From a virus, in IMG/VR virus record IMGVR_UViG_3300034101_003302, positions 1 to 57,273 of that record: DNA of 57,273 nucleotides. The stretch is one strand, 5' to 3'. Shown piece after piece: positions 1 through 57,273 of the stretch. The position numbers and the translations under genes are program-made. The stretch's first letter is position 1. Each line of letters opens with the position of its first letter. Under the pieces are notes generated by a model. The model did not search any database. It was not told where the DNA came from and was given only the letters and a program-made list of their open reading frames with translations.

Positions 1-92
1 ATTTTGGGATATTAGAAAATATCAACCTAAACATGTAGTCCTTATCTGACAGGATATTATGGACGAGGGTTCGAGTCCCTCCACCTCCACCA
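1..92 (+). ncRNA. ssrA: tmRNA (ssrA), 3' part, truncated by window edge
   Basis: The sequence contains the CCTAAACATGTAG block typical of the 3' portion of tmRNA (E. coli has CCTAAGCATGTAG at the same place), then a T-arm (GAGGG-TTCGAGT-CCCTC), the acceptor strand CACCTCC and an encoded ACCA end. The 5' half and the tag reading frame lie left of the window. tmRNA rescues stalled ribosomes by trans-translation. A phage-borne copy next to a full tRNA array suggests management of host translation late in infection. Confidence 0.85.
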
Positions 93-98
93 ATTTAA

Positions 99-121
99 AT
101 CCCCATCCATGTGGTGGGGAT
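99..121. terminator. Hairpin after tmRNA
   Basis: ATCCCCA pairs perfectly with TGGGGAT across a 9-nt loop just after the tmRNA CCA end. The flank on the right is A-rich rather than T-rich, so this is a processing or termination hairpin of uncertain direction. Confidence 0.45.
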
Positions 122-150
122 AAAAAAATAAAAAAAATATTATTTTTATT

Positions 151-180
151 TTGTAAATAAGAAAAAAAACCATATCTTTG
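151..180 (+). promoter_or_regulatory. Bacteroidota-type promoter
   Basis: TTG (151-153), 19-nt spacer, TATCTTTG (173-180), matching the Bacteroidota -33/-7 consensus. It drives the secreted protein gene at 219. Confidence 0.75.
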
Positions 181-218
181 TATTGTAATCATTTATTAAT
201 CACATAAAAAAATAAACC

Positions 219-650
219 ATGAAAAATTTAATCTTCACAATTTCTTTATTTCTTATTTCGTTTTCAACTTTCAGTCAATTAATTACGTTAAATGTAACTA
301 AAGTTAATCAATCTGTATATAAACGTGATACTTTAAGATACGAAATAGAAAAAAATACAAATACAACATATATAATCGATTCAGAAAAAGGTACTATGTC
401 TATTAAATTTACTGACGGTAGACAAAACATAAAAAATAAAAAAGTTGACGTTACAAAAAAATCAGGAATTTACTATGTTAAATACAAAGATACTGATATG
501 ATGGGTGTTGGGTCAGACATGGACATTGTTATTACCATAAATACAAATACTAAAAATGTTCAGTTTAAAAATGAACATTACGTATTAAAAGAAAAAGACA
601 TAACAAAAGTTATTATAGATTTTTTAAAATTTAATATTAAATTGTCTTAA
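219..650 (+). CDS. Secreted protein of unknown function
   Basis: 143 aa. Residues 1-20 are a Sec signal peptide with the flavobacterial-style ending FSTFSQ. The mature part is a small, Lys/Asn-rich, probably beta-rich domain that I do not recognise. It is a single-gene unit with its own host-type promoter and a terminator directly after it. The signal peptide is like those at 43727 and 53954, which also sit on the plus strand under host-type promoters, so the phage seems to express a set of exported proteins early. It lacks the N-terminal leader seen on minus-strand neighbours. Confidence 0.75.
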   Translation: MKNLIFTISLFLISFSTFSQLITLNVTKVNQSVYKRDTLRYEIEKNTNTTYIIDSEKGTMSIKFTDGRQNIKNKKVDVTKKSGIYYVKYKDTDMMGVGSDMDIVITINTNTKNVQFKNEHYVLKEKDITKVIIDFLKFNIKLS

Positions 651-670
651 TTAAAATTTTTAATAAATAA

Positions 671-700
671 AAAAAGGGAAATTTATTTTTCCCTTTTTTT
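671..700. terminator. Bidirectional terminator
   Basis: AAAAAGGGAAA pairs with TTTCCCTTTTT, flanked by A and T runs. It lies between the convergent genes ending at 650 (+) and 722 (-). Confidence 0.8.
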
Positions 701-721
701 ATTTGTGTTAATATTATATAA

Positions 722-1261
722 TTAAGGTGCTGTTGACGCCCCCCATGCTACACTAGAGATCTCTCTAGTATTTGTCAAGGAATTTGCATTCCAACTCTTA
801 CCTGAAGAACTTGACCATTTGTAAACCGCACTTCCATCACTTGCAGTATCAACCACAAAATAATATTTATATCCTTTTGCCGCTGCTTTTTGAGGAGTAA
901 GTTGATCAACATTATTTGTGATTGCATCAGGTCCAAATTGTGATAAAGTAAAGCTAAATTCTGGTGTTTGTACTATAGCCTTTCCTCCTTGAAACTTGAA
1001 TGGGTATTTACCTTTTTTAATGTATCCGCTAACTTTTAATCTCTTATTTTTATTTGCATCATTAAAAAATCCATACTGATATCCACCGTCAGGTGTTGAA
1101 GTAGGCATTACAACACCTAATAATCCTCTCATCCATGATACACTATAATTTCCAGGAACTGGAGCCAAAACATATTCTTCACTAAGTATGTTTCTTTCAC
1201 TAATAACTCGTCTTACAATTCTTGTAAGATCTGATTCTGTTAATCTAACGATTCTTTTCAT
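722..1261 (-). CDS. Leader-bearing phage protein, unknown function
   Basis: 179 aa. The N-terminus is a clear LTESDL-type leader (LTESDLTRIVRRVISE, about residues 5-21), ending in I-S-E with a second L-S-E a few residues on. The rest is a Gly/Ser/Tyr-rich globular domain of unknown function. The leader closely matches those at 55192 and 56530, although the bodies differ. By analogy with T4 capsid-targeting sequences it is probably packaged in the head and trimmed by the prohead protease; this is inference. Confidence 0.8.
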   Translation of the reverse strand: MKRIVRLTESDLTRIVRRVISERNILSEEYVLAPVPGNYSVSWMRGLLGVVMPTSTPDGGYQYGFFNDANKNKRLKVSGYIKKGKYPFKFQGGKAIVQTPEFSFTLSQFGPDAITNNVDQLTPQKAAAKGYKYYFVVDTASDGSAVYKWSSSSGKSWNANSLTNTREISSVAWGASTAP

Positions 1262-1303
1262 AATTTTAAATTTCTTTATTTGTTATTTTATTTTCTTTTT
1301 ATG

Positions 1304-1311
1304 ATAAATAT
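1304..1311 (-). promoter_or_regulatory. ATATTTAT element (putative late promoter)
   Basis: ATATTTAT in the coding direction, about 43 nt upstream of the start at 1261, a longer spacing than at most other copies in this window. Confidence 0.45.
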
Positions 1312-1338
1312 ATGGTTTTTTAAAAAAATTCAAAAATT

Positions 1339-1367
1339 AAAAAAAAAAGGGATCAGTAAACTGTCCC
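1339..1367 (-). terminator. Terminator of the large structured RNA
   Basis: On the minus strand AGGGACAGT pairs with ACTGATCCCT (one bulged base), followed by a run of about ten T. It is placed to end the RNA that starts near 2285. Confidence 0.8.
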
Positions 1368-2287
1368 TATTAAATTTTTTTCTTATAAAATGTATAATTA
1401 AAAAGAACGCTGAGATTACACGTTTTAATGAGAACCTTTAGAGTCATTATTTATTCTACTCTTATCCACTTCCTTTTGAGAAGTATTTCTCAGTGACGGT
1501 ATTTTAGGTTTACCACTCCTTGAGGTTTGAATTACTCTCATCTTACTTGACTCTTTCCGAGGATGCCTCCCCAGTTCGTCCTTGCGGGACTAAAGGTTTT
1601 TCGGATAATTACACTTAGACTTGGGATCCTTGTGTGCAATGAACGGCTCATTACTATGTAGTCACCTTTCATCCAAACCTGACGGACACTTTTCCTTTCT
1701 GTAGTTAATAATAGAATCATTACTTTCCATAAAGTATTTGTGTTGTGGATTGTGAAAGTAGTGGTCCGTCAACCAAGCCAACTCATCTTTTGAACGAGTC
1801 GATACTTAACTACTCTCTGAAATGTCCCCATCTCCATATTTCTAGACTACTTCAAAACAATTCCTTTGGTAAAGAATCATTAGGGTTTGTAACGGCACCA
1901 CCTGTACACAAACATACCTTTCGGTTTTAAGTATCCTATGATATTGGAACACGCAATAATAAAATTGGATAATTCTATTTTTTGCAATATTCCTACGAGT
2001 TATTCCTATTGGTGTTCCCACCTCAATCAGACGACCCACATCGCCCAATCACCTAACCACTTTCCCTACAGCGTTGCCCTCGGTACTAAAGGTTAAACGG
2101 TATCCCGCTTGTGTACTTAAGTTCAGTTACCTAAACCGCAAACTATTTACACGAATAGTTCACTTTATCCTGGTTTCCCAGTTTATTTAAAGACCATACA
2201 CGGCCTAATATCTTTTATCAGTTTCATTTCTTACTCCTGAATGGATATTCTATTTTCAAAGAACGTTTTCGGTCATTTCCGAATTGT
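1340..2287 (-). ncRNA. Large ornate structured RNA (GOLLD/ROOL-like candidate)
   Basis: About 0.95 kb with no plausible ORF, noticeably richer in G+C than the surrounding DNA, bounded by a host-type promoter and an intrinsic terminator. Hairpins read directly on the minus strand: a 5' stem TTCGG/CCGAA (2268-2283); CTGG-GAAA-CCAG (2170-2181) and GGTG-GGAA-CACC (2011-2022), both with GNRA tetraloops; AACTATT/AATAGTT (2141-2160); TACTTT-ATGG-AAAGTA (1721-1736); GTCC-CGCAA-GGAC (1578-1590); GAGAA-ATAC-TTCTC (1478-1491). Size, phage context and closeness to tmRNA/tRNAs resemble the GOLLD and ROOL classes of giant phage RNAs, but I cannot match a consensus by eye. It may be a new class. Confidence 0.75.
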
Positions 2288-2291
2288 TTTA

Positions 2292-2322
2292 CAAAGTTAA
2301 GACATTTATTTTTATTTGTCAA
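2292..2322 (-). promoter_or_regulatory. Promoter of the large structured RNA
   Basis: Minus-strand TTG, 20-nt spacer, TAACTTTG (-7 element at 2292-2299), followed within 10 nt by the first hairpin of the RNA. Confidence 0.8.
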
Positions 2323-2339
2323 GTACTTTGTAAATTTTT

Positions 2340-2489
2340 TTATTTTTTTTCAATATACACGTTGTTAGTACCATATTTTGTTGCCATTATATGTGCAAAT
2401 TCCAAATTTGGTGTAAAAACTTTTTGTCCTTTATCGTTAATATACCCAAAAATTTCAATTTCAATTACTTGTGTTTCTTGTTCTGTCAT
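2340..2489 (-). CDS. Small hypothetical protein (49 aa)
   Basis: An uninterrupted 49-codon frame beginning MTEQETQVIEIEIFGYIN, with an acidic N-terminus followed by an alternating hydrophobic pattern suggesting a small alpha/beta fold. It ends just upstream of the promoter of the large RNA. No family recognised. It lies 55 nt downstream of the 158-aa gene on the same strand and may be co-transcribed. Confidence 0.55.
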   Translation of the reverse strand: MTEQETQVIEIEIFGYINDKGQKVFTPNLEFAHIMATKYGTNNVYIEKK

Positions 2490-2544
2490 TTTTTTTAATT
2501 TATATATCAAACATAGAATAAATATATCTATTAGTCAAGAAAGT

Positions 2545-3021
2545 TTAAAAAACTTCAACAAAAAACCAATCAGGAATATCTCTATTTTTCCAAGAAACAA
2601 AAGATTTTTTTGCCTCTCTATAATAATTTCTATAAGATTCGATAACATCGTTACCAATTTTATATTCATCACCCATGGCCATAGGTGGAGAAGTAAAATC
2701 AACATCGTGAATTTTTGGTTTGTTATCTAAACACCATTCAATTATATCTTGAGATTTATGTCTTTTACCATATCTATATGTATATTCTTTACATAATTCT
2801 AAACCAAGATCACAAAGATATAAATAATTAGATAAACTTTCCCTGCACCAAATTGCGCACGGATGATTTTTGTGAGATAACTTATATGGTGCTTCATTAC
2901 CATTAACCCAATGTACACCACATAAAAGTTGCGCGGTTTCTAATATCATTTTAACAACGTGTTTATCACAATGGTATTGAGCGCACTTTTGGGTATCAAA
3001 ATCTAAAAAGAAAATATTCAT
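2545..3021 (-). CDS. Conserved phage protein with CDKHVVKM and HPCAIW motifs
   Basis: 158 aa, no leader and no membrane segment. Conserved-looking motifs: CDKHVVKMILETAQLL (residues ~18-33), HPCAIWCRES (~53-62), EYTYRYGKRHKS and a C-terminal RNYYREAKKSFVSWK. I recall an uncharacterised family of this pattern in several large phages, sometimes loosely labelled a DNA glycosylase, but I see nothing here that proves a catalytic activity. It has its own host-type -7 element 6 nt before the ATG, so the mRNA is probably leaderless and the gene early. Confidence 0.7.
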   Translation of the reverse strand: MNIFFLDFDTQKCAQYHCDKHVVKMILETAQLLCGVHWVNGNEAPYKLSHKNHPCAIWCRESLSNYLYLCDLGLELCKEYTYRYGKRHKSQDIIEWCLDNKPKIHDVDFTSPPMAMGDEYKIGNDVIESYRNYYREAKKSFVSWKNRDIPDWFFVEVF

Positions 3022-3026
3022 ACCAA

Positions 3027-3034
3027 CAAAGATA
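3027..3034 (-). promoter_or_regulatory. Host-type -7 element
   Basis: TATCTTTG 6 nt upstream of the ATG at 3021; no convincing -33 TTG. Predicts a nearly leaderless mRNA. Confidence 0.55.
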
Positions 3035-3058
3035 TGGAATATTTTTTATTTAAAAAAA

Positions 3059-3667
3059 TTATTGTAATAAATGTGTCATTAAAACTCCACCAAGGGAAGT
3101 TGCATGAACTTGTAGATGGTTTATAGAATCTATGCCAAGTTTTGTTTTTCTTTTTGTATAATCCAAACCTAACGTACCAATAAATCTATCGTCAATTGTT
3201 TTAATTGCAAATAAATAACCTGATTTACACCCAGTATCTTCCGCAATATATTTTAAACCAAATGTTGCCACCGTATCATCTTTATAGTCGGGTATTTCTA
3301 TAATATCATTAATCAATAATTCATTTATAGATTTAGAAAATAAATTAACGGGTATATTGTGGAAATTGGTTTGTACTGATTGTACTCCAGGGTTAACTGT
3401 TTCATATATTATTGAGAATTTTGCCATTGATTTTCCTGTTGGGTAAAAGTTTCCTCCATTATGAAACTGTGTAACCCAGACTCTATCAGCATTAAATTCT
3501 TCTTTTATATGTTCTATTTTTGTATTAACTAATTCACTAACTCTAAGGGTGTCCATAACCATGTCCGCCTTAGGTTTTTTCTCTAGTTTATTTTTTATAA
3601 AAATTACCGCAATAGGACCTATAACTCCAGTAATAAAGGCGATAATTATCCCTACATACTCACCCAT
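3059..3667 (-). CDS. Membrane-anchored GAF-like protein
   Basis: 202 aa. Residues ~4-25 form one N-terminal transmembrane helix (GIIIAFITGVIGPIAVIFI), then a soluble domain whose RVWVTQFHNGGNFYPTG segment and later SGYLFAIKTIDDRFIGTLGLDYT resemble GAF-type sensory domains. No enzymatic output domain is attached. It is 5 nt downstream of the lysozyme-like gene (3673) and close to the endolysin and two-component genes, so it may sense a cytoplasmic ligand at the membrane. The GAF assignment rests on pattern only. Confidence 0.6.
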   Translation of the reverse strand: MGEYVGIIIAFITGVIGPIAVIFIKNKLEKKPKADMVMDTLRVSELVNTKIEHIKEEFNADRVWVTQFHNGGNFYPTGKSMAKFSIIYETVNPGVQSVQTNFHNIPVNLFSKSINELLINDIIEIPDYKDDTVATFGLKYIAEDTGCKSGYLFAIKTIDDRFIGTLGLDYTKRKTKLGIDSINHLQVHATSLGGVLMTHLLQ

Positions 3668-3672
3668 TATAA

Positions 3673-4350
3673 TTAAACTTTTTTAACTAATGATCTTGAT
3701 ATTTCAGGTGGATCTAATCTACCTTGATCAAGAACTCTTAATACACCATCTTTTGTTCCCCAAACATCTAAACTAGAACATCTTGATATTTCTTTTGCTC
3801 CTTTATTATTTTTTAAACCATTAACAATACAATCATATCTACCATTTGTTAAAGTTTTTACTGTTGCGTCAATACCATCTTTTTCTGTTTTATAGTTTCT
3901 AACTCCACCAACACATTTATCTCCAGATTTTTTTAAACAATTCCAAAAAGTTGAGTCCGACATATCTTGAGTTGTATTAAATGGATTGTAAGTTGCTTTA
4001 GCACCTTCAGCCTGTCTCCACGCATAGAAGAAAGCCAAATTTTCTTTTGTAACAGGAGCATCAATCCTCTCTAAAACTTTTTTATAAAATTTTTCATCAT
4101 CGTCCGATGGTTTCTCAATTTTATATTTTTCATAATCTTTTGTTACCTCATCAGATTTATCACCCTTTTTTACTTCAAAATCATCTTCATCATCAAATTC
4201 AATCCCTGTTAATTCTTGAAATTTATTTTTTAATGTTTTAAATGTTTCTGATTTTTTAACCGCATCAATAGCATCGGTGAACCATCCTTCTTCTATTGAA
4301 TTCATTTTTCTTATTTTATTTTTTTCGGATTCTGAAATTAAATTTTTCAT
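3673..4350 (-). CDS. Leader-bearing lysozyme-like protein
   Basis: 225 aa. N-terminal leader (MKNLISESEKNKIRKMNSIEEG), then a charged linker rich in Asp/Glu/Lys (~45-85) and a C-terminal domain with FFYAWRQAEGAKATYNPFN, YKTEKDGIDATVKTL and NGRYDCIVNGLK. This arrangement (W-x-x-x-E-G...YNPF...Y...G..AT..TL..G.Y) is that of phage lysozyme/transglycosylase-like domains found in tail and virion proteins; the Glu after RQA is the likely catalytic acid. It is probably a virion-packaged muralytic enzyme, distinct from the leaderless endolysin at 4637. ATATTTAT lies 18 nt upstream. Confidence 0.65.
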   Translation of the reverse strand: MKNLISESEKNKIRKMNSIEEGWFTDAIDAVKKSETFKTLKNKFQELTGIEFDDEDDFEVKKGDKSDEVTKDYEKYKIEKPSDDDEKFYKKVLERIDAPVTKENLAFFYAWRQAEGAKATYNPFNTTQDMSDSTFWNCLKKSGDKCVGGVRNYKTEKDGIDATVKTLTNGRYDCIVNGLKNNKGAKEISRCSSLDVWGTKDGVLRVLDQGRLDPPEISRSLVKKV

Positions 4351-4368
4351 AATAATTAAATTTTTATA

Positions 4369-4376
4369 ATAAATAT
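4369..4376 (-). promoter_or_regulatory. ATATTTAT element (putative late promoter)
   Basis: Coding-direction ATATTTAT 18 nt upstream of the start at 4350, between that gene and the terminator at 4388. Confidence 0.6.
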
Positions 4377-4387
4377 TAGATAAAAAT

Positions 4388-4415
4388 AAAAACCCCCGAA
4401 AAATCGAGGGTTTTT
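4388..4415 (-). terminator. Terminator after the lysis genes
   Basis: AAAAACCCCCGA pairs with TCGAGGGTTTTT (one mismatch), flanked by A/T runs; it ends the minus-strand unit that includes the holin-like gene. Confidence 0.75.
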
Positions 4416-4432
4416 AAGTCTATTAACTAAAT

Positions 4433-4600
4433 TTATTTTTTATCAACAATAGACCAAATAGAACCTGTTAGTGTCAAAACCGCACCTATAATATCAGATA
4501 CAACTGAATCGGTTGCAAGCCCTTTCATTATAAGTATACCACCAACGAATGTTAATCCGTGTCGGATAATACCCATAACTTGTTCTTTAGATAATTTCAT
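4433..4600 (-). CDS. Holin-like small membrane protein (55 aa)
   Basis: 55 aa with two hydrophobic segments (GLTFVGGILIMKGLA and VVSDIIGAVLTLTGSIWSIV) separated by a short turn, and charged ends (MKLSKEQ, VDKK). The size, hairpin topology and position directly after the endolysin gene fit a small holin or holin-like protein that would permeabilise the inner membrane. Sequence alone cannot prove it; small phage membrane proteins of this type are diverse. An ATATTTAT element overlaps the end of the upstream endolysin gene. Confidence 0.6.
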   Translation of the reverse strand: MKLSKEQVMGIIRHGLTFVGGILIMKGLATDSVVSDIIGAVLTLTGSIWSIVDKK

Positions 4601-4629
4601 AAAATTTGTTTTTTATGGTTTATTTATAT

Positions 4630-4637
4630 ATAAATAT
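4630..4637 (-). promoter_or_regulatory. ATATTTAT element (putative late promoter)
   Basis: ATATTTAT in the coding direction 30 nt upstream of the holin-like gene, overlapping the last base of the endolysin gene. Confidence 0.5.
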
Positions 4638-5461
4638 CACTTAAGTAGGTTATAATATTCCTTAAAATGTTTTATTCTATCTGACAAACCTAATGTTCCT
4701 CCGTTTACTCTTTTTGTTACCGCAGTTACTGTTGCATCATCGGCTCCCTTATCACATATTGACCATAATTTATTTGAATCGAAGAAAAATGCCGCAGAGG
4801 CCAAAGGATATTTTGTTGCAACTAAATCAGGATTAGCTACACAATCTTCACCAATAAATTTAGTAAAACTAGTGTAGTTACCTTTACCTGTTAATTGAAT
4901 ATAACCTCTTCCTCTAAATTTATAACCTTCTTTTGATGCTTCGTCTCCATTACTCATACGGTTAGCATAAACTCTTGATGCAATCTTTTCAGGTTGTTTT
5001 GCATATGATTCTGCCAAGTTTCCTGGGAAATACTTTCCAAAGGTTCTTTTTAATCCGTCAGCAGAATAGTTAAGGTTTTCAGAAACGGCCTTGAATCCTC
5101 CTGACTCGTGACCACATTGTGATAAGAAGTGAGCAAGTCTCAAGTTAGTTGTAATGTTGAATTTTTTTGCAGTTTCAGCAATTTGTGCAATAACAACATC
5201 AGGAATATGTCCCTTTAGTTTTTCAACGTTTAGTCCTGCAACGGGTGTGATTACAACATCTTCTTTAACTACCTGAGTTGTCCCGAACATTTTAGACCAA
5301 GTGCCGTCACCAACAATACCATCGGCGGTTAACCCATTTGCTGATTGCCATTCTTTAACTTTTTTTTCTGTATTTGGTCCGAATGAACCATCTGCAGTTA
5401 ATCCTAATTTTGTTTGGAGTTTTTTTACATCTTCTCCTGTAGATCCTACTTTTAATAACAT
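4637..5461 (-). CDS. Endolysin: peptidoglycan-binding domain plus GH19 muramidase/chitinase-like domain
   Basis: 274 aa. Residues 1-60 are a PG_binding_1 domain (VGSTGEDVKKLQTKLGL, DGSFGPNTEKKVKEWQ). Residues ~85-274 are a glycoside hydrolase family 19 domain: CGHESGGF with Glu119, SENLNYS with Glu128 (likely catalytic pair), then YKFRGRGYIQLTG and the NGG motif near the end. Full length, no signal peptide and no leader, so it needs a holin or other release route. It lies between a coiled-coil membrane protein and the holin-like gene and is the most confident lysis gene in the window. Confidence 0.9.
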   Translation of the reverse strand: MLLKVGSTGEDVKKLQTKLGLTADGSFGPNTEKKVKEWQSANGLTADGIVGDGTWSKMFGTTQVVKEDVVITPVAGLNVEKLKGHIPDVVIAQIAETAKKFNITTNLRLAHFLSQCGHESGGFKAVSENLNYSADGLKRTFGKYFPGNLAESYAKQPEKIASRVYANRMSNGDEASKEGYKFRGRGYIQLTGKGNYTSFTKFIGEDCVANPDLVATKYPLASAAFFFDSNKLWSICDKGADDATVTAVTKRVNGGTLGLSDRIKHFKEYYNLLK

Positions 5462-5472
5462 AATTTTTGTTT

Positions 5473-6150
5473 TTATTGTTTATTTTCTGTTGCGTATTTT
5501 ATACCCATAATTGTTCCTACTATTGAAAAAGCGTTTGTTAAAAGAATACCAAATATGTTTGACCAAGCAGCGCTAATAACTTGGGTGTCCTTACCAACAA
5601 ATAATGTTAAAACATATACACCAGTAGTAACAACACCTACACCCATGATAACCCAAAGAGCCACTTTAACTATTGTGGATATGAGTTCGTTTTGTGTTTT
5701 CTTTTGTAATAAATCTAAATCATTTTCTGCATTTTGTTTTGCCGCTTCAGCATCAACTCTCGCCTTTTCGGACTTCATCATTTCTGTTTGAAGTTTTTCT
5801 GTAAGTTCTAAATTTTCTTTTTTCCATTCGTTAAGTTCTCTGTTTTGAACTTCAAATGTTAACTTGGACTCTTCTATTTCTGTGATTTTGTTTTGAAGAT
5901 CCTCCATCATTTTTTCGTTTTTTTCATTTAACGTTACGAGTTCATCATTTTGTTTTTGTATTTTTTTTGTCATCTCAAGACGTTTTTTTCTTTTGTCTCC
6001 GTCTTTTGTTTCACATTCTTTTAAATACGTTTTAAAGTCCTCATCATCTTCAGTATCAATAAGTTTAGTAATATTACCTTCAAGACCTATACCTTTTTTA
6101 ACGTATAAGTCCATCAATGTTTTTTTAGTATTACTATCTATTTTTATCAT
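5473..6150 (-). CDS. Coiled-coil membrane protein linked to two-component genes
   Basis: 225 aa. A short acidic head is followed by a long heptad-rich coiled coil (~60-155: KKIQKQNDELVTLNEKNEKM...) and two C-terminal transmembrane helices (~157-180, ~192-215). Its ATG overlaps the response-regulator stop (ATGA, 6147-6150), so the two are translationally coupled, and the endolysin starts 12 nt downstream. No family recognised. A cytoplasmic coiled coil on a membrane hairpin, placed between regulator and endolysin, could be the effector that links signalling to lysis; this is hypothesis only. Confidence 0.75.
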   Translation of the reverse strand: MIKIDSNTKKTLMDLYVKKGIGLEGNITKLIDTEDDEDFKTYLKECETKDGDKRKKRLEMTKKIQKQNDELVTLNEKNEKMMEDLQNKITEIEESKLTFEVQNRELNEWKKENLELTEKLQTEMMKSEKARVDAEAAKQNAENDLDLLQKKTQNELISTIVKVALWVIMGVGVVTTGVYVLTLFVGKDTQVISAAWSNIFGILLTNAFSIVGTIMGIKYATENKQ

Positions 6151-6584
6151 TTGTAAACTTTAAATGGTAAAGTTCTATTTTTATATCCTTCATAATCATT
6201 TCTAAATTCTTCTAAACGTGGTTCGATGTCATCAGATTTAATGATCCAAAACTGAGCCCCCGCTTGGATTGCTTTTGCTTGTTCTTCTGGTTCATTTGAT
6301 GATGATATGATCCCAACAACTACGTGATTACCATATTCAAAATTAATTTTTCTAATTAATTCTATACCATCAAAAGAACTACCAATGATATTTAAATCAA
6401 CAAACACACATTCAGGTTTATCATTATCACCCTCACTTTTGAACCATTTCTCAAATTTCTTTGCCGCTTCGTCAGAGCTATTTAACGCATTTAAAGATAA
6501 ACTTATATCAAGTAACGAACAAGCGTCTTCAAATACCAAATGGAATAAATCCTCATCATCCACTAATAAAATTGAATCAATCAT
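6147..6584 (-). CDS. Single-domain response regulator
   Basis: 145 aa receiver domain with no output domain. Visible conserved residues: acidic pocket D9/D10, phosphoacceptor D63 (in VFVDLNI), S94/S95 and K116 (IIKSDD). Single-domain CheY/Rcp1-like regulators act by protein-protein contact. It lies 13 nt downstream of the histidine kinase gene and overlaps the coiled-coil membrane protein gene, so kinase, regulator and membrane protein form one unit. All receiver residues look intact, so it should be phosphorylated. Confidence 0.9.
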   Translation of the reverse strand: MIDSILLVDDEDLFHLVFEDACSLLDISLSLNALNSSDEAAKKFEKWFKSEGDNDKPECVFVDLNIIGSSFDGIELIRKINFEYGNHVVVGIISSSNEPEEQAKAIQAGAQFWIIKSDDIEPRLEEFRNDYEGYKNRTLPFKVYK

Positions 6585-6597
6585 TTTTTGTTTTTTT

Positions 6598-8721
6598 TTA
6601 TTTTATTTTTATTTTTACTTTCGTTCCCATTTCATTTTTCTCACATGTTATACTAAACCTGTGTTCTTCTAAAATTGCAACGCAAATATTTAACCCTAAA
6701 CCAGTACCCGATTCTGTTTGCCCTTCTTTTCTTATGTATGGTTTACGTAGGTGATCAAAATCTTGTTGTGTAATCCCTCTACCATTATCTTGAATGTATA
6801 TATTATTCTCATCAGAATAAATTTTAACAAACTTAGTGTCAGAATCATTATACTTTAAACCATTTCTAATAAGGTTATCTACTGCAGTACAAAATAACGC
6901 CTCGTTTACTTCTATTGTTGGTAAGTCCTCAATAATTACTTGACTTAAATATGCGGTTGATGACAAATAATCAGTTAGAATGGTTTTTAAATTACATTCC
7001 GTTTTATTTAGAACAACGTCTTTTTTAACTAAATTAGTAAATTCATAGACACCTTTATATACTTTTTGAGAATGTTTTAAACCTTCTTTAATCATTCTAA
7101 TAGGTGCCTCAATTTTTAATGATGTAATATCTTCAGAACTTAACCTTCTTTCTAAAGAACTTAATCCTCTTGGCATATATGTATTAATACCTGAATGCAT
7201 GTCGTGTCTTAATATCTTTGCTGCATGTTCTAAGTAAGTGTTTTTCTTTTCAATCTCTTTTCTTTGTTCATGAGAGTTAGTGATATCAGTGGCTATTTTC
7301 ATAATACGATAAATTTTACCGTCTAAACCAACAATTGGGTTATAAGTCGATTGCAGATATACAATGGACCCATCTTTTTTAATTCTTGTAACTTCACCAG
7401 TAAACAATACACCATCATTTAATTTTTTCCAAAAAAGATTATATTCTTCACTTTTTGAATGATCGTCATCTATAAATATTCTATGGTGTTTTCCGACTAT
7501 TTCATCAATTGACGAATACCCCATAGTATTTAAAAACAAATCGTTAGCAAAAATAATGTTACCTTCTAAATCAAATTCAATAACAGCATTAGATTTATTT
7601 ATCGCATTCATTCTATTACGGATCTCAACTTCTTTTTTCTTAAGCTCTGTCACATCTTGTCTGATGGATGAAAACCCTTCTAATTTACCATCTTTATCAA
7701 ATCTTGCTCTAATGTATGTATCAACATAATATAGTTCACCCAACTTACTTTTATTGGTAACAACGTCATTCCATATTTCACCTTTCATTACTTTTTCATA
7801 CATCTTACCCCAATATCCATCAGGTTGTAGACCAGAGTTAACAATGCTATGATCCTTCCCTTTAACTTCATCTAACGACCAACCCGATACTTCCTCAAAT
7901 TTTTTATTAACGTATGTGATTTTACCATATTTATCAGCAATTGAGATGATCGATGATTCATTAATAAATTTTTCCGTTTCTTTATTTCTTCTATCTATTT
8001 CATTACCTTCTTTAATTGAATATGCAAATGTATATAATGAAGATAATAATTGAGCAAAATTAACTTCAACCTTATCCCATTCTCTAAGGGTTAATGATTC
8101 AATACAAATAACACCGATCGTTTCTCCTCTATAAACAACCGGAACATCTAACATGGATTTTACGCCAAGTGGTTTTAAATATGTTTCAGTAAAACAAGAA
8201 GTTGCGGTATGTGATTCAGCGTCATTTGCAATAATAATTGGGTTGATAAGTAATGATAAGAAGTAAGGTTGGAAATCTTTTTTATATAGTGTTATGTCTT
8301 GATACCAACTATCTTCATATTTTATATATAATTGTTCACATATAATTGCACTTTTATCTTCATTATATAACCATATTGAACATCTATCCGCACTTATTGA
8401 TTCAGTAACCTCTTTAGTTAATACTTTTGCCCCTTCTGTTGTATTACCTTCATAAAATAAAGGGTTGTGTGATTGTGATATTAAAGTTTCGTTTAATTTT
8501 TTAATATAGTTGGAGTGTTTTTTTCCTTCTTTATTTTTTTTTAGGTATTCTAAAACAACCACCGCAAAGAATGGTATAAAGGCCAAAAAACAAGCATAAC
8601 CAAAATAACCAATCTCATCGATGTACTTGATAAAGTTGAACACTAAAAGAGATTGTGTGGTAAAAAAAGTGACCATTACGGCCAACGATATAATTAAAGA
8701 TATCTTAGATAATTTAGTCAT
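6598..8721 (-). CDS. Membrane histidine kinase with GAF and two PAS domains
   Basis: 707 aa, complete. Two transmembrane helices (~8-30, ~38-60), GAF domain (~75-230), PAS (~250-370, WSLDEVKGKDHSIVNSG), PAS (~380-490), dimerisation/phosphoacceptor segment with ILRHDMHSG (His506) and a C-terminal HATPase with N-box DNLIRNGLKYN, G1 DNGRGI and G2 GTGLGL. PAS domains of this type often bind haem, flavin or small ligands. Complete sensor kinases are rare in phages. It heads a run that continues through regulator, coiled-coil membrane protein, endolysin and holin-like gene. ATATTTAT lies 4 nt before the ATG. Confidence 0.92.
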   Translation of the reverse strand: MTKLSKISLIISLAVMVTFFTTQSLLVFNFIKYIDEIGYFGYACFLAFIPFFAVVVLEYLKKNKEGKKHSNYIKKLNETLISQSHNPLFYEGNTTEGAKVLTKEVTESISADRCSIWLYNEDKSAIICEQLYIKYEDSWYQDITLYKKDFQPYFLSLLINPIIIANDAESHTATSCFTETYLKPLGVKSMLDVPVVYRGETIGVICIESLTLREWDKVEVNFAQLLSSLYTFAYSIKEGNEIDRRNKETEKFINESSIISIADKYGKITYVNKKFEEVSGWSLDEVKGKDHSIVNSGLQPDGYWGKMYEKVMKGEIWNDVVTNKSKLGELYYVDTYIRARFDKDGKLEGFSSIRQDVTELKKKEVEIRNRMNAINKSNAVIEFDLEGNIIFANDLFLNTMGYSSIDEIVGKHHRIFIDDDHSKSEEYNLFWKKLNDGVLFTGEVTRIKKDGSIVYLQSTYNPIVGLDGKIYRIMKIATDITNSHEQRKEIEKKNTYLEHAAKILRHDMHSGINTYMPRGLSSLERRLSSEDITSLKIEAPIRMIKEGLKHSQKVYKGVYEFTNLVKKDVVLNKTECNLKTILTDYLSSTAYLSQVIIEDLPTIEVNEALFCTAVDNLIRNGLKYNDSDTKFVKIYSDENNIYIQDNGRGITQQDFDHLRKPYIRKEGQTESGTGLGLNICVAILEEHRFSITCEKNEMGTKVKIKIK

Positions 8722-8725
8722 ATCA

Positions 8726-8733
8726 ATAAATAT
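8726..8733 (-). promoter_or_regulatory. ATATTTAT element (putative late promoter)
   Basis: ATATTTAT in the coding direction, 4 nt before the kinase ATG at 8721; it would head the kinase-to-lysis unit with almost no leader. Confidence 0.6.
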
Positions 8734-8763
8734 GTAGAAACTCTTTACTTTTCAAAATTCATA

Positions 8764-8771
8764 ATATTTAT
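8764..8771 (+). promoter_or_regulatory. ATATTTAT element (putative late promoter)
   Basis: ATATTTAT 17 nt upstream of the ATG at 8789, divergent from the copy at 8726. Confidence 0.55.
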
Positions 8772-8788
8772 ATTGAAAATTAATTATT

Positions 8789-9394
8789 ATGTATACAAGA
8801 GAACAAATTGAAGCGGCCGTAAAGGCTAAGGGGTATGTTTGGTTTGAAGATACCTCAAACAAAAGTTACGATGTGAATATCGTAGGAGTAAGAAACAATG
8901 CACCTTCAGTTGCAAAAAAAGTAACTAACGTGTTTGATGATCACCTTACACTTTCATTTAAAGATGAAAAAGGTGTTTGGCAATACTATTGTTGGATGGC
9001 AACATGTGATCCAGGTAAAAAGGGAGTTCAACAATTCCACAACAAAAATGGTGTTGCAAGGTTAGTACCGGGACAATACAGAGGTGTATGGAAAATTGAT
9101 TTACATCAAGGTAAATATGAAGCGCTTTGTCAAAGAAATGGTAACGTAACTGTTTGGAGAGACGCAAACAAAGACTTAATTTTTGAAGAAACAAAAACAG
9201 ATACAGGTATGTTTGGTATTAACATTCACAAAGCAGGTCAAGATTCTCAGTGGGTTGAGAACTGGTCTGAAGGTTGCCAAGTATTTAAAAGAGTAAAAGA
9301 CTTTGATGTGTTTATGTCTTTATGTAAAAAGGCTTCAAAAATTTGGGGGAACAAATTTTCGTACACACTATTAGAATCTACAGATATTAAATAA
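8789..9394 (+). CDS. L,D-transpeptidase-like cell-wall protein
   Basis: 201 aa. The C-terminal half has GINIHKAG (His147) followed by WSEGCQVF (Ser160, Cys163), the H...SxGC arrangement of the YkuD/L,D-transpeptidase catalytic domain; similar domains occur in phages, where they may act as peptidoglycan peptidases. No signal peptide or leader. It overlaps the next gene by one base, forming a two-gene plus-strand unit ending in a strong terminator. It could process the peptidoglycan cross-link during entry or lysis; substrate unknown. Confidence 0.6.
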   Translation: MYTREQIEAAVKAKGYVWFEDTSNKSYDVNIVGVRNNAPSVAKKVTNVFDDHLTLSFKDEKGVWQYYCWMATCDPGKKGVQQFHNKNGVARLVPGQYRGVWKIDLHQGKYEALCQRNGNVTVWRDANKDLIFEETKTDTGMFGINIHKAGQDSQWVENWSEGCQVFKRVKDFDVFMSLCKKASKIWGNKFSYTLLESTDIK

Positions 9395-9936
9395 TGAATA
9401 AAAAAAGATTTTTTACTTTATTAGAATCCAAATCAGGAGATGTTAAACCTTTAATAACCGAAAATAAATTAAAGGATGAAAGTTATTTACGTAAAAAACA
9501 AGAACTTTTAGATTTTTTATTTACGGTTAATCTAACAACTGATGGTAGTTCCCAAAAAATTGATATTAATAAAGACGGTGAAATGGATAGCGAATTAATG
9601 ACATTTACCACAGGTAATGTTATTTTGTATTTAGGTGTTTGCAATTTTTCTAATGGAGATCTAAAATATCTTTGCTTTATAAAAACAAAACCTGATTACA
9701 ATACCATTTTAAAACCAACTTTTGTTGATACGTTAGATGATCTTGAGTCTGAGATTTTACCATATGTTGAGCAGTCTTACGAAGACACAAAACTTGATTA
9801 TCTTGGGGTTAATAATCAAAAAGAATATGAACCATCTAAAAATGAATATAATGATCTTTTAAATCAAGCAATAGATAATGAAGATTGGTTAGAAGCAAAA
9901 AGACTTCAAGATAGGTACGGTAATTTATATAGATAA
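9394..9936 (+). CDS. Leader-bearing protein of unknown function
   Basis: 180 aa. Leader-like N-terminus (MNKKRFFTLLESKSGDVKPLITEN) with LLE and LITE; the rest is an acidic, mixed alpha/beta protein with DINKDGEMDSEL (~49-60) resembling a Ca-binding loop, and a C-terminal acidic helix. The ATG overlaps the upstream stop (TAATG), implying translational coupling with the L,D-transpeptidase-like protein. No family recognised. Confidence 0.7.
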   Translation: MNKKRFFTLLESKSGDVKPLITENKLKDESYLRKKQELLDFLFTVNLTTDGSSQKIDINKDGEMDSELMTFTTGNVILYLGVCNFSNGDLKYLCFIKTKPDYNTILKPTFVDTLDDLESEILPYVEQSYEDTKLDYLGVNNQKEYEPSKNEYNDLLNQAIDNEDWLEAKRLQDRYGNLYR

Positions 9937-9941
9937 AAATT

Positions 9942-9965
9942 AAGGGACTTAGGTCCCTTTTTTTA
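9942..9965 (+). terminator. Intrinsic terminator
   Basis: AAGGGAC / GTCCCTT with loop TTAG and a run of T; ends the two-gene unit 8789-9936. Confidence 0.9.
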
Positions 9966-10046
9966 TCTTCCTTTATAAGACAAGTAAGATATTACCATAA
10001 TACCAATTATAACGATTGGGACTATAAATGCTACGTAGATTTCCAT
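9963..10046 (-). CDS. Micropeptide with one transmembrane helix (27 aa)
   Basis: A 27-codon frame, MEIYVAFIVPIVIIGIMVIS plus a basic tail, consisting of almost only one membrane helix. It overlaps the T-run of the terminator at 9942. Small single-helix membrane peptides are common in phages as lysis or exclusion factors. Support is the composition only. Confidence 0.4.
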   Translation of the reverse strand: MEIYVAFIVPIVIIGIMVISYLSYKGR

Positions 10047-10137
10047 AATGTTTTTTTTAATAAATAATAAATAAAATACCCAAAACTATACCAAATGAGC
10101 GGGGCTTGTCCCATAATGAACAAACCCCACAATCTTT

Positions 10138-10887
10138 TTATTTAAACCAAAGGTGTGACATCTTTTGAAGAACTTGAGTGTTACCTTCCCAAGATTTAAT
10201 CTGAGAATTAGGTACCCAAAATTCCATCTCTCCGATTTCTTCAACACGACGAAGATACTCTTCACGGAATTTATCAGCTTGACTTGCGTCTGTGATGTAC
10301 TCAACACCCATGTGTTTTGCACATGTCTTACCCATTTTAGTCAACATTGAGAACTCGTCAGTAAGAGTTTTTGCACAACACATACAAACATCGCCACGTT
10401 TTACGGTCATTTTACCTGAGAATTTAACCGCTTTTGCCGAGAAAGACAAAACTTTAGTGATATCCAAAAGGATAGGGTTAAAATTAAGGCCATATTGTTC
10501 TTTAAGTTGTTGACCGATTTTTCTACCAACTTTGATAGTATCTCCGATCGCAGGAACGTTAACTTTGCGAACAACAGTTTTGTTTTCTTCTTTGTTGATT
10601 TGATTCAATCCGGCAGAGATCTGTTTTTCAGAAAGTTTACCGTATTGGTTAAGTTTGTTTTTAAGTTCAATAACAAAAGAGTTAGGACCTTCATAAGAAG
10701 CGATTTTTTTCATGTCGTCAGTCATTTCAACTGATTTTGCTTCAACAGGGTTGTTAAAGATTCTTTCTACCGCAGATCTTTGATTAACTGTTAAAGAACC
10801 GTATTTACTGATTGCGTCCTTCATTTTCAAGATGAAAAAATTTTTACCGTTGTAGTTTCTTACTTGAGTTGTGATGTCTGTTGTCAT
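10138..10887 (-). CDS. Zinc-knuckle protein with duplicated N-terminal repeat
   Basis: 249 aa. Two related N-terminal repeats (NYNGKNFFILKMKDAISKYG ~12-31 and SYEGPNSFVIELKNKLNQYG ~64-83), each ending in a helix, then a zinc-binding-like cluster CMCCAKTL...GKTCAKHMG (CxxC...CxxH, ~163-188) and a C-terminal helical part. It is G+C-richer in codon use than its neighbours and has a perfect host-type promoter, consistent with strong early expression. It may bind nucleic acid or ribosomes; function unknown. Confidence 0.75.
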   Translation of the reverse strand: MTTDITTQVRNYNGKNFFILKMKDAISKYGSLTVNQRSAVERIFNNPVEAKSVEMTDDMKKIASYEGPNSFVIELKNKLNQYGKLSEKQISAGLNQINKEENKTVVRKVNVPAIGDTIKVGRKIGQQLKEQYGLNFNPILLDITKVLSFSAKAVKFSGKMTVKRGDVCMCCAKTLTDEFSMLTKMGKTCAKHMGVEYITDASQADKFREEYLRRVEEIGEMEFWVPNSQIKSWEGNTQVLQKMSHLWFK

Positions 10888-10910
10888 ATCCTTATCGTTT
10901 TTTATTTAAA

Positions 10911-10941
10911 CAAAGATATAGGAAATTATTAAATTGGCAAA
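10911..10941 (-). promoter_or_regulatory. Bacteroidota-type promoter
   Basis: Minus-strand TTTG (10938-10941), 19-nt spacer, TATCTTTG (10911-10918), 23 nt upstream of the ATG at 10887. Confidence 0.8.
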
Positions 10942-10958
10942 ATTTTTTTTAAAAAAAA

Positions 10959-11033
10959 TGGTAGCCCCACCTAGAATCGAACTAGGAACTAATCTTTAGA
11001 AGAGATTCGTTATATCCATTTAACTATGGAGCC
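10959..11033 (-). tRNA. tRNA-Arg(TCT)
   Basis: Cloverleaf with anticodon arm AATCT-CTTCTAA-AGATT; CCA encoded. Reads AGA. Confidence 0.9.
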
Positions 11034-11078
11034 ATTTTTAATATAGTAATATTTTATTAAAAAATAAATATAATTTTG

Positions 11079-11153
11079 TGGTCCTAGCAGGACTCGAACC
11101 TGCGACCTTCGCGTTATGAGCGCACTGCTACTAACCAACTGAGCTATAGGACC
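11079..11153 (-). tRNA. tRNA-Met or tRNA-Ile2 (CAT)
   Basis: Acceptor GGTCCTA/TAGGACC, loop CTCATAA. Elongator Met or lysidine-type Ile2; the anticodon alone cannot decide. CCA not encoded. Confidence 0.85.
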
Positions 11154-11158
11154 TTTGA

Positions 11159-11272
11159 TGTCAGGGTGGGATTCGAACCCACAATGAGCAACCTTATAAC
11201 TTCTCGTGTCCAAATTGTTCTTGGACCGTGGTGTCTTTAGGACTTGGCACCGTGCCGCATTACACTCCTGAC
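11159..11272 (-). tRNA. Oversized tRNA-like gene (114 nt), isotype unclear
   Basis: GTCAGG/CCTGAC acceptor and a perfect T-arm (GTGGG-TTCGAAT-CCCAC), but 114 nt long. The D-arm may be GTG-TAATGCGG-CAC. The centre holds GGTG/CACC around a 14-nt loop, a GTCCAA/TTGGAC hairpin and extra sequence, with no normal 7-nt anticodon loop. It shares the blocks GTAATGxGGxACGGTxCC and TAAGGTTG with the gene at 13485. Confidence 0.5.
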
Positions 11273-11283
11273 AAACAACGACT

Positions 11284-11357
11284 CTTCAGCCTTCTACTCC
11301 CAGCACCGAGGAATTGTATATAACTTAGCCCGCCTCACCGCTGTGTGGGAACTGAAG
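11284..11357 (-). ncRNA. Compact structured RNA in tRNA spacer
   Basis: A 74-nt element closed by CTTCAG/CTGAAG with a second helix TTCCCA/TGGGAG inside (minus strand). No tRNA T-arm. It contains CACAGCGG, similar to the ACAACGG motif of other spacer RNAs here. Function unknown. Confidence 0.4.
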
Positions 11358-11358
11358 T

Positions 11359-11421
11359 TTATCGTCTTTTTCTTATGACAAACATAAATAATATAAATAA
11401 TACTAACAATACTGGTGTCAT
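11359..11421 (-). CDS. Possible 20-aa membrane micropeptide
   Basis: ATG-initiated frame MTPVLLVLFILFMFVIRKRR, essentially one membrane helix with a basic end, after an A/T-rich start region. Too short to prove; an upstream-extended frame crosses a structured RNA and is less likely. Confidence 0.3.
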   Translation of the reverse strand: MTPVLLVLFILFMFVIRKRR

Positions 11422-11433
11422 AATTTTTAATTT

Positions 11434-11506
11434 AAAAAAGGTGGAGATTAGCGTCAAACATAAGATCACCCCTATGTCTCGTTTCATTTGTCTTAGGCAC
11501 TCCACC
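11434..11506 (-). ncRNA. Structured RNA with terminator-like closing stem
   Basis: On the minus strand ACAACGGTGGAG begins a domain closed by GGTGGAG/CTCCACC (7 bp) and followed by six T, so it could be a small RNA ending at an intrinsic terminator. Further upstream (11507-11590) are GTAAG/CTTAC and ATTC...GAAT hairpins, suggesting a larger RNA up to tRNA-like gene 11603. Confidence 0.45.
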
Positions 11507-11602
11507 GTTGTAAGTTTCTCTTCTCTTACGCCCCCATTCACGGAATTTTCCCGAATATCCCAATGGTTGTTGCTATACTACCAGGAATCAAGCAACTGAT
11601 TG

Positions 11603-11705
11603 TAGTCAGGACAGGATTTGAGCCTGTATAATTAGCTTACGATTATCTAATTACCCACTTTTACAAGCAGTTCGGGGTTGCGTCTACCAATTCCGCCACC
11701 TGACT
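11603..11705 (-). tRNA. Oversized class II tRNA-like gene (103 nt), Leu-type D-arm
   Basis: Acceptor AGTCAGG/CCTGACT, Leu-type D-arm GCG-GAATTGGTAGA-CGC, a 7-bp variable arm TAATTAG/CTAATTA, T-arm ACAGG-CTCAAAT-CCTGT. The anticodon arm is enlarged: ACCC-(CGA)-ACT pairs with AGT-GGGT around GCTTGTAAA, leaving the anticodon ambiguous. Confidence 0.55.
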
Positions 11706-11711
11706 ATATTT

Positions 11712-11787
11712 TGGCGGCTCCAACGGGACTCGAACCCGTACCACACGCCGTGACAGGGCGGTATTGTAGCCATTCAACCATGGAGCC
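11712..11787 (-). tRNA. tRNA-Asp(GTC)
   Basis: Loop CTGTCAC on a CCGCC stem, discriminator G, CCA encoded. Confidence 0.9.
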
Positions 11788-11793
11788 TTTTAT

Positions 11794-12408
11794 TTACTCA
11801 TACAAATATACAAAATTTTTTCCGTATTTAGATTCAACATATTCAAATTCTTTTTTTAAATCTTTACGAAATAAAACCTTTAAATTTTTAATTGTATTAA
11901 GTTTTATTTTTGTTTGTTCGTTTACATAACCTTTTATTTCTATAATTTCTCCGTCTTGGATAAAATCCGGAATATAATTCCTATTTTTACCATTCCAAAA
12001 ATAACTATATTTTTTGGTATTCCTTTCAAATACTTTATTATGTTCAAGTTGGTATATAACCCAAGCTAGTTCATAACTACTATCACACCAATATCCTTTA
12101 TACCAACCACTTTTACCAACTCCCGCACCTTTTCTAACCCCACCGGATGACTTCAACCAACAATCTGGATGATATTTTTTTGGTGTTGATTCCCAATGTT
12201 CAATATCTAAACCACAATGTTGACATTTTGACTTGATCGTTTTCCAATTTTTACCCTTATTCCAAGGATCTTTTCCTTTGTTTGCAATACTTTTAATTTT
12301 TTTAGTTTCTTCACTAAAAGTTCTACTATTTGCACAACTCACGGAACAATATTTACCACTACCAAAAGTCCCATCGTGTTCTTTATTACATTTAATACAT
12401 GTTCCCAT
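11794..12408 (-). CDS. Homing endonuclease, zinc finger plus PD-(D/E)xK type
   Basis: 204 aa from the ATG preferred because ATATTTAT lies 5 nt upstream (an in-frame upstream Met at 12423 is possible). N-terminal CxxC...CxxxC finger (CIKCNKEH...KYCSVSCANSRTFSEE) typical of phage homing endonucleases, a second finger (CQHCGLDIEH...CW), and a C-terminal nuclease core YIPDFIQDGEIIEIKGY with the PD...ExK pattern, as in I-Ssp6803I-type enzymes. Its position between tRNA genes fits homing into or near tRNA loci. Free-standing, no intron seen. Confidence 0.75.
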   Translation of the reverse strand: MGTCIKCNKEHDGTFGSGKYCSVSCANSRTFSEETKKIKSIANKGKDPWNKGKNWKTIKSKCQHCGLDIEHWESTPKKYHPDCWLKSSGGVRKGAGVGKSGWYKGYWCDSSYELAWVIYQLEHNKVFERNTKKYSYFWNGKNRNYIPDFIQDGEIIEIKGYVNEQTKIKLNTIKNLKVLFRKDLKKEFEYVESKYGKNFVYLYE

Positions 12409-12412
12409 ATAT

Positions 12413-12420
12413 ATAAATAT
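12413..12420 (-). promoter_or_regulatory. ATATTTAT element (putative late promoter)
   Basis: ATATTTAT in the coding direction, 4 nt before the homing endonuclease ATG at 12408. Confidence 0.5.
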
Positions 12421-12462
12421 CACCGAACCCCTTTTTTAATCGTGTTTTAATTAAAATTTTTG

Positions 12463-12536
12463 TCACCCGTATGGGATTCGAACCCATGCTCTTCTCCGTG
12501 AAAGGGAGACGACTTAAACCGCTTGTCCAACGGGCG
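12463..12536 (-). tRNA. tRNA-Glu(TTC)
   Basis: Anticodon arm TCTCC-CTTTCAC-GGAGA; acceptor CGCCCGT/ACGGGTG; T-arm ATGGG-TTCGAAT-CCCAT. Confidence 0.88.
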
Positions 12537-12551
12537 AAATATTTTTTAATT

Positions 12552-12764
12552 TTACATTTTATTTATCAATTTCATAATTTCATCAACAGTTTCGGTTACT
12601 CTAAACCCACCATTGTTGTGAGTGGTAACACCAAGGTTAGTATGCGCTTTCTCAGTAACTCTTCCGTACTCCACTTTTTCATCAATAGAATATAGGTGTC
12701 CGATGTGTGCAACGTTTACCACTATTAAATTTCCTTTCATATTTGTCAATTTGATAAATTTCAT
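12552..12764 (-). CDS. FlbD-like small phage protein
   Basis: 70 aa: MKFIKLTNMKGNLIVVNVAH...GGFRVTETVDEIMKLI. The pattern (KLT-x-x-x-G-x-x-x-x-VN...I...VTTHNNGGFRVTETVDEI) resembles small FlbD-type proteins that recur in large phages with unknown role. It has a perfect host-type promoter with a 20-nt leader and is therefore probably an early gene. Confidence 0.65.
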   Translation of the reverse strand: MKFIKLTNMKGNLIVVNVAHIGHLYSIDEKVEYGRVTEKAHTNLGVTTHNNGGFRVTETVDEIMKLINKM

Positions 12765-12783
12765 ACTTTCCTTATTTGTCTTA

Positions 12784-12814
12784 CAAAGATACAGGTTTAT
12801 TTTAATCTACCAAA
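12784..12814 (-). promoter_or_regulatory. Host-type promoter, repeated element copy 1
   Basis: TTTGGTAGATTAAAA...TATCTTTG on the minus strand: TTTG, 19-nt spacer, TATCTTTG. The same TTTGGTAGA(A)TTAAA block recurs at 13796, 14276 and 17968. Confidence 0.8.
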
Positions 12815-12925
12815 TCTTTTTTTAAGTTTTTTCTTTAATATTTTTACAAAATCAGATTTAAAGTTAGTTCTAACAAATTTAACTTTAGATGATTCTGAAG
12901 TACCTGATAAAACTTCTCTCATCAT
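12797..12925 (-). CDS. Small basic protein (42 aa)
   Basis: 42 codons beginning MMREVLSGTSESSKVKFVR and ending in a Lys/Arg-rich stretch (KKKLKKRFGRLK), so strongly basic and possibly nucleic-acid binding. Its C-terminal codons overlap the promoter repeat of the next gene. No promoter of its own found. Confidence 0.45.
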   Translation of the reverse strand: MMREVLSGTSESSKVKFVRTNFKSDFVKILKKKLKKRFGRLK

Positions 12926-12948
12926 TCTTTCGTTTTTAATTGTTTATT

Positions 12949-13021
12949 TGGTGGACACTGTGGGAATCGAACCCAAACGATCTGATTGCAAATCAGTCGA
13001 CCTGCCGTCGGCATCAGGCCC
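12949..13021 (-). tRNA. tRNA-Ala(TGC)
   Basis: Loop TTTGCAA on ACTGA/TCAGA; encoded CCA; the weak acceptor GGGCCTG/AGTGTCC contains the G3-U70 pair that defines tRNA-Ala. Acceptor mismatches at pairs 5 and 7 are unusual. Confidence 0.7.
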
Positions 13022-13025
13022 ATAT

Positions 13026-13100
13026 TGGAGCAGGTACCCGGAATCGAACCGAGATCTTCTGATTGGAAGTCAGAAGTAATAACCGTTATACGATACCTGC
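13026..13100 (-). tRNA. tRNA-Gly(TCC)
   Basis: Acceptor GCAGGTA/TACCTGC, loop CTTCCAA on TCTGA/TCAGA, discriminator T, CCA encoded. Confidence 0.9.
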
Positions 13101-13106
13101 TTATTG

Positions 13107-13187
13107 TACGGACGGAGGGATTCGAACCCACGTTTTAAACTTACCGCTACAGGCATAGATGATATAAGCATCCACTGGTACGTCCGC
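13107..13187 (-). tRNA. Atypical tRNA-like gene, possibly Ile(TAT)
   Basis: Acceptor GCGGACG/CGTCCGT and T-arm GTGGG-TTCGAAT-CCCTC are clear. The only good anticodon arm is GGATG-CTTATAT-CATCT (TAT), but it starts 7 nt after the acceptor, which leaves no room for a D-arm, and a long 3' spacer containing GGTA (pairing with TACC) follows. Confidence 0.45.
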
Positions 13188-13189
13188 AT

Positions 13190-13262
13190 AAATTGTCAGT
13201 CTTTCCTGACCGTCACCTCTAACCCACAGGTATGAACCCGTATTGTAGTAAAGCTTGGTTGG
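13190..13262 (-). other. Non-coding tRNA spacer with hairpins
   Basis: 73 nt without ORF or tRNA signature. Minus strand shows ACCT/AGGT around GTGGGTTAG, and a GTCAG-GAAA-GACTGAC hairpin at the left end; function not assignable. Confidence 0.35.
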
Positions 13263-13271
13263 CTTATTGTG

Positions 13272-13343
<72 letters not shown>

Positions 13344-13348
13344 ATATG

Positions 13349-13470
13349 TAGGTAAAACAGGATTCGAACCTGTACGATATAGTTCCCTTTTCAAGAGACA
13401 TCCCCAGCTATATCTCGGTGACTTCTTACGGGGAATAAACCTGAGCGTCTGCCAATTCCGCCACTTACCT
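13349..13470 (-). tRNA. Oversized class II tRNA-like gene (122 nt), Leu-type D-arm
   Basis: Acceptor AGGTAAG/TTTACCT, Leu-type D-arm GCG-GAATTGGCAGA-CGC, T-arm ACAGG-TTCGAAT-CCTGT. About 70 nt separate D-arm and T-arm: a CxGGT/ACCG helix around TTC-CCCGTAA-GAA, then GATATAG/CTATATC enclosing a TCTCT-TGAAA-AGGGA hairpin. TCCCC/GGGGA could also pair. Anticodon not assignable. Confidence 0.5.
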
Positions 13471-13484
13471 ATTTTAAAATTTTT

Positions 13485-13615
13485 TGTCAGGGCCGGACTC
13501 GAACCGGATACCGTTTTCACGGATTAGACAACCTTACGCCATCATAGAATCTACATCTGTCGAGATCTATTAGACTTGTGGATTCGGGTACCGTCCCTCA
13601 TTACGCCTACCTGAC
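13485..13615 (-). tRNA. Oversized tRNA-like gene (131 nt), isotype unclear
   Basis: GTCAGG/CCTGAC acceptor and T-arm CCGG-TTCGAGT-CCGG. The interior has GAATC/GATTC and a CCGT-GAAA-ACGG tetraloop hairpin in place of a normal anticodon arm. It shares GTAATGxGGxACGGTxCC and TAAGGTTG with the gene at 11159, so the two are homologous. Confidence 0.5.
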
Positions 13616-13619
13616 AAAT

Positions 13620-13789
13620 TTATGTAGTTTAGTAGTTAACACACACTCTCGTTTCACCATCTTGTGTTAACAGGTTAATGTACTTTACGAGTTTCCCGTT
13701 TCTTACAACCACTTATTTTTATTTCAATCAACTTCTTCTTTCTTCACGGGAGTAGGACACCAACCTCTAACTTCCTACCCCCGTTCTTT
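13620..13789 (-). ncRNA. Structured leader RNA of the tRNA operon
   Basis: Starts right after the promoter at 13796. Minus-strand helices: ACGGGG-GTAGGA pairing with TCCTAC-TCCCGT (about 12 bp) and GTTAACACA pairing with TGTGTTAAC (9 bp). No ORF. It could be a leader, an RNase P/III processing platform or an independent RNA. Confidence 0.5.
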
Positions 13790-13795
13790 GTTCTA

Positions 13796-13827
13796 CAAAT
13801 ATACAAGGTTTTATTTAATCTACCAAA
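13796..13827 (-). promoter_or_regulatory. Host-type promoter of tRNA operon, repeat copy 2
   Basis: TTTGGTAGATTAAA..., 20-nt spacer, TATATTTG (13796-13803); reads leftwards into the structured leader and tRNA genes. Confidence 0.8.
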
Positions 13828-13979
13828 TTTTTTTTATGTTTTTCTTTCCTTGTGTAATGGTTTTTTAAATCCATAGATCTGGCAACAAATCTACCATCAA
13901 AGAAACCTTGTTCTTTTTGGGCGTTTCTTTGACTACCCAAGATCATCTTATGAACGATATTTTTCTCTTTTGTTTTCAT
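13815..13979 (-). CDS. Small basic protein (54 aa)
   Basis: 54 codons, MKTKEKNIVHKMILGSQRNA...LKNHYTRKEKHKKNLVD. Rich in Lys, His and Asn; no family recognised. Its last codons form the TTTGGTAGATTAA promoter block of the tRNA operon, so coding and promoter sequence overlap. It lies 4 nt after the 95-aa gene and is likely co-transcribed with it. Confidence 0.55.
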   Translation of the reverse strand: MKTKEKNIVHKMILGSQRNAQKEQGFFDGRFVARSMDLKNHYTRKEKHKKNLVD

Positions 13980-13983
13980 TTTA

Positions 13984-14271
13984 TTAGAATCTTAAAACAG
14001 TTACTATTAATTTATTTATATCTTCTTTTGTTTGATAACCCAATACATCATTCGTTATTGGGGTATCGTAGGTAATTTCCCATTTATCTTTGTCACCCTT
14101 AATTATTGCCACTTCCCAATCATCTTTACTTGAGGTATAAGATCCTCCACCACCAAAAGGTGATTTGTAATTAACGACGGACAAACCATATCCGTTTGGA
14201 AAAAAAATCAATCCGTGTAGTCCTTCCCCAAAATTATGGGGTTTAAACTGTATATCATCAAATGTTATCAT
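13984..14271 (-). CDS. Hypothetical protein (95 aa)
   Basis: The start is set at 14271 (MITFDDIQFKPHNFGEGLHG) because a host-type promoter lies only 4 nt upstream and the longer open frame runs through a tRNA-Leu gene. The sequence is Gly-rich in the middle (SPFGGGGSYTSS) with a tight alpha/beta pattern. Similar small proteins are frequent in phages, but I cannot name the family. The mRNA is probably leaderless. Confidence 0.65.
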   Translation of the reverse strand: MITFDDIQFKPHNFGEGLHGLIFFPNGYGLSVVNYKSPFGGGGSYTSSKDDWEVAIIKGDKDKWEITYDTPITNDVLGYQTKEDINKLIVTVLRF

Positions 14272-14275
14272 AAAA

Positions 14276-14307
14276 CAAAAATAATGGTTTTTTTTTAATC
14301 TACCAAA
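14276..14307 (-). promoter_or_regulatory. Host-type promoter, repeat copy 3
   Basis: TTTGGTAGATTAAA..., 20-nt spacer, TATTTTTG (14276-14283), 4 nt before the ATG at 14271. Confidence 0.7.
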
Positions 14308-14317
14308 TTTATTTTTG

Positions 14318-14397
14318 TAGTCCGGGTGGGACTCGAACCCACAAGCCTGAGCAACAGAGCTTAAATCTGTCGTGTATACCAATTCCACCACCGGACC
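14318..14397 (-). tRNA. tRNA-Leu(TAA)
   Basis: Leu D-arm GTG-GAATTGGTATA-CAC, anticodon arm ACAGA-TTTAAGC-TCTGT, T-arm GTGGG-TTCGAGT-CCCAC. Normal length, unlike its oversized relatives. Confidence 0.88.
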
Positions 14398-14423
14398 ATT
14401 ATTCACACCAATATTTCAAAGAA

Positions 14424-14453
14424 CAAAAAAACCCCTCTTTTTTGGAGAGGGGT
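14424..14453 (-). terminator. Intrinsic terminator
   Basis: Minus strand ACCCCTC / GAGGGGT followed by seven T; ends the unit 15748-14619. Confidence 0.9.
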
Positions 14454-14618
14454 CTTAAAATTTTATATGTACAAAATATTACACCCTCTCCTTGAAAGTT
14501 CTCTCAGCTAAATCGCCCCCTAACAATGATATGTGTAAATTTTTCATTTGCGTTTTTTTAATTTGTTTTATAAATATACAATACTTTTTAAAAGTGTCAA
14601 GTTTTTTTAATTTTTTTG

Positions 14619-14698
14619 TACCTTCGGTGGGATTCGAACCCACAAAAACACCGCTTCTAAGGCGGTTAGCTGTGCCAGTTTACATTAGTCACGAAGGC
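14619..14698 (-). tRNA. tRNA-Leu(TAG), short variable arm
   Basis: Acceptor GCCTTCG/CGAAGGT, anticodon arm ACCGC-CTTAGAA-GCGGT (TAG, reads CUA). The variable region is only about 6 nt and the D-arm is irregular, odd for tRNA-Leu. Confidence 0.7.
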
Positions 14699-14707
14699 AT
14701 TTATATG

Positions 14708-14778
14708 AGCTCAGGGAGGGATTCGAACCCCCGTACTCGGTTTTGCAGACCGGTGCCTAACCCCTCGGCCACCTGAGC
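14708..14778 (-). tRNA. tRNA-Cys(GCA)
   Basis: Acceptor GCTCAGG/CCTGAGC, D-arm GCC...GGC, loop CTGCAAA, discriminator T as expected for Cys. Confidence 0.9.
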
Positions 14779-14783
14779 TTATA

Positions 14784-15239
14784 TTAACGGCAGTGGTGAT
14801 CTGCCGCTCTTGTTGCAATTTGATTATGAGGTTTAATGTTTGTCTTATACCCCAAGGACATTGCCCATCCTGTTGCCGGTTGGACCAATTTTGAACTGAA
14901 GTGTTTATCGTCACTATTATAATCCAAATCAATTTCCACTTTCACATTAACTTTTTTAGTTAACCATTCGGCAACCTCAATTGAGTAATCGGCCTCATTC
15001 CATAATCTTGTCCATTTATCTTTAATCTTTTTTATCTTTTGTTTGTGGTATATATAATGGACCCCACGGTTACCATATCTATAAGCAATTGCGGTTACAT
15101 AGACCGTACTTCTTCTATGGTTTTGTGAGTCAGTCCCAATATGTACCTCAACCCAAGGACATTCTTTTATTATGTCAATTGTATGTTTTACAATGTCAGG
15201 AACAGATTCACCAGTTACTTTTCTGAATACTCTGTTCAT
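14784..15239 (-). CDS. RNase H-like protein, YkuK/DUF458 family
   Basis: 151 aa. VEVHIGTDSQNHRRSTVYVTAIA (~31-53) with the TDSQ acidic strand, then EADYSIEVAEWL and VEIDLDYNSDD match the DUF458/YkuK family, predicted RNase H-fold nucleases often carried by phages. The acidic residues D37, E87-region and D105-region could form the metal site. It lies between the cysteine-protease-like gene and tRNA-Cys in one transcript from the promoter at 15753, suggesting a role in RNA or tRNA turnover. Confidence 0.75.
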   Translation of the reverse strand: MNRVFRKVTGESVPDIVKHTIDIIKECPWVEVHIGTDSQNHRRSTVYVTAIAYRYGNRGVHYIYHKQKIKKIKDKWTRLWNEADYSIEVAEWLTKKVNVKVEIDLDYNSDDKHFSSKLVQPATGWAMSLGYKTNIKPHNQIATRAADHHCR

Positions 15240-15250
15240 AATTTCAAATT

Positions 15251-15748
15251 TTATTTTATTTCAAATGCCGACCTCATTGGTCGTTTTGTTTTTATCGCAT
15301 CTTCAGGGTTTCCAATAACAACACCATCTTTAATTGTAAATGCATGTCCTTTAACTAAAACAAAGAAAGTACCTTTAGGGTTTTTCTTTACAAACGTACC
15401 TACAGTCATTTGTCTTTTTACTTTTTCACCCTTTACTTTTACTTCGTATGAAAGTGAATATGGGTAAACTAAACTATTACTTTTTGTCCCAATAGGTATA
15501 AGTTTTTTACCGTTAACCTTTATAAAACTTTCAGAAAGTTTGACCAATTTGGATGTTGTAAAATATGTTCCTTTTCTTGGTTTTCTATTAAATTCTTCAG
15601 CAACATATTTATGAGCATAATCATAAGATACATCAAACGCCGAAGCAAACGCCCTAACAACACAATCATTTGTTTCAATTCTTGCGGTTACAGAATCACT
15701 ATAACCTTTAATTGCACTTCCTGTAGATTCGTATGGTAAATATTTCAT
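15251..15748 (-). CDS. Papain/C39-like cysteine peptidase candidate
   Basis: 165 aa. TNDCVVRAFASAFDVSYDYAH places Cys29 at the start of a helix, and GTFFVLVKGHAFTIKDGVVIGN supplies His135 and Asn147, the Cys-His-Asn order of papain-fold phage proteases. No signal peptide, no leader; cytoplasmic. A host-type -7 element lies 4 nt before the ATG, so it is an early, nearly leaderless gene. It may process host or phage proteins; target unknown. Confidence 0.65.
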   Translation of the reverse strand: MKYLPYESTGSAIKGYSDSVTARIETNDCVVRAFASAFDVSYDYAHKYVAEEFNRKPRKGTYFTTSKLVKLSESFIKVNGKKLIPIGTKSNSLVYPYSLSYEVKVKGEKVKRQMTVGTFVKKNPKGTFFVLVKGHAFTIKDGVVIGNPEDAIKTKRPMRSAFEIK

Positions 15749-15752
15749 AATA

Positions 15753-15760
15753 CAAATATA
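15753..15760 (-). promoter_or_regulatory. Host-type -7 element
   Basis: TATATTTG 4 nt before the ATG at 15748; no clear -33 TTG. Confidence 0.55.
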
Positions 15761-15783
15761 ATGGTTTTTTTTATTTTATGAAA

Positions 15784-15791
15784 ATATTTAT
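15784..15791 (+). promoter_or_regulatory. ATATTTAT element (putative late promoter)
   Basis: ATATTTAT 32 nt upstream of the ATG at 15824. Confidence 0.5.
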
Positions 15792-15823
15792 AAAGTAAAT
15801 AAACTTAAAAAAAAACAAAAAAA

Positions 15824-16318
15824 ATGAAGGAAACGTATATTATTAAAAAATCACTAAACAATCGCTTATTTGGAGAATCTACATCTATTCCTAACGAGAC
15901 AAGTAAACAGAAGTTAATAAACGCATATTCATTTATGTTAATTTTATCAGATAGTTTTAATGAATCTAATCGCAAATTTGGTCAAAAACTTACACCATCA
16001 TACGATGGTTTTGCTATTGAGGATTGGCAAAAAGATATAAGCACAAGGATAAAAGAATTAGATACAATATATTGTTTTAGTTCAGTTACATTTACTTGTA
16101 TTTCTGATGGAGGTATTGAATACACTCTTTGTGACGGTACAGTAGTTCAATCTTCTTGTAGATTTGGAGTTAATGTATTAAAAGAATGTATAAGAAAAGA
16201 TAGTTTAAAAGGTTTTGAGGATAGAAAAAAACCAATTAGATCGGCAACCATAAGAGATGTAAGATATACTTTTCCTTGTAAAGGTGACGTAACAACAACC
16301 ACTACCACATCAAAATAA
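15824..16318 (+). CDS. Leader-bearing protein, apparently frameshifted at a Thr linker
   Basis: 164 aa. N-terminus MKETYIIKKSLNNRLFGES resembles a packaging leader (LFGE). The body is alpha/beta with CISDGGIEYTLCDGTVV. It ends in a Thr linker (TTTTTTSK) at a TAA. In the +1 frame from about 16290 to the stop at 16421 lies a Cys-rich module (C-x4-KGC...YKTLKEC-x3-C) like the YAC...GNC...YTTSNC-x2-AC module of the protein at 22872. The gene therefore looks like an approximately 197-aa protein broken by a frameshift, or made by programmed +1 shifting. Confidence 0.65.
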   Translation: MKETYIIKKSLNNRLFGESTSIPNETSKQKLINAYSFMLILSDSFNESNRKFGQKLTPSYDGFAIEDWQKDISTRIKELDTIYCFSSVTFTCISDGGIEYTLCDGTVVQSSCRFGVNVLKECIRKDSLKGFEDRKKPIRSATIRDVRYTFPCKGDVTTTTTTSK

Positions 16319-16421
16319 TTATTATGAATGTACTAATATTAAAGGGTGTGTTCAAAGTCCAATGGGAAAATACAAAACATTAAAAGAATGTGAAATGGTA
16401 TGTGCCAAATCATTACTATAA
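16319..16421 (+). pseudogene. Out-of-frame Cys-rich C-terminal module of the 15824 gene
   Basis: Open in the frame +1 to the upstream CDS: CTNIKGCVQSPMGKYKTLKE followed by CEMVCAKSLL. The spaced cysteines and the YKTLKEC signature match a repeated Cys module elsewhere in the window. It has no sensible start codon of its own. Confidence 0.5.
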
Positions 16422-16450
16422 AATATAGTATAACATAACTACATATTAAT

Positions 16451-16482
16451 AAGGAAGACATTTTGTCTTCCTTATTTTTTTT
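16451..16482 (+). terminator. Intrinsic terminator
   Basis: AAGGAAGAC / GTCTTCCTT (9 bp) with loop ATTTT and an eight-T tail; follows the out-of-frame module. Confidence 0.9.
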
Positions 16483-16483
16483 G

Positions 16484-16559
16484 TGGAACCATACGGAGTC
16501 GAACCGTAACCTCTGGATTTTCAGTCCAGCGTGACACACCACACTTACACCATAGTTCC
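16484..16559 (-). tRNA. tRNA-Phe(GAA)
   Basis: Acceptor GGAACTA/TGGTTCC, anticodon arm CTGGA-CTGAAAA-TCCAG, T-arm TACGG-TTCGACT-CCGTA. Confidence 0.92.
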
Positions 16560-16568
16560 TTATTTTAG

Positions 16569-16639
16569 CGCGTCCCCAAGGATTCGAACCCTGACCGATG
16601 GGTTTGGAATCCATCATGCTCCCTTTACACCAGAGACGC
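16569..16639 (-). tRNA. tRNA-Trp(CCA)
   Basis: Acceptor GCGTCTC/GGGACGC, loop TTCCAAA, discriminator G as for Trp. Confidence 0.88.
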
Positions 16640-16648
16640 TTGTTTTTG

Positions 16649-16721
16649 TACCCCCTCAGAGACTCGAACTCCGACCTGACGCCTTAGAAGAGCGTTGTAC
16701 TTCCAATTATACGAAAGGGGC
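16649..16721 (-). tRNA. tRNA-Arg(TCT), second copy type
   Basis: Acceptor GCCCCTT/AGGGGGT, anticodon arm ACGCT-CTTCTAA-GGCGT. Body differs from the TCT tRNA at 10959, so not a recent duplicate. Confidence 0.88.
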
Positions 16722-16725
16722 AAAT

Positions 16726-16890
16726 AAAAGATGATGAACAACTTTATCAGGAATCTCGTCCTCAGACTTCACACACCATTAGAGAGTTGGGTTGTTACAT
16801 CAATACAATTAAGATTGAATACCTATCCTTAGTGTGTACCCTTGCGAACACCCCTCCGTGTCCGTTGTTCTACGCTTCCTATCATCTTTT
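16726..16890 (-). ncRNA. Compact structured RNA filling the Arg-Arg tRNA spacer
   Basis: About 165 nt closed by a perfect 10-bp helix (AAAAGATGAT / ATCATCTTTT), with inner CACAC/GTGTG and GTGT/ACAC helices and the motif ACAACGGACA near its 5' end (16859-16868). It abuts tRNA-Arg(ACG) within 2 nt. No ORF, no T-arm. ACAACGGACA recurs in the next spacer RNA. Confidence 0.55.
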
Positions 16891-16891
16891 G

Positions 16892-16964
16892 TACCTTCGG
16901 AGAGACTCAAACTCCCATCTTGTGATCCGTAGTCACGGGTTCTATTCAGTTGAACTACGAAGGT
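16892..16964 (-). tRNA. tRNA-Arg(ACG)
   Basis: Acceptor ACCTTCG/CGAAGGT, D-arm GTTC...GAAC, anticodon arm GTGA-CTACGGA-TCAC; A34 would be edited to inosine by host TadA. Confidence 0.85.
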
Positions 16965-16966
16965 AT

Positions 16967-17062
16967 AAATAGCTCTGGTCAACCACTCGCCACCCACCCC
17001 AGGGAATAAAGGGAATACCACCCTATATTTTGAGCCTAAGCCTTGTCCGTTGTGAACTATTT
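16967..17062 (-). ncRNA. Compact structured RNA filling the Arg-His tRNA spacer
   Basis: About 96 nt closed by AAATAG/CTATTT, containing ACAACGGACA (17046-17055) close to its 5' end as in the 16726-16890 element. It abuts both flanking tRNAs. G+C-richer than coding DNA around it. Confidence 0.5.
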
Positions 17063-17063
17063 G

Positions 17064-17137
17064 TGTGTATGATGGGGGTCGAACCCATGACCTCTTGAAC
17101 CACAATCAAGCACTCTGCCAACTGAGCTACATACACC
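17064..17137 (-). tRNA. tRNA-His(GTG)
   Basis: Anticodon arm CTTGA-TTGTGGT-TCAAG, with the extra 5' G(-1) typical of tRNA-His before GTGTATG/CATACAC. Confidence 0.92.
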
Positions 17138-17143
17138 ATGTAG

Positions 17144-17213
17144 TACCGATAAAGGGTATCGAACCCAATGACATCCAGGATATGAGCCCGGACCGAAAAC
17201 CTTTTCTATCGGC
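17144..17213 (-). tRNA. tRNA-Met or Ile2 (CAT), reduced D-arm
   Basis: Acceptor GCCGATA/TATCGGT, anticodon arm CCGGG-CTCATAT-CCTGG. The D region is short and weakly paired (70 nt in total). A candidate Ile2 for AUA if lysidine-modified. Confidence 0.75.
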
Positions 17214-17219
17214 ATGTTG

Positions 17220-17308
17220 AGGAAAGCAGTGGTAACGATCCACAATCGGTTTCTCACCGATCACATTGTTTAGCAAACAAGTCCCGTCGCCTTCAGGGAT
17301 TACTTTCC
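17220..17308 (-). tRNA. tRNA-Ser(GCT)
   Basis: Class II: acceptor GGAAAGT/GCTTTCC, D-arm TCCC-TGAAGGCGAC-GGGA, loop TTGCTAA, variable arm ATCGGT-GAGAA-ACCGAT, T-arm GTGG-ATCGTTA-CCAC. The T-loop begins with A instead of T. Confidence 0.85.
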
Positions 17309-17420
17309 ATTTGTGGATGACATATAGAATCTTTAGTCTACTAAGGCAAGACCTCCATTTGGGGTTCCGTTAACCGATTCGTCTTTATAACCCCATACGG
17401 AACAAGCGGGATATCCATTG
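17309..17420 (-). ncRNA. Structured spacer RNA with possible pseudoknot
   Basis: 112 nt without ORF or tRNA. Minus strand has GTTCCGT/ACGGAAC (7 bp) with an internal GGGGTT that can pair with the AACCCC overlapping the 3' arm, a pseudoknot-like arrangement, plus GGAT/ATCC ends. Function unknown. Confidence 0.4.
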
Positions 17421-17493
17421 TGTTCACGACGGGTTACGATCCCATTACCTCCGACGTATCAGATCGGCGCTCTACCAATTGAGCTACGTGAAC
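17421..17493 (-). tRNA. tRNA-Ile(GAT)
   Basis: Acceptor GTTCACG/CGTGAAC, anticodon arm CCGAT-CTGATAC-GTCGG, T-arm ATGGG-ATCGTAA-CCCGT with A at T-loop position 1. Confidence 0.9.
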
Positions 17494-17499
17494 TTATTG

Positions 17500-17572
17500 C
17501 GGACAAGGAAGGGTACGATCCTACAACCTATCGGTTAACAGCCGATTGCTCTACCAATTGAGCTACTTGTCC
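17500..17572 (-). tRNA. tRNA-Asn(GTT)
   Basis: Acceptor GGACAAG/CTTGTCC, anticodon arm ATCGG-CTGTTAA-CCGAT, T-loop ATCGTAC (A at position 1), discriminator G. Confidence 0.92.
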
Positions 17573-17583
17573 ATTTTTTTTTG

Positions 17584-17666
17584 TGGGAGAGGAGGGACTC
17601 GAACCCCCAAGGTCTCACGACGACAGATTTACAGTCTGCTGAGCCAACCAATTGCTCAACTCTCCC
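17584..17666 (-). tRNA. tRNA-Tyr(GTA)
   Basis: Class II: acceptor GGGAGAG/CTCTCCC, anticodon arm CAGA-CTGTAAA-TCTG, long variable arm, T-loop TTCGAGT. Confidence 0.92.
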
Positions 17667-17672
17667 TTATTG

Positions 17673-17746
17673 TACACTCTACAGGGATCGAACCTGTGAC
17701 CTGTTGTATGTAAAACAACCGCTACTACCTGCTGAGCTAAGAGTGT
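17673..17746 (-). tRNA. tRNA-Val(TAC)
   Basis: Acceptor ACACTCT/AGAGTGT, anticodon arm GTTGT-TTTACAT-ACAAC. Two nt downstream of the 71-aa gene. Confidence 0.92.
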
Positions 17747-17747
17747 G

Positions 17748-17963
17748 TTATGAAGTTATCATTTTAATGCTTTGAATTGTAGTTGAATACAATCCTTGGT
17801 CTAAATAAGGTTTACTATCTTTAAGAAGATTTAAAACCGTATTTGTTGCCTGTTCTTGAGTTTGTCCTTGTTTAACTAAACGTACAATAGCTCTTTCACA
17901 TTCTTCACCAACTTTAACCATTCCTTTTGGTAGTCCTTTCTTAATTTCTTTTACCGTTTTCAT
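17748..17963 (-). CDS. Small hypothetical protein (71 aa)
   Basis: 71 aa, MKTVKEIKKGLPKGMVKVGE...LLKDSKPYLDQGLYSTTIQS: a helical, basic protein. The host-type promoter 4 nt upstream predicts a leaderless mRNA, and the transcript would continue into tRNA-Val, Tyr, Asn, Ile and beyond. No family recognised. Confidence 0.65.
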   Translation of the reverse strand: MKTVKEIKKGLPKGMVKVGEECERAIVRLVKQGQTQEQATNTVLNLLKDSKPYLDQGLYSTTIQSIKMITS

Positions 17964-17967
17964 ATTA

Positions 17968-17998
17968 CAAAGATAACGGTTTTTTTAATTCTACCAAA
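17968..17998 (-). promoter_or_regulatory. Host-type promoter, repeat copy 4
   Basis: TTTGGTAGAATTAAA..., 19-nt spacer, TATCTTTG (17968-17975), 4 nt before the ATG at 17963. Confidence 0.8.
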
Positions 17999-18004
17999 TT
18001 TTTG

Positions 18005-18079
18005 TGATCCCGGTGAGGTTCGAACTCACGACCCCTCCATTAAAAGTGGAGTGCTCTAAACCAACTGAGCTACGAGATC
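18005..18079 (-). tRNA. tRNA-Lys(TTT)
   Basis: Anticodon arm CTCCA-CTTTTAA-TGGAG; acceptor GATCTCG/CGGGATC. Its 5' end contains the stop codon of the HNH gene. Confidence 0.92.
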
Positions 18080-18657
18080 TTCTGTTTGTCATACTTGTCA
18101 CTTTCCATAACACTTGTTTTTATTTGTTTATTTAATTTATTTCTATATTCATCAATTTTTCCTATAACCTCATCTTTATATTTTGAATGGACATATTGAT
18201 GATGTGTCGGACATAACGGTATCAAATTTTCAATTGAGTTGTTATTATGGTTTTCATCATAATGATGAACGGAAACTATTTTATTTTCCCCACAAACAAC
18301 ACATTCTTTTTTATGGTGTTCAAAACATATTCGTCTGTAATGATTTTTTTCACCAGATAAATTACCATAGTTTGGGTTATTTTCTCCTGATCTGAAATAT
18401 GTATTTGAACAAGAATGAGAACAAGTAGTTTTTTCTCTTTTATGGTTAACCATTGTTTCAAATCTATTTCCGCAAACAGGACAATCTTTTATTTTTCTTT
18501 CATATATAAAAGGTTGTTTAGATAAATGTGAAATGTCAATTTCATTTTCTTTAATAAGTTTTTCAAACTTTCTTCTTGATGTCCCATTATCATATCCATA
18601 TATAGACCGAACCGCTTGTGATTTTGTTTTACTGTTTTTTATAATATCTCTTTCCAT
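18070..18657 (-). CDS. HNH homing endonuclease
   Basis: 195 aa. A zinc-finger-like pair (CPVCGNRFE..., CSHSCSNTYF) is followed by an HNH core: CVVCGENKIVSVHHYDENHN, N-IENLIPLCPTHHQYVH. Complete Cys-His zinc ribbon and HNH residues are visible. The stop codon (TAG) lies within tRNA-Lys, so gene and tRNA overlap by 10 nt, an intimacy typical of mobile endonucleases that target tRNA loci. An ATATTTAT element precedes the start. Confidence 0.85.
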   Translation of the reverse strand: MERDIIKNSKTKSQAVRSIYGYDNGTSRRKFEKLIKENEIDISHLSKQPFIYERKIKDCPVCGNRFETMVNHKREKTTCSHSCSNTYFRSGENNPNYGNLSGEKNHYRRICFEHHKKECVVCGENKIVSVHHYDENHNNNSIENLIPLCPTHHQYVHSKYKDEVIGKIDEYRNKLNKQIKTSVMESDKYDKQKIS

Positions 18658-18662
18658 ATTAA

Positions 18663-18670
18663 TAAATATT
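18663..18670 (-). promoter_or_regulatory. ATATTTAT element (putative late promoter)
   Basis: ATATTTAT 5 nt before the HNH gene ATG at 18657. Confidence 0.5.
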
Positions 18671-18720
18671 TGTGTTTGTCGTAAAAATCACTTTTAGTCA
18701 AAATCTTTTTATACGATTGT

Positions 18721-18789
18721 CGAATGTGTACGAATCGAACGTCTCCCGAATGTCCCAAACATCCTGTGCAACCATTACACCACACACTC
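18721..18789 (-). tRNA. tRNA-Pro(TGG)
   Basis: Acceptor GAGTGTG/CACATTC, anticodon arm GGATG-TTTGGGA-CATTC. T-stem is weak. Confidence 0.8.
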
Positions 18790-18798
18790 GTTATTTTT

Positions 18799-18885
18799 TG
18801 GAGGAAGAGTGAGGTGTCGATCCCCATACCTTTCAGTACCTGCCGTTTTCAAGACGGAGTCACAAGCCGTTGTGATTACCCTTCC
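18799..18885 (-). tRNA. tRNA-Ser(TGA)
   Basis: Class II: acceptor GGAAGGG/CTCTTCC, anticodon arm CCGT-CTTGAAA-ACGG, T-arm TGGGG-ATCGACA-CCTCA (A at T-loop position 1), CCA encoded. Confidence 0.88.
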
Positions 18886-18891
18886 TTAATG

Positions 18892-18962
18892 TTGTTCCCC
18901 AAGGACTCGAACCTCGATTCCACGGACCAAAACCGCGTGTCCTGCCATTAGACGAGGGAACA
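18892..18962 (-). tRNA. tRNA-Gln(TTG)
   Basis: Acceptor TGTTCCC/GGGAACA, anticodon arm CGCGG-TTTTGGT-CCGTG. Confidence 0.9.
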
Positions 18963-18998
18963 TTATAAGGCCAATATGTCAAAGAACTTTTTCTTTTG

Positions 18999-19071
18999 AG
19001 GTTTCTATCGGGTTCGAACCGATGACTCCGGGTTACAAAGCCGGGATATTACCAAACTATACTAAGAAACC
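18999..19071 (-). tRNA. tRNA-Thr(TGT)
   Basis: Acceptor GGTTTCT/AGAAACC, loop TTTGTAA, T-arm ATCGG-TTCGAAC-CCGAT. Confidence 0.9.
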
Positions 19072-19083
19072 AATATAAAACAA

Positions 19084-19113
19084 AAAACCCGAGATTTTTA
19101 CGTCTCGGGTTTT
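19084..19113 (-). terminator. Intrinsic terminator
   Basis: AAAACCCGAGA / TCTCGGGTTTT, followed on the minus strand by six T; separates the 19144 gene from the tRNA array. Confidence 0.88.
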
Positions 19114-19143
19114 ACATTTCTTTTATTTATTTGTTAAACGTTT

Positions 19144-19251
19144 TTAACTCATAAGTGAAAATACCCTCGACGGTTTAGGCGTAATATAACTAAACGACCA
19201 CTGATTGTTCGGTTTGTTACAAAGGACCATATGTCTAAGATTTGTTTTCAT
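19144..19251 (-). CDS. Small protein (35 aa) with own promoter
   Basis: 35-codon frame, MKTNLRHMVLCNKPNNQWSF... , with a full host-type promoter upstream and an intrinsic terminator downstream, which is why I accept it despite its size. No family recognised; slightly basic, one Cys, two Trp/Phe aromatic groups. Confidence 0.5.
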   Translation of the reverse strand: MKTNLRHMVLCNKPNNQWSFSYITPKPSRVFSLMS

Positions 19252-19300
19252 TTTTTTATTATAAGTATATTATTATTACTAAAAGTTTTAATTTATGTTA

Positions 19301-19330
19301 CAAATATAAGTGTTTTTTTTAATTTGACAA
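19301..19330 (-). promoter_or_regulatory. Bacteroidota-type promoter
   Basis: Minus-strand TTG, 19-nt spacer, TATATTTG (19301-19308), about 50 nt before the ATG at 19251. Confidence 0.75.
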
Positions 19331-19426
19331 GTTATTTTCTTGAAAATTTTTGATTTCGTATAAAAATTTATCAAAATCTTCTGAATTTATAAACTCATTA
19401 TGTAGATCTTCAAATATGTCTTCCAT
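19319..19426 (-). CDS. Small acidic protein (35 aa)
   Basis: MEDIFEDLHNEFINSEDFDK..., acidic helix-rich 35-aa protein starting 1 nt after the stop of the 59-aa gene, so probably translationally coupled. Function unknown. Confidence 0.45.
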   Translation of the reverse strand: MEDIFEDLHNEFINSEDFDKFLYEIKNFQENNLSN

Positions 19427-19427
19427 A

Positions 19428-19607
19428 TTATATTATTTTAACCTCATATTCATGTCCTGAATCAGAATTATTCTGAAATATATCTCTCATTTCTTCAGCC
19501 TTTTCTTTTTTATCAAATTCCCAAATTTCACTATCACTATTCAATAGAATTACGGGAACTCTTTTTTTATTATCATTCATTTTAATATGTTTTACTATAA
19601 CGTACAT
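19428..19607 (-). CDS. Small protein (59 aa)
   Basis: MYVIVKHIKMNDNKKRVPVI..., continuing SEIWEFDKKEKAEEMRDIFQ. A beta-strand-rich N-terminus and an acidic helix resemble small phage proteins of unknown role. It forms a two-gene unit with the 35-aa protein downstream. Confidence 0.55.
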   Translation of the reverse strand: MYVIVKHIKMNDNKKRVPVILLNSDSEIWEFDKKEKAEEMRDIFQNNSDSGHEYEVKII

Positions 19608-19654
19608 AATTTTTTATTTAAAAATAAATAAATTTATTTTAAATGTCAAACATT

Positions 19655-21352
19655 CTATAATCTAATATTAGGTAAATCTTTTCTTCTATTTGGTTTTTTA
19701 GGATTTAAACTTTCATTTATTTCTCTTTTTGTTTTTTGTTTAATGTATTCTATATTTTGTCTTTTTTCGGTTATTATATCTTTATTTATTTGTTTATTTT
19801 CTTTTTTGATCATATCAAATAAAGGATTGTTAGATACAACTATTTGTTTTTGTTTTTCTTGTTTTACTTCTATTACTTTTGGTAATTTATTTAATACTTT
19901 AGTTATTATTTTTGTATTATCTATACTATTATGATTTATATTTTGAGGGATGTATTCATAAAGACCATCAATAATAACAAAATCCCTAACATGTAATTTT
20001 TTTGGGTTTCCATGACCATTTTTTGATTTTGATATTTTTTGATATTCATATCTTTTTGGGGATCTTAATCCCGTATCAGGTCTACTTGTTAATCCTTCAT
20101 TGTGTATTCTTCTTTTAAATAAAACAATAGGTGTGTGTAATATTTTACATTTTCTTTTATATAATCTTCCCATAAAATCAGAATCCGCAGCACACATCCA
20201 AGGTTCAAAACCATTCATATCTAAAAATAAATTTTTTCTAACCGCAAAAACCCCTTCACCAAAAAGAGGTTTATTAGTTAATTTAACACCATCACCAAAG
20301 TCGTTATATTTTGGTTTTATACAATCATATAATTTTAAATTAGGGATTATAGTTTTTATAAGATCTTTTTCTGCAATATCATCAGAATCAAAAAATAATA
20401 AGTTATTAGAATTACTAATATTTGTTAAAGTATTTTTTATACTGTAAGGTCCTTCATTATTATCAAAATATAAAAAAGTTATATTTTCAGGGTAATTTGA
20501 GGATTTAACAAAATCTAAAGTTTCTAAACAACCATCAATACCTACTAAAATTTCTATATTATGTCCTTCAGAAGAATTTAAAATAGAATTTAAACATTCG
20601 TCAATGTATTTTACATTTTTATATGTTGGTATAATAACAGATAAATCTATATCATGTTTTGTTAATATTTTTGTTTTTAATCTTTCTGAATAATTCATTT
20701 TTGATTCATGACTACCATGAATCACCATAGATTTTTTTGTATGATATAAAAAAAATCTTTTTTTATTTAATCTATCTGTTATTTGATGTCCAACACCAGA
20801 ACTTAGGTTTGGGTTTTTTACCCATCTAGTTAATGGTATATTATGTATTTTATATTCTAATTCCTCAAAAAATTTTTTTTCAGATATAAAACATAAATCA
20901 TTCCATTGAGTTTTATAATATTCTCCTAAATCAATTCCTTTAGGATACCCCCAATTTTCTCTATGGATTCTATCGTCTGTTAATATATTTAAACATATTT
21001 TTTTTCTCGAATCAATTGATTCATATAATCTTTTTGTTTCATCAAAAAAATTATCTACCAATCTAATGTCATCAGGTAAATATATAAAATATTTTGATTC
21101 AACAGTTTTAACAAACTCAAAAGTTTTATTTATGACATTGAAGTATCTTTTTTTACCCATGTTAGGGTATATATCAAATTTCGTAACGGTATATTCTTTA
21201 AGATCATATTCTACATTACTACCGTCGTTAAAAATTGCAATTAAAATTTTATAATCTTTTTTATTTAAATTAATATCGTCTAATAATTTTTTTAAAAATT
21301 CAGGTCTATTATATGTTGTTATAATAATACAAAAATCATAAATTTCATTCAT
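19655..21352 (-). CDS. Tandem GT2-family glycosyltransferase
   Basis: 565 aa with two GT-A type domains. First (~5-200): FCIIITTYNRPEFLKKLL, and DD in YLPDDIR. Second (~230-440): LSVIIPTYKNVKYIDECLNS, FFDSDDIAEKD as the metal-binding motif, WMCAADSDFMGRLY later. A Lys/Gln/Asn-rich C-terminal tail follows. It is the last of three adjacent glycosyltransferase genes (1-3 nt gaps). They may glycosylate virion proteins or modify a host surface glycan; substrate cannot be read from sequence. Confidence 0.85.
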   Translation of the reverse strand: MNEIYDFCIIITTYNRPEFLKKLLDDINLNKKDYKILIAIFNDGSNVEYDLKEYTVTKFDIYPNMGKKRYFNVINKTFEFVKTVESKYFIYLPDDIRLVDNFFDETKRLYESIDSRKKICLNILTDDRIHRENWGYPKGIDLGEYYKTQWNDLCFISEKKFFEELEYKIHNIPLTRWVKNPNLSSGVGHQITDRLNKKRFFLYHTKKSMVIHGSHESKMNYSERLKTKILTKHDIDLSVIIPTYKNVKYIDECLNSILNSSEGHNIEILVGIDGCLETLDFVKSSNYPENITFLYFDNNEGPYSIKNTLTNISNSNNLLFFDSDDIAEKDLIKTIIPNLKLYDCIKPKYNDFGDGVKLTNKPLFGEGVFAVRKNLFLDMNGFEPWMCAADSDFMGRLYKRKCKILHTPIVLFKRRIHNEGLTSRPDTGLRSPKRYEYQKISKSKNGHGNPKKLHVRDFVIIDGLYEYIPQNINHNSIDNTKIITKVLNKLPKVIEVKQEKQKQIVVSNNPLFDMIKKENKQINKDIITEKRQNIEYIKQKTKREINESLNPKKPNRRKDLPNIRL

Positions 21353-21353
21353 A

Positions 21354-21974
21354 TTATATATTTAAAATATTTTTACATTTATTTAAGAAAAAACTATCTT
21401 TTTTTCTAAATCTAGACTCAAATGAGTGATACGTATTATTTTCGTAATTTGTCCCATATCCAAACCATATATCGTCTTTTAATCTAAAAGTTGGTACGTC
21501 AACACTTGTAGGATATAAATATTTAATTTTAACATTATTTTCTTTAGCAAAATAAGTTAATTCTCCACCACAGTCAGATCTTTCTGTAGTAGTGAATGTT
21601 GGTCTACCTAATTTTTCATAAGTTTTTATAGAAAAAACCATAAATGAAGGTGCAACATAAATAAATGTATTATAAGGTTCTTTTAGATTTGGTGCCAATT
21701 GTGAGTTTCCAAAAATACCATCATTTTCTTCACACCATTTTACAGCATAAGGTATTATTTTTTTATTTAAAGGAATACAATCAATATCAAATAAAACAAT
21801 GATTTCATTTGGGTCATTTATTGTATTTAAATAATCGTCAACAGATTGACCATGACTAACCCAATTTGATACATTTATTTGATTTATATCATATTTAAAA
21901 TGTTTAAATACTTTTTTTTGGTAATCTACAACAATTGGGTTAATTTTTTCATTATAAAATGTAATTATTTTCAT
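21354..21974 (-). CDS. Glycosyltransferase-like protein (GT-A fold)
   Basis: 206 aa. IIVLFDIDCIPLNKK (~58-72) has the D-x-D motif of nucleotide-sugar transferases, followed by SQLAPN and TERSDCGGELTYFA, consistent with a GT-A sugar-nucleotide-binding fold. Shorter than typical GT2 enzymes. One nt separates it from the downstream tandem GT2 gene and 3 nt from the upstream GT9 gene, so the three work as one unit. Confidence 0.65.
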   Translation of the reverse strand: MKIITFYNEKINPIVVDYQKKVFKHFKYDINQINVSNWVSHGQSVDDYLNTINDPNEIIVLFDIDCIPLNKKIIPYAVKWCEENDGIFGNSQLAPNLKEPYNTFIYVAPSFMVFSIKTYEKLGRPTFTTTERSDCGGELTYFAKENNVKIKYLYPTSVDVPTFRLKDDIWFGYGTNYENNTYHSFESRFRKKDSFFLNKCKNILNI

Positions 21975-21977
21975 ATA

Positions 21978-22721
21978 TCATAAATATGTACTGATGTCTT
22001 TTAACCAATTTTCTTTTTGGGAGTATTTTGTATTTTTACCTGGATTTTGATTTTTCACAAATGGGGTATCCTTCCAAAGAATTAGTATATCTTTATTCAT
22101 AGCTCCGGCACAGTGAGCTAAACCGGTATCGTTAGATATTATTTTTTTTGCATCTCTAACTAAAGATAAAGATCTTCTAATATCACCAATCTCAATTCTG
22201 TTACAAATTTTTTCCATCCAGGGATTTTGTTTCATATCAGATTCCGATCCAGTAAAAATTATAGGTAAATTAGTTTTTTCTTTAATTTGGTAAAAAATAT
22301 TTTCATATATTTCTTTTTTACCATACCAATGTGGTTTAGGATCGTTGTCATTAAGCGACAATCCACCTAAACCATTTAGTAATAATAAATATTCACCATT
22401 ATTTTTTTCAATCTCACTAACATTGTCAACATACGTATGATATTTGTCTGTCCATTTTTCTTTAATAATTTGTTCAAAAACATATTTGTAATCAGGTATA
22501 TTCCTGTTTACCATACCACTTGATATTGTAGGATCCCTACGTAATTTACCAACGTGATTCATAAAATCACAATCAATAAAACATTCTTTTACGTATGGTG
22601 TTGTAAAATATACGTCTATTTTCTCTCCGTATATTTCAGATAATTTTTTTATAGTCGGGGTCAACATTATAAAGTTACCCAACGCATATGATTTATTTTG
22701 TTCTACTAAAGGTTTTTTCAT
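21978..22721 (-). CDS. GT9 (heptosyltransferase-like) glycosyltransferase
   Basis: 247 aa. N-terminal LGNFIMLTPTIKKLSEIYG matches the GT9 entry loop, and LPIIFTGSESDMK with KIISNDTGLAHCAGAMNKDILILW matches the C-terminal donor-binding motif of ADP-heptose:LPS transferases. Shorter than bacterial WaaC/WaaF (about 320 aa), so somewhat minimal. First gene of the glycosyltransferase unit; upstream is the terminator at 22760. Confidence 0.8.
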   Translation of the reverse strand: MKKPLVEQNKSYALGNFIMLTPTIKKLSEIYGEKIDVYFTTPYVKECFIDCDFMNHVGKLRRDPTISSGMVNRNIPDYKYVFEQIIKEKWTDKYHTYVDNVSEIEKNNGEYLLLLNGLGGLSLNDNDPKPHWYGKKEIYENIFYQIKEKTNLPIIFTGSESDMKQNPWMEKICNRIEIGDIRRSLSLVRDAKKIISNDTGLAHCAGAMNKDILILWKDTPFVKNQNPGKNTKYSQKENWLKDISTYL

Positions 22722-22759
22722 AATAAAAATTTATATAATTTTTTATAAAAATACATAAT

Positions 22760-22792
22760 AAAAACAAAATGGGAACCTAAGTTCCCATTTTG
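22760..22792 (-). terminator. Intrinsic terminator of the large-protein operon
   Basis: CAAAATGGGAAC pairs perfectly with GTTCCCATTTTG (12 bp), with a T-run on the minus-strand side. Confidence 0.92.
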
Positions 22793-22871
22793 CTAGATAA
22801 TGAACACCTCCCTTTCTTTAGATGGTTTATCCTTATTAATCAACTACGATCAATAAGTTTCTTTTAGTTAA

Positions 22872-24449
22872 TTATTTATATCTTTTTTTCTTACCACATA
22901 TACTGTCATCCAATCTTATTCTAAATTCACCCATACCTTCACTAGGTAGTCTATTTAAAAATTTAATTAACTCTTTTCTACCTTTTCTCATTTCTACATT
23001 AAACATATTTTTAACCCCAACCTTTCCTAAATCTTCGTATTGGTCATCACACCAACATTTTTGTATCTCATACTTAACTCTTGATAGTAATGGCACGTCA
23101 TAAATTTTATTATTATGTGTTGATAGGTATGTCCCTAACATATTTTTACAATTTTCAAAATTTCTACTAGTATGTACTGAAACATAATCATCATAAACTC
23201 CTTTATATTCTTCATTTTTTTTATCAAAAAAATTAGGGTCTTTTGTTGTGGGGTTCCATAAATTAGTCAGTTCAGATTTTTCATCGTCTCTTATCTCTTC
23301 ATTTCCTTTAAATGAATAAACCATCATCATTAGGTTTATTTTACCCATTTTATAAACAGTCATTAATTGACCAATAAATGTATAATTATCAATTTTTGTT
23401 TGATTAGGTTTATCTAATGGATCGTAATTTAAAGAACTTTCAATCTCATCGGCAGCAGTATTGATTCTATTTATTAATGTATCAATACTACCAAAAACAT
23501 CTGTTCCTTTTGGGTCTACTTTACTTTGAAAGAATTCTTTAAATTTATCTTTGTTGTATGCATTTTTTAACTCATCTATCATATCAACAAAATTTCCAAA
23601 GTCACTAGATGCGTTCTTATTTTCTATTAATTCAACTATTTGATCTGTTACGTCTGTTAATAACTTTAAACTTAAATAGTCTGGAGTAAATTCGCTTGGT
23701 GATAATGTATCTAAACTTATCCATCCTGTAGGGTTTTCAAATGTATTTAAAACAGTTCTATATTCATCCATGTCATCAACAAGTTGTTGTACATCAGGAT
23801 CAACTACAACCGGTTTAACACAAGTCTTATTTACGTCATTCCAAGTACCTCCTTCAGCCGCACATTTTTCTTTTTGTTCTTTATAAGGATCTGTAACTAT
23901 ATTATTATTATTATTATTGTTTTTATATTCTAAATAAAGTTCACCATAAGTTTTACTTGTTGTTGGTTCTTTTTGATTCCAAAGATTCTTTGTGACTTTA
24001 TTACAGTTTTGATTTTTTGCCGATACGGCTTGACTAAATTTAGTTCCACTTGACGTATAGATATCGTTTGGGTATTTTTCTATTAAAAATTTTCTAAAAT
24101 TTGTTTCATCCGTACCATCAACAAGTGACGTAGTAGGACAATATGTTGTACTACCACCACAAGCATTATTACAATTAGAAGTTGTATAAGTACCACTTGC
24201 AGATTCAACACAGTTACCATTTACACATGCGTATTTTTTTGTAACTGGCGCAGGATTTGGGTTAACGTATCCGGGTGGGTTTACTCCTGGAGGACAGCAA
24301 TAACATTTAGGAACAAAACCTCCTTGTGGTACTGTATGAAATTTTTTACCGGTAAATTCGCAATTACCTTTTCCTGTATCACAAGGTACTTCAGTACAAC
24401 CAGCGGTATTATCTTCTAAAAGTATATCTAAAAATTTTATAAAACCCAT
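22872..24449 (-). CDS. Cys-rich leader-bearing structural-type protein
   Basis: 525 aa. Leader-like start MGFIKFLDILLEDN, then three Cys-rich stretches (CTEVPCDTGKGNC, CYCCPPG, YACVNGNC...NCNNAC) linked by Thr/Pro/Asn segments including a run of seven Asn encoded by an AAT repeat near 23905. The C-terminal ~300 aa are helical. Last gene of the seven-gene operon; its ATG overlaps the upstream stop. I recognise no enzyme. Probably an internal virion or ejected protein. Confidence 0.7.
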   Translation of the reverse strand: MGFIKFLDILLEDNTAGCTEVPCDTGKGNCEFTGKKFHTVPQGGFVPKCYCCPPGVNPPGYVNPNPAPVTKKYACVNGNCVESASGTYTTSNCNNACGGSTTYCPTTSLVDGTDETNFRKFLIEKYPNDIYTSSGTKFSQAVSAKNQNCNKVTKNLWNQKEPTTSKTYGELYLEYKNNNNNNNIVTDPYKEQKEKCAAEGGTWNDVNKTCVKPVVVDPDVQQLVDDMDEYRTVLNTFENPTGWISLDTLSPSEFTPDYLSLKLLTDVTDQIVELIENKNASSDFGNFVDMIDELKNAYNKDKFKEFFQSKVDPKGTDVFGSIDTLINRINTAADEIESSLNYDPLDKPNQTKIDNYTFIGQLMTVYKMGKINLMMMVYSFKGNEEIRDDEKSELTNLWNPTTKDPNFFDKKNEEYKGVYDDYVSVHTSRNFENCKNMLGTYLSTHNNKIYDVPLLSRVKYEIQKCWCDDQYEDLGKVGVKNMFNVEMRKGRKELIKFLNRLPSEGMGEFRIRLDDSICGKKKRYK

Positions 24450-26533
24450 TACAACATTGTTATTTTAACGTATTTATCCCAATTCTCTTGACTTTTTAAT
24501 TCTGGTTTCCCTGCCGCAACCCAAAGATCATAATTAAGTCTAATTTCCGCTTTTTTATCCTCAACGTTAGTTGCCTTATAAATTAGTATTGTATATGTTG
24601 TTCCCGCTTCTTCAAGGGACTCTTGTTTTTCAAAATCAATAACTTTATTTTTTAATAAATTAATTTTTATTGATGAAGATACTAAAGATTCTTCTCCTAA
24701 TATTTTCTTAATTTCATTTCTAGCCTCTCTATCAATTTTTGCGGTTTTTGTTGTTGTAACATTTGGCGTTAAACTACCTTCAGGTGTGAATACTACTTTT
24801 GGTCTTATTAAACCACCTATTATTGTTTTATTTATTATTTCATACTTACCATTTGCAACAGCAAAAATATCAGTTGCACCACTTACTTGAGTATATGGTG
24901 GTGTTGAGTCTCTAAAAGTTCTTACAAGATTTTTATTTATCAAATTATCATATATTTGGTTTTCTGTCCATCCGTATCTTTTATTTAAAAAATCAACTAA
25001 AGTTGGGTAATCCACGTATTTTGATCCTCCAGCCTTTTTATTTATATATGATATGGCTCCCTCTAAAAATATTCTAGGTCCTGGTGCAAATCCTAAAAAT
25101 GCAACATCAAGAGATGTTTCAATTAGTAGATCTATTGCTTGATCAAGCCCTGTACTTGTTGGGTCTTCGCTGCCTTTTCCGGATTCAATTATGTTGTGTA
25201 TAAAAACTACAGGAAACCATATTAAATTCATTTTCCACCATCTGTCCCACATTCCTTTAGGTGTCCACCCACCTTTAAATGGGTCACTACCTATTGTTAC
25301 ATAACCCAAAGTTCTAAACATCATATCTTTACTTGTAAAGACACCTAAATCTTTTAATGGTGTAAATATTCCACCAAAAACACCAAGTTCTCCGGATTTT
25401 TTCATTTTTTCATATATTTCTTCACCTATTTCGATATAATCTGCGGGTGTAATATTTGTGTCTTTTTTAGAAAATTCTTTAAGTATTAATTCATATTCAT
25501 CAATTAAATTTCTTGGTATTTGAGCATTAAAATTTGATTGTGCCACTGGTTTTATTCCGGTAGATAACTTTTGATATATGTATGACCACATATCGTTAAA
25601 TCTTTTGTTATCTTTTTTCCAATAAGCAACCATGGTCTTACAAAACCCAACTTTACATTTTTTCTCCATATCACGCATAACGGCCGCAATTGCTTGTTCT
25701 CTCATTGTTCCTGGAGGTATGCCTGTACCTATATCTTCACCACTACCAAGATCTATTTTCCAATCATCGGTAACATCAATAATAACAGGGTCTACTGGGT
25801 TATCTATTGAATTTTTTATATTTGGTATTTCATTCTTTATTTGTTGTATTTCTTCTTCTGTAAATTGTTTAATTTCTCCCTCAACTACTTCGTCTATTTG
25901 ATCTGAAACATTATTCATGTATTTTTTTACCGCAGAATCATCAGGTAATTGTCTTGCTAAACCTTGTAACTTATCTTTTATTAAAACAAGTAATTCTGGA
26001 GTTAAGTTAGAATTTCTAACTCCACCTTTTTGGTAAAAAAATACTAACATATCATAAGCCCCCAAAAGAGTTCCATCTGATGCCATCAAATCATCACTTA
26101 TTTTTTCATTTTTTAATATATCTTGAAATGCTTGTTCTAAAGTTACAACTCCTTCTAAACCTTTTTTTGCTACACTAGATCTTTCAATAGATCTTGCCGT
26201 TCCCGCCAATAACTCACTTAACATATCATCTCCTTGAGTGTCAAATACGTTTTTTAATGCGGTTCTAATTTCATTATCTATCTTACCGGCAAAATTTAAA
26301 TTACCAAACTCATCACCATATCTTAAATTATATTCATCAACTAACTTACCAAGATATTCTACCTCTTCTTCAGTTAAATTTTGTAAATTTTTTCTAAGAG
26401 CAGATCTTAAAACATTCATATATTCACCAACAGGTGTTGATTCCATTAATAACATTTTAGTTAAACCATATAAACCTTCTTTTAAGAAAGTTTTTAATCC
26501 CATAATTTCTCTTATTCTTATTATATCTTCCAT
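24449..26533 (-). CDS. Large leader-bearing protein with membrane-active segments
   Basis: 694 aa. N-terminus MEDIIRIREIMGLKTFLKEG... ends its amphipathic part at LLMES. Largely helical, with hydrophobic segments in the middle (WFPVVFIHNIIESG, IETSLDVAFLGFAPGPRIFL). Operon context (overlapping neighbours) and the leader suggest an internal head protein that could insert in the host membrane on ejection; inference. ATATTTAT 18 nt upstream allows independent expression within the operon. Confidence 0.7.
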   Translation of the reverse strand: MEDIIRIREIMGLKTFLKEGLYGLTKMLLMESTPVGEYMNVLRSALRKNLQNLTEEEVEYLGKLVDEYNLRYGDEFGNLNFAGKIDNEIRTALKNVFDTQGDDMLSELLAGTARSIERSSVAKKGLEGVVTLEQAFQDILKNEKISDDLMASDGTLLGAYDMLVFFYQKGGVRNSNLTPELLVLIKDKLQGLARQLPDDSAVKKYMNNVSDQIDEVVEGEIKQFTEEEIQQIKNEIPNIKNSIDNPVDPVIIDVTDDWKIDLGSGEDIGTGIPPGTMREQAIAAVMRDMEKKCKVGFCKTMVAYWKKDNKRFNDMWSYIYQKLSTGIKPVAQSNFNAQIPRNLIDEYELILKEFSKKDTNITPADYIEIGEEIYEKMKKSGELGVFGGIFTPLKDLGVFTSKDMMFRTLGYVTIGSDPFKGGWTPKGMWDRWWKMNLIWFPVVFIHNIIESGKGSEDPTSTGLDQAIDLLIETSLDVAFLGFAPGPRIFLEGAISYINKKAGGSKYVDYPTLVDFLNKRYGWTENQIYDNLINKNLVRTFRDSTPPYTQVSGATDIFAVANGKYEIINKTIIGGLIRPKVVFTPEGSLTPNVTTTKTAKIDREARNEIKKILGEESLVSSSIKINLLKNKVIDFEKQESLEEAGTTYTILIYKATNVEDKKAEIRLNYDLWVAAGKPELKSQENWDKYVKITML

Positions 26534-26550
26534 TTTTTTACTATTTTACT

Positions 26551-26558
26551 ATAAATAT
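26551..26558 (-). promoter_or_regulatory. ATATTTAT element (putative late promoter)
   Basis: ATATTTAT 17 nt before the ATG at 26533, within the 33-nt gap after the 829-aa gene. Confidence 0.5.
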
Positions 26559-26565
26559 ATCTAAT

Positions 26566-29055
26566 TTATTGTTTGTTTATTGTTGTGGTTGATGTGGTTG
26601 TGATATTTCCTTTAGAAATCAAATAATCATCATAATAATCTGTAAATATTTTTCTTAAAAAATAAACATTACCCCAATAATATTTTGCGTTAATATTATT
26701 AAAATCATAACGTTTGTCTTGTTGAAAAAATGTTTTTATTCTATTTACTAAATGTTCTGAAGTTGGGAAATTAAAAGGGTATTCCGTAATAACTCCCTCA
26801 TAGTTTTTTGAAAAAAAGCTGGCAATAAATGTTATATTATTTGTTTTTTGGTATGGGTTTAAATTAGTTATAGTACCATTTAATATATTATAACCACAAA
26901 ACCATTCTATAAAGCTAACAAAATTTTCATTAGTTACTGTTATTAAAGATCCAGTACTATCTGTATATCCATTACTTACTTTTAAGTATGATTTTGGTGC
27001 TCCATCAGTAAATGAATCTGCAACATTAACACTTTTCTCATTATCTATTCTTTTTAATTCTTCAATATCATCATTTGCTTTTTGTATATTCCCATTACTA
27101 ACATTGTTGTAATAACTTCTCTGTAATTCATTAAAAGTAGATTTTCTAAATTGCTCAATAAATTTGTGATAAGCTAATTTTTGTTTCCAATCATTAGTTT
27201 TACTTAAAAAATTTAAATCTAATAGTAATTGAATTAATTCTTTTGTTTTTGCGAAGGCCAAATCAATATCTTGTGTTTCAGGATTACTAGCATTTTTTAT
27301 TTCTTCATTTAATTTTAAAATCTTATTTTCAAAAATCTTAGCATTTTTTTCACTCATCTGTCTAAACGATAAAATTTCTTTTTCTGCCCCAGTTAATATA
27401 CCTTGAGGGTCTTTTTTAAATTCTTCATTATCTTTTAATGCAAATGCACATAACGCAAAAACACCACCAACCGCCGACAAATTTAATCCCAAACCTTTCC
27501 AAAAAGTACCTTTTGATTTTGTTATTACAGACTCCGCTTGTTGTTTTAATACATTTAAATCACTAATACCTTTAATATATTTTTGTATTTTTGGGTTTTT
27601 TAATAGCTCAGGATTTTTAAATAATAAGCTAACATCATTTAAAAATGCAAGATCTCCTCCTTTTATTTTTAAATCACTACCTCTTTTTAATTCGGCAATG
27701 GCTTCATTAAAACCCTTTTTAATTTGTTGTATAACATCAGAAGTTCCTTTTTGCATGTAAAGTGGTGCAATAACCTCAATCCTATCCTGTAAAGTTTTTC
27801 TCAATTCGGGATCCAAACCTTTCATCCACCTTTTAAAGTCAGCAGGACATCTCATTCCACCAACTTTAAATTCTCTTGTTAGTTCACCTATGGCATCATC
27901 AAAACCGGGAGGTTTACCTATTAATTTACCAAAAAAAGCACTTTCAGTAAAAACAGGTAAAAAACAACAAAAAGCAACTAAAGCCGCTTGACTATTTAAA
28001 CCTCTATTATATAGATATACCGCTTCCCAACCTCCAGCAATTAATTCTCCCGCAACTTGTATACCAATATTAGCAGTTGTTGCTAAAGCGGTTGATTCAA
28101 TCGCAGCAGTGGCCCATGACGCAATACCCCCTGTGGCTACCGCAGCACATATTTGAGTACCAATTACTATCCAAGTACCATTACTTGAATCATACCATCT
28201 ATCAAACTCGGTTCGTGAATACTTATCTGAATAATTACCCCATGTGTACTCTTGTAATCCACTTGGTGGGTTTTTCATTAAATTATCAAGTTGTGTACCT
28301 ATACCACTTAATTTACTTTTAATTGGATCTGGTCCTGATGTTGCCAAATTAGGTACGTCGTCTCCTACCATACCATAATTAGGGGCCCCAATAACAGTTT
28401 GTTCTACAATATCTTGAGAAATAACGTCCCCTCCCATTTTAAAATAACCACTTTGTTTGTAGGTATCTAATACCGCCCAACCTCTACTAAAGTCATCTGT
28501 ATATGTTTTAGTTTTCGCGTCATACATATTTTGCGGTGGTCCAAAATAAACAGAACCATCAGGTCTTACTAATTTAGTTTTTATTGCATTTTTTGGTGTT
28601 TGTAAATAAAAACATAACCCATATGTGTTTCTTTTTTCTGATCCCACACCTTCAGAATCTCTTATAGTTCTTATTTTTCCTTTAAATTGATCAAACCATT
28701 CTTTTTTTGGTAAATAAACTCGTAAATCTGTTGATTCACTATCTGAACTTCCTTTAATTTTAAGGTATGTACCATACTCATCACTATATGATTTAAATCC
28801 AGTACTTTTTTCAAACCCAAATAGATCCATTAATTCCCAAGGTTGTTCATTACCTGTAAATTCTTCTATCTCAAAAAATTCACCAACCATCATGTCAGGA
28901 TTAAAAAAACCTTTATCGTTTGGTATCATATTTTGTTTATAATGTGATGAGCTAGCATATGCCCCACCCACAGTTCCAGCACCAATTAACGCAAGTAATC
29001 CCCCGATTGCCGGTACTATCCACTCATTTAAAATTTCTTTTTTTTCTTCCTTCAT
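26566..29055 (-). CDS. Large leader-bearing protein with hydrophobic segments (829 aa)
   Basis: 829 aa. Very short leader MKEEKKEILNEW followed at once by a Gly-rich hydrophobic helix (AIGGLLALIGAGTVGGAYA). A long hydrophobic, Ala-rich stretch (~300-370, AAIESTALATTANIGIQVAG...) could span membrane. The C-terminal third is charged and helical, ending in TTTSTTTINKQ. Start codon overlaps the upstream stop by one base. Candidate internal/ejection protein; no recognised domain. Confidence 0.7.
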   Translation of the reverse strand: MKEEKKEILNEWIVPAIGGLLALIGAGTVGGAYASSSHYKQNMIPNDKGFFNPDMMVGEFFEIEEFTGNEQPWELMDLFGFEKSTGFKSYSDEYGTYLKIKGSSDSESTDLRVYLPKKEWFDQFKGKIRTIRDSEGVGSEKRNTYGLCFYLQTPKNAIKTKLVRPDGSVYFGPPQNMYDAKTKTYTDDFSRGWAVLDTYKQSGYFKMGGDVISQDIVEQTVIGAPNYGMVGDDVPNLATSGPDPIKSKLSGIGTQLDNLMKNPPSGLQEYTWGNYSDKYSRTEFDRWYDSSNGTWIVIGTQICAAVATGGIASWATAAIESTALATTANIGIQVAGELIAGGWEAVYLYNRGLNSQAALVAFCCFLPVFTESAFFGKLIGKPPGFDDAIGELTREFKVGGMRCPADFKRWMKGLDPELRKTLQDRIEVIAPLYMQKGTSDVIQQIKKGFNEAIAELKRGSDLKIKGGDLAFLNDVSLLFKNPELLKNPKIQKYIKGISDLNVLKQQAESVITKSKGTFWKGLGLNLSAVGGVFALCAFALKDNEEFKKDPQGILTGAEKEILSFRQMSEKNAKIFENKILKLNEEIKNASNPETQDIDLAFAKTKELIQLLLDLNFLSKTNDWKQKLAYHKFIEQFRKSTFNELQRSYYNNVSNGNIQKANDDIEELKRIDNEKSVNVADSFTDGAPKSYLKVSNGYTDSTGSLITVTNENFVSFIEWFCGYNILNGTITNLNPYQKTNNITFIASFFSKNYEGVITEYPFNFPTSEHLVNRIKTFFQQDKRYDFNNINAKYYWGNVYFLRKIFTDYYDDYLISKGNITTTSTTTINKQ

Positions 29056-31472
29056 TATCGACCAATTAAAGTTATAGTATTTGATAATATTTCTGAAAGT
29101 TTTTTTTCATACTCTTCATATGTCTTTAACAATGCTTCTTGTATTTTAAGCATTTCTTCATCAGTTTTAGGTCCTTTATCTTCTGAACTTTGATCTGTAT
29201 TAGAAAGGTTAGAAACAATATTACTATATTTATAATTATTTATTAATTCTTTATTTGACCCCTCTAATAAAACTTTTTGTTCTTTATACAAAAAACCATT
29301 TTTTGGTCCTTCTGATTTTGCTCTTGTTGTTGCATCCTCTATAGTTATTGGTTTTACATTTTTAGTATTTTTACCACCATCATTAAAATCGTTAGGTATT
29401 AATAATGGATATTTTGATATTTCAGACCAAATTTTAGGATCCAAAACGTCCCTGTATTCAGATTTTACTTCATCTTTATCTAAAGAATTGCCAACAGCGC
29501 CTTTTAATTCTTTAGGTATCAATGTTCTTAGTATGCCCTTTCCAATCTCTTTAAATGTTTTTCCCACTTCTTTTGCAACTTCTATTCCTTGATCAACAAA
29601 ATCTGTTAAATCTAATTTTCCTGAAATCAAACCCATCACCTTTTCATTATTTTTGTCATATATTCCAAAAATTTTTGCTAAATATAATATAGTAAACTCA
29701 TCTTCACTATCACTTCCTGATTTAGATAAATCAATAAAACTTTGATATGCAACCATTCTAGCCATTGTTAATGTTGTATTCCATAGATCTTCTAAATATG
29801 ATAGTACTAAATCATTTGCTTTTGGTTTTGATTTTTCTGTATTATAATCATCAGATAGTTTAATTAAAATTGAAATATAGTCTCCTTCCGTTCCAAACGT
29901 AGTCATAATTTCATTCCATTTAGCCTTTAAAGCGGATAATGTTTTAGTATCATCCATCATTTTTTCTAAATTTTGGATCCCCATTTCTTTATCGGTCAAT
30001 ATTTCTCCTTTTTCTCCTTTAGTCTCTATTCCATAAAGATCTTTTAAATATGAATCATATATATCTTTTTCCTCCTTTACATTATTTAAATAATCTTGGA
30101 AGTTTGTATTAATTCCTTTATTAAAGTTTTTATAATCGTCTGATCCCCATGAAAACCAAAAATGATTATCGACAGTGTAATTAAAGTAGTTACCTGAAAG
30201 TTTAAAATCTTTTCCTGTGGATTTTTTTATTGCTTCTGGAAGTGTAAACTTTAAAACATTATCATATGGCACTACGTTTAAAGTTTTTATTCCTGATTGT
30301 AAATTATATTTTGTTAAATAGTCCTCAACCAAGTTAACTCCTGTTGTTGTATAACCATTTCTAACACATTTTGTATATTGTTTTTTCCCTGAAGAGTCTG
30401 TGTCTATTTTGAAATCTGATTTTTTTAAGTAACCTACAAAACTATTTGTCCATGGAAACCATTCGTCAGTAATACAACCTCTATATTCAGTTTTAGTTGT
30501 TTTTGAAGGCTCAAACCCACCTGCAGACCCTGTTGTTGGTGCATTCTCATCAACAGAAATTTCTTCAAATTCTAATACACCATCCTCTTGTGATCCATTT
30601 GAATGTAAGCTTTTCCAAGACCATGTTAAACAAAACTGATAATCAACAGGTCGACATCCATTTTTATATTTATATTTTGATTTTTGTATATTATTACCAT
30701 TTTTTAAAGTTATTGGTTTGGGTAAATCTAACTGATAAACATTAACTTCTGTGTTAGTTTTTCCATCTTGTTTTACTATTGTTTTTTGTGGGATTGGGAA
30801 ACATTGTTCACCTGAACCATCAATGTAATAATCTAGTTCTTTTACATAACCAACATCATATTTTGGATGCCTCCCCGATAATTTCAAACACTGAGACCCA
30901 AAATAATTTTCCGCAATTTCTTGATTAAAAGGTTCGCTACTTGTAATTTTTTTTATTATTTTATTTTCTAAAACTTTTACTTCTTTTTCCTTAATTTTTG
31001 TAAGATCCTCGTTAAATTTTGAAAAATAATCTTGATAAAAGTTTGGTGTTTTAACGAATCCTTGGAATCTATTTACCCCCATAGTTTTATTTAAATCGCT
31101 TATAATATCTTTAAACGATTTTTGAGGCTTTTCAGGAACAAAAATAGATTTTTGTGGTAAATAAATATTTTTGTTATTAACAACACTATGTAAAGTTAGA
31201 TATGGAATATCATTTTCATTATCTGTTGTTTCTTTTGTAGGTCTTACAGTAGGATTTTTTACATATTTTAATCTTTCTTTTTCTCTTTGTTTAACTAACC
31301 TATCTCTCTCAACCTCTTTTTCCATTTGTTGTACATGATATGGTTCATAACCATCCATATCTACCTCAAACAGATTATTTTTTTTTAAATAAGACTGTTC
31401 TGTTATATGTTTAGATCTATCATAAGATATTAAACTTAAAGATTTTTTTATTACCTCATCAATATTATTCAT
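29055..31472 (-). CDS. Large leader-bearing protein (805 aa)
   Basis: 805 aa. Leader region NNIDEVIKKSLSLISYDRSK ending HITEQ, then a charged helical part (EKEVERDRLVKQREKERLK), a Trp/Cys-containing central region (GCRPVDYQFCLTWSWKSL, GCITDEWFPW) and a helical C-terminus. It begins inside the upstream gene by 4 nt (ATGA). Size and context as for its two large neighbours; no known domain. Confidence 0.7.
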   Translation of the reverse strand: MNNIDEVIKKSLSLISYDRSKHITEQSYLKKNNLFEVDMDGYEPYHVQQMEKEVERDRLVKQREKERLKYVKNPTVRPTKETTDNENDIPYLTLHSVVNNKNIYLPQKSIFVPEKPQKSFKDIISDLNKTMGVNRFQGFVKTPNFYQDYFSKFNEDLTKIKEKEVKVLENKIIKKITSSEPFNQEIAENYFGSQCLKLSGRHPKYDVGYVKELDYYIDGSGEQCFPIPQKTIVKQDGKTNTEVNVYQLDLPKPITLKNGNNIQKSKYKYKNGCRPVDYQFCLTWSWKSLHSNGSQEDGVLEFEEISVDENAPTTGSAGGFEPSKTTKTEYRGCITDEWFPWTNSFVGYLKKSDFKIDTDSSGKKQYTKCVRNGYTTTGVNLVEDYLTKYNLQSGIKTLNVVPYDNVLKFTLPEAIKKSTGKDFKLSGNYFNYTVDNHFWFSWGSDDYKNFNKGINTNFQDYLNNVKEEKDIYDSYLKDLYGIETKGEKGEILTDKEMGIQNLEKMMDDTKTLSALKAKWNEIMTTFGTEGDYISILIKLSDDYNTEKSKPKANDLVLSYLEDLWNTTLTMARMVAYQSFIDLSKSGSDSEDEFTILYLAKIFGIYDKNNEKVMGLISGKLDLTDFVDQGIEVAKEVGKTFKEIGKGILRTLIPKELKGAVGNSLDKDEVKSEYRDVLDPKIWSEISKYPLLIPNDFNDGGKNTKNVKPITIEDATTRAKSEGPKNGFLYKEQKVLLEGSNKELINNYKYSNIVSNLSNTDQSSEDKGPKTDEEMLKIQEALLKTYEEYEKKLSEILSNTITLIGR

Positions 31473-31714
31473 AATAAAGTATTTGCCTTTCCTCTTGTAA
31501 TTTTATAAAGGTCTTTCCATTTTGCCTTACTATCTATTTGATTTGCAAGACTTCTTGATAAACCTGTTTCCCATTTTGTGACTGTAGGATATGTGGATCC
31601 TCCTCCACCGCCTCCACCTGAAGCTGCCGCATCCTGTTCTCCTAATTCTCCATCAACATTGTCATTAAATGTATAGTCGACCATTAAATTTATTATTTTA
31701 TTTAAATCACTCAA
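31469..31714 (-). CDS. Small leader-bearing protein with poly-Gly (81 aa)
   Basis: 81 aa: helical leader SDLNKIINLMVDY..., ELGEQ motif at ~22-26, a run of seven Gly, then TKWETGLSRSLANQIDSKAKWKDLY. Overlaps both neighbours by 4 nt (31711-31714 and 31469-31472). Possibly a packaged peptide released after cleavage at the E-Q site. Confidence 0.65.
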   Translation of the reverse strand: MSDLNKIINLMVDYTFNDNVDGELGEQDAAASGGGGGGGSTYPTVTKWETGLSRSLANQIDSKAKWKDLYKITRGKANTLL

Positions 31715-32010
31715 AATAATTCAGATTTAGGTAATTTATCTGGATATACAATATAATACTCATTCAAATATGTTAATAAAATATCTTCATCAATGGTTAC
31801 AAAATCATCAAAATCCTCATCATCGTCTTCATCAAGATCAAAATATTCATTTTCTTCTGTTATAATATCATAACCAAATTCTTTAGCTTCCTCTATTTTT
31901 AATATGTCTTGTCTAATTTCATCATCTGAATCAATTGTTAATCTAAAAGAAACATCGATTCTTTTAGTATCTTGATCAAAGTAATATGATAAAATTTCTT
32001 TTATTTCCAT
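31711..32010 (-). CDS. Acidic protein (99 aa)
   Basis: 99 aa, very acidic in the middle (NEYFDLDEDDDEDFDDFVTIDED). N-terminus MEIKEILSYYFDQDTKRIDV. No domain recognised. One base overlap with the gene upstream and 4 nt with the gene downstream; part of the translationally coupled operon. Acidic head-core or chaperone-like roles are possible. Confidence 0.65.
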   Translation of the reverse strand: MEIKEILSYYFDQDTKRIDVSFRLTIDSDDEIRQDILKIEEAKEFGYDIITEENEYFDLDEDDDEDFDDFVTIDEDILLTYLNEYYIVYPDKLPKSELF

Positions 32011-32624
32011 TAATTATATTTTTTAAATCTTTTAAACATATTAAGAGACTCCTCTATCTTTTCTTTTACTTCCGATTCGTCTTCCTCATCCAACTCACTA
32101 TAAAAATCATATTCATTAAAATCATCATCTTTAAATTTATCAACTCGACTATCAAAATAATCTAAATCTTCTAAATCTTTTTTAACAAATTTTTTAGAGT
32201 ATTTGTTCATAGGTGGAAATTCTTCTTCTGAATAATCGACACCACCTCTAAAATCTTTCATGTCGAAATCATCAAAACCTTCGTCTAATTCTGAATCAGA
32301 TGACATTAATTCTCCAACCCAATCACCACTATCTTCATATTTACTTGAATCTGTAGGTTTAATATCCATTTTAAATTTAGGTTTTGAATCAATGTTGTCA
32401 ATAGGAAATTCTGATTCATTTATATTGACATTTGTATAAGTTTTTACAACTCCTTTATTTGAAACCGTGATTCCATTTTTGTCGTTTGCAAAATCTTGTA
32501 CATATAAAGGTTGGTTGTTTATTGATTGACCGTATTCGGTTACAAACCCATCATAAACTGTTTTATGTTTATCTAAGATGTTTTGTTTTTCTTGTTTAGT
32601 TATATTTAAAAAATAATTTCCCAT
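32010..32624 (-). CDS. Acidic leader-bearing protein (204 aa), first gene of operon
   Basis: 204 aa. N-terminus MGNYFLNITKQEKQNILDKH resembles the leader of 46424 and 47372 (EK-x-x-IL-x-x-H/Y). The rest is strongly acidic (DSELDEGFDDFDMKDF, SELDEEDESEVKEKIEE), like a scaffold or core protein. An ATAAATAG-type element (CTATTTAT in coding sense) lies 15 nt upstream, so this gene probably begins the seven-gene operon down to 22872. Confidence 0.7.
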   Translation of the reverse strand: MGNYFLNITKQEKQNILDKHKTVYDGFVTEYGQSINNQPLYVQDFANDKNGITVSNKGVVKTYTNVNINESEFPIDNIDSKPKFKMDIKPTDSSKYEDSGDWVGELMSSDSELDEGFDDFDMKDFRGGVDYSEEEFPPMNKYSKKFVKKDLEDLDYFDSRVDKFKDDDFNEYDFYSELDEEDESEVKEKIEESLNMFKRFKKYN

Positions 32625-32638
32625 AATAAAAGTTTATT

Positions 32639-32646
32639 ATAAATAG
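32639..32646 (-). promoter_or_regulatory. CTATTTAT element (putative late promoter variant)
   Basis: Coding-direction CTATTTAT 14 nt before the ATG at 32624; heads the seven-gene operon. Confidence 0.5.
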
Positions 32647-32650
32647 TTTA

Positions 32651-32920
32651 TTAGCGCATAAATTTACTACCACCTTTCATTTTGGTGAATAACATTAGTA
32701 AATCGGTTGCATCTTTTTGTATTTTTCTTTCTAAGGATCTTATATTATCTCCCCCTAATGAATTATACGCCCCACCAATCATTATATTTTTAATTTTTTC
32801 GGCGTTTTCTAATACGTAATTATAATTAGATTCTCTTTCTTCATCCCCAAAATCCTCATAATAATGTTGGTGATAGATTCTATCTTTACCCATATAAAGA
32901 TATTGGGCGGCCCCAAACAT
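32651..32920 (-). CDS. 3' part of a frameshift-split gene
   Basis: 89 aa from the first Met (MFGAAQYLYMGKDRIYHQHY). However, the frame stays open upstream to about 33022, encoding TPEEFTRLSELYDIVEIYKY and LEALRLSGIVN, and joins the gene at 32971-33342 if ribosomes or polymerase slip by one base at a run of ten A. As a fusion it would be about 230 aa. A separate start at 32920 has no promoter or leader. Confidence 0.6.
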   Translation of the reverse strand: MFGAAQYLYMGKDRIYHQHYYEDFGDEERESNYNYVLENAEKIKNIMIGGAYNSLGGDNIRSLERKIQKDATDLLMLFTKMKGGSKFMR

Positions 32921-32970
32921 ATTAACAATACCTGATAACCTTAAAGCTTCTAAATATTTGTAGATTTCGA

Positions 32971-33342
32971 CTATATCATATAGTTCTGAAAGTCTTGTGA
33001 ATTCTTCAGGAGTTTTTTTTTTGATTCTCTAAGAATTTGACCTTTTGTTAATGTAATAAATCTTTCGTTTAATTCTTCATCTTCTTCCTCAACAATCTTA
33101 AACCAATTATCGAATCTTTTTCCTGTTTCCGGATTAATGTCATCAATAAGTGATAAAGACCCCACATGTTTACCATCTGGTGTCTCCCACCTAACTCCAA
33201 ATATTTTACTTCCTTGTACTTCACTAACAGAAGTTACAGTACCCATCATTCCTGATGGTATTTTATAAGGATCAGTCATACTTATTAACTGAATTTTGTC
33301 TCCCTTTACTAAATCGGCATTTACTAATCTTTTTACTCCCAT
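32971..33342 (-). CDS. DUF4314-like protein, 5' part of a frameshift-split gene
   Basis: 123 aa. Residues ~5-75 (VNADLVKGDKIQLISMTDPY, SGMMGTVTSV, IFGVRWETPDGKHVGSL) match the SH3/KOW-like DUF4314 domain found in phages. It is followed by an acidic segment, LNERFITLTKGQILRE and a run of Lys encoded by ten A (minus strand, 33013-33022). After the run the zero frame gives a short tail and stop; the -1 frame continues into 32651. ATATTTAT lies 4 nt before the ATG. Confidence 0.7.
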   Translation of the reverse strand: MGVKRLVNADLVKGDKIQLISMTDPYKIPSGMMGTVTSVSEVQGSKIFGVRWETPDGKHVGSLSLIDDINPETGKRFDNWFKIVEEEDEELNERFITLTKGQILRESKKKLLKNSQDFQNYMI

Positions 33343-33346
33343 ATAA

Positions 33347-33354
33347 ATAAATAT
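33347..33354 (-). promoter_or_regulatory. ATATTTAT element (putative late promoter)
   Basis: ATATTTAT 4 nt before the ATG at 33342, divergent from the copy at 33361. Confidence 0.55.
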
Positions 33355-33360
33355 TACGAT

Positions 33361-33368
33361 ATATTTAT
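33361..33368 (+). promoter_or_regulatory. ATATTTAT element (putative late promoter)
   Basis: ATATTTAT 9 nt before the ATG at 33378; divergent pair with 33347. Confidence 0.55.
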
Positions 33369-33377
33369 TAATTGATC

Positions 33378-33998
33378 ATGAATATAATTATAACAGAATC
33401 ACAATATAAATACATCCTTTTAGAAGAATCTACTAATTCTATGGGTAAAACTTTAAAAGAATTAAAATTATTCACGTTAAAAGTTTTAAAATCAACCGAA
33501 AAACAAGTAGGTTTGGATTTAGAATTTTTAATAACTTGGGGTACTACCATAGGTGGGTTCATTAAACCTATATCTGATTTTATCAAAGGAGAATCAATTA
33601 ATATAAGCGATACGGATCTTTTTTTAATTTTAAGTGGTGTAATATTAACATATTTTTCTTCTAATAAAGAGTACCTTAATAAGGTTCTATTGAAAATAAA
33701 AGAAAAGGGTTTGGTTGGTGTATTTGATAAAGTACTTTCTAAAAGTGAAAATTTAGAAAAAACCTTTTTATCGTTTATAGACAGTTTAGGAGTATCTATA
33801 CACAAATCTAGTAATATGTTGGCCTACGCATTTTTAATACCGGTAATTCCGGATCTTTATGAAATGTCATATAGAACAATGTCACCCGATGAAATAAATG
33901 AAATAGTTAAAAGAATAATAGCCTTTGGTGGTATTACTTTATCGGGAGTAACCATAAAAGAATTAATTAAAAGTATAATAAAAAGATTTAAATCTTAA
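33378..33998 (+). CDS. Leader-bearing membrane protein (206 aa)
   Basis: Start set at ATG 33378 (MNIIITESQYKYILLEES); an upstream TTG is unlikely. The IIITESQY leader equals those at 49902 and 50312. The body is helical with hydrophobic stretches (~55-80 and ~150-190: MLAYAFLIPVIPDLYEM, IIAFGGITLSGVTI) suggesting membrane insertion. Function unknown; candidate packaged protein acting at the host membrane. Confidence 0.7.
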   Translation: MNIIITESQYKYILLEESTNSMGKTLKELKLFTLKVLKSTEKQVGLDLEFLITWGTTIGGFIKPISDFIKGESINISDTDLFLILSGVILTYFSSNKEYLNKVLLKIKEKGLVGVFDKVLSKSENLEKTFLSFIDSLGVSIHKSSNMLAYAFLIPVIPDLYEMSYRTMSPDEINEIVKRIIAFGGITLSGVTIKELIKSIIKRFKS

Positions 33999-34003
33999 TT
34001 ATT

Positions 34004-34408
34004 TTATTCTTCAGGGTCAATAAATAAGGAGTAAGATAGTGTCTGAAATTCTGACCAATTCATATGGATCTCATTAAGTAAAACTCCTCTTGTTGTACTT
34101 GTTCCATTTGAAATTTGTAATTTTGGGTTTAGATGAAAATGTGATGCATTTTCTATTTTATCTTTATAATGTAAAATAGTATTAGATATTTCTTCAGGGT
34201 GAAAATCACAATCACCACAATCTACATTTTTTATAGTAATATCAAAAACTAACTCATAAAAAAAATCAGCCTTTGGTTCGTATTGATAGTCAGATAATTC
34301 TATAGTCACATCTCTACCAAATTCTGATAGTAACTTAGACCTTACTAAAATAAGAGTTTTTAATGTTTCTAAACTTTGGTTATATTTTTCTGGAAATCTT
34401 CTTGCCAT
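34004..34408 (-). CDS. Hypothetical protein (134 aa)
   Basis: 134 aa, MARRFPEKYNQSLETLKTLI...: basic N-terminus, one CGDCDFH motif (~60-66) that could bind a metal, C-terminal beta-rich part. It overlaps by one base the upstream metalloprotease gene and is convergent with the 33378 gene. No family recognised; co-expression suggests a partner of the metalloprotease. Confidence 0.65.
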   Translation of the reverse strand: MARRFPEKYNQSLETLKTLILVRSKLLSEFGRDVTIELSDYQYEPKADFFYELVFDITIKNVDCGDCDFHPEEISNTILHYKDKIENASHFHLNPKLQISNGTSTTRGVLLNEIHMNWSEFQTLSYSLFIDPEE

Positions 34409-35004
34409 TACCCTCTTCTTAATAAAATGTTTATTACTTCCATCATTTCTCTATCGTTTAATCTATGTATGTCTCTGTGTTTGTTAAACCAGTTTTTTAC
34501 CACTAATTCGTAAGGTTTTTTTGCTATTTTAGATAATCTTTTAAAACCAAAAACCTGAGCATCAATCTCATGTGGTTGAGTATAATATTTAAAAGGGTCC
34601 TCTTCTTCTGGATTATTTAAATCAAAAGTACCTTTTGTTTTTTGGTCAAGATGTCTAACTTCATGTGCAACCACTTGGTTTAATTCACCCAATAAATCAT
34701 ATATTATTTTATTTTTTACTTCTGGGTTATAATCTATTATTATTTCTATTATATCATCACTACCCCAAAAATTGCCGTCCACATAAAAGTCACCAACCTC
34801 AGAATTTTGGTTAATAACTAACTCAACGATTATATTATGTTCAAAATTTGTAAAATTATAAAAATCCTCATCGTCTTCAACGTAGTTTGGTAAATAAAAC
34901 TCACCTTCATTTTCCATCTTAAAAACAGTTATAATGTCTTTAACAATTTTTCTTATAACTTGTCTTCTTCTTCCATCTTCTGTTATTAGATCTTTATGTT
35001 CCAT
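34408..35004 (-). CDS. HExxH zinc metalloprotease with leader-like N-terminus
   Basis: 198 aa. MEHKDLITED is leader-like, with LITE as at 9394. The core is VVAHEVRHLDQKT, a zincin HExxH motif (H114, E115, H118), followed by PHEIDAQVFGFKRLSKI, where an acidic residue could be the third zinc ligand. No signal peptide. If packaged, it would be a protease delivered with the DNA. ATATTTAT precedes the gene and the downstream 134-aa gene is coupled. Confidence 0.75.
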   Translation of the reverse strand: MEHKDLITEDGRRRQVIRKIVKDIITVFKMENEGEFYLPNYVEDDEDFYNFTNFEHNIIVELVINQNSEVGDFYVDGNFWGSDDIIEIIIDYNPEVKNKIIYDLLGELNQVVAHEVRHLDQKTKGTFDLNNPEEEDPFKYYTQPHEIDAQVFGFKRLSKIAKKPYELVVKNWFNKHRDIHRLNDREMMEVINILLRRG

Positions 35005-35008
35005 ATTA

Positions 35009-35016
35009 ATAAATAT
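35009..35016 (-). promoter_or_regulatory. ATATTTAT element (putative late promoter)
   Basis: ATATTTAT 4 nt before the ATG at 35004. Confidence 0.55.
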
Positions 35017-35068
35017 TAATGTTGATTGTAATTTAAATAATATGTATTTTTTTAAAAAATAAAAGTTA

Positions 35069-35482
35069 ATGGAATTAATAAATACTCACCCAATAAAAAA
35101 ATCAGATTTAGGTTTTCATGGTAATCTTTTTGGTGGAAAACTTTTAGCTTGGATTGATGCCTCCGCGGCTGGTTATGCAATGCAACTTTGTGATACCCCA
35201 AGAATGGTAACAGTATCAATAGATAAATGTAATTTTGAAAAACCGGCAAGAGAAAGTCAGTTACTTAAAATATATGCAAAACCATCAGATGTTGGTCATA
35301 CTTCTGTAACTTTATATATGGAAGCAAGAGCACACAATGTTTACACAGGAAGGCAAGTTTTAGTATTAAAAACACATATTAAATTTGTCCACATTGATGA
35401 AGAAGGAAACCCAATACCAATTGGTGAAAAAGGAAAAAATAGAATAAATAAATTAATAGAAAATTATACTGATAATGAATAA
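35069..35482 (+). CDS. Acyl-CoA thioesterase (hotdog fold)
   Basis: 137 aa. HGNLFGGKLLAWIDASAAGYA (~18-38) is the hotdog signature of YciA/BACH-type acyl-CoA hydrolases, with FEKPARESQLLKIYA and HTSVTLYMEARA following. Full length for a single-hotdog enzyme, which would act as a hexamer. It hydrolyses acyl-CoA to free fatty acid and CoA. Overlaps the GMP reductase start by 8 nt, so the two are coupled auxiliary metabolic genes. No leader. Confidence 0.85.
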   Translation: MELINTHPIKKSDLGFHGNLFGGKLLAWIDASAAGYAMQLCDTPRMVTVSIDKCNFEKPARESQLLKIYAKPSDVGHTSVTLYMEARAHNVYTGRQVLVLKTHIKFVHIDEEGNPIPIGEKGKNRINKLIENYTDNE

Positions 35483-36437
35483 AACTTTTGATTTTGATGA
35501 TATTACATTATTACCAAATTTTAGTTTAGTTGAGTCTAGATCTGAATGTAACGCAACCTGTGTATTTGGTGGGTATAGATTTAAATTACCAATAGTACCT
35601 GCAAATATGGAAAGTATTATTGACGTTAATTTGGCAAAAGAGTTATCCAAAAAAGGATATTTTTACATATTACATAGATTCAATATTGATGAGGTTTCAT
35701 TTGTTAAAGATATGAAAGACCATAATTTAATTGCATCCATTTCTGTTGGTGTAAATAAAGACTCTTATGAATTAATAGATGAATTGGTTTTAAAAGATTT
35801 AATTCCACATTTCATTACTGTTGATATAGCACACGGACATTCAATTAAAATGATGAACATGGTTAAATATATTAAAGATAAAATGCCAAATGTTTTTTTA
35901 ATTGGTGGTAATGTTTGTACACCACAAGCAGTTACAGATCTTGAGTTATGGGGTTGTGATTCAGTAAAATGTGGTATTGGTGGAGGATCCGCCTGTACTA
36001 CATACCACTCAACAGGATTTGGTAATCGTGGTTGGCAGGCATCAATGATTGAGGAATGTGTAAAAATTGCAAAAAAACCAATTGTTGCCGATGGATCAAT
36101 AAAGGAACATTGTGATATTGTTAAAAGTTTAGTACTTGGGTCTTCTATGGTTATGATTGGAGGAATGCTAGCAGGTTACAATGAATCTCCTGGTGAAAAA
36201 ATTAAAAATGATTCAGATGGTCATTGGTATAAAGAATTTTGGGGTAGTGCGTCTTCTTCACAATCAGGAAAAACAAATAGAATTGAGGGTATTAGAAAAC
36301 TTGTACCATATAAAGAGATATCTATTTTTGATAAATTAATTGACCTTGAAGAGTCCTTACAAAGTGCAATATCATACGCTGGGGGAAATCCAAATACTAT
36401 AGAATGTTTATATAATGTGAAATATGTGGTAAAGTAA
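35475..36437 (+). CDS. guaC: GMP reductase / IMPDH-family enzyme
   Basis: 320 aa (beta/alpha)8 enzyme without CBS domains. DFDDITLLPNFS at the N-terminus, VPANMESI, KCGIGGGSACTT with the catalytic Cys174, the flap region HSTGFGNRGWQAS, and IVADGSIKEHCDI for phosphate binding, all as in GuaC (NADPH + GMP to IMP + NH3). GMPR versus IMPDH is decided by absence of CBS domains and by size, not proven. It would shift purine pools toward IMP/AMP during AT-rich genome replication. Confidence 0.82.
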   Translation: MNKTFDFDDITLLPNFSLVESRSECNATCVFGGYRFKLPIVPANMESIIDVNLAKELSKKGYFYILHRFNIDEVSFVKDMKDHNLIASISVGVNKDSYELIDELVLKDLIPHFITVDIAHGHSIKMMNMVKYIKDKMPNVFLIGGNVCTPQAVTDLELWGCDSVKCGIGGGSACTTYHSTGFGNRGWQASMIEECVKIAKKPIVADGSIKEHCDIVKSLVLGSSMVMIGGMLAGYNESPGEKIKNDSDGHWYKEFWGSASSSQSGKTNRIEGIRKLVPYKEISIFDKLIDLEESLQSAISYAGGNPNTIECLYNVKYVVK

Positions 36438-36830
36438 TTACCAAGTTCTACAAGCCCAATATCTTGGTTTCCATCTTGGTCCTGGGTTATCACAATTATG
36501 TCTGGCTCTAAATGATCTTCTTCTTTCGGGGTTATTCTTTTTTATAACCATTCTTTTACCTTTTGCCGATTTACCACCAAAACCAAAATTAACTTTAACT
36601 ACCTTACCTTTATCGTTTTTAACATAAACTTTAAATTTTTTTATGTCTCCTTGCATAATTTTACCAAGTTGGACATTTCTACCTTGATATTGTGCTTCAT
36701 GTAATATATTAACTTCCTCAACAGATCCGTATATGTCCTCATATAAAATATTAAAAAATTCTTCCTTTATTATTTTATGTAATAATCTTTTTATTGTCGA
36801 CTCATTTATCATATTAAATATTTTATTCAT
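36438..36830 (-). CDS. Leader-bearing protein with C-terminal SFRARHNC...YWACRTW module
   Basis: 130 aa. Leader MNESTIKRLLHKIIKEE at residues ~8-24, then a small beta domain (KKFKVYVKNDKGKVVKVNFG) and a basic C-terminal signature RRRSFRARHNCDNPGPRWK followed by RYWACRTW. This tail occurs, as far as I recall, in conserved proteins of T4-like and other large phages linked to head/scaffold genes. The leader plus head-linked tail supports a virion location. ATATTTAT immediately precedes the ATG. Confidence 0.7.
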   Translation of the reverse strand: MNKIFNMINESTIKRLLHKIIKEEFFNILYEDIYGSVEEVNILHEAQYQGRNVQLGKIMQGDIKKFKVYVKNDKGKVVKVNFGFGGKSAKGKRMVIKKNNPERRRSFRARHNCDNPGPRWKPRYWACRTW

Positions 36831-36838
36831 ATAAATAT
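36831..36838 (-). promoter_or_regulatory. ATATTTAT element (putative late promoter)
   Basis: ATATTTAT directly abuts the ATG at 36830. Confidence 0.5.
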
Positions 36839-36860
36839 GTGTAAATTCACAAATTTCGAT

Positions 36861-36868
36861 ATATTTAT
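36861..36868 (+). promoter_or_regulatory. ATATTTAT element (putative late promoter)
   Basis: ATATTTAT 15 nt before the ATG at 36884; divergent pair with 36831. Confidence 0.55.
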
Positions 36869-36883
36869 GTAAAAAATATTATT

Positions 36884-37414
36884 ATGAGAATGCATAGAAT
36901 TTCAGAATCAGATATTAGAAGAATCGCCAATAGAATTTTAAAAGAGGAAGATTCAGAAACAAAAAGAAAAAAAGAAGAGGTAAAACCAAGATGTGTACGT
37001 GAAAATGTTATTCCTTTAGATGAAATAGTTGGTAGAGCGGAAGAATATGGTAGATATTCACCAGGTATATCAAAAAGACAATCAGGAGTAAACTCAATGG
37101 TTGATACATTAGGTATATTAAATAACATTAGACTATTTAAAGATGTTAAAGATGGTGGTTCTCATTTGGCTTATGAAATGATGAATAATCTGAACAGATT
37201 TAGAAATAAAAATTATCATGATGAGACTACCGGAGAGTGTCATAAAGCTATGGATAAAATAATTGAGTTATATAAAGAAAATGAACATGGTACAGAACTT
37301 GTTAAAGATATAGAAAGAGTTTTAAATCTACAAACAAGAGAGGATGAATATACCCCATCTCCAAGAGCAAAAGAATATCTTAAACAATGTATTAATTTAG
37401 TTAAAGGACAATAA
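36884..37414 (+). CDS. Leader-bearing protein (176 aa)
   Basis: 176 aa. Leader ISESDIRRIANRILKEE (residues ~5-21) is an LTESDL variant ending I-L-K-E-E. The rest is helical and charged with a conserved-looking SGVNSMVDTLGILNNIRLFK segment; no family recognised. Followed by a perfect palindrome and a terminator. Confidence 0.72.
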   Translation: MRMHRISESDIRRIANRILKEEDSETKRKKEEVKPRCVRENVIPLDEIVGRAEEYGRYSPGISKRQSGVNSMVDTLGILNNIRLFKDVKDGGSHLAYEMMNNLNRFRNKNYHDETTGECHKAMDKIIELYKENEHGTELVKDIERVLNLQTREDEYTPSPRAKEYLKQCINLVKGQ

Positions 37415-37431
37415 AAGTTTTACTTAGGATC

Positions 37432-37449
37432 GTTACCGTTAACGGTAAC
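37432..37449. repeat. Perfect 18-bp palindrome
   Basis: GTTACCGTTAACGGTAAC, flanked by TACTT (37421-37425) and AAGTA (37450-37454). Operator-like dyad or extra hairpin just before the terminator. Confidence 0.7.
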
Positions 37450-37453
37450 AAGT

Positions 37454-37483
37454 AAAGGGACAATTCGCTACTGTCCCTTTTTT
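37454..37483 (+). terminator. Intrinsic terminator
   Basis: AAAGGGACA / TGTCCCTTT with a T-run; ends the 36884 gene. Confidence 0.88.
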
Positions 37484-37530
37484 ATTTAATAAAAAAAATA
37501 TAAAGTAAATAGTTTTTGTTAAAAAAATTG

Positions 37531-37538
37531 ATATTTAT
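37531..37538 (+). promoter_or_regulatory. ATATTTAT element (putative late promoter)
   Basis: ATATTTAT 17 nt before the ATG at 37556. Confidence 0.55.
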
Positions 37539-37555
37539 AAAAAAAAACAAAAATT

Positions 37556-37819
37556 ATGAAAAACTTTTTTAATCAGTTATTTTGTGATAATAACTCAATC
37601 AATGAAAAATCAGTTGTTGGTTTTATCGCTTTTGTTATGATGTGTTTATTTGCAGGTGCTGACATCGTAACAGGTTTTATGGGTATGCCATTAGTTATAA
37701 ATGAATTTATATTTAATTCTTTTTTAATTTTGGTACTTGGTTCTTTCGCGATAGGATCTGTTGATAAATTTATCAATAAAAAACACGGATCAGAAAACGA
37801 AGAGACCCCATCTGAGTAA
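37556..37819 (+). CDS. Holin-like membrane protein (87 aa)
   Basis: 87 aa. Two transmembrane segments (~23-43 VGFIAFVMMCLFAGADIVTG; ~50-70 FIFNSFLILVLGSFAIGSV) with a charged C-terminal tail (KFINKKHGSENEE). Similar in plan to phage holins and to the 55-aa protein at 4433, but far from the endolysin. Monocistronic with terminator. Confidence 0.6.
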   Translation: MKNFFNQLFCDNNSINEKSVVGFIAFVMMCLFAGADIVTGFMGMPLVINEFIFNSFLILVLGSFAIGSVDKFINKKHGSENEETPSE

Positions 37820-37850
37820 ATTTTTATTTTATTTTAACTATTTTTTGACT

Positions 37851-37874
37851 AACCCCAGTAAAATGGGGTTTTTT
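37851..37874 (+). terminator. Intrinsic terminator
   Basis: AACCCCA / TGGGGTT with loop GTAAAA and a T-run, after the holin-like gene. Confidence 0.9.
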
Positions 37875-37888
37875 ATTAAAAAAACCTT

Positions 37889-37896
37889 TATATTTG
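37889..37896 (+). promoter_or_regulatory. Host-type -7 element
   Basis: TATATTTG 6 nt before the ATG at 37903; no clear -33. Nearly leaderless. Confidence 0.55.
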
Positions 37897-37902
37897 TATT
37901 AT

Positions 37903-38055
37903 ATGAGTGAGAAAAAGATAAAAAAGGTTCTTGAACATAAGAAATATGAAAGAACCATAGAACATGATGATTGTATTATGATATGGAAATATGACAATTT
38001 TAAGTCAAATACAGGTCCATATGAGGTAGAAATACGTCAAAAAAAGGTAAAATAA
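37903..38055 (+). CDS. Small protein (50 aa)
   Basis: MSEKKIKKVLEHKKYERTIE... ending YEVEIRQKKVK. Basic-acidic mixed, probably a small beta-sheet protein. Isolated between two terminators with its own -7 element, which supports a real gene. Unknown function. Confidence 0.6.
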   Translation: MSEKKIKKVLEHKKYERTIEHDDCIMIWKYDNFKSNTGPYEVEIRQKKVK

Positions 38056-38070
38056 GTCCTTTTTTACGAT

Positions 38071-38108
38071 AAAAAACCCCTTAATTTTACTTAAAAAAGG
38101 GGTTTTTT
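38071..38108. terminator. Bidirectional terminator
   Basis: AAAAAACCCCTT / AAGGGGTTTTTT between convergent genes 37903 (+) and 38141 (-). Confidence 0.88.
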
Positions 38109-38140
38109 AGGTTAATTTTTGATTTTTTTAAGTAAAAACA

Positions 38141-38371
38141 CTACTTTTTCTTTAAAAAGTCCTGAATTGCCTTTAATTGTTGGTCAAAATCATTGGTAAT
38201 TCCACCAAAACTACCCGTTTTTGGGTTTTTTAACATGTTTTGGTTCATTTTTGATAGATTTTTAGCCATTTCGAAGAAAGATTTACCAAATTTTCTCCAC
38301 CAAAACACCATTCCGACCGCAATTGACACCAAAACAACTGTAAAAATGATTAATACTACTGTTAATAACAT
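38141..38371 (-). CDS. Single-pass membrane protein (76 aa)
   Basis: 76 aa. N-terminal transmembrane helix (LLTVVLIIFTVVLVSIAVGM) followed by a cytoplasmic basic/amphipathic tail (KFGKSFFEMAKNLSKMNQN). No leader. Possibly co-transcribed from the adhesin-like gene upstream. Unknown function. Confidence 0.65.
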   Translation of the reverse strand: MLLTVVLIIFTVVLVSIAVGMVFWWRKFGKSFFEMAKNLSKMNQNMLKNPKTGSFGGITNDFDQQLKAIQDFLKKK

Positions 38372-38425
38372 ATTTTTTAATTTTATACCAAAAACTTAGT
38401 CTTTTTTTATTAAAAAGTCAAATTT

Positions 38426-40672
38426 TTACCTAATTAATGTTATAAAACCATGTATTTCCTTCTTTTCGTCGGTATTTTTAACGCTAAATACGATTTTCCA
38501 CGTATAAATACCGTCTGGACAAAGTTTATTATTAAAAGTACCGTCCCATTTACCCGCAGGATCCTTAGATTCCCATATAATGTTACCCCAACGGTTAAAA
38601 ACTAACAATTCAAACCCATAATCATCATATCCTGACGTAAAAATAGGACCCCAAAGGGTATTAAACTCATCTCCATTAGGTGTAAACGTATTTGGGATGA
38701 AAATTAGCTCTTGTGGACACTCATCGAGAGTTATTGTTGTTTGTTGTGGTAAAGATTGACAACCATTTGCCGTTTGAGTGACATTAATAGTAAAAATACC
38801 AAATTCATCCCAACTATAATAAAGATTATCAACCTCAAAAGTGTCCCCCATAACAATCCATTCATATATTCCTGATAATGTTGATGATGTTGAGTAAATA
38901 ACACCTATACTGTCACCCTCACATAGTTCAAAATAACTATTTGATGGGTTTATATCGTTAAGTATTGGTCTTGGGTTAACAATAACGTTAATATTCGTAT
39001 TAAACATACACCCAGATTGGTAATAACTATAGGTAACGTTATCAGAACCAATATAACCATTGTCAGGACAGTATTGATTACCCCAAACGTTGTTTCCTAA
39101 GAACAAACCTCCTGATGGTGTTGCATTTAAGTTAACACAATTGTCATATTCACAATATGGACCCATAGGTGAGATGATCGGAAGTATATTTAGTACCTCA
39201 ACAGAGAAATTTTCAGTTTGACTCACACATCCATTAACGTTTTGACCATATACTGATACCATATTTGGGTATAATCCACCTAAAACCCCATTAACATCTA
39301 AATTTATTTGATTATTTCCTTGTCCTGATGTTATAATACCGTTTGTTACCGACCAAACATAGTTTAAATTGGGGGTAATACTTGAGATATTAAAAGAATT
39401 TGTTGATGAATTAAAACAAATAGTGTCAGATCCTATAATTGGGTCTATGGTTAATGATGGTGGGTCTATTAAATTAACTATAGATGAAACGGTACACCCT
39501 GCCGCGTCTATAATTGTAAATGAATATGGCCCTGAACATAATCCTGATTGATTAAATTGAGGTGGTTGTGATCCATTCCATGATATTGTCTGTATACCAT
39601 TTCCTCCCTGTGGTATTATATCGATAGTTCCATCACAATATGTATTACAGGTTGGGTTTGTAAAATTAATTATTGGTTGTGGTAAATTTGGAGGTCCTGG
39701 TTGTACAAATACGGTGTCAGGTCCTAATCCTCCGTTAGCATTACATGTTGCCCATCCGGCATTGCAAGAAGGATATACAAATCTACAAGTGTAATTAGCC
39801 CCTTGTGGTGGTGGTGTAACAGTAATTGTTGGTCCAGTACCAATTGGGTTTGGGTTACCTACCTGATACCAAGTTAATGTTGGTGTTACAACAGGACCTG
39901 ATGGGGTAAATCTAACCCCTTCATTTTGTGTTGACCATTGATTATTATTTCTAATTGATGTAGACACTGGTGGTTGTACCAAAATCGCCTGTGTTCCTGT
40001 TGAATTGTGTACTCCATGAACCGCATTTCCCGAATTCCAAGTACCACAAATAGGTTTATTTAGAATATGTGTCTCAATTACGTTTGTTGTTTCATAAATT
40101 TTAATTTGACTACTGTATAATTGGTTAGTACAAGAGAACATAGGTACCTGATAATAAGATATTACCAATCTTCTACACGGAGCAGTCCCATAAACCGCAT
40201 ATTTTATTGTACCACCAAGACCAGGGTTTATATCTTGCCAAGGACCCATAATACAATTCATAGGTGCTGATCCCGTACCATTAGGTATTGGGGTGGTTAC
40301 CCAAGTTGAGTTTTGACCAGCAGAAAACCCGACCCAATTGTTTGATGCAATATAAAAAGTGTTGTATGTTTGACCAAAAAAACAAAAATTAAATCCAATA
40401 GGGATTGATCCTGATATAGCATCGTCACCTAAAATAACTTGAGTTCCGTTTGTGTAGGAATCAGGAGAATAGGGAACGTTTGTTACTCCATAATTGGTTG
40501 TTTGATTTGGGTTTAATCCCGCCCCACATTGGGATAAATCTGCGGTTAAGGTGGTTGATCCGATCCCACAAGGTAATAATTGATCAGGCCCCAAGTAAGG
40601 ACAGTATTGTCCATAACCAAGGTTTGTTATTAAAATAAAATAAATTAATAATGTTTTTAAAAGAAATTTCAT
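38426..40672 (-). CDS. Type IX-secreted adhesin-like protein with gliding-type C-terminal signal
   Basis: 748 aa. Signal peptide at 1-21 (MKFLLKTLLIYFILITNLGY). Beta-rich repeats follow, including a SprB-like repeat (NPTCNTYCDGTIDIIPQGGN...GPYSFTIIDAAGCTVSSIV). The C-terminus (~665-748: FIPNTFTPNGDEFNTLWGP, LLVFNRWGNIIWES, WDGTFNN, DGIYTWKIVF) is the gliding-motility-associated/CHU_C type B sorting domain read by the Bacteroidota type IX secretion system. It carries the ATATTTAT element of the phage genes 6 nt upstream, so it is probably a resident phage gene, not contamination. It predicts display on the infected cell's surface. Confidence 0.9.
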   Translation of the reverse strand: MKFLLKTLLIYFILITNLGYGQYCPYLGPDQLLPCGIGSTTLTADLSQCGAGLNPNQTTNYGVTNVPYSPDSYTNGTQVILGDDAISGSIPIGFNFCFFGQTYNTFYIASNNWVGFSAGQNSTWVTTPIPNGTGSAPMNCIMGPWQDINPGLGGTIKYAVYGTAPCRRLVISYYQVPMFSCTNQLYSSQIKIYETTNVIETHILNKPICGTWNSGNAVHGVHNSTGTQAILVQPPVSTSIRNNNQWSTQNEGVRFTPSGPVVTPTLTWYQVGNPNPIGTGPTITVTPPPQGANYTCRFVYPSCNAGWATCNANGGLGPDTVFVQPGPPNLPQPIINFTNPTCNTYCDGTIDIIPQGGNGIQTISWNGSQPPQFNQSGLCSGPYSFTIIDAAGCTVSSIVNLIDPPSLTIDPIIGSDTICFNSSTNSFNISSITPNLNYVWSVTNGIITSGQGNNQINLDVNGVLGGLYPNMVSVYGQNVNGCVSQTENFSVEVLNILPIISPMGPYCEYDNCVNLNATPSGGLFLGNNVWGNQYCPDNGYIGSDNVTYSYYQSGCMFNTNINVIVNPRPILNDINPSNSYFELCEGDSIGVIYSTSSTLSGIYEWIVMGDTFEVDNLYYSWDEFGIFTINVTQTANGCQSLPQQTTITLDECPQELIFIPNTFTPNGDEFNTLWGPIFTSGYDDYGFELLVFNRWGNIIWESKDPAGKWDGTFNNKLCPDGIYTWKIVFSVKNTDEKKEIHGFITLIR

Positions 40673-40677
40673 ATAAC

Positions 40678-40685
40678 ATAAATAT
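40678..40685 (-). promoter_or_regulatory. ATATTTAT element (putative late promoter)
   Basis: ATATTTAT 5 nt before the adhesin-like gene ATG at 40672. Confidence 0.55.
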
Positions 40686-40752
40686 CGATATTAAACATTA
40701 TATAATCAACAAAACCTTGTCAAATGAGCATTTTGTACTTATCATTTAACAT

Positions 40753-41034
40753 ATGAATAGAAAAAAAATACTACAACTTTTTTTAGATACTCAACTAAAA
40801 GAAGAAATAGAAAATATTTTTGGTAAAAATAGTCATATTTCGATTAACAATCTAACTTATGTTAGGAGTAAAGACTCATATTTAATTAACACAACTCTTT
40901 ACGTAAAAGAGTTAGATGACTTTGACGTTTTATACCCAACTAGTTTAATTTCATTTGTTAAAATGGGTTGGGGTGTTGTGGGACACAAAAAAGATATTAT
41001 TATTCAGTCTTCATTTGATCTTGTTCAAGAATAA
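40753..41034 (+). CDS. Hypothetical protein (93 aa)
   Basis: 93 aa, MNRKKILQLFLDTQLKEEIE..., small alpha/beta protein. No recognised motif. Its 3' end overlaps the convergent gene at 41000 by 35 nt, an unusual tail-to-tail overlap; both frames look coding. Confidence 0.55.
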   Translation: MNRKKILQLFLDTQLKEEIENIFGKNSHISINNLTYVRSKDSYLINTTLYVKELDDFDVLYPTSLISFVKMGWGVVGHKKDIIIQSSFDLVQE

Positions 41035-41194
41035 TACCTAACTCAAGTAATCCTTTTATTGTTTTATTTAAAGGAGCTTTAATAAAATACTTTTCATTTT
41101 CATTTCTGAAAAAACACCAACCACTTAAAGCGGTTCTTAATTTTTCATAATTTTCTTTATCTTTTACTTTATATACTTTTAATCCCACCACCAT
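41000..41194 (-). CDS. Hypothetical protein (64 aa)
   Basis: 64 aa, MVVGLKVYKVKDKENYEKLR..., basic. Starts 16 nt inside the upstream gene (41179) and ends inside the convergent gene at 40753. Unknown function. Confidence 0.5.
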   Translation of the reverse strand: MVVGLKVYKVKDKENYEKLRTALSGWCFFRNENEKYFIKAPLNKTIKGLLELGIILEQDQMKTE

Positions 41195-41769
41195 CTCATT
41201 CTTTCTTTTAAAATTTTAAACAATAAATCATGTGCCTTTTTTTCATTATGTTTTGCAACATAAAAACATAAATCTTTTTTATCTAAACCTGAGTTCTTTT
41301 TCAGTACTTCACGAACACTTAATGGGTACTTTCTTAAGTATTCATCGTAATTTTCTGAAATTAAATCTTGTTCTAATGTGTATCGATCATTATCACCCTC
41401 AATAGGTTCAAATCTGAATTTAGTTTCAGAGTAATCAAGATACTCAGTGCCGTAATAATCTTCTTTTACTCTTTCTATTAGGTTTAAAACAATGGTCATA
41501 TCACGATTATCGCGATCAACTTGCATATGACGATTTGCGTAGATGATTTCTTCTCTCTGAAACTCTATTTTTTTCTGAAGGATTGTTAATATGTACCAAT
41601 CATCCCAATCTTTATCTTTATATAGTGTTGGTATCCATCTTAGGATATTTTTACATCCACCGATAAAATATCTTATTCTCCAGTGTAGATTTCTCCAAAT
41701 ACGAGCAGAGATAGTTTTTCTATTCCATGCAGAATCTTCAGGTATTATTAGTTTTTTGTAGTTTTTCAT
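41179..41769 (-). CDS. Conserved phage protein of unknown function (196 aa)
   Basis: 196 aa. W/Y/R-rich first half (WNRKTISARIWRNLHWRIRY, DWDDWYILTILQKKIEFQRE) resembling a protein family I recall from many large phages without known role, then acidic. No leader. Host-type -7 element TATATTTG about 20 nt upstream, so early. Overlaps the upstream membrane protein gene by 32 nt. Confidence 0.65.
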   Translation of the reverse strand: MKNYKKLIIPEDSAWNRKTISARIWRNLHWRIRYFIGGCKNILRWIPTLYKDKDWDDWYILTILQKKIEFQREEIIYANRHMQVDRDNRDMTIVLNLIERVKEDYYGTEYLDYSETKFRFEPIEGDNDRYTLEQDLISENYDEYLRKYPLSVREVLKKNSGLDKKDLCFYVAKHNEKKAHDLLFKILKERMRWWWD

Positions 41770-41953
41770 TTTCCTTTTCTTTGTATTGCAAATATAAGGA
41801 AAAAATTACTAAAAAGTTAACTATAACACATAAAAAAGTTTCAAGTAAATAATGCCAATCTGTTTGAGTCATAGATAAATGAGTTCCTATCCACATAAAT
41901 GACCCATATTTATCCATTAAGGTAATTAAGAGGAATTTTAAAAATTTAAACAT
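41738..41953 (-). CDS. Membrane protein (71 aa)
   Basis: 71 aa with hydrophobic segments at both the N-terminus (FKFLKFLLITLM) and ~38-58 (ETFLCVIVNFLVIFSLYLQY), charged tail. Its 3' end overlaps the start of the 196-aa gene and its promoter. Unknown function. Confidence 0.5.
   Translation of the reverse strand: MFKFLKFLLITLMDKYGSFMWIGTHLSMTQTDWHYLLETFLCVIVNFLVIFSLYLQYKEKENEKLQKTNNT
41789..41796 (-). promoter_or_regulatory. Host-type -7 element
   Basis: TATATTTG 19 nt before the ATG at 41769, inside the upstream small gene; -33 not clear. Confidence 0.5.
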
Positions 41954-41956
41954 AAG

Positions 41957-43669
41957 TTATGTTCTATAGTTACCAAATATTCTTCTTCTATCCTTACTAC
42001 CCCATAGTCTTTGTTGCCTATTATATCTAAGATTTTGTTTCCACTGAGACATGGGTGAGTTATAGTTTTTAAATAATCCTCTTTTTAGATAAACAGATTT
42101 ATTAACTCTAGGAGGTGTATACTCAAAATTTATTTTAAAGTTAGAATCTTTTTTACCAACAAACCCTAAACTTATTACTTTTTGTTCTATTTGACCTTTT
42201 AATAAATTTACAGCGGGGTTTTTAACTTTTTCATAGATCTGAATAGATAAACCTATTGTAAATTTAGCATATTGTCCTGGATTTGGGTATTTTGATTTAT
42301 CTTTAGTGGTATCTTGATCTGTTTTTCCTCCTGTATCTGTAATTCTATATTCCATTTGTATGTCATTAGCATAATCAAAACTTTTAATTAGACCTATTGC
42401 GGTATTTTTTTCAAACTCACCTAAAACCGCCTGTACTAATTTATTACCTCTACTTTTTGCTAATTTAAAATTTTTAAAATTATTACCTAAAGAACTTAAA
42501 TCTGTTATTTCTTTAACTTTTGTTTCATCATTATTGTGTGTAAAATCTAAAACTTCTCCCGCGTCCCAAGTATTACTTGCAGATGAAATAGAAGAGATGT
42601 CTGAAATACTAATATCAAAACTTTCGTTACATCTTTGTTCACCACAATCAATCATTTCTTTTATTGTCATTGTTTTTTTAGTTCCTGAGTCCGTATCAAA
42701 AGTAACGCTTGTTGCGTATATCTTATCATATAATGTTTTCATAACTCCAGGTAATGACGATGATGGGTCGTCTTTACCTGGTTGATAATTTAAAGGAATT
42801 TTGTCTATTACAACTTCGGAACTAACAGATCTAAATCCTGTTGATTCTGGTTTTGTTTCTTTAGCGTCTATAGGTACAGAAATATGAGAAAACATAGTAC
42901 TCATTTTATTTTTTGATTGTGGTATTATCTCGTATTCAGTTGGCTCCTTTTTTGTCCATTTAAATAAACTTCCTTGTATACCTACTATTGTCTCCCATTT
43001 ACTATTATTATCGTTTACAATTTGTAAACCTTCATTTAATGACGTTTCTATCTCTTCCAATACAGAAATATCCCCAGTATTTGGTACTGACAATTTTATT
43101 GTACCATAATCTTTTCCGTCAGTTGATTGATCAACATCACTTACACTAAAAGCCCACCTTTGTGATTTTTTAAAGAATCTTCTTACTTTTCTTAGATATT
43201 TTTTATCCATTCTAAGATTACCAACACTATAATCTTGTTTTTGAATTAATACTTGTAATGCATCAAAAAACCCATTAGCTAAATTAAGTTTTACATCACT
43301 TGGTAATGCTTTATAATCTTTATCACCAATTTCCGCATTCATTTTTTCTAAAATGTCGCCAGAAGTGTTAAGTTCTTTATTTAATTCTCTTGAATATTCA
43401 AAACCAATACCTAGCTCTAATGGAGTTCTTTGAACTCCTTGATAATTAAATTTTTGTCCTCCTAATTTTGCACCAATAGTTCCTTTTACAGTTTTTGTTT
43501 TTGGGTCTGTTGTTTGATCTGTAGTAACATCATAGTCATCTGTTTCTGTTGCATCATCAACATCGTCAAACTCATCTTCTTTTATTATTTTTTGTTCTGA
43601 AATTACAACGCCTTTTTTATAACCAAAAAGGTATTTCATATAGTTTAATTCTTCATTTATATTTGACAT
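41957..43669 (-). CDS. Large leader-bearing protein (570 aa)
   Basis: 570 aa. Leader NEELNYMKYLFGYKKGVVISEQ (residues 4-26) is almost identical to that of 44336. An acidic linker follows (EDEFDDVDDATETDDYDV), then a long alpha/beta body and a basic, Arg-rich C-terminus (KQNLRYNRQQRLWGSKDRRR) that could bind DNA. Probably a packaged internal protein. ATATTTAT 15 nt upstream. Confidence 0.72.
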   Translation of the reverse strand: MSNINEELNYMKYLFGYKKGVVISEQKIIKEDEFDDVDDATETDDYDVTTDQTTDPKTKTVKGTIGAKLGGQKFNYQGVQRTPLELGIGFEYSRELNKELNTSGDILEKMNAEIGDKDYKALPSDVKLNLANGFFDALQVLIQKQDYSVGNLRMDKKYLRKVRRFFKKSQRWAFSVSDVDQSTDGKDYGTIKLSVPNTGDISVLEEIETSLNEGLQIVNDNNSKWETIVGIQGSLFKWTKKEPTEYEIIPQSKNKMSTMFSHISVPIDAKETKPESTGFRSVSSEVVIDKIPLNYQPGKDDPSSSLPGVMKTLYDKIYATSVTFDTDSGTKKTMTIKEMIDCGEQRCNESFDISISDISSISSASNTWDAGEVLDFTHNNDETKVKEITDLSSLGNNFKNFKLAKSRGNKLVQAVLGEFEKNTAIGLIKSFDYANDIQMEYRITDTGGKTDQDTTKDKSKYPNPGQYAKFTIGLSIQIYEKVKNPAVNLLKGQIEQKVISLGFVGKKDSNFKINFEYTPPRVNKSVYLKRGLFKNYNSPMSQWKQNLRYNRQQRLWGSKDRRRIFGNYRT

Positions 43670-43684
43670 AAAACTTTTTTTAAA

Positions 43685-43692
43685 ATAAATAT
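43685..43692 (-). promoter_or_regulatory. ATATTTAT element (putative late promoter)
   Basis: ATATTTAT 15 nt before the ATG at 43669; divergent from the host-type promoter at 43714. Confidence 0.55.
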
Positions 43693-43713
43693 CACTAATT
43701 TAATAAAATTTCT

Positions 43714-43721
43714 TATATTTG
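43714..43721 (+). promoter_or_regulatory. Host-type -7 element
   Basis: TATATTTG 5 nt before the ATG at 43727. Confidence 0.6.
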
Positions 43722-43726
43722 TAATT

Positions 43727-44332
43727 ATGAGAACTGTAAAACTATTTTTTTTTATATTTATTTCATTTTTTTCTAACTCACAAAGTAGTCATTTTAATGA
43801 AGATAGTATAAAAAAATATTTTTTGGTTGAGTTGGATTCTTTTAGAAAAGGTCTATATCCTTCCGTACCTGATGTTATTGTCAATGAAAATGCGAGTATC
43901 GCATGTAAACATCATAATGAATATATGACAAATATGGTTAAACCTAATTATTTTTTCTGTTCTCATGGAGAGTTTCAGTCAGATAAAGGATTTACATACG
44001 TCGGATCTGATACTTTGATTTCTAATTTTGCCAATAGAATTAAATATTACAATACAAATAAAGATTTTAGTCCTTATGGTGAGGTAATAGTTGGTGAATT
44101 TTTAAATTTATATATTAAAAATAAAAGGACCAATGAATATTTAGCAAAAAATTTATTTTTAGATTTAAAAGAATCTTCAGAACACAATAAAATTTTAAGT
44201 AATTTTGGGTACAATGTTGTTGCTATAGATGTTAAAATATTTAATAATATTATATATGTGACTATGGTTGTTGGTGTTATTATTGAAAAATCTGAGGATG
44301 GTAAAATAGTAATTATAAAAAATAAAATTTAA
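43727..44332 (+). CDS. Secreted CAP-domain protein
   Basis: 201 aa. Signal peptide ~1-18 (LFFFIFISFFSNSQ). The mature part fits the CAP/SCP superfamily: NENASIACKHHNEYM (helix with His), FCSHGEF, GEVIVGE and the C-terminal SSEHNKILSNFGYNVVAIDV / NIIYVTMVVG strand pair. CAP proteins of bacteria are secreted with unknown or protease-like roles. Plus-strand single gene with a host-type promoter, the same architecture as the secreted proteins at 219 and 53954. Confidence 0.7.
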   Translation: MRTVKLFFFIFISFFSNSQSSHFNEDSIKKYFLVELDSFRKGLYPSVPDVIVNENASIACKHHNEYMTNMVKPNYFFCSHGEFQSDKGFTYVGSDTLISNFANRIKYYNTNKDFSPYGEVIVGEFLNLYIKNKRTNEYLAKNLFLDLKESSEHNKILSNFGYNVVAIDVKIFNNIIYVTMVVGVIIEKSEDGKIVIIKNKI

Positions 44333-44335
44333 TAA

Positions 44336-44890
44336 TTAAAATTCTCTTTCTTTTTGGAATAGACTTTTTATTTCTTTACCTAAAGATAAAAGGCTACTAC
44401 CTAACATTACCCAAATAGAAGCTTGACCTGAAATTGTTTTCTTTTCTGTTGTTGCTTTAACCGATAATGCCAATAATTGACCTTTTATTTTATCACATTC
44501 TAAATACTCCTTACCTGTTTTTGATTTACAACTCAAACATTTTTCAATAACCGATTCTTTTAAACGACCAACCTCTAAATTTTTTAACATTTCCCCACAA
44601 GGTCTACATTTATCATTATTTTGAGTACAAATGTCATTAGTAATAGTTTCTATTATTTTTTTTGGGTCGGTTTCTTTTTCGGATGGTTTAACGGGTTCTG
44701 TGGTTGCGGGTATTACAGTATTTGTTTGAGGTGCATTAACGGGTTCTGTGGTTGCGGGTATTACAGTATTTGTTTGAGGTGCAATAGTTGTAGATGTTGT
44801 TGTAGTTTCTTGTTCAGAAATAACAACACCTTTTTTATAATCAAAAAGATATTTTATATAATTTAATTCTTCGTTAATATATTTTTCCAT
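44336..44890 (-). CDS. Leader-bearing protein with Pro/Thr repeats and C-terminal membrane helix
   Basis: 184 aa. Leader NEELNYIKYLFDYKKGVVISEQ as in 41957, then a Thr-rich stretch and two perfect 16-aa repeats (APQTNTVIPATTEPV), a Cys-containing core (CTQNNDKCRPCGEMLK, CLSCKSKTG) and a C-terminal hydrophobic/amphipathic helix (ASIWVMLGSSLLSLGKEI). The repeats act as a linker. Probably a packaged protein that anchors in membrane. Confidence 0.7.
   Translation of the reverse strand: MEKYINEELNYIKYLFDYKKGVVISEQETTTTSTTIAPQTNTVIPATTEPVNAPQTNTVIPATTEPVKPSEKETDPKKIIETITNDICTQNNDKCRPCGEMLKNLEVGRLKESVIEKCLSCKSKTGKEYLECDKIKGQLLALSVKATTEKKTISGQASIWVMLGSSLLSLGKEIKSLFQKEREF
44688..44783 (-). repeat. 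Two tandem 48-bp repeats
   Basis: Perfect copies at 44688-44735 and 44736-44783 inside the 44336 gene, each encoding 16 aa; likely recent duplication of the linker. Confidence 0.9.
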
Positions 44891-44897
44891 ACTGTAT

Positions 44898-44905
44898 ATA
44901 AATAT
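44898..44905 (-). promoter_or_regulatory. ATATTTAT element (putative late promoter)
   Basis: ATATTTAT 7 nt before the ATG at 44890. Confidence 0.55.
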
Positions 44906-44941
44906 ATTGATTTATAAAAAAAAATATTTTATAATTATTTT

Positions 44942-45112
44942 ATGTTTAACTTTGTAAAATCTTATTGGCCAACTATAAAATTTTTTATTTTAGATTTATT
45001 AAAATTTAAGAAAAAAGATATATTATTTAAACTATTGGGTATATTTTTATGGACTTTTATTGTAAGAATTATTATAAGTTTAATTTTATTAGTACTTTTT
45101 ATTTTCTTTTGA
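44942..45112 (+). CDS. Small membrane protein (56 aa)
   Basis: 56 aa: MFNFVKSYWPTIKFFILDLL, basic KFKKKD turn, then a long C-terminal hydrophobic helix (FIVRIIISLILLVLFIFF). Two membrane segments with basic loop; unknown, could be a holin-class or exclusion peptide. Confidence 0.5.
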   Translation: MFNFVKSYWPTIKFFILDLLKFKKKDILFKLLGIFLWTFIVRIIISLILLVLFIFF

Positions 45113-45157
45113 TTTTACATTCTAAAATAAAATTATTATTTTTTAAAAAAATAAATT

Positions 45158-45583
45158 ATGGGAAAAATAACAAACAACAGCACCGTGACTGTTAATTACA
45201 CGGGTAAATTAGAAGATGGGTCTGTTTTTGATTCTTCATTAAATGAAGGTAGAACACCATTAACCGCAACTTTAGGTCAAGGACAACTTATTAAGGGTTT
45301 TGAAGAAGGTCTGATTGATATGGAAGTTGGTGATAAAAAAACTGTTGAGATTGATGTAGATATGGCCTACGGTCAATACAATGAAGCAATGGTTCAAGAC
45401 GTACCAAAAGAACAGGTACCTGAAGGTGTTGTGGTTGGTGGTATGTTACAAGCAAATACCCCTATGGGACCAATTAATTTTAGAGTTTTAGAAGTTAACG
45501 AAACTAATGTTAAATTAGACGGTAACCATCCTTTAGCCGGTAAAAAATTGATCTTTGATTTAGAGGTTTTGGAGGTGAATTAA
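45158..45583 (+). CDS. FKBP-type peptidyl-prolyl isomerase, SlyD-like
   Basis: 141 aa. VTVNYTGKLEDGSVFDSS (~9-26), GQGQLIKGFEEGLIDMEVGD (~40-59), AYGQYNEAMVQDVPKE and NHPLAGKKLIFDLEVLEV match SlyD-type FKBPs, with the insert-in-flap domain (~75-125) that gives chaperone activity; no His-rich tail. Cytoplasmic, no leader. Rare in phages; it could help fold the large structural proteins. Better codon balance than its neighbours hints at host origin. Confidence 0.9.
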   Translation: MGKITNNSTVTVNYTGKLEDGSVFDSSLNEGRTPLTATLGQGQLIKGFEEGLIDMEVGDKKTVEIDVDMAYGQYNEAMVQDVPKEQVPEGVVVGGMLQANTPMGPINFRVLEVNETNVKLDGNHPLAGKKLIFDLEVLEVN

Positions 45584-45588
45584 TTAAT

Positions 45589-45612
45589 AATCCCCGATTA
45601 ATTTTGGGGATT
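45589..45612 (+). terminator. Hairpin terminator after FKBP gene
   Basis: AATCCCC / GGGGATT with an A/T loop; overlaps the 3' end of the convergent gene 45598. Confidence 0.7.
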
Positions 45613-46119
45613 TATGTTACTTAATAACCAATTCATAATAAATTCAGATTTTTTACTATCAAAAATTATTTTAATGTAATTGTTACAAACAAAATAAAAT
45701 TTATTTATTAATTTTTTAAATTTATTCTTATCTGCCATTTTTAAGTTAGTTAATCTAACTATAATTTTGTTAATTGATGATAAATAATTTTTAGTGTAAT
45801 TTAATTTAACAGAATCTATTTTTTTAATATATGAATATGTACTCTCAAAAGAATATTTATTAACCAATGATTTATTATTTTTTAAATAATTCATTATTTC
45901 ATTTTTTAAATTTAATATACCAGATTTAGAACCCTCAATTAATTTTAAAACATCTTTTCTAACTTTACCATCCATACTGTTATATACATCAAGATTTAAT
46001 CTACGAAAATATTCGTTTATTATTTCTTTTGCACTTTTTAGTTCCGAATATAATAAAGATATTCTTTTTAATGTGTCATTATATAAGTTATCAATATTTA
46101 TGTTTTCCGCTACACCCAT
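45598..46119 (-). CDS. Helical protein (173 aa)
   Basis: 173 aa, MGVAENINIDNLYNDTLKRI...: almost entirely helical and Lys/Asn-rich with regular heptads. Starts 10 nt inside the upstream gene (46110). Last gene of the long operon that begins at 51741. Unknown function; no clear leader. Confidence 0.62.
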   Translation of the reverse strand: MGVAENINIDNLYNDTLKRISLLYSELKSAKEIINEYFRRLNLDVYNSMDGKVRKDVLKLIEGSKSGILNLKNEIMNYLKNNKSLVNKYSFESTYSYIKKIDSVKLNYTKNYLSSINKIIVRLTNLKMADKNKFKKLINKFYFVCNNYIKIIFDSKKSEFIMNWLLSNINPQN

Positions 46120-46424
46120 AAGTCACAAATTATTTTTCTTCTAATCCATACAGAAGGATTTTTTCCCTTTTTACTTAACTTATCTACTAAATATTTTATT
46201 TTATCATTAACATCTGATTTAAATTTAGACATATCTCCACCTGATTTTTTTATCTTTATTTCAATGGAGTTCCAAATTTTATCTAATTTACTTTCTAATT
46301 TAGAGTCATCTTTGTTTAATTTTTTTATTTCATTAGTTTCATCAATAAAAGATGTATCATTATAAATTAATGATTCGTTTATTACATATTTTTTTAAAAT
46401 ATTTTTAATAATTCTTTTATTCAT
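46110..46424 (-). CDS. Leader-bearing small protein (104 aa)
   Basis: 104 aa. Leader MNKRIIKNILKKYVINES, ending I-N-E-S; then a charged helical body (DDSKLESKLDKIWNSIEIKI) ending NPSVWIRRKIICDLWV. ATG overlaps the upstream NlpC/P60 stop by one base. Confidence 0.68.
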   Translation of the reverse strand: MNKRIIKNILKKYVINESLIYNDTSFIDETNEIKKLNKDDSKLESKLDKIWNSIEIKIKKSGGDMSKFKSDVNDKIKYLVDKLSKKGKNPSVWIRRKIICDLWV

Positions 46425-47077
46425 TATGATAATCTACCGTATCCTGCTATTTTATTTCCCCAATAAGAGCTTTTATTAACTCCATTTTTTGTATAATTTG
46501 TTTTTTCTGTATCTTGTATGCCTGACGATGAAGATGCGTGTACCATATGAAAAATTTTTTCTCCTTTTTCGTTTTTTCCTACGTTTGAAACTAAACCAAT
46601 ATGGCTTATTTTCCCACCATCTTTAAAAAATACTAAATCTCCAGGTTTTATATCATTTATAGTAAGTTTAGTAACTTTAGGTGAATTATAAATACCTGAT
46701 GCTGTTCTTGGTATAGTTTGGTCACTTACGCTTGATAAGATCCCAACCTGAGTTAATAAAAATCTAATAAATCCACTACAATCAAAAGATTTAGGTCCTT
46801 GTGATCCATACACATATGGAATACCTAAATAATTTTTAGATAATTCAACTATTTGTGGTTCAACATTATTAGATTCATTTTGATCTAAGTTTTCCTGATT
46901 TTCTGTTGTTGTGGTAGTAACAATATTTTTATGTTCTTCAGACCCATCATTCAAATCAGGAGAATCCATAATAGTTCTATTATATGGTATTTGACTGTCC
47001 TGCTCATTTAATGAAAACTCAATAGAGTTATACATTCTAAGTATTCTTCTTTTTTCGTTATTTGATATTTTTTTCAT
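46424..47077 (-). CDS. Leader-bearing NlpC/P60 endopeptidase
   Basis: 217 aa. Leader MKKISNNEKRRILRMYNSIE...LNEQ (residues 1-26), Thr/Asn-rich linker (~50-72), then an NlpC/P60 domain: GIPYVYGSQGPKSFDCSGF with Cys100, GDLVFFKDGGKISHIGLV with His159, FHMVHASS with His180. Cleaves peptide stems of peptidoglycan (typically D-Glu-diaminopimelate bonds). With a leader instead of a signal peptide it is probably carried in the virion and used at entry. All catalytic residues present. Confidence 0.88.
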   Translation of the reverse strand: MKKISNNEKRRILRMYNSIEFSLNEQDSQIPYNRTIMDSPDLNDGSEEHKNIVTTTTTENQENLDQNESNNVEPQIVELSKNYLGIPYVYGSQGPKSFDCSGFIRFLLTQVGILSSVSDQTIPRTASGIYNSPKVTKLTINDIKPGDLVFFKDGGKISHIGLVSNVGKNEKGEKIFHMVHASSSSGIQDTEKTNYTKNGVNKSSYWGNKIAGYGRLS

Positions 47078-47079
47078 AA

Positions 47080-47370
47080 CTAATATTCTGGAAAAGTTGA
47101 TTTACCTATTTTTAATCCTTTTGGTAAATCAAGATCATCTAATGATCTTGGTCTTTGGACTCTTTTTATTTTCTGAGGATTATACTTATGATTTAACCTA
47201 TTTAATTCTATTTTGTATGGATTACCAAATTCATTTAATCTATTAATAACGTCGTCTATTAGTTCAGTTTTTTCTGATGCTGATATTCCGGTCACAAAAT
47301 CATCATTTTCATTAATAATTCTTCTTATAACTCTTATTAATTCACTTTCTGTTAGTTTTATCTCTCCCAT
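47080..47370 (-). CDS. Leader-bearing small protein (96 aa)
   Basis: Start at ATG 47370 (MGEIKLTESELIRVIRRIIN), since an upstream TTG would overlap the neighbouring stop. Leader LTESELIRVIRRIINE is a close LTESDL variant ending I-N-E. The body is short and basic with a Pro/Arg-rich piece (KVQRPRSLDDLDLPKG region). Lies between M23 and NlpC/P60 peptidase genes. Confidence 0.7.
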   Translation of the reverse strand: MGEIKLTESELIRVIRRIINENDDFVTGISASEKTELIDDVINRLNEFGNPYKIELNRLNHKYNPQKIKRVQRPRSLDDLDLPKGLKIGKSTFPEY

Positions 47371-47371
47371 C

Positions 47372-48109
47372 TTAATCAAAAATATTTTTTATTTTATCGA
47401 AAAATACACTTCCAACCTTTTTCATTTTATCCCACAAATCAACTTCATCTTCAGCCTTAATGTCACCTTCTTCTGTTTTTTCTTCAGGGCTAAAAAACTT
47501 TTTAAAGTAATTTTTAAATTTACTACCAAGGTCTTCATATTCTAAATCAGAAGGTTTTTTTGGTTTTTTATCTATAGCACCTTTTAATATATCTAAAGGG
47601 TCTTCACCTGAGTAAAAACCACCACTTGTTTTATAAATGTTATAATGTAAATGTGGTGCGGTTCCTTTAGCGTTTCCTGAATCACCTAAAGTACCAACCT
47701 GTTGTCCGGCAAATACAAAATCACCTTCTTTAACTGTAATAGAATCTAAATGTCCTAACCAATGTGAAAATCCTGTTTCAGGATCTTCTACAATAACGGT
47801 TAATCCATTACCACCAAATTTAACTTTTCCATCTACAGGAGCTAGTATTGCGGTTCCTCTAGGTCCAAAAATATCAACACCAATATGTCCATTTAAATGT
47901 CCTCCAGCACCGGCGTATGTTGGTTGTCTTGAGAAATCTGTATTTGCAGTACCTCTTGGGTTACTCCAATCATCCCATTTTTGATCCCAACCTATATTAT
48001 ATCTACCCCCATCTATTGGAAATGCATCTAAATCAGGTAATGATTCATTTATACCGTGAGATCTTAAAATGTGTTTTTTTTCCTCTTCAGAAATTATTAA
48101 TTTTTTCAT
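47372..48109 (-). CDS. Leader-bearing M23 metallopeptidase
   Basis: 245 aa from ATG 48109; a longer frame to 48136 exists, but a GTATTTAT element at 48125 favours the shorter form. Leader MKKLIISEEEKKHILRSHGI-NES. M23 (lysostaphin-type) domain: HLNGHIGVD (His75, Asp79), GFSHWLGHLDSI, and PHLHYNIY (His153, His155) complete the zinc site. Cleaves peptidoglycan cross-bridges or stem peptides. Acidic C-terminal tail. Paired with NlpC/P60 in the same operon as packaged wall hydrolases. Confidence 0.88.
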   Translation of the reverse strand: MKKLIISEEEKKHILRSHGINESLPDLDAFPIDGGRYNIGWDQKWDDWSNPRGTANTDFSRQPTYAGAGGHLNGHIGVDIFGPRGTAILAPVDGKVKFGGNGLTVIVEDPETGFSHWLGHLDSITVKEGDFVFAGQQVGTLGDSGNAKGTAPHLHYNIYKTSGGFYSGEDPLDILKGAIDKKPKKPSDLEYEDLGSKFKNYFKKFFSPEEKTEEGDIKAEDEVDLWDKMKKVGSVFFDKIKNIFD

Positions 48110-48124
48110 AAAAAACGTTTTTAT

Positions 48125-48132
48125 ATAAATAC
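48125..48132 (-). promoter_or_regulatory. GTATTTAT element (putative late promoter variant)
   Basis: Coding-direction GTATTTAT 15 nt before the M23 gene ATG at 48109. Confidence 0.45.
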
Positions 48133-48166
48133 TCAAACATTTTAAAATATCTTTTTTAATTAAAAA

Positions 48167-48880
48167 TTACTCTATTGTTTCTTCAGTTACTATAATATCT
48201 AACGAAATATCTTCATTTGTCTCAACATTCCAAGTATGATGAATTGATAAGGAATTATTAGTTATTATAATTTCACCATTAGATCCTTCATTAATCTCCC
48301 ATCCACCAAAATTACTACCTAATTCTCTATAACAAATATCCTCAATATCGGCAGGTAAATCCACTCTTTGTCCTGATGAGGTATTTCCATAACTTTCTAT
48401 ATAACCACTATCACCAGAACCATCATATGTTATTGTTACATCATCTGGATTTCCAATACTATTTAAAAATTCAGTACATTTAACACGTATATCATCATCT
48501 TCATCCTCATCGTCAAACTCATATTCAGAAGATTCGCTCTGTTGATCAAAATAATAAACAGAAGAATACGAATATATTAATTTATTTTGTTTTGGGTAAA
48601 TTACAACTTCAACATCATATCTATTCCATTCTCCATTATTTACCTCATTTACAATATCATCAATTTCTTCCATATAATGATCAAAAAAAGTTTCTAAAAG
48701 ATCTCTAATTATTGTAGGTGTTTTTATAGTTTTAGACATTGATTCATCCCCATCTTTACTACAAAACATTTCACCTAAACCCCAATCCAAACCTGAGTCG
48801 TAACATATATAACTTTGAGTTATTTTATCAAAACCAAATTGTTTTAAAAACTCCATTAAATATTTAAACTTTTTTTTCAT
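48167..48880 (-). CDS. Acidic hypothetical protein (237 aa)
   Basis: Start at ATG 48880 (MKKKFKYLMEFLKQFGFDKI), 4 nt after the upstream stop. Acidic in the middle (SSEYEFDDEDEDDDIRVKCTE) with a Tyr/Gly/Ser-rich C-terminal beta region. No domain recognised. In the operon of leader-bearing proteins but without an evident E-site leader. Confidence 0.65.
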   Translation of the reverse strand: MKKKFKYLMEFLKQFGFDKITQSYICYDSGLDWGLGEMFCSKDGDESMSKTIKTPTIIRDLLETFFDHYMEEIDDIVNEVNNGEWNRYDVEVVIYPKQNKLIYSYSSVYYFDQQSESSEYEFDDEDEDDDIRVKCTEFLNSIGNPDDVTITYDGSGDSGYIESYGNTSSGQRVDLPADIEDICYRELGSNFGGWEINEGSNGEIIITNNSLSIHHTWNVETNEDISLDIIVTEETIE

Positions 48881-48884
48881 ACTA

Positions 48885-49223
48885 TTAATTATTATCCACA
48901 CCAAACATTAATCCTGATAAATAGTCCTCATCCGCATCATCAAATCCTTCATCACATCTTTCTTCTTCTAATAATTTATCAAAATTATTTCTTATATAAT
49001 CATTAAAATTACTTCTAACCCATCTATGTACAGTATCTATTGACCCAACTATTTGAGGATCCAAATATAGAAGTTCCATCTTATCTGAAACTTGCCAACA
49101 AACCTCCGCAAGAAACTCAGAAAATACATAATCACATACATCATCTCTTAATACATCAAAAGACATATCTATTAATTCTTTAATAATAACCGATCTTCTT
49201 AAAAAGGATACATTATTTTTCAT
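48885..49223 (-). CDS. Acidic protein with FLRR-type N-terminus (112 aa)
   Basis: 112 aa, MKNNVSFLRRSVIIKELIDM...: the N-terminal SFLRR-x-x-x-x-x-EL-I-D is similar to SFLLRRYEYLRQLVDRE of 49227 and ILLRRYDG of 51771. The body is acidic and helical (EERCDEGFDDADEDYLSG). Three-nt gap to upstream gene. Unknown function. Confidence 0.62.
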   Translation of the reverse strand: MKNNVSFLRRSVIIKELIDMSFDVLRDDVCDYVFSEFLAEVCWQVSDKMELLYLDPQIVGSIDTVHRWVRSNFNDYIRNNFDKLLEEERCDEGFDDADEDYLSGLMFGVDNN

Positions 49224-49226
49224 ATA

Positions 49227-49886
49227 TTACCATTCAATTTCTTGTGACATTGAATCATTCCAAAGACCAACTAAATAATCAAAAAACTCTTCATACATCA
49301 TGGAGCTAATCTCATCTCTAAGGTGGTCTTCGTCTTCATCTTTAAATATGTCGTCTTCTCTTTCATATCCTTCATCTCCGTAGAAAAAACTTAAACCTTC
49401 CCCAATACAAAAATCGGCATATTCTTCCCCGTCATCAAAATTATGAGGGTCTTGTATTTCTGTTTGGAATTCAATTATATCTCTTACTTCTTGTATTCTT
49501 CTTAATCTTTTTAATTCTCCTTTAGATTTTGACTCATATATTGTATTTAAATTTTGGTGGTATTCACCGCAATCATTATTAAAGTAGTATTCCTCTACTT
49601 CATTAAAGAACATCTCATCCGCCGCCATTTTAAGACTACTAACCAATCTTATTTCATCAACTTCTTCCATATTATCAAAATCAGGTAAACTATAAAAAAT
49701 AAATTCAATTACTGACTCTATAACAGTGTCATAATAAAACCTAAACCCATCAAAGTCACCGTATTTTTCTTTATAATAACAAGGTTCTTGATCTACCTTT
49801 TCTCTATCAACTAATTGTCTTAGATATTCATATCTTCGTAATAAAAATGATCTTGATTCTTTATTTAATTTATTATCTGAATTCAT
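49227..49886 (-). CDS. Acidic protein with FLLRRY N-terminus (219 aa)
   Basis: 219 aa. NKESRSFLLRRYEYLRQLVD forms an amphipathic N-terminal helix related to those of 48885 and 51771; the rest is very acidic (EEYADFCIGEGLSFFYGDEG, KDEDEDHLRDE). No enzyme motif. ATATTTAT 6 nt upstream, within the short gap from 49902. Confidence 0.65.
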   Translation of the reverse strand: MNSDNKLNKESRSFLLRRYEYLRQLVDREKVDQEPCYYKEKYGDFDGFRFYYDTVIESVIEFIFYSLPDFDNMEEVDEIRLVSSLKMAADEMFFNEVEEYYFNNDCGEYHQNLNTIYESKSKGELKRLRRIQEVRDIIEFQTEIQDPHNFDDGEEYADFCIGEGLSFFYGDEGYEREDDIFKDEDEDHLRDEISSMMYEEFFDYLVGLWNDSMSQEIEW

Positions 49887-49891
49887 ATAAT

Positions 49892-49899
49892 ATAAATAT
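49892..49899 (-). promoter_or_regulatory. ATATTTAT element (putative late promoter)
   Basis: ATATTTAT 5 nt before the ATG at 49886, an internal promoter of the long operon. Confidence 0.5.
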
Positions 49900-49901
49900 A
49901 A

Positions 49902-50312
49902 TTAAACCCCAATAATATCTTTTATATTAATACCTGCAGCCTCCCCTGGCCATGTATCATGGTTTTTTGGATAATTATATCTAACATTCTTAGGCACTCT
50001 ATCGTATATTAAACCTATACTATCTTCTAATACGTCACCAAGACCTGTATCACTGAGACCATCAAAAGGATTATCATCATAATCATCCGCAATTTTAAAA
50101 TTATACATTTCTTTATAATTTATATATAACGTTAAGGATATTATATGAAATCCTTTATTTTCAGATCCAGAAGCTTTATAACCATCAATAACTATTTTTT
50201 TAATAAATGGATATCTTTCATATACCATATCTTTAAACAAATCAAATCCAAAATCATATTTGGTTTTATTTTCCAAAAGTCTATATTGATTTTCTGTGAT
50301 TATTATTCTCAT
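49902..50312 (-). CDS. Leader-bearing protein, IIITENQY type (136 aa)
   Basis: 136 aa. Leader MRIIITENQYRLLENK, same family as 33378, 50312 and 51166. The body is a compact alpha/beta domain (KKIVIDGYKASGSENKGFHI, ISLTLYINYKEMYNFKIADD) of unknown function. ATG overlaps the upstream stop by one base. Confidence 0.68.
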   Translation of the reverse strand: MRIIITENQYRLLENKTKYDFGFDLFKDMVYERYPFIKKIVIDGYKASGSENKGFHIISLTLYINYKEMYNFKIADDYDDNPFDGLSDTGLGDVLEDSIGLIYDRVPKNVRYNYPKNHDTWPGEAAGINIKDIIGV

Positions 50313-51169
50313 TACCCAAAAACTACTTCACCCATTACACAAAGTTGTAAAAATACATCAGCATCTCCAGCGTCTTCTTGCTCAAGTAATATATTTTCCC
50401 AAATGTGAGGATATTCTTTTTTTATTATTGTTATTGCTTCTAATATTTTGTCCATAGTAACAAAACCTAAATACGTTTCTTCTATGTCTTCATTAAATCT
50501 TTTTTGATCTATTATATCTCCTTCTATTGTATATTCTCCTTTTTTTAGGTTATACATTATTTCAGATCTTAATTCATCATCGTAAAAATATATTTTACCT
50601 CCCTGTAGAATGTATTCACCCACAGCTTCAGAAATTGATTGACCATAACTTTTTATGTTGTCAGGTAAATCCATATAATACCAGTAGTTAGATCCCCCTT
50701 CTAATGCGGTTACAAATAAATTAATAATGTCTTCTTTACCTAAAGATCTGTTTAATGCCTGTTCTTTATATCTATTATATCTAAAAGAATAACCAGCACC
50801 TCCCGCACTATATAAGTGCCATTCCATAGATCTTTTTTTCCACTCCTCAAAATTGAAATTCTCAAGGCTATTTTTTAGTCTCTCTAGTTCTTTTTTCTTT
50901 GGTTCAACAAAGTCTTTAATTATATATTCCCTAACTCTTTCATCACCAATTTTAGAATAATCGTAATTTAAAAGTTTATAAACTTCTTCTTCTAATTCTT
51001 TTATATTGGACTTTAATCTTTCAAGACTATCCTTAGTTTCTTCTTCTGCAACCTTCTCAACTTCACGCATTTCACTGTCAGTTAATCCATACTGGTTAAG
51101 TTCCTCAGTTTCATTTAGGAATTTTTTTTGTAATGTGTGATATTGTTCTTCTGTTATTATTATTTTCAT
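50312..51169 (-). CDS. Leader-bearing protein, IIITEEQY type (285 aa)
   Basis: 285 aa. Leader MKIIITEEQYHTLQKKFLNE ending L-N-E, then a charged coiled coil (~30-110) and an alpha/beta C-terminal domain with many Tyr (GGSNYWYYMDLPDNIKSYGQ). Overlaps the gene upstream by 4 nt and the one downstream by 1 nt. Unknown function; candidate packaged protein. Confidence 0.68.
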   Translation of the reverse strand: MKIIITEEQYHTLQKKFLNETEELNQYGLTDSEMREVEKVAEEETKDSLERLKSNIKELEEEVYKLLNYDYSKIGDERVREYIIKDFVEPKKKELERLKNSLENFNFEEWKKRSMEWHLYSAGGAGYSFRYNRYKEQALNRSLGKEDIINLFVTALEGGSNYWYYMDLPDNIKSYGQSISEAVGEYILQGGKIYFYDDELRSEIMYNLKKGEYTIEGDIIDQKRFNEDIEETYLGFVTMDKILEAITIIKKEYPHIWENILLEQEDAGDADVFLQLCVMGEVVFG

Positions 51170-51741
51170 ACTCCCCTAACATAGTTAAATACTTCCTCAC
51201 ATTTTTCGGCCAGTATTTTTAGATAATCATTATTTATCCATTTATATATTTCATTAAAACTATCAAATTGTGTTGGTACTTCTTCACTATAATAATATTC
51301 TCCACTTATTTCTTCATCATTTTGATCCCCAAAACTATCGGTCCAAATATAATAATCAAAATCTATAGGTAAGTAGCAATTACCATCCCAATATGGAGTT
51401 GCGTACCCAGTTAAAGAGTCTTCATAATAAGGATTTCCTAATTCTTTACAGCTAAAAAACAAAGAACCTCCCATTTCATCAAAACCAAAATTAAACCTAT
51501 AATTTTTATATGTTTTAACATTATTATTCAAATCTCTTCTAAAATTTTCATGATGATAAATTATACCATACAAATCATCGCAAGTTATTTCAGGTAATTC
51601 TTCTCCTTTGAATATAAAAGACAAAGCTTTTAAATTTAAATTATATCTTCTTAAGGTTTCGTACAAACCATTTTCCTCAATAGAAATTGACAAAGTTTTT
51701 CTTAGATCGTTAAGTTGGTTTTCTTTTAGAAGAATTTTCAT
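51166..51741 (-). CDS. Leader-bearing protein, ILLKENQL type (191 aa); first gene of long operon
   Basis: 191 aa. MKILLKENQLNDLRKTLSIS is a variant of the IIITExQY leader. The body is Asp/Glu/Tyr-rich (HHENFRRDLNNNVKTYKNYR, SGEYYYSEEVPTQFDSFNE). ATATTTAT 4 nt upstream, so it starts the operon that runs through the peptidase genes down to 45598. Confidence 0.68.
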   Translation of the reverse strand: MKILLKENQLNDLRKTLSISIEENGLYETLRRYNLNLKALSFIFKGEELPEITCDDLYGIIYHHENFRRDLNNNVKTYKNYRFNFGFDEMGGSLFFSCKELGNPYYEDSLTGYATPYWDGNCYLPIDFDYYIWTDSFGDQNDEEISGEYYYSEEVPTQFDSFNEIYKWINNDYLKILAEKCEEVFNYVRGV

Positions 51742-51745
51742 ATAA

Positions 51746-51753
51746 ATAAATAT
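51746..51753 (-). promoter_or_regulatory. ATATTTAT element (putative late promoter)
   Basis: ATATTTAT 4 nt before the ATG at 51741. Confidence 0.55.
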
Positions 51754-51770
51754 ATGAAATAACTTTATAA

Positions 51771-52061
51771 TTATTTTGGGTAATTTTTTTTGGCACTTGA
51801 ATAGTAGAGGTTCATTAAAGGTTCAAATACACTAAGAATATGTTCTGACATAGAATTTAACTCATCATCTTGTAATTCAGTTACATCAATATCATATTTT
51901 GTCCAAAGGTAATTTGCAACCGTTTTTAATGCAAGTTCTTCTTTAAATTCTTTTTTATTATCGGTACCAAAATAAACTTGAGTTGCAATAGTCTTCATTG
52001 TCTTTTCAATTTTATGACCATCATATCTACGTAATAATATTGGAGGTATTTTTTCTGACAT
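51771..52061 (-). CDS. Hypothetical protein with ILLRRYDG N-terminus (96 aa)
   Basis: 96 aa, MSEKIPPILLRRYDGHKIEK...: N-terminal LLRRY block as in 49227; helical remainder ending in NLYYSSAKKNYPK. No domain recognised. ATATTTAT 5 nt upstream; a terminator for the gene on its right lies immediately before. Confidence 0.65.
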   Translation of the reverse strand: MSEKIPPILLRRYDGHKIEKTMKTIATQVYFGTDNKKEFKEELALKTVANYLWTKYDIDVTELQDDELNSMSEHILSVFEPLMNLYYSSAKKNYPK

Positions 52062-52066
52062 ATTAA

Positions 52067-52074
52067 ATAAATAT
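52067..52074 (-). promoter_or_regulatory. ATATTTAT element (putative late promoter)
   Basis: ATATTTAT 5 nt before the ATG at 52061. Confidence 0.5.
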
Positions 52075-52104
52075 AAAAAAGCCCCACATTAGTTGTGAGG
52101 CTTT
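52075..52104 (-). terminator. Intrinsic terminator
   Basis: AAAGCC-x-CACA / TGTG-x-GGCTTT hairpin with six T on the minus strand; ends the lipoprotein gene. Confidence 0.82.
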
Positions 52105-52126
52105 AAAAATAATAATTTTTGATTAA

Positions 52127-52303
52127 TTATTTTTTAATTGTGTCTGCAACATTGTTAGTTGAGTCAACGTTTTTAGTTGCGTTACATGTCGCTTCACAAG
52201 TGGCATCGCAAGTAGCATTTTCAGTTGCCGTCTTTTCACCACAAGAAGTCATTAGAGAAATTGTGGTCAAAATCGAAAGACCAAATAATACTAATTTTTT
52301 CAT
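52127..52303 (-). CDS. Small lipoprotein with Cys repeats (58 aa)
   Basis: 58 aa. Signal peptide MKKLVLFGLSILTTISLMTS followed by C-G: a lipobox (LMTSC) with Cys21 as the lipidated residue. The mature part has three short repeats AT-C-x-AT-C-EAT-C-NAT, giving evenly spaced Cys. It would be anchored to the host membrane, on either face of the outer membrane. Candidate superinfection-exclusion lipoprotein, as known for several phages; function here not shown. Confidence 0.7.
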   Translation of the reverse strand: MKKLVLFGLSILTTISLMTSCGEKTATENATCDATCEATCNATKNVDSTNNVADTIKK

Positions 52304-52382
52304 AATTTAATTTTTTTTATAAGATTTATTTTAATAATATATATAAACAAAAAATGAATAAATACAGTCTAAATTAAAAAAA

Positions 52383-52868
52383 TTATAAATCAAACCAATC
52401 ATCAATCTGATCCCAGTCAGTTTCTTCTCTATTTGTTTCTTTCCAATCATAAGGTTCAATTTCTCCATCACTCCTAAGATCCCATAAATACCCACTATTT
52501 AAATCTTGTGGTATAAATGTTTCTAATGTGGAATATCTTGTTGTTTTTACTGTTACTTTTTCTTCGGTAATAAATTCAATACTTTTTTCTACTAATTTAG
52601 GTCTTCTTAAAGAATTTGTCTCAAGATCACTATTATCTAACAAATAATAAAGATATTCTATGTCTAATCTATCAAATTCTTTACCTAAAGGTGACATTAA
52701 TTGTTTTCTTATTGATTCATAACTATCCCTACGTCCAGAAAAAAATTGGTAGAATCCTTCGATATTACGCATCCAAATATGGTCAACTTGATCAAATAAT
52801 TTTTTTGCGTATTTAAGATAACGAATTAGTGCTTCGTCTGATAACCTTTCAAATTTAGAGTGTATCAT
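52383..52868 (-). CDS. Hypothetical protein (161 aa)
   Basis: 161 aa, MIHSKFERLSDEALIRYLKY...: helical N-terminal half, beta-rich, acidic C-terminus (SDGEIEPYDWKETNREETDW). No leader E-site, no recognised motif. ATATTTAT 6 nt upstream. Confidence 0.65.
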   Translation of the reverse strand: MIHSKFERLSDEALIRYLKYAKKLFDQVDHIWMRNIEGFYQFFSGRRDSYESIRKQLMSPLGKEFDRLDIEYLYYLLDNSDLETNSLRRPKLVEKSIEFITEEKVTVKTTRYSTLETFIPQDLNSGYLWDLRSDGEIEPYDWKETNREETDWDQIDDWFDL

Positions 52869-52874
52869 ATTTAA

Positions 52875-52882
52875 ATAAATAT
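52875..52882 (-). promoter_or_regulatory. ATATTTAT element (putative late promoter)
   Basis: ATATTTAT 6 nt before the ATG at 52868. Confidence 0.5.
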
Positions 52883-52892
52883 TATATTAAAT

Positions 52893-52917
52893 AAAAAACC
52901 CCCATTTTAATGAGGGT
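52893..52917 (-). terminator. Intrinsic terminator
   Basis: ACCCTCAT / ATGGGGGT hairpin with loop TAAA and six T on the minus strand, 9 nt after the 59-aa gene. Confidence 0.85.
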
Positions 52918-52925
52918 ATAATAAA

Positions 52926-53105
52926 TTACAATCTAGAAGCGGTATCCATTATAAGTCTTAACTTGTTTTCAAGATCTTTAATTTCCCTAATCTGTCTTTC
53001 ATTTAATTCTAAAGACTCACCTTTTATTGATGAAATCTTGTTTTGTGTTCTTGTATATTCATACATAAGTTGAGTATACTTTTGTGCTTTTTGATCATTG
53101 TTCAT
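52926..53105 (-). CDS. Small coiled-coil protein (59 aa)
   Basis: 59 aa, MNNDQKAQKYTQLMYEYTRT..., with heptad pattern throughout (LELNERQIREIKDLENKLRL). Bounded by a terminator downstream. Probably an oligomerisation module or small scaffold; function unknown. Confidence 0.6.
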   Translation of the reverse strand: MNNDQKAQKYTQLMYEYTRTQNKISSIKGESLELNERQIREIKDLENKLRLIMDTASRL

Positions 53106-53165
53106 ATCTAATATATAGTCGGTAAAATAATAAAGAAAATATATAAACTTGAATTATTTTTTTAT

Positions 53166-53852
53166 TTAAGACATAATTGGTTTAGAAATATCAGAAGGTA
53201 TTTGAGGAAAACCTAATCTATCTAATTCAGTATTTATTTTTGTAAATGTTTCACCTAAATATCCAGATAAATTACTTGATAAATTTTTACCTATAACGTT
53301 ATTATTTAATTGTGATGGCATCTCTACCTTCTTTGAATCATCTAAAACATAAAGTCCTATAGGATAAGCCTTTTTCCATGTTTCATTACTTGTCCAAAAA
53401 TCGCCTTTTAAATAAGTTTGAAACTTTCCGCTTTTTCTTTGTGTTATAAAAATTTGTAATGCGGTAAAAGCTCCTTGTGCTCCAGGAATAGTTACATTAA
53501 TATCAATGACACATCCGAATCTACCTGATCTAGCTGATTCATTGTCTGTTAAATTTTTAAGTTGTAATTTTTCTCTGTAATTTGCGTCAATAGTTGCACC
53601 AATTAATAATGATAACCTTTGATTTTGTGAGGTAACATAAACTTGTTTACCATTAAAAAGAAAATTAGAGGCAGGTATTTTTGTTGTTATGTTTTTAGGT
53701 GAATTAGGATCGGTCCCATTAGGTTTTACATTTACCCAAACATCCGATTGCTCATTCAGTAAATCATATTTATTATTTTCAACTATTAACCTTGTTTCAA
53801 GTATTCTATTTGATTCTTGTATATGCCTTATTTTACTATAACTCTTATTCAT
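53166..53852 (-). CDS. Leader-bearing member of the tandem paralogue family (228 aa)
   Basis: 228 aa. N-terminal segment ends LIVENNKYDLLNEQ (L-N-E-Q), body beta-rich, with the C-terminal family signature FTKINTELDRLGFPQIPSDI. The same C-terminal pattern (NTELD-x-x-G[FY]-x-x-[IF]-P) is present in the four downstream-numbered genes up to the window end. Unknown function; CTATTTAT lies upstream. Likely packaged virion protein. Confidence 0.7.
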   Translation of the reverse strand: MNKSYSKIRHIQESNRILETRLIVENNKYDLLNEQSDVWVNVKPNGTDPNSPKNITTKIPASNFLFNGKQVYVTSQNQRLSLLIGATIDANYREKLQLKNLTDNESARSGRFGCVIDINVTIPGAQGAFTALQIFITQRKSGKFQTYLKGDFWTSNETWKKAYPIGLYVLDDSKKVEMPSQLNNNVIGKNLSSNLSGYLGETFTKINTELDRLGFPQIPSDISKPIMS

Positions 53853-53867
53853 AAAAAATATTTTATT

Positions 53868-53875
53868 ATAAATAG
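53868..53875 (-). promoter_or_regulatory. CTATTTAT element (putative late promoter variant)
   Basis: Coding-direction CTATTTAT 15 nt before the ATG at 53852. Confidence 0.45.
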
Positions 53876-53896
53876 TAAAATATATAAAAAAAAGTT

Positions 53897-53926
53897 TTGT
53901 TTGGGTTCAAAATAATTGTACATTTG
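53897..53926 (+). promoter_or_regulatory. Bacteroidota-type promoter
   Basis: TTG (53897-53899), 19-nt spacer, TACATTTG (53919-53926), 27 nt before the ATG at 53954. Confidence 0.75.
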
Positions 53927-53953
53927 TATTATAAATAATTAAACATAATACCC

Positions 53954-54457
53954 ATGAAAACCCTATTGATCTTTTTACTTACTGTTTTAAGTTTTAACTC
54001 TTTTTCTCAAAACACAATAGAAGTCTCCTTTTCAAAAAGAAGTAGATTTGCGCTATACGGTAAAGATTCACTTCATTTAATGATTAAAAATACCGGTTTA
54101 TTACCAGTAGAACAACTTTATGAGCCTTTGGACTTGAGGTTTGTTATAAACAAAAAAACAAGAAAGGCCTATCGTTTTAAAAATGGTTCTCCTTTTGATA
54201 CATTAAATATCAAAAAAATAGAATTTAAAGACAGTATATATACAATCACTTGTATCGAAAAACGAGATGAAATGTATGCTCACTATGAAGGTCAAATGAT
54301 TGATTGTTATTTAGTTATTGATACAAGAAAAAATCCGGTTAATAAAAAACAACCTAAAGTATGTTATTGGTGGTGTTGGGATATCTACATGAACGATGAA
54401 CCTGTAGATTACTGTAAAGGTTATGTTAGTGATTATGTAACTGTTAATATGAAGTAA
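53954..54457 (+). CDS. Secreted protein of unknown function (167 aa)
   Basis: 167 aa. Signal peptide 1-18 (KTLLIFLLTVLSFNSFSQ). The mature domain is beta-rich with SFSKRSRFALYGKDSLHLMI, KKTRKAYRFKNG and a Trp/Cys-rich C-terminal part (VCYWWCWDIYMNDEPVDYC) whose cysteines could form disulfides in the periplasm. Own host-type promoter and terminator. Together with 219 and 43727 it forms a small set of early exported proteins. Confidence 0.75.
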   Translation: MKTLLIFLLTVLSFNSFSQNTIEVSFSKRSRFALYGKDSLHLMIKNTGLLPVEQLYEPLDLRFVINKKTRKAYRFKNGSPFDTLNIKKIEFKDSIYTITCIEKRDEMYAHYEGQMIDCYLVIDTRKNPVNKKQPKVCYWWCWDIYMNDEPVDYCKGYVSDYVTVNMK

Positions 54458-54459
54458 AT

Positions 54460-54490
54460 AAACCCCCCTTTAGTGGGGGTTTTTATTTTG
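54460..54490. terminator. Bidirectional terminator
   Basis: AAACCCCC / GGGGGTTT with T-run, between convergent genes 53954 (+) and 54483 (-). Confidence 0.88.
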
Positions 54491-55181
54491 GTTCTTCTTT
54501 TGATAAATATGATATTTGTTGGAATCCTGCAGCATCTAGCTCTGTGTTCATCTTTGTAACAATATCATTTAATGGTGTATAATTTTTATACCCAGGAAGT
54601 AATCTGTAAGTTATAAAATTACCTAAATTATTATAAAGATCACCTCGATTAACTTTTTTAAGATAACTAGTGTCATTTGAATCTTTTGCCGGATAAACAG
54701 GCATAGATTTCCATTGAGCAGTCCATCCACCATTAATATATGTTAATGGTACTACGGCATACTTTCCGCTTTTTAATAATGCAGCGTTTACCACAGCCAT
54801 TGTTGCGGGTTTTGAAGCTCCTGTAGAGTTAATATAGAATTCAGCATAATAGTTAAATCTTGATGTTCCCATACTATTGCTTGGGGCAATTTGATACCCA
54901 ACATTAACGTTATAATACATCCATAATTTTGCCCCAACAGATAAAAATTCACTTTTTCCTCCGGTAGAATCGTTTAATGCCAATGTTAATCCTGTATTTG
55001 GATCCTTTAGTTCTTGCATTGGGTAATCAATTATTTTTTGTTTTGCCTTACTTTTAGGGTCAACCGTTTGTAATTTACTCCAATAGTCTTCATTCTGTTC
55101 TTTAATTAAAGGATAAATAACTCCATGTTGAGCCTCCATAAGGTTCAACATTCTTTTTATATTTTCATTTATTGTTTTCAT
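54483..55181 (-). CDS. Paralogue family member with NEN-type leader (232 aa)
   Basis: Start at ATG 55181 (MKTINENIKRMLNLMEAQHG); a Met at 55205 would overlap the upstream gene. Leader type NEN...RMLNLM...LIKEQ, as in 55832, on a body whose C-terminus (VTKMNTELDAAGFQQISYLS) belongs to the same family as 55192 and 56530, which carry LTESDL leaders. Beta-rich, secreted-like body of unknown function. Confidence 0.7.
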   Translation of the reverse strand: MKTINENIKRMLNLMEAQHGVIYPLIKEQNEDYWSKLQTVDPKSKAKQKIIDYPMQELKDPNTGLTLALNDSTGGKSEFLSVGAKLWMYYNVNVGYQIAPSNSMGTSRFNYYAEFYINSTGASKPATMAVVNAALLKSGKYAVVPLTYINGGWTAQWKSMPVYPAKDSNDTSYLKKVNRGDLYNNLGNFITYRLLPGYKNYTPLNDIVTKMNTELDAAGFQQISYLSKEEPK

Positions 55182-55191
55182 ATTTTTTAAA

Positions 55192-55827
55192 TTAAACAAC
55201 TCCATTTCCTTTAGGGAAAGGAGGATATCCCATTTTTTCTAACTCAGTATTTGCACTATCTCTTAAACTTTGTGGTATCCACATGCTATTTGCAGAAATA
55301 TTATCTGCCAATTGACCTAAAGGTTGATTAAATGATTTTTTAGGGTCTTTAGGTGAACCCCAATATAATATTTGATCATATTTAACATTTTGCATTTTTT
55401 GAGCTTGTGATACCCATTTACCACCATATTTAAAAACATTAAAACTTAAAAACATATAACCATTTGCGTTACCCGCAACACTAACATTTTTTCTTACACT
55501 ATCGAATGTTCCTCCAGGATTTTTTGTTAAATAAAAAGTTACAAAATATTTAAATCTACTATCACTTGTTGGTTTAACTTTAGGTCTATAAATTGCACTA
55601 ATGTTAAAACCAATATTCCATTTATATAATTCTTGACCTACCATTTGTTGTAGTTGTAATCCATTTTTAGGATGTATAAAAGGTACTGAAGGGAAATCTT
55701 TTTCTAATCTTGATTCTGTTGTACCATTATTTGTATGTTGGTTCCAAAACTGATCATTCTGTTCTTTAATAACTTTTCTTACAATTCTTGCAAGATCTGA
55801 TTCTGTTAGTCTTATTATTTTTTTCAT
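55192..55827 (-). CDS. Paralogue family member with LTESDL leader (211 aa)
   Basis: 211 aa. Leader KKIIRLTESDLARIVRKVIK followed by E-Q. Next comes the shared FWNQH-type start of the mature domain, FVTFYLTKNPGGTFDSVRKN in the middle and the C-terminal signature SANTELEKMGYPPFPKGNG. Four nt separate it from the upstream gene. Mature form after E-Q cleavage would start at QNDQFWNQH. Confidence 0.72.
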   Translation of the reverse strand: MKKIIRLTESDLARIVRKVIKEQNDQFWNQHTNNGTTESRLEKDFPSVPFIHPKNGLQLQQMVGQELYKWNIGFNISAIYRPKVKPTSDSRFKYFVTFYLTKNPGGTFDSVRKNVSVAGNANGYMFLSFNVFKYGGKWVSQAQKMQNVKYDQILYWGSPKDPKKSFNQPLGQLADNISANSMWIPQSLRDSANTELEKMGYPPFPKGNGVV

Positions 55828-55831
55828 AGTT

Positions 55832-56533
55832 TTAAACTTTTACTAAATTACCTGATAAATCTAAAGTTTTTGGGAATTGTGGATACCCATAAGCATCTAA
55901 ATCTGTGTTTATTAATTTTATTAAATCTGGACAATAACCCACAGGGTTATCTTTAAATTTAAATTGTATTCTATTTATATTGGCTTGATTTTCAATGGTT
56001 CTTGTGGTGTCAGTATTATTTTTTAAAGAATAAATTAAATTTGATGCATTTTGATATTCTCTATTATACCCTGTTGAAATATAAAATGAGTTGGTTGCAA
56101 GTAATCTACATGTTCCGTAAGATAATCCTGGAAAACCTCTGTTCATAAGTTCATTATAAGTTGCGTCTTTATCATAAGAAAGAAATATATTAAAATAATA
56201 TAAAAATCTTTTACTTTCATTCCATGTTTTAGAAATTTTCCCTAATTTATCATATACCATAACTATAGTCGCTCCAACGTATACAGGTATCATTATATCT
56301 TTTTGTTGATTATCCCAACTTTTTATATAAAATTGTAATCCATTTCTTGGATCAATTAAACTATAAGATGCGTTATAGTTTTTATTTACAACTTTTTTAC
56401 TATCTGAACTTCCTCCTTGTACTGGTACTGACTCCCAAGCCGCCGATTGTTCATTTATTAAATTATGAGTTATGATTTTGTTAGATCCCATTAGATTTAA
56501 CATCCTGTTTACATTTTCATTAAGTGTTTTCAT
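55832..56533 (-). CDS. Paralogue family member with NEN-type leader (233 aa)
   Basis: 233 aa. Leader KTLNENVNRMLNLMGSNKII...LINEQ. Body with GLQFYIKSWDN, YYFNIFLSYDKDATYNELMN and C-terminal IKLINTDLDAYGYPQFPKTL. ATG overlaps the upstream stop (ATGA at 56530-56533). Confidence 0.72.
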   Translation of the reverse strand: MKTLNENVNRMLNLMGSNKIITHNLINEQSAAWESVPVQGGSSDSKKVVNKNYNASYSLIDPRNGLQFYIKSWDNQQKDIMIPVYVGATIVMVYDKLGKISKTWNESKRFLYYFNIFLSYDKDATYNELMNRGFPGLSYGTCRLLATNSFYISTGYNREYQNASNLIYSLKNNTDTTRTIENQANINRIQFKFKDNPVGYCPDLIKLINTDLDAYGYPQFPKTLDLSGNLVKV

Positions 56534-57168
56534 ATTTTTTCTGATATTTTTGGATATCCTATTTTTTCTAATTCAGTGTTTATTTGTGTTAATAAATTAT
56601 TAGGTATTTCACTTGTTGAATTTTTTATTTTTTGTACCATTTGTGGTCCATTATATTGTGGACCTAAATTTGTTCTAAAAATATTTGTAGTATCTGTTTG
56701 GTCTTTTAAATTATAATAAAAACTTCCATTCATAACTTGATAACAAGAAAATGTCATTAGACTTATCATAGGAGTTTTAGGTCCACTACTAGTTGGTCCC
56801 ATTATTGATAAATCTTTTCCTGTTTTTCCTGGTGAATCAGAAAGAAACAATTCTAAATTATAATAGAATCTATCATTTATTGGTGTTTTTGTGTTATATT
56901 TCTTGTCAGGATCAAATTTAGCAGATAAAGTGGCCCCTATGTACCATTTTTGTGTTGCATTTTTTTCCATGTTTGATCCACCACTAGTAAAATATTGGTT
57001 ACCTTCTTTATTTACAAAAGGAACACTAGCAAAAAATTTAGTATAATCTCTTTTAGATAGAGGGAATGCTTTGGCATGATCGGACCAAAACTGCTCATTT
57101 TGTTCTTTTATTACTCTTTTAACAATTCTTGCTAAATCTGACTCTGCTAATCTTATTATTTTTTTCAT
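56530..57168 (-). CDS. Paralogue family member with LTESDL leader (212 aa)
   Basis: 212 aa. Leader KKIIRLAESDLARIVKRVIK followed by E-Q, then EQFWSDHAK, parallel to 55192 (QFWNQH). C-terminal signature LLTQINTELEKIGYPKISEK. ATG overlaps the stop of the partial gene upstream (57165). Unknown function. Confidence 0.72.
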   Translation of the reverse strand: MKKIIRLAESDLARIVKRVIKEQNEQFWSDHAKAFPLSKRDYTKFFASVPFVNKEGNQYFTSGGSNMEKNATQKWYIGATLSAKFDPDKKYNTKTPINDRFYYNLELFLSDSPGKTGKDLSIMGPTSSGPKTPMISLMTFSCYQVMNGSFYYNLKDQTDTTNIFRTNLGPQYNGPQMVQKIKNSTSEIPNNLLTQINTELEKIGYPKISEKI

Positions 57169-57273
57169 ACAACATTTGTTATTTTTGTTGGTAACTTAGG
57201 AAACCCCATTGAATCTAATTCGGTGTTTATTTGTGTTGTTAAAGAAGATGGAATCCATCCATAAAAATTTTGA
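57165..57273 (-). CDS. C-terminal end of another paralogue family member (partial)
   Basis: The visible 35 codons end in SLTTQINTELDSMGFPKLPT-KITNVV, the same C-terminal signature as the four preceding paralogues, so the array continues beyond the window. The 5' part, including any leader, is outside. Confidence 0.75.
   Translation of the reverse strand, partial: QNFYGWIPSSLTTQINTELDSMGFPKLPTKITNVV

What the first reader, a model, noticed from the sequence alone, without database searches (positions are those of the whole stretch)
722..57168. A shared N-terminal leader on more than 20 unrelated phage proteins, likely a capsid-targeting/prohead-cleavage tag
Seen: many proteins of different fold start with 12-30-residue amphipathic segments of a few types (LTESDLxRIVRRVI, IIITExQYxxL, NEN..RMLNLM..., NEELNYxKYLF..., EKxxIL...) that often end in [I/L/V]-x-E, commonly E-Q (722, 36884, 46424, 47080, 41957, 44336, 54483, 55192, 55832, 56530 and others). 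Known: T4 internal proteins carry short capsid-targeting sequences cleaved by gp21 at (L/I)-x-E. Inference: this phage packages a large protein arsenal using interchangeable leaders.
Basis: partly seen in the sequence, partly recalled or inferred. Interest (0 to 1): 0.92.

Follow-up and report, generated by a model that had tools for sequence, protein, structure and literature searches.

The report
Capsid-packing leader peptides in huge phages
A group of very large viruses of Bacteroidota bacteria seems to attach short, interchangeable, cleavable address labels to dozens of otherwise different proteins so that they are packed inside the virus head, a known trick of phage T4 apparently used here on an unusually large scale.

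Summary
N-termini are shared between otherwise non-homologous proteins far more than internal segments (pairs scoring at least 50: window 10 versus 0 and 1; relative G007 129 versus 3 and 1). Six leader families cover 16 of 74 window ORFs and 35-53 ORFs in each of five 292-318 kb relatives, but 0-1 in T4, Mel-JY01 and immuto. One cargo family is a small natural experiment: leaderless in three examined phages without the protease; in three with it and in 14 of 14 members of this group, a segment ending xE stands right before the same residue. Leader and virion genes share an upstream TATTTAT motif (53%, 53%; replication genes 14%). Best reading: T4-style capsid-targeting propeptides, expanded and diversified; new variant of a known kind. 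Packaging and cleavage are inferred, without proteomics. Five 'unrelated' proteins are tandem paralogs, and the bare [LIV]xE motif proves little.

The parts
722..1261 (-). Leader type A (MKRIVRLTESDLTRIVRRVISE|R, later ILSE|E) on a body of unknown function; TATTTAT within 60 nt upstream
   Evidence: HMM and upstream motif
3673..4350 (-). Leader type E (MKNLISESEKNKIRKMNSIEE|G)
   Evidence: HMM E=0.0048, TATTTAT upstream
32010..32624 (-). Leader type E (MGNYFLNITKQEKQNILDKHKTVYDGFVTE|Y)
33372..33998 (+). Leader type B (NIIITESQYKYILLE|E)
36438..36830 (-). Basic HVA1-like protein; leader MINESTIKRLLHKIIKE plus spacer, predicted final site LHE|AQYQGRNV
   Evidence: alignment; leaderless homologs in three phages without Peptidase_S77
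36884..37414 (+). Leader type A (MRMHRISESDIRRIANRILKE|E)
41957..43669 (-). Leader type F (NEELNYMKYLFGYKKGVVISE|Q) on a 570-aa body
   Evidence: in 2 of 3 viral-contig loci the match covers the leader only; in the third residues 1-65
44336..44890 (-). Leader type F (NEELNYIKYLFDYKKGVVISE|Q) on a different body
46110..46424 (-). Probable leader (MNKRIIKNILKKYVINE|S)
   Evidence: by eye; not called by HMM
46424..47077 (-). Leader type E (NNEKRRILRMYNSIEFSLNE|Q) on an NlpC/P60 hydrolase, also similar to tail-protein PHROGs over that domain
   Evidence: Pfam; PHROGs; HMM
47080..47379 (-). Leader type A (IKLTESELIRVIRRIINE|N)
47372..48136 (-). Leader type E (MKKLIISEEEKKHILRSHGINE|S) on a peptidase M23
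   Evidence: Pfam; PHROGs
49902..50312 (-). Leader type B (MRIIITENQYRLLE|N)
50312..51169 (-). Leader type B (MKIIITEEQYHTLQKKFLNE|T)
51166..51741 (-). Leader type B (MKILLKENQLNDLRKTLSISIEE|N)
53166..53852 (-). Tandem paralog 1, divergent leader ending LLNE|QSD
   Evidence: alignment A4; not called by HMM
54483..55205 (-). Tandem paralog 2, leader NENIKRMLNLM...LIKE|QNEDYW
   Evidence: weak HMM call (type F, E=0.041); alignment
55192..55827 (-). Tandem paralog 3, leader type A ...RIVRKVIKE|QNDQFW
   Evidence: AF2 model (leader within a predicted helix 2-31, block pLDDT 43-72 in residues 1-40)
55832..56533 (-). Tandem paralog 4, leader NENVNRMLNLM...LINE|QSAAW
   Evidence: not called by HMM
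56530..57168 (-). Tandem paralog 5, leader type A ...RIVKRVIKE|QNEQFW
9394..9936 (+). Possible leader (MNKKRFFTLLE|SKSGDVKPLITE|N)
   Evidence: N-terminal cluster; not called by HMM
29055..31472 (-). Possible leader (MNNIDEVIKKSLSLISYDRSKHITE|Q) on an 805-aa body
   Evidence: N-terminal cluster; not called by HMM

Best explanation
The window is part of a huge T4-related phage of Bacteroidota. Many of its proteins begin with one of several short amphipathic propeptides that work like the capsid-targeting sequences of T4 internal proteins. During head assembly the leader would bind the prohead core and carry the protein inside. The gp21-type protease would then cut after the glutamate of an [I/L/V]-x-E site, leaving the mature protein in the head with the DNA, probably to be injected into the next host. 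Shown here: sharing and N-terminal location of the leaders, different leaders on homologous bodies, presence of the protease and of a matching capsid site in relatives, absence of the leader in three homologs from phages without the protease, and an upstream motif shared with virion genes. Inferred: core binding, actual cleavage, packaging, late timing and injection.
For: Sharing of N-termini above internal controls. Leader HMMs: 715 of 3448 ORFs against 18 body-control hits in twice the residues. [ILVMF]xE in the leader-end window against a window 60 residues further in: A 40 vs 10 of 43, D 26 vs 5 of 26, C 17 vs 7 of 19, F 10 vs 2 of 10, E 32 vs 11 of 36, B 63 vs 16 of 90 (the seeds of A, D, E, F required E there, those of B and C did not). 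Peptidase_S77 and gp23 each in 14 of 16 long leader-bearing contigs. T4 His85/Ser140 kept in 8 of 8 aligned proteases. LINE-A in 14 of 14 capsid proteins shown. 17 of 431 body families carry two or more leader types. Five window paralogs carry different leaders and an invariant E-Q at the junction. HVA1 family: leaderless in 3 of 3 examined named phages without S77; segment ending xE in 3 of 3 examined with S77 and [IL]xE|A in 14 of 14 group members. TATTTAT within 60 nt upstream: leaders 53% of 235, virion genes 53% of 47, early genes 14% of 43 (Fisher leader versus early p=1.5e-6). HMM leaders on 0 of 47 core virion and 0 of 43 early homologs. Leaders more amphipathic than controls. The method recovers T4 IPII/IPIII MKTYQEFIAE|A.
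Against: No proteomics; no leader has been seen cleaved. The window record has no S77 hit, and 2 of 16 long contigs had neither S77 nor gp23 (completeness unknown). The 14 are not all independent: G001/G004 and G008/G010 have identical capsid proteins. The generic [LIV]xE motif is only mildly enriched over all proteins. A Smith-Waterman test of whether homology starts at the site did not discriminate (12 of 40 ends near a site, 18% by chance). In the site-anchored comparison different-type pairs score lower in the leader (27.9 versus 83.1) but also in the body (2.55 versus 3.67 per residue), and 2 of the 14 are really alike in the leader. One clean swap has QKE, not I/L-x-E, in one partner. 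In immuto the segment before the HVA1 domain is 90 residues, not a short leader. Leader-bearing hydrolases match tail-protein as well as lysis and head PHROGs, so a tail place for some is open. The capsid and HVA1 sites have A or G after the glutamate; many leaders have Q or E. Upstream-motif counts mix orthologs of five genomes.
Confidence: 0.82

Rival explanations
1. The leaders are virion-assembly tags that dock the proteins on the head core, portal or tail but are mostly not cleaved, so the xE ending is incidental.
For: [LIV]xE is common by chance in these proteins (25-32% of internal windows), and 27 of 90 type B leaders have no such site near their end. The NlpC/P60 and M23 proteins also match tail PHROGs. 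A shared upstream motif fits any virion protein.
Against: xE at leader ends exceeds the control window in all six types, including B and C whose seeds did not require it. The capsid protein of the same phages has LINE-A. In the HVA1 family the conserved body starts at the residue after the E, and three protease-free phages start M-A at that residue.
Confidence: 0.1
2. The leaders address proteins to another place in the infected cell (a phage compartment, the membrane, or an export pathway) rather than to the prohead.
For: Short basic amphipathic N-terminal helices are generic targeting signals (general knowledge, no call).
Against: Sec-type N-termini form a separate cluster (219, 53954 and seven others). 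No HMM leader on 43 of 43 replication/nucleotide-metabolism homologs. The tie to Peptidase_S77 in the HVA1 family points to the head. No search for a phage-nucleus shell protein was made.
Confidence: 0.05
3. The similarity is a remnant of duplication and recombination of gene starts (shared promoter, start region and first codons) with no targeting role.
For: Many leader genes lie in tandem runs with similar upstream regions, and some bodies are paralogs.
Against: The leaders are kept at protein level in hundreds of contig stretches and on many different bodies, differ in type on homologous bodies, and end in a protease-type site; immuto has other leader families of its own.
Confidence: 0.03

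Closest known systems
T4 internal proteins IPI-IPIII and Alt with capsid-targeting sequences, cleaved by gp21 at L/I-x-E (PMC9026906: section 10 read, other passages seen; PMC12373910: passages seen)
   Same: Short N-terminal propeptide, site ending in E, S77-type prohead protease, gp23-type capsid, unrelated cargoes behind a shared leader.
   Different: T4 has three IPs plus Alt, and at least 10 IPs are reported over T-even phages; here 35-53 HMM-called leader proteins per genome in six families. The leader HMMs hit 0 T4 ORFs, so sequence kinship with the T4 leader is not shown.
Giant phages phiKZ, 201phi2-1 and SPN3US with extensive head-protein proteolysis (PMC9026906 and PMC10052503, passages seen)
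   Same: Many head and ejected proteins processed after a glutamate by a gp21-like protease; large genomes.
   Different: 201phi2-1 has 19 processed proteins and SPN3US nine substrates; SPN3US N-terminal propeptides are mostly long (111-254 residues), two short (20 and 24). phiKZ cuts at S/A-x-E. Shared short leader families are not described in the passages seen.
bS21-encoding phages of freshwater Bacteroidetes (PMC9723584: abstract, outline and passages seen)
   Same: Module with bS21 on the opposite strand among terminase, portal, prohead protease and capsid genes; genomes to 331 kb. bS21 found in 10 of 16 of our long contigs.
   Different: No leader system is described in the passages seen; whether the groups are the same was not tested by a tree.
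Flavobacterium phage vB_FspM_immuto_2-6A (NC_055915)
   Same: Cultured relative with S77, gp23, and its own shared N-termini MENFDLKKFLVEN..., MKKQILSEQF...IITE, MKKSxLxxxIKE on nine proteins.
   Different: Fewer such proteins (nine seen, a lower bound at the score used) and other leader sequences.

Membership tests
T4-type capsid-targeting sequence (CTS) | Short N-terminal propeptide shared by otherwise unrelated proteins | tested here: met
   sharing shown; that it is a propeptide is inferred
T4-type capsid-targeting sequence (CTS) | Ends in a gp21-type site, L/I-x-E | tested here: met
   [ILVMF]xE near the leader end in 188 of 224 leaders versus 51 of 224 control windows (sum over), partly circular for A, D, E, F; weakest in B (63 of 90)
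T4-type capsid-targeting sequence (CTS) | Genome encodes a Peptidase_S77 prohead protease and gp23-type capsid protein with a matching site | tested here: met
   14 of 16 contigs for each; LINE-A in 14 of 14. S77 not found in the window record itself
T4-type capsid-targeting sequence (CTS) | Leader is separable from the cargo (same cargo with another leader or none) | tested here: met
   17 families with two or more leader types; leaderless HVA1 homologs in three protease-free phages
T4-type capsid-targeting sequence (CTS) | Late expression with head genes | tested here: inconclusive
   shared upstream TATTTAT motif; no transcript data
T4-type capsid-targeting sequence (CTS) | Leader alone directs a protein into the prohead | not testable with these tools
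   needs a fusion experiment
T4-type capsid-targeting sequence (CTS) | Leader removed in the mature virion | not testable with these tools
   needs N-terminal proteomics
Peptidase_S77 (T4 gp21) | Pfam PF03420 above cut-off, His and Ser at T4 positions 85 and 140 | tested here: met
   14 of 16 above cut-off; 8 of 8 aligned, five of them from this group; catalytic role of these positions recalled

The most novel reading that the evidence does not exclude
These phages use a multi-address packaging code: distinct leader families dock on different core proteins or layers, so that a payload of 35 to more than 50 proteins per virion (wall hydrolases, small enzymes such as thioredoxin or pterin dehydratase, and many unknown, perhaps anti-defence, proteins) is loaded in a set arrangement and injected, like a secretion system's effector set.
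Probability: 0.25. Interest if true: 0.88.

Novelty: new variant of a known kind. Interest (0 to 1): 0.68.

Why it matters
If right, the leader is a readable label for what a huge phage carries into its host: sequence alone would list dozens of candidate injected proteins in uncultured phages, few of them with a known domain (20 Pfam families matched among 114 scanned leader proteins, each in one or two members). T4 internal proteins with such leaders block host restriction enzymes (PMC12373910, passages seen), so these lists would be a source of candidate anti-defence proteins for phages of Bacteroidota. It also gives a testable set of leaders for studying how prohead cores select cargo.

Tried and rejected
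Tried without use: tblastn of a 25-aa leader against named phages gave no match. A local-alignment test of the leader/body boundary did not discriminate (12 of 40 versus 18% by chance). A site-anchored comparison followed; it is partly circular because types are defined by leader sequence, and several of its sites are visibly misplaced. Bare [LIV]xE frequency over all proteins is too weak to rely on. The AF2 model of 55192 (5 sequences, mean pLDDT 69.3) gave no match at E <= 0.001 in PDB or BFVD. Pfam and PHROG scans of 114 of the 117 HMM-called leader proteins of the window, G007 and G013 (3 crossed fetched-piece borders and were left out) gave few named families: peptidoglycan hydrolases, LysM, pterin dehydratase, GNAT and some others in Pfam (20 families); endolysin, peptidase, tail and minor head families in PHROGs (46 families, 25 shown). 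The tail and minor-head matches that I traced come from the NlpC/P60 and M23 proteins of the window (10 of the 114). Rejected: Sec-type signal peptides (separate cluster); a host-genome motif (the genome-contig scan confirmed 1 of 42 pattern matches, a 4-kb MAG contig that itself carries three leader-like ORFs by eye; a tighter query than the viral scan, so counts are not comparable). differ slightly in stringency: the G007 ORF at 149774 has its sequence called as L185:205-663 in the first but is not among the calls of the second. Paper searches for an earlier description; none of the listings or passages seen describes shared leader families in these phages. 'capsid-targeting' (hyphenated) was not found in PMC13282480, PMC12363816 and PMC7824862. 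The library lacks most subscription papers.
Full report
What is there. The window is a 57,273-base virus record with 22 tRNA genes. It belongs to a group of huge phages: 35 of its 74 ORFs of at least 70 aa have relatives in one or more of five contigs of 292-318 kb (G005, G007, G011, G013, G014), against 0 in T4, 4 in Flavobacterium phage immuto and 3 in Microcystis phage Mel-JY01. Among 16 long leader-bearing contigs chosen for size, 10 have a ribosomal protein bS21 gene. In G007 it lies on the strand opposite to the protease, scaffold-like and capsid genes, as reported for bS21 phages predicted to infect freshwater Bacteroidetes (PMC9723584, abstract and passages seen).

The leaders. All-against-all comparison of non-homologous proteins shows N-terminal sharing above internal controls in the window and in all five relatives; T4, immuto and Mel-JY01 have 7, 10 and 7 such pairs. 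Clustering gives recurrent families: A, KKIIRLTESDLxRIVRRVIxE; B, MKIIITESQYxxLxE; C, MNLQENIxRIxxMMGVIxE; D, MKxLIKxILRE; E, ISEEEKNRILxLHExATKRxYLSEQ; F, NEELNYMKYLFGYKxGVVISEQ; and a separate cluster of signal-peptide-like starts. HMMs of A-F, 47 and 35 ORFs in the window, G013, G007, G011, G005 and G014, with 0-1 hits in residues 71-140 of the same proteins; T4 and Mel-JY01 have 0 and immuto 1. The HMMs were trained on loci mostly found through leaders A and F, so their counts over loci are biased upwards; position and internal controls are not. 137 of 139 regex matches to type A lie in the first 40 residues. In one genome for each of 84,980 prokaryote species a tighter type A query was confirmed in 1 of 42 candidates, a small MAG contig with further leader-like ORFs. 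Leaders are more amphipathic than internal segments or other N-termini (mean maximum moment 0.497 versus 0.377 and 0.394). As a positive control, the comparison recovers the T4 IPII/IPIII pair MKTYQEFIAE|A.

The site. An [ILVMF]xE tripeptide falls in the leader-end window of A 40 of 43, D 26 of 26, C 17 of 19, F 10 of 10, E 32 of 36 and B 63 of 90 leaders, against 10, 5, 7, 2, 11 and 16 in windows of the same size 60 residues further in. For A, D, E and F the seed patterns demanded E there, so only B and C are free of that circularity. Over all proteins of a genome the bare [LIV]xE motif is only mildly enriched near the N-terminus. After the E, Q and E are frequent in A, E in D, Q in F (Q was demanded for type E).

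Leaders are modules. Of 431 body families, 123 have at least one leader-bearing member, 41 of them mixed with leaderless members, and 17 carry two or more leader types. In the clearest case a type B and a type C leader precede nearly the same body, alike from the shared glutamate on (RLQKE|GLHDTSW and GVINE|GLHDTSW); note that QKE is not I/L-x-E. In the window, five tandem paralogs at 53166-57168 carry different leaders and share an invariant E-Q at the junction. Thioredoxin motifs appear in five ORFs, one with leader A and four without. Two pterin-4a-carbinolamine dehydratases carry leader C.

Link to a prohead protease. Peptidase_S77 and gp23 are each found in 14 of 16 long contigs; the two without, of 274 and 183 kb, may be fragments. 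Not all 14 are independent: G001/G004 and G008/G010 have identical capsid proteins. Eight of eight aligned proteases (five of this group, T4, immuto, Mel-JY01) keep His and Ser at T4 positions 85 and 140 (catalytic role recalled). The 14 capsid proteins shown share LINE-A near residue 60, the kind of site T4 gp21 uses (L/I-x-E, PMC9026906).

Natural experiment. The window protein 36438-36830 has matches in 18 named phage records. I examined six: Kolga, HTVC202P, CRP-902, C48C1, HTVC008M and immuto. In the first three the protein starts M|AKYQGR, M|AKYKGR and M|ATYKGK, with one residue before the domain, and these genomes have no Peptidase_S77 hit. C48C1, HTVC008M and immuto have the protease, and 27, 47 and 90 residues stand before the domain, ending LTE, LEE and LDE; the immuto segment is too long to be a simple leader. 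In this group 14 of 14 ORFs with the domain, the window's included, have [IL]xE directly before it. So in this family the extra segment goes with the protease and stops at its expected site. Six named phages are a small sample, and the three with the protease all have T4-type head genes, so common descent is not excluded as the reason.

Expression. TATTTAT occurs within 60 nt upstream of 53% of 235 leader genes, 53% of 47 virion genes found by similarity to immuto, 14% of 43 replication and nucleotide-metabolism genes and 22% of 1320 other genes (mononucleotide shuffles 4-8%). In the window it precedes 9 of 16 HMM-called leader genes; of the other seven, six follow another gene closely on the same strand and the seventh lies at the window's end. 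None of the 47 virion or 43 early homologs carries an HMM-called leader. This suggests late co-expression with head genes, without transcript proof.

Reading. The simplest account is T4-style capsid targeting followed by prohead-protease cleavage. T4 IP leaders have 10-19 residues, and the first 10 of IPIII were shown to be enough for incorporation (PMC9026906, section 10 read). T4 IPs share nothing but that leader (PMC12373910, passages seen). What differs here is scale and diversity: 35-53 called proteins per genome in six leader families, against 19 processed proteins reported for 201phi2-1 and nine protease substrates for SPN3US (PMC9026906 and PMC10052503, passages seen). A leader is not proof of packaging, so the true payload may be smaller; divergent leaders missed by the HMMs may make it larger. 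Some leader-bearing hydrolases resemble tail and lysis proteins over their enzyme domains, so a tail place for some cannot be excluded.

Weak points. There is no proteomics. The bare motif is common by chance. The first boundary test did not discriminate and the second is partly circular. Orthologs from related genomes are not independent.

Where to test. Immuto, a cultured relative, shows its own shared N-termini on nine proteins and has the protease. It is the practical system for N-terminal proteomics.

Noticed in passing
window 10959-19071: Cluster of 22 tRNA genes interspersed with small ORFs.
   Followed up: no
window 38426-40672: 748-aa protein with a signal-peptide-like start, PKD-like domain and CHU_C type IX secretion signal, unusual for a phage.
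   Followed up: no
window 6147-8721: GAF/PAS/HATPase histidine kinase gene next to a response-regulator-like gene (the second judged by eye).
   Followed up: no
upstream of window leader genes and of virion genes in G005-G014: TATTTAT motif, a candidate late promoter of this phage group.
   Followed up: partly
G007:156097-156255 and nine other contigs: Ribosomal protein bS21 gene (Pfam PF01165); in G007 it lies within the head-gene module on the opposite strand.
   Followed up: partly
L302 (4-kb contig of an Alphaproteobacteria MAG): Two type-A-like leaders and one type-D-like leader by eye: probably a phage contig binned into a bacterial MAG.
   Followed up: partly
L023:8676-9059: Thioredoxin-motif protein with leader A, while the four other ORFs with that motif have none.
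   Followed up: partly
L198:9108-10484 (G013): A 458-aa leader-bearing protein with a weak match to a head maturation protease PHROG over residues 135-284 (E=1.5e-6).
   Followed up: no
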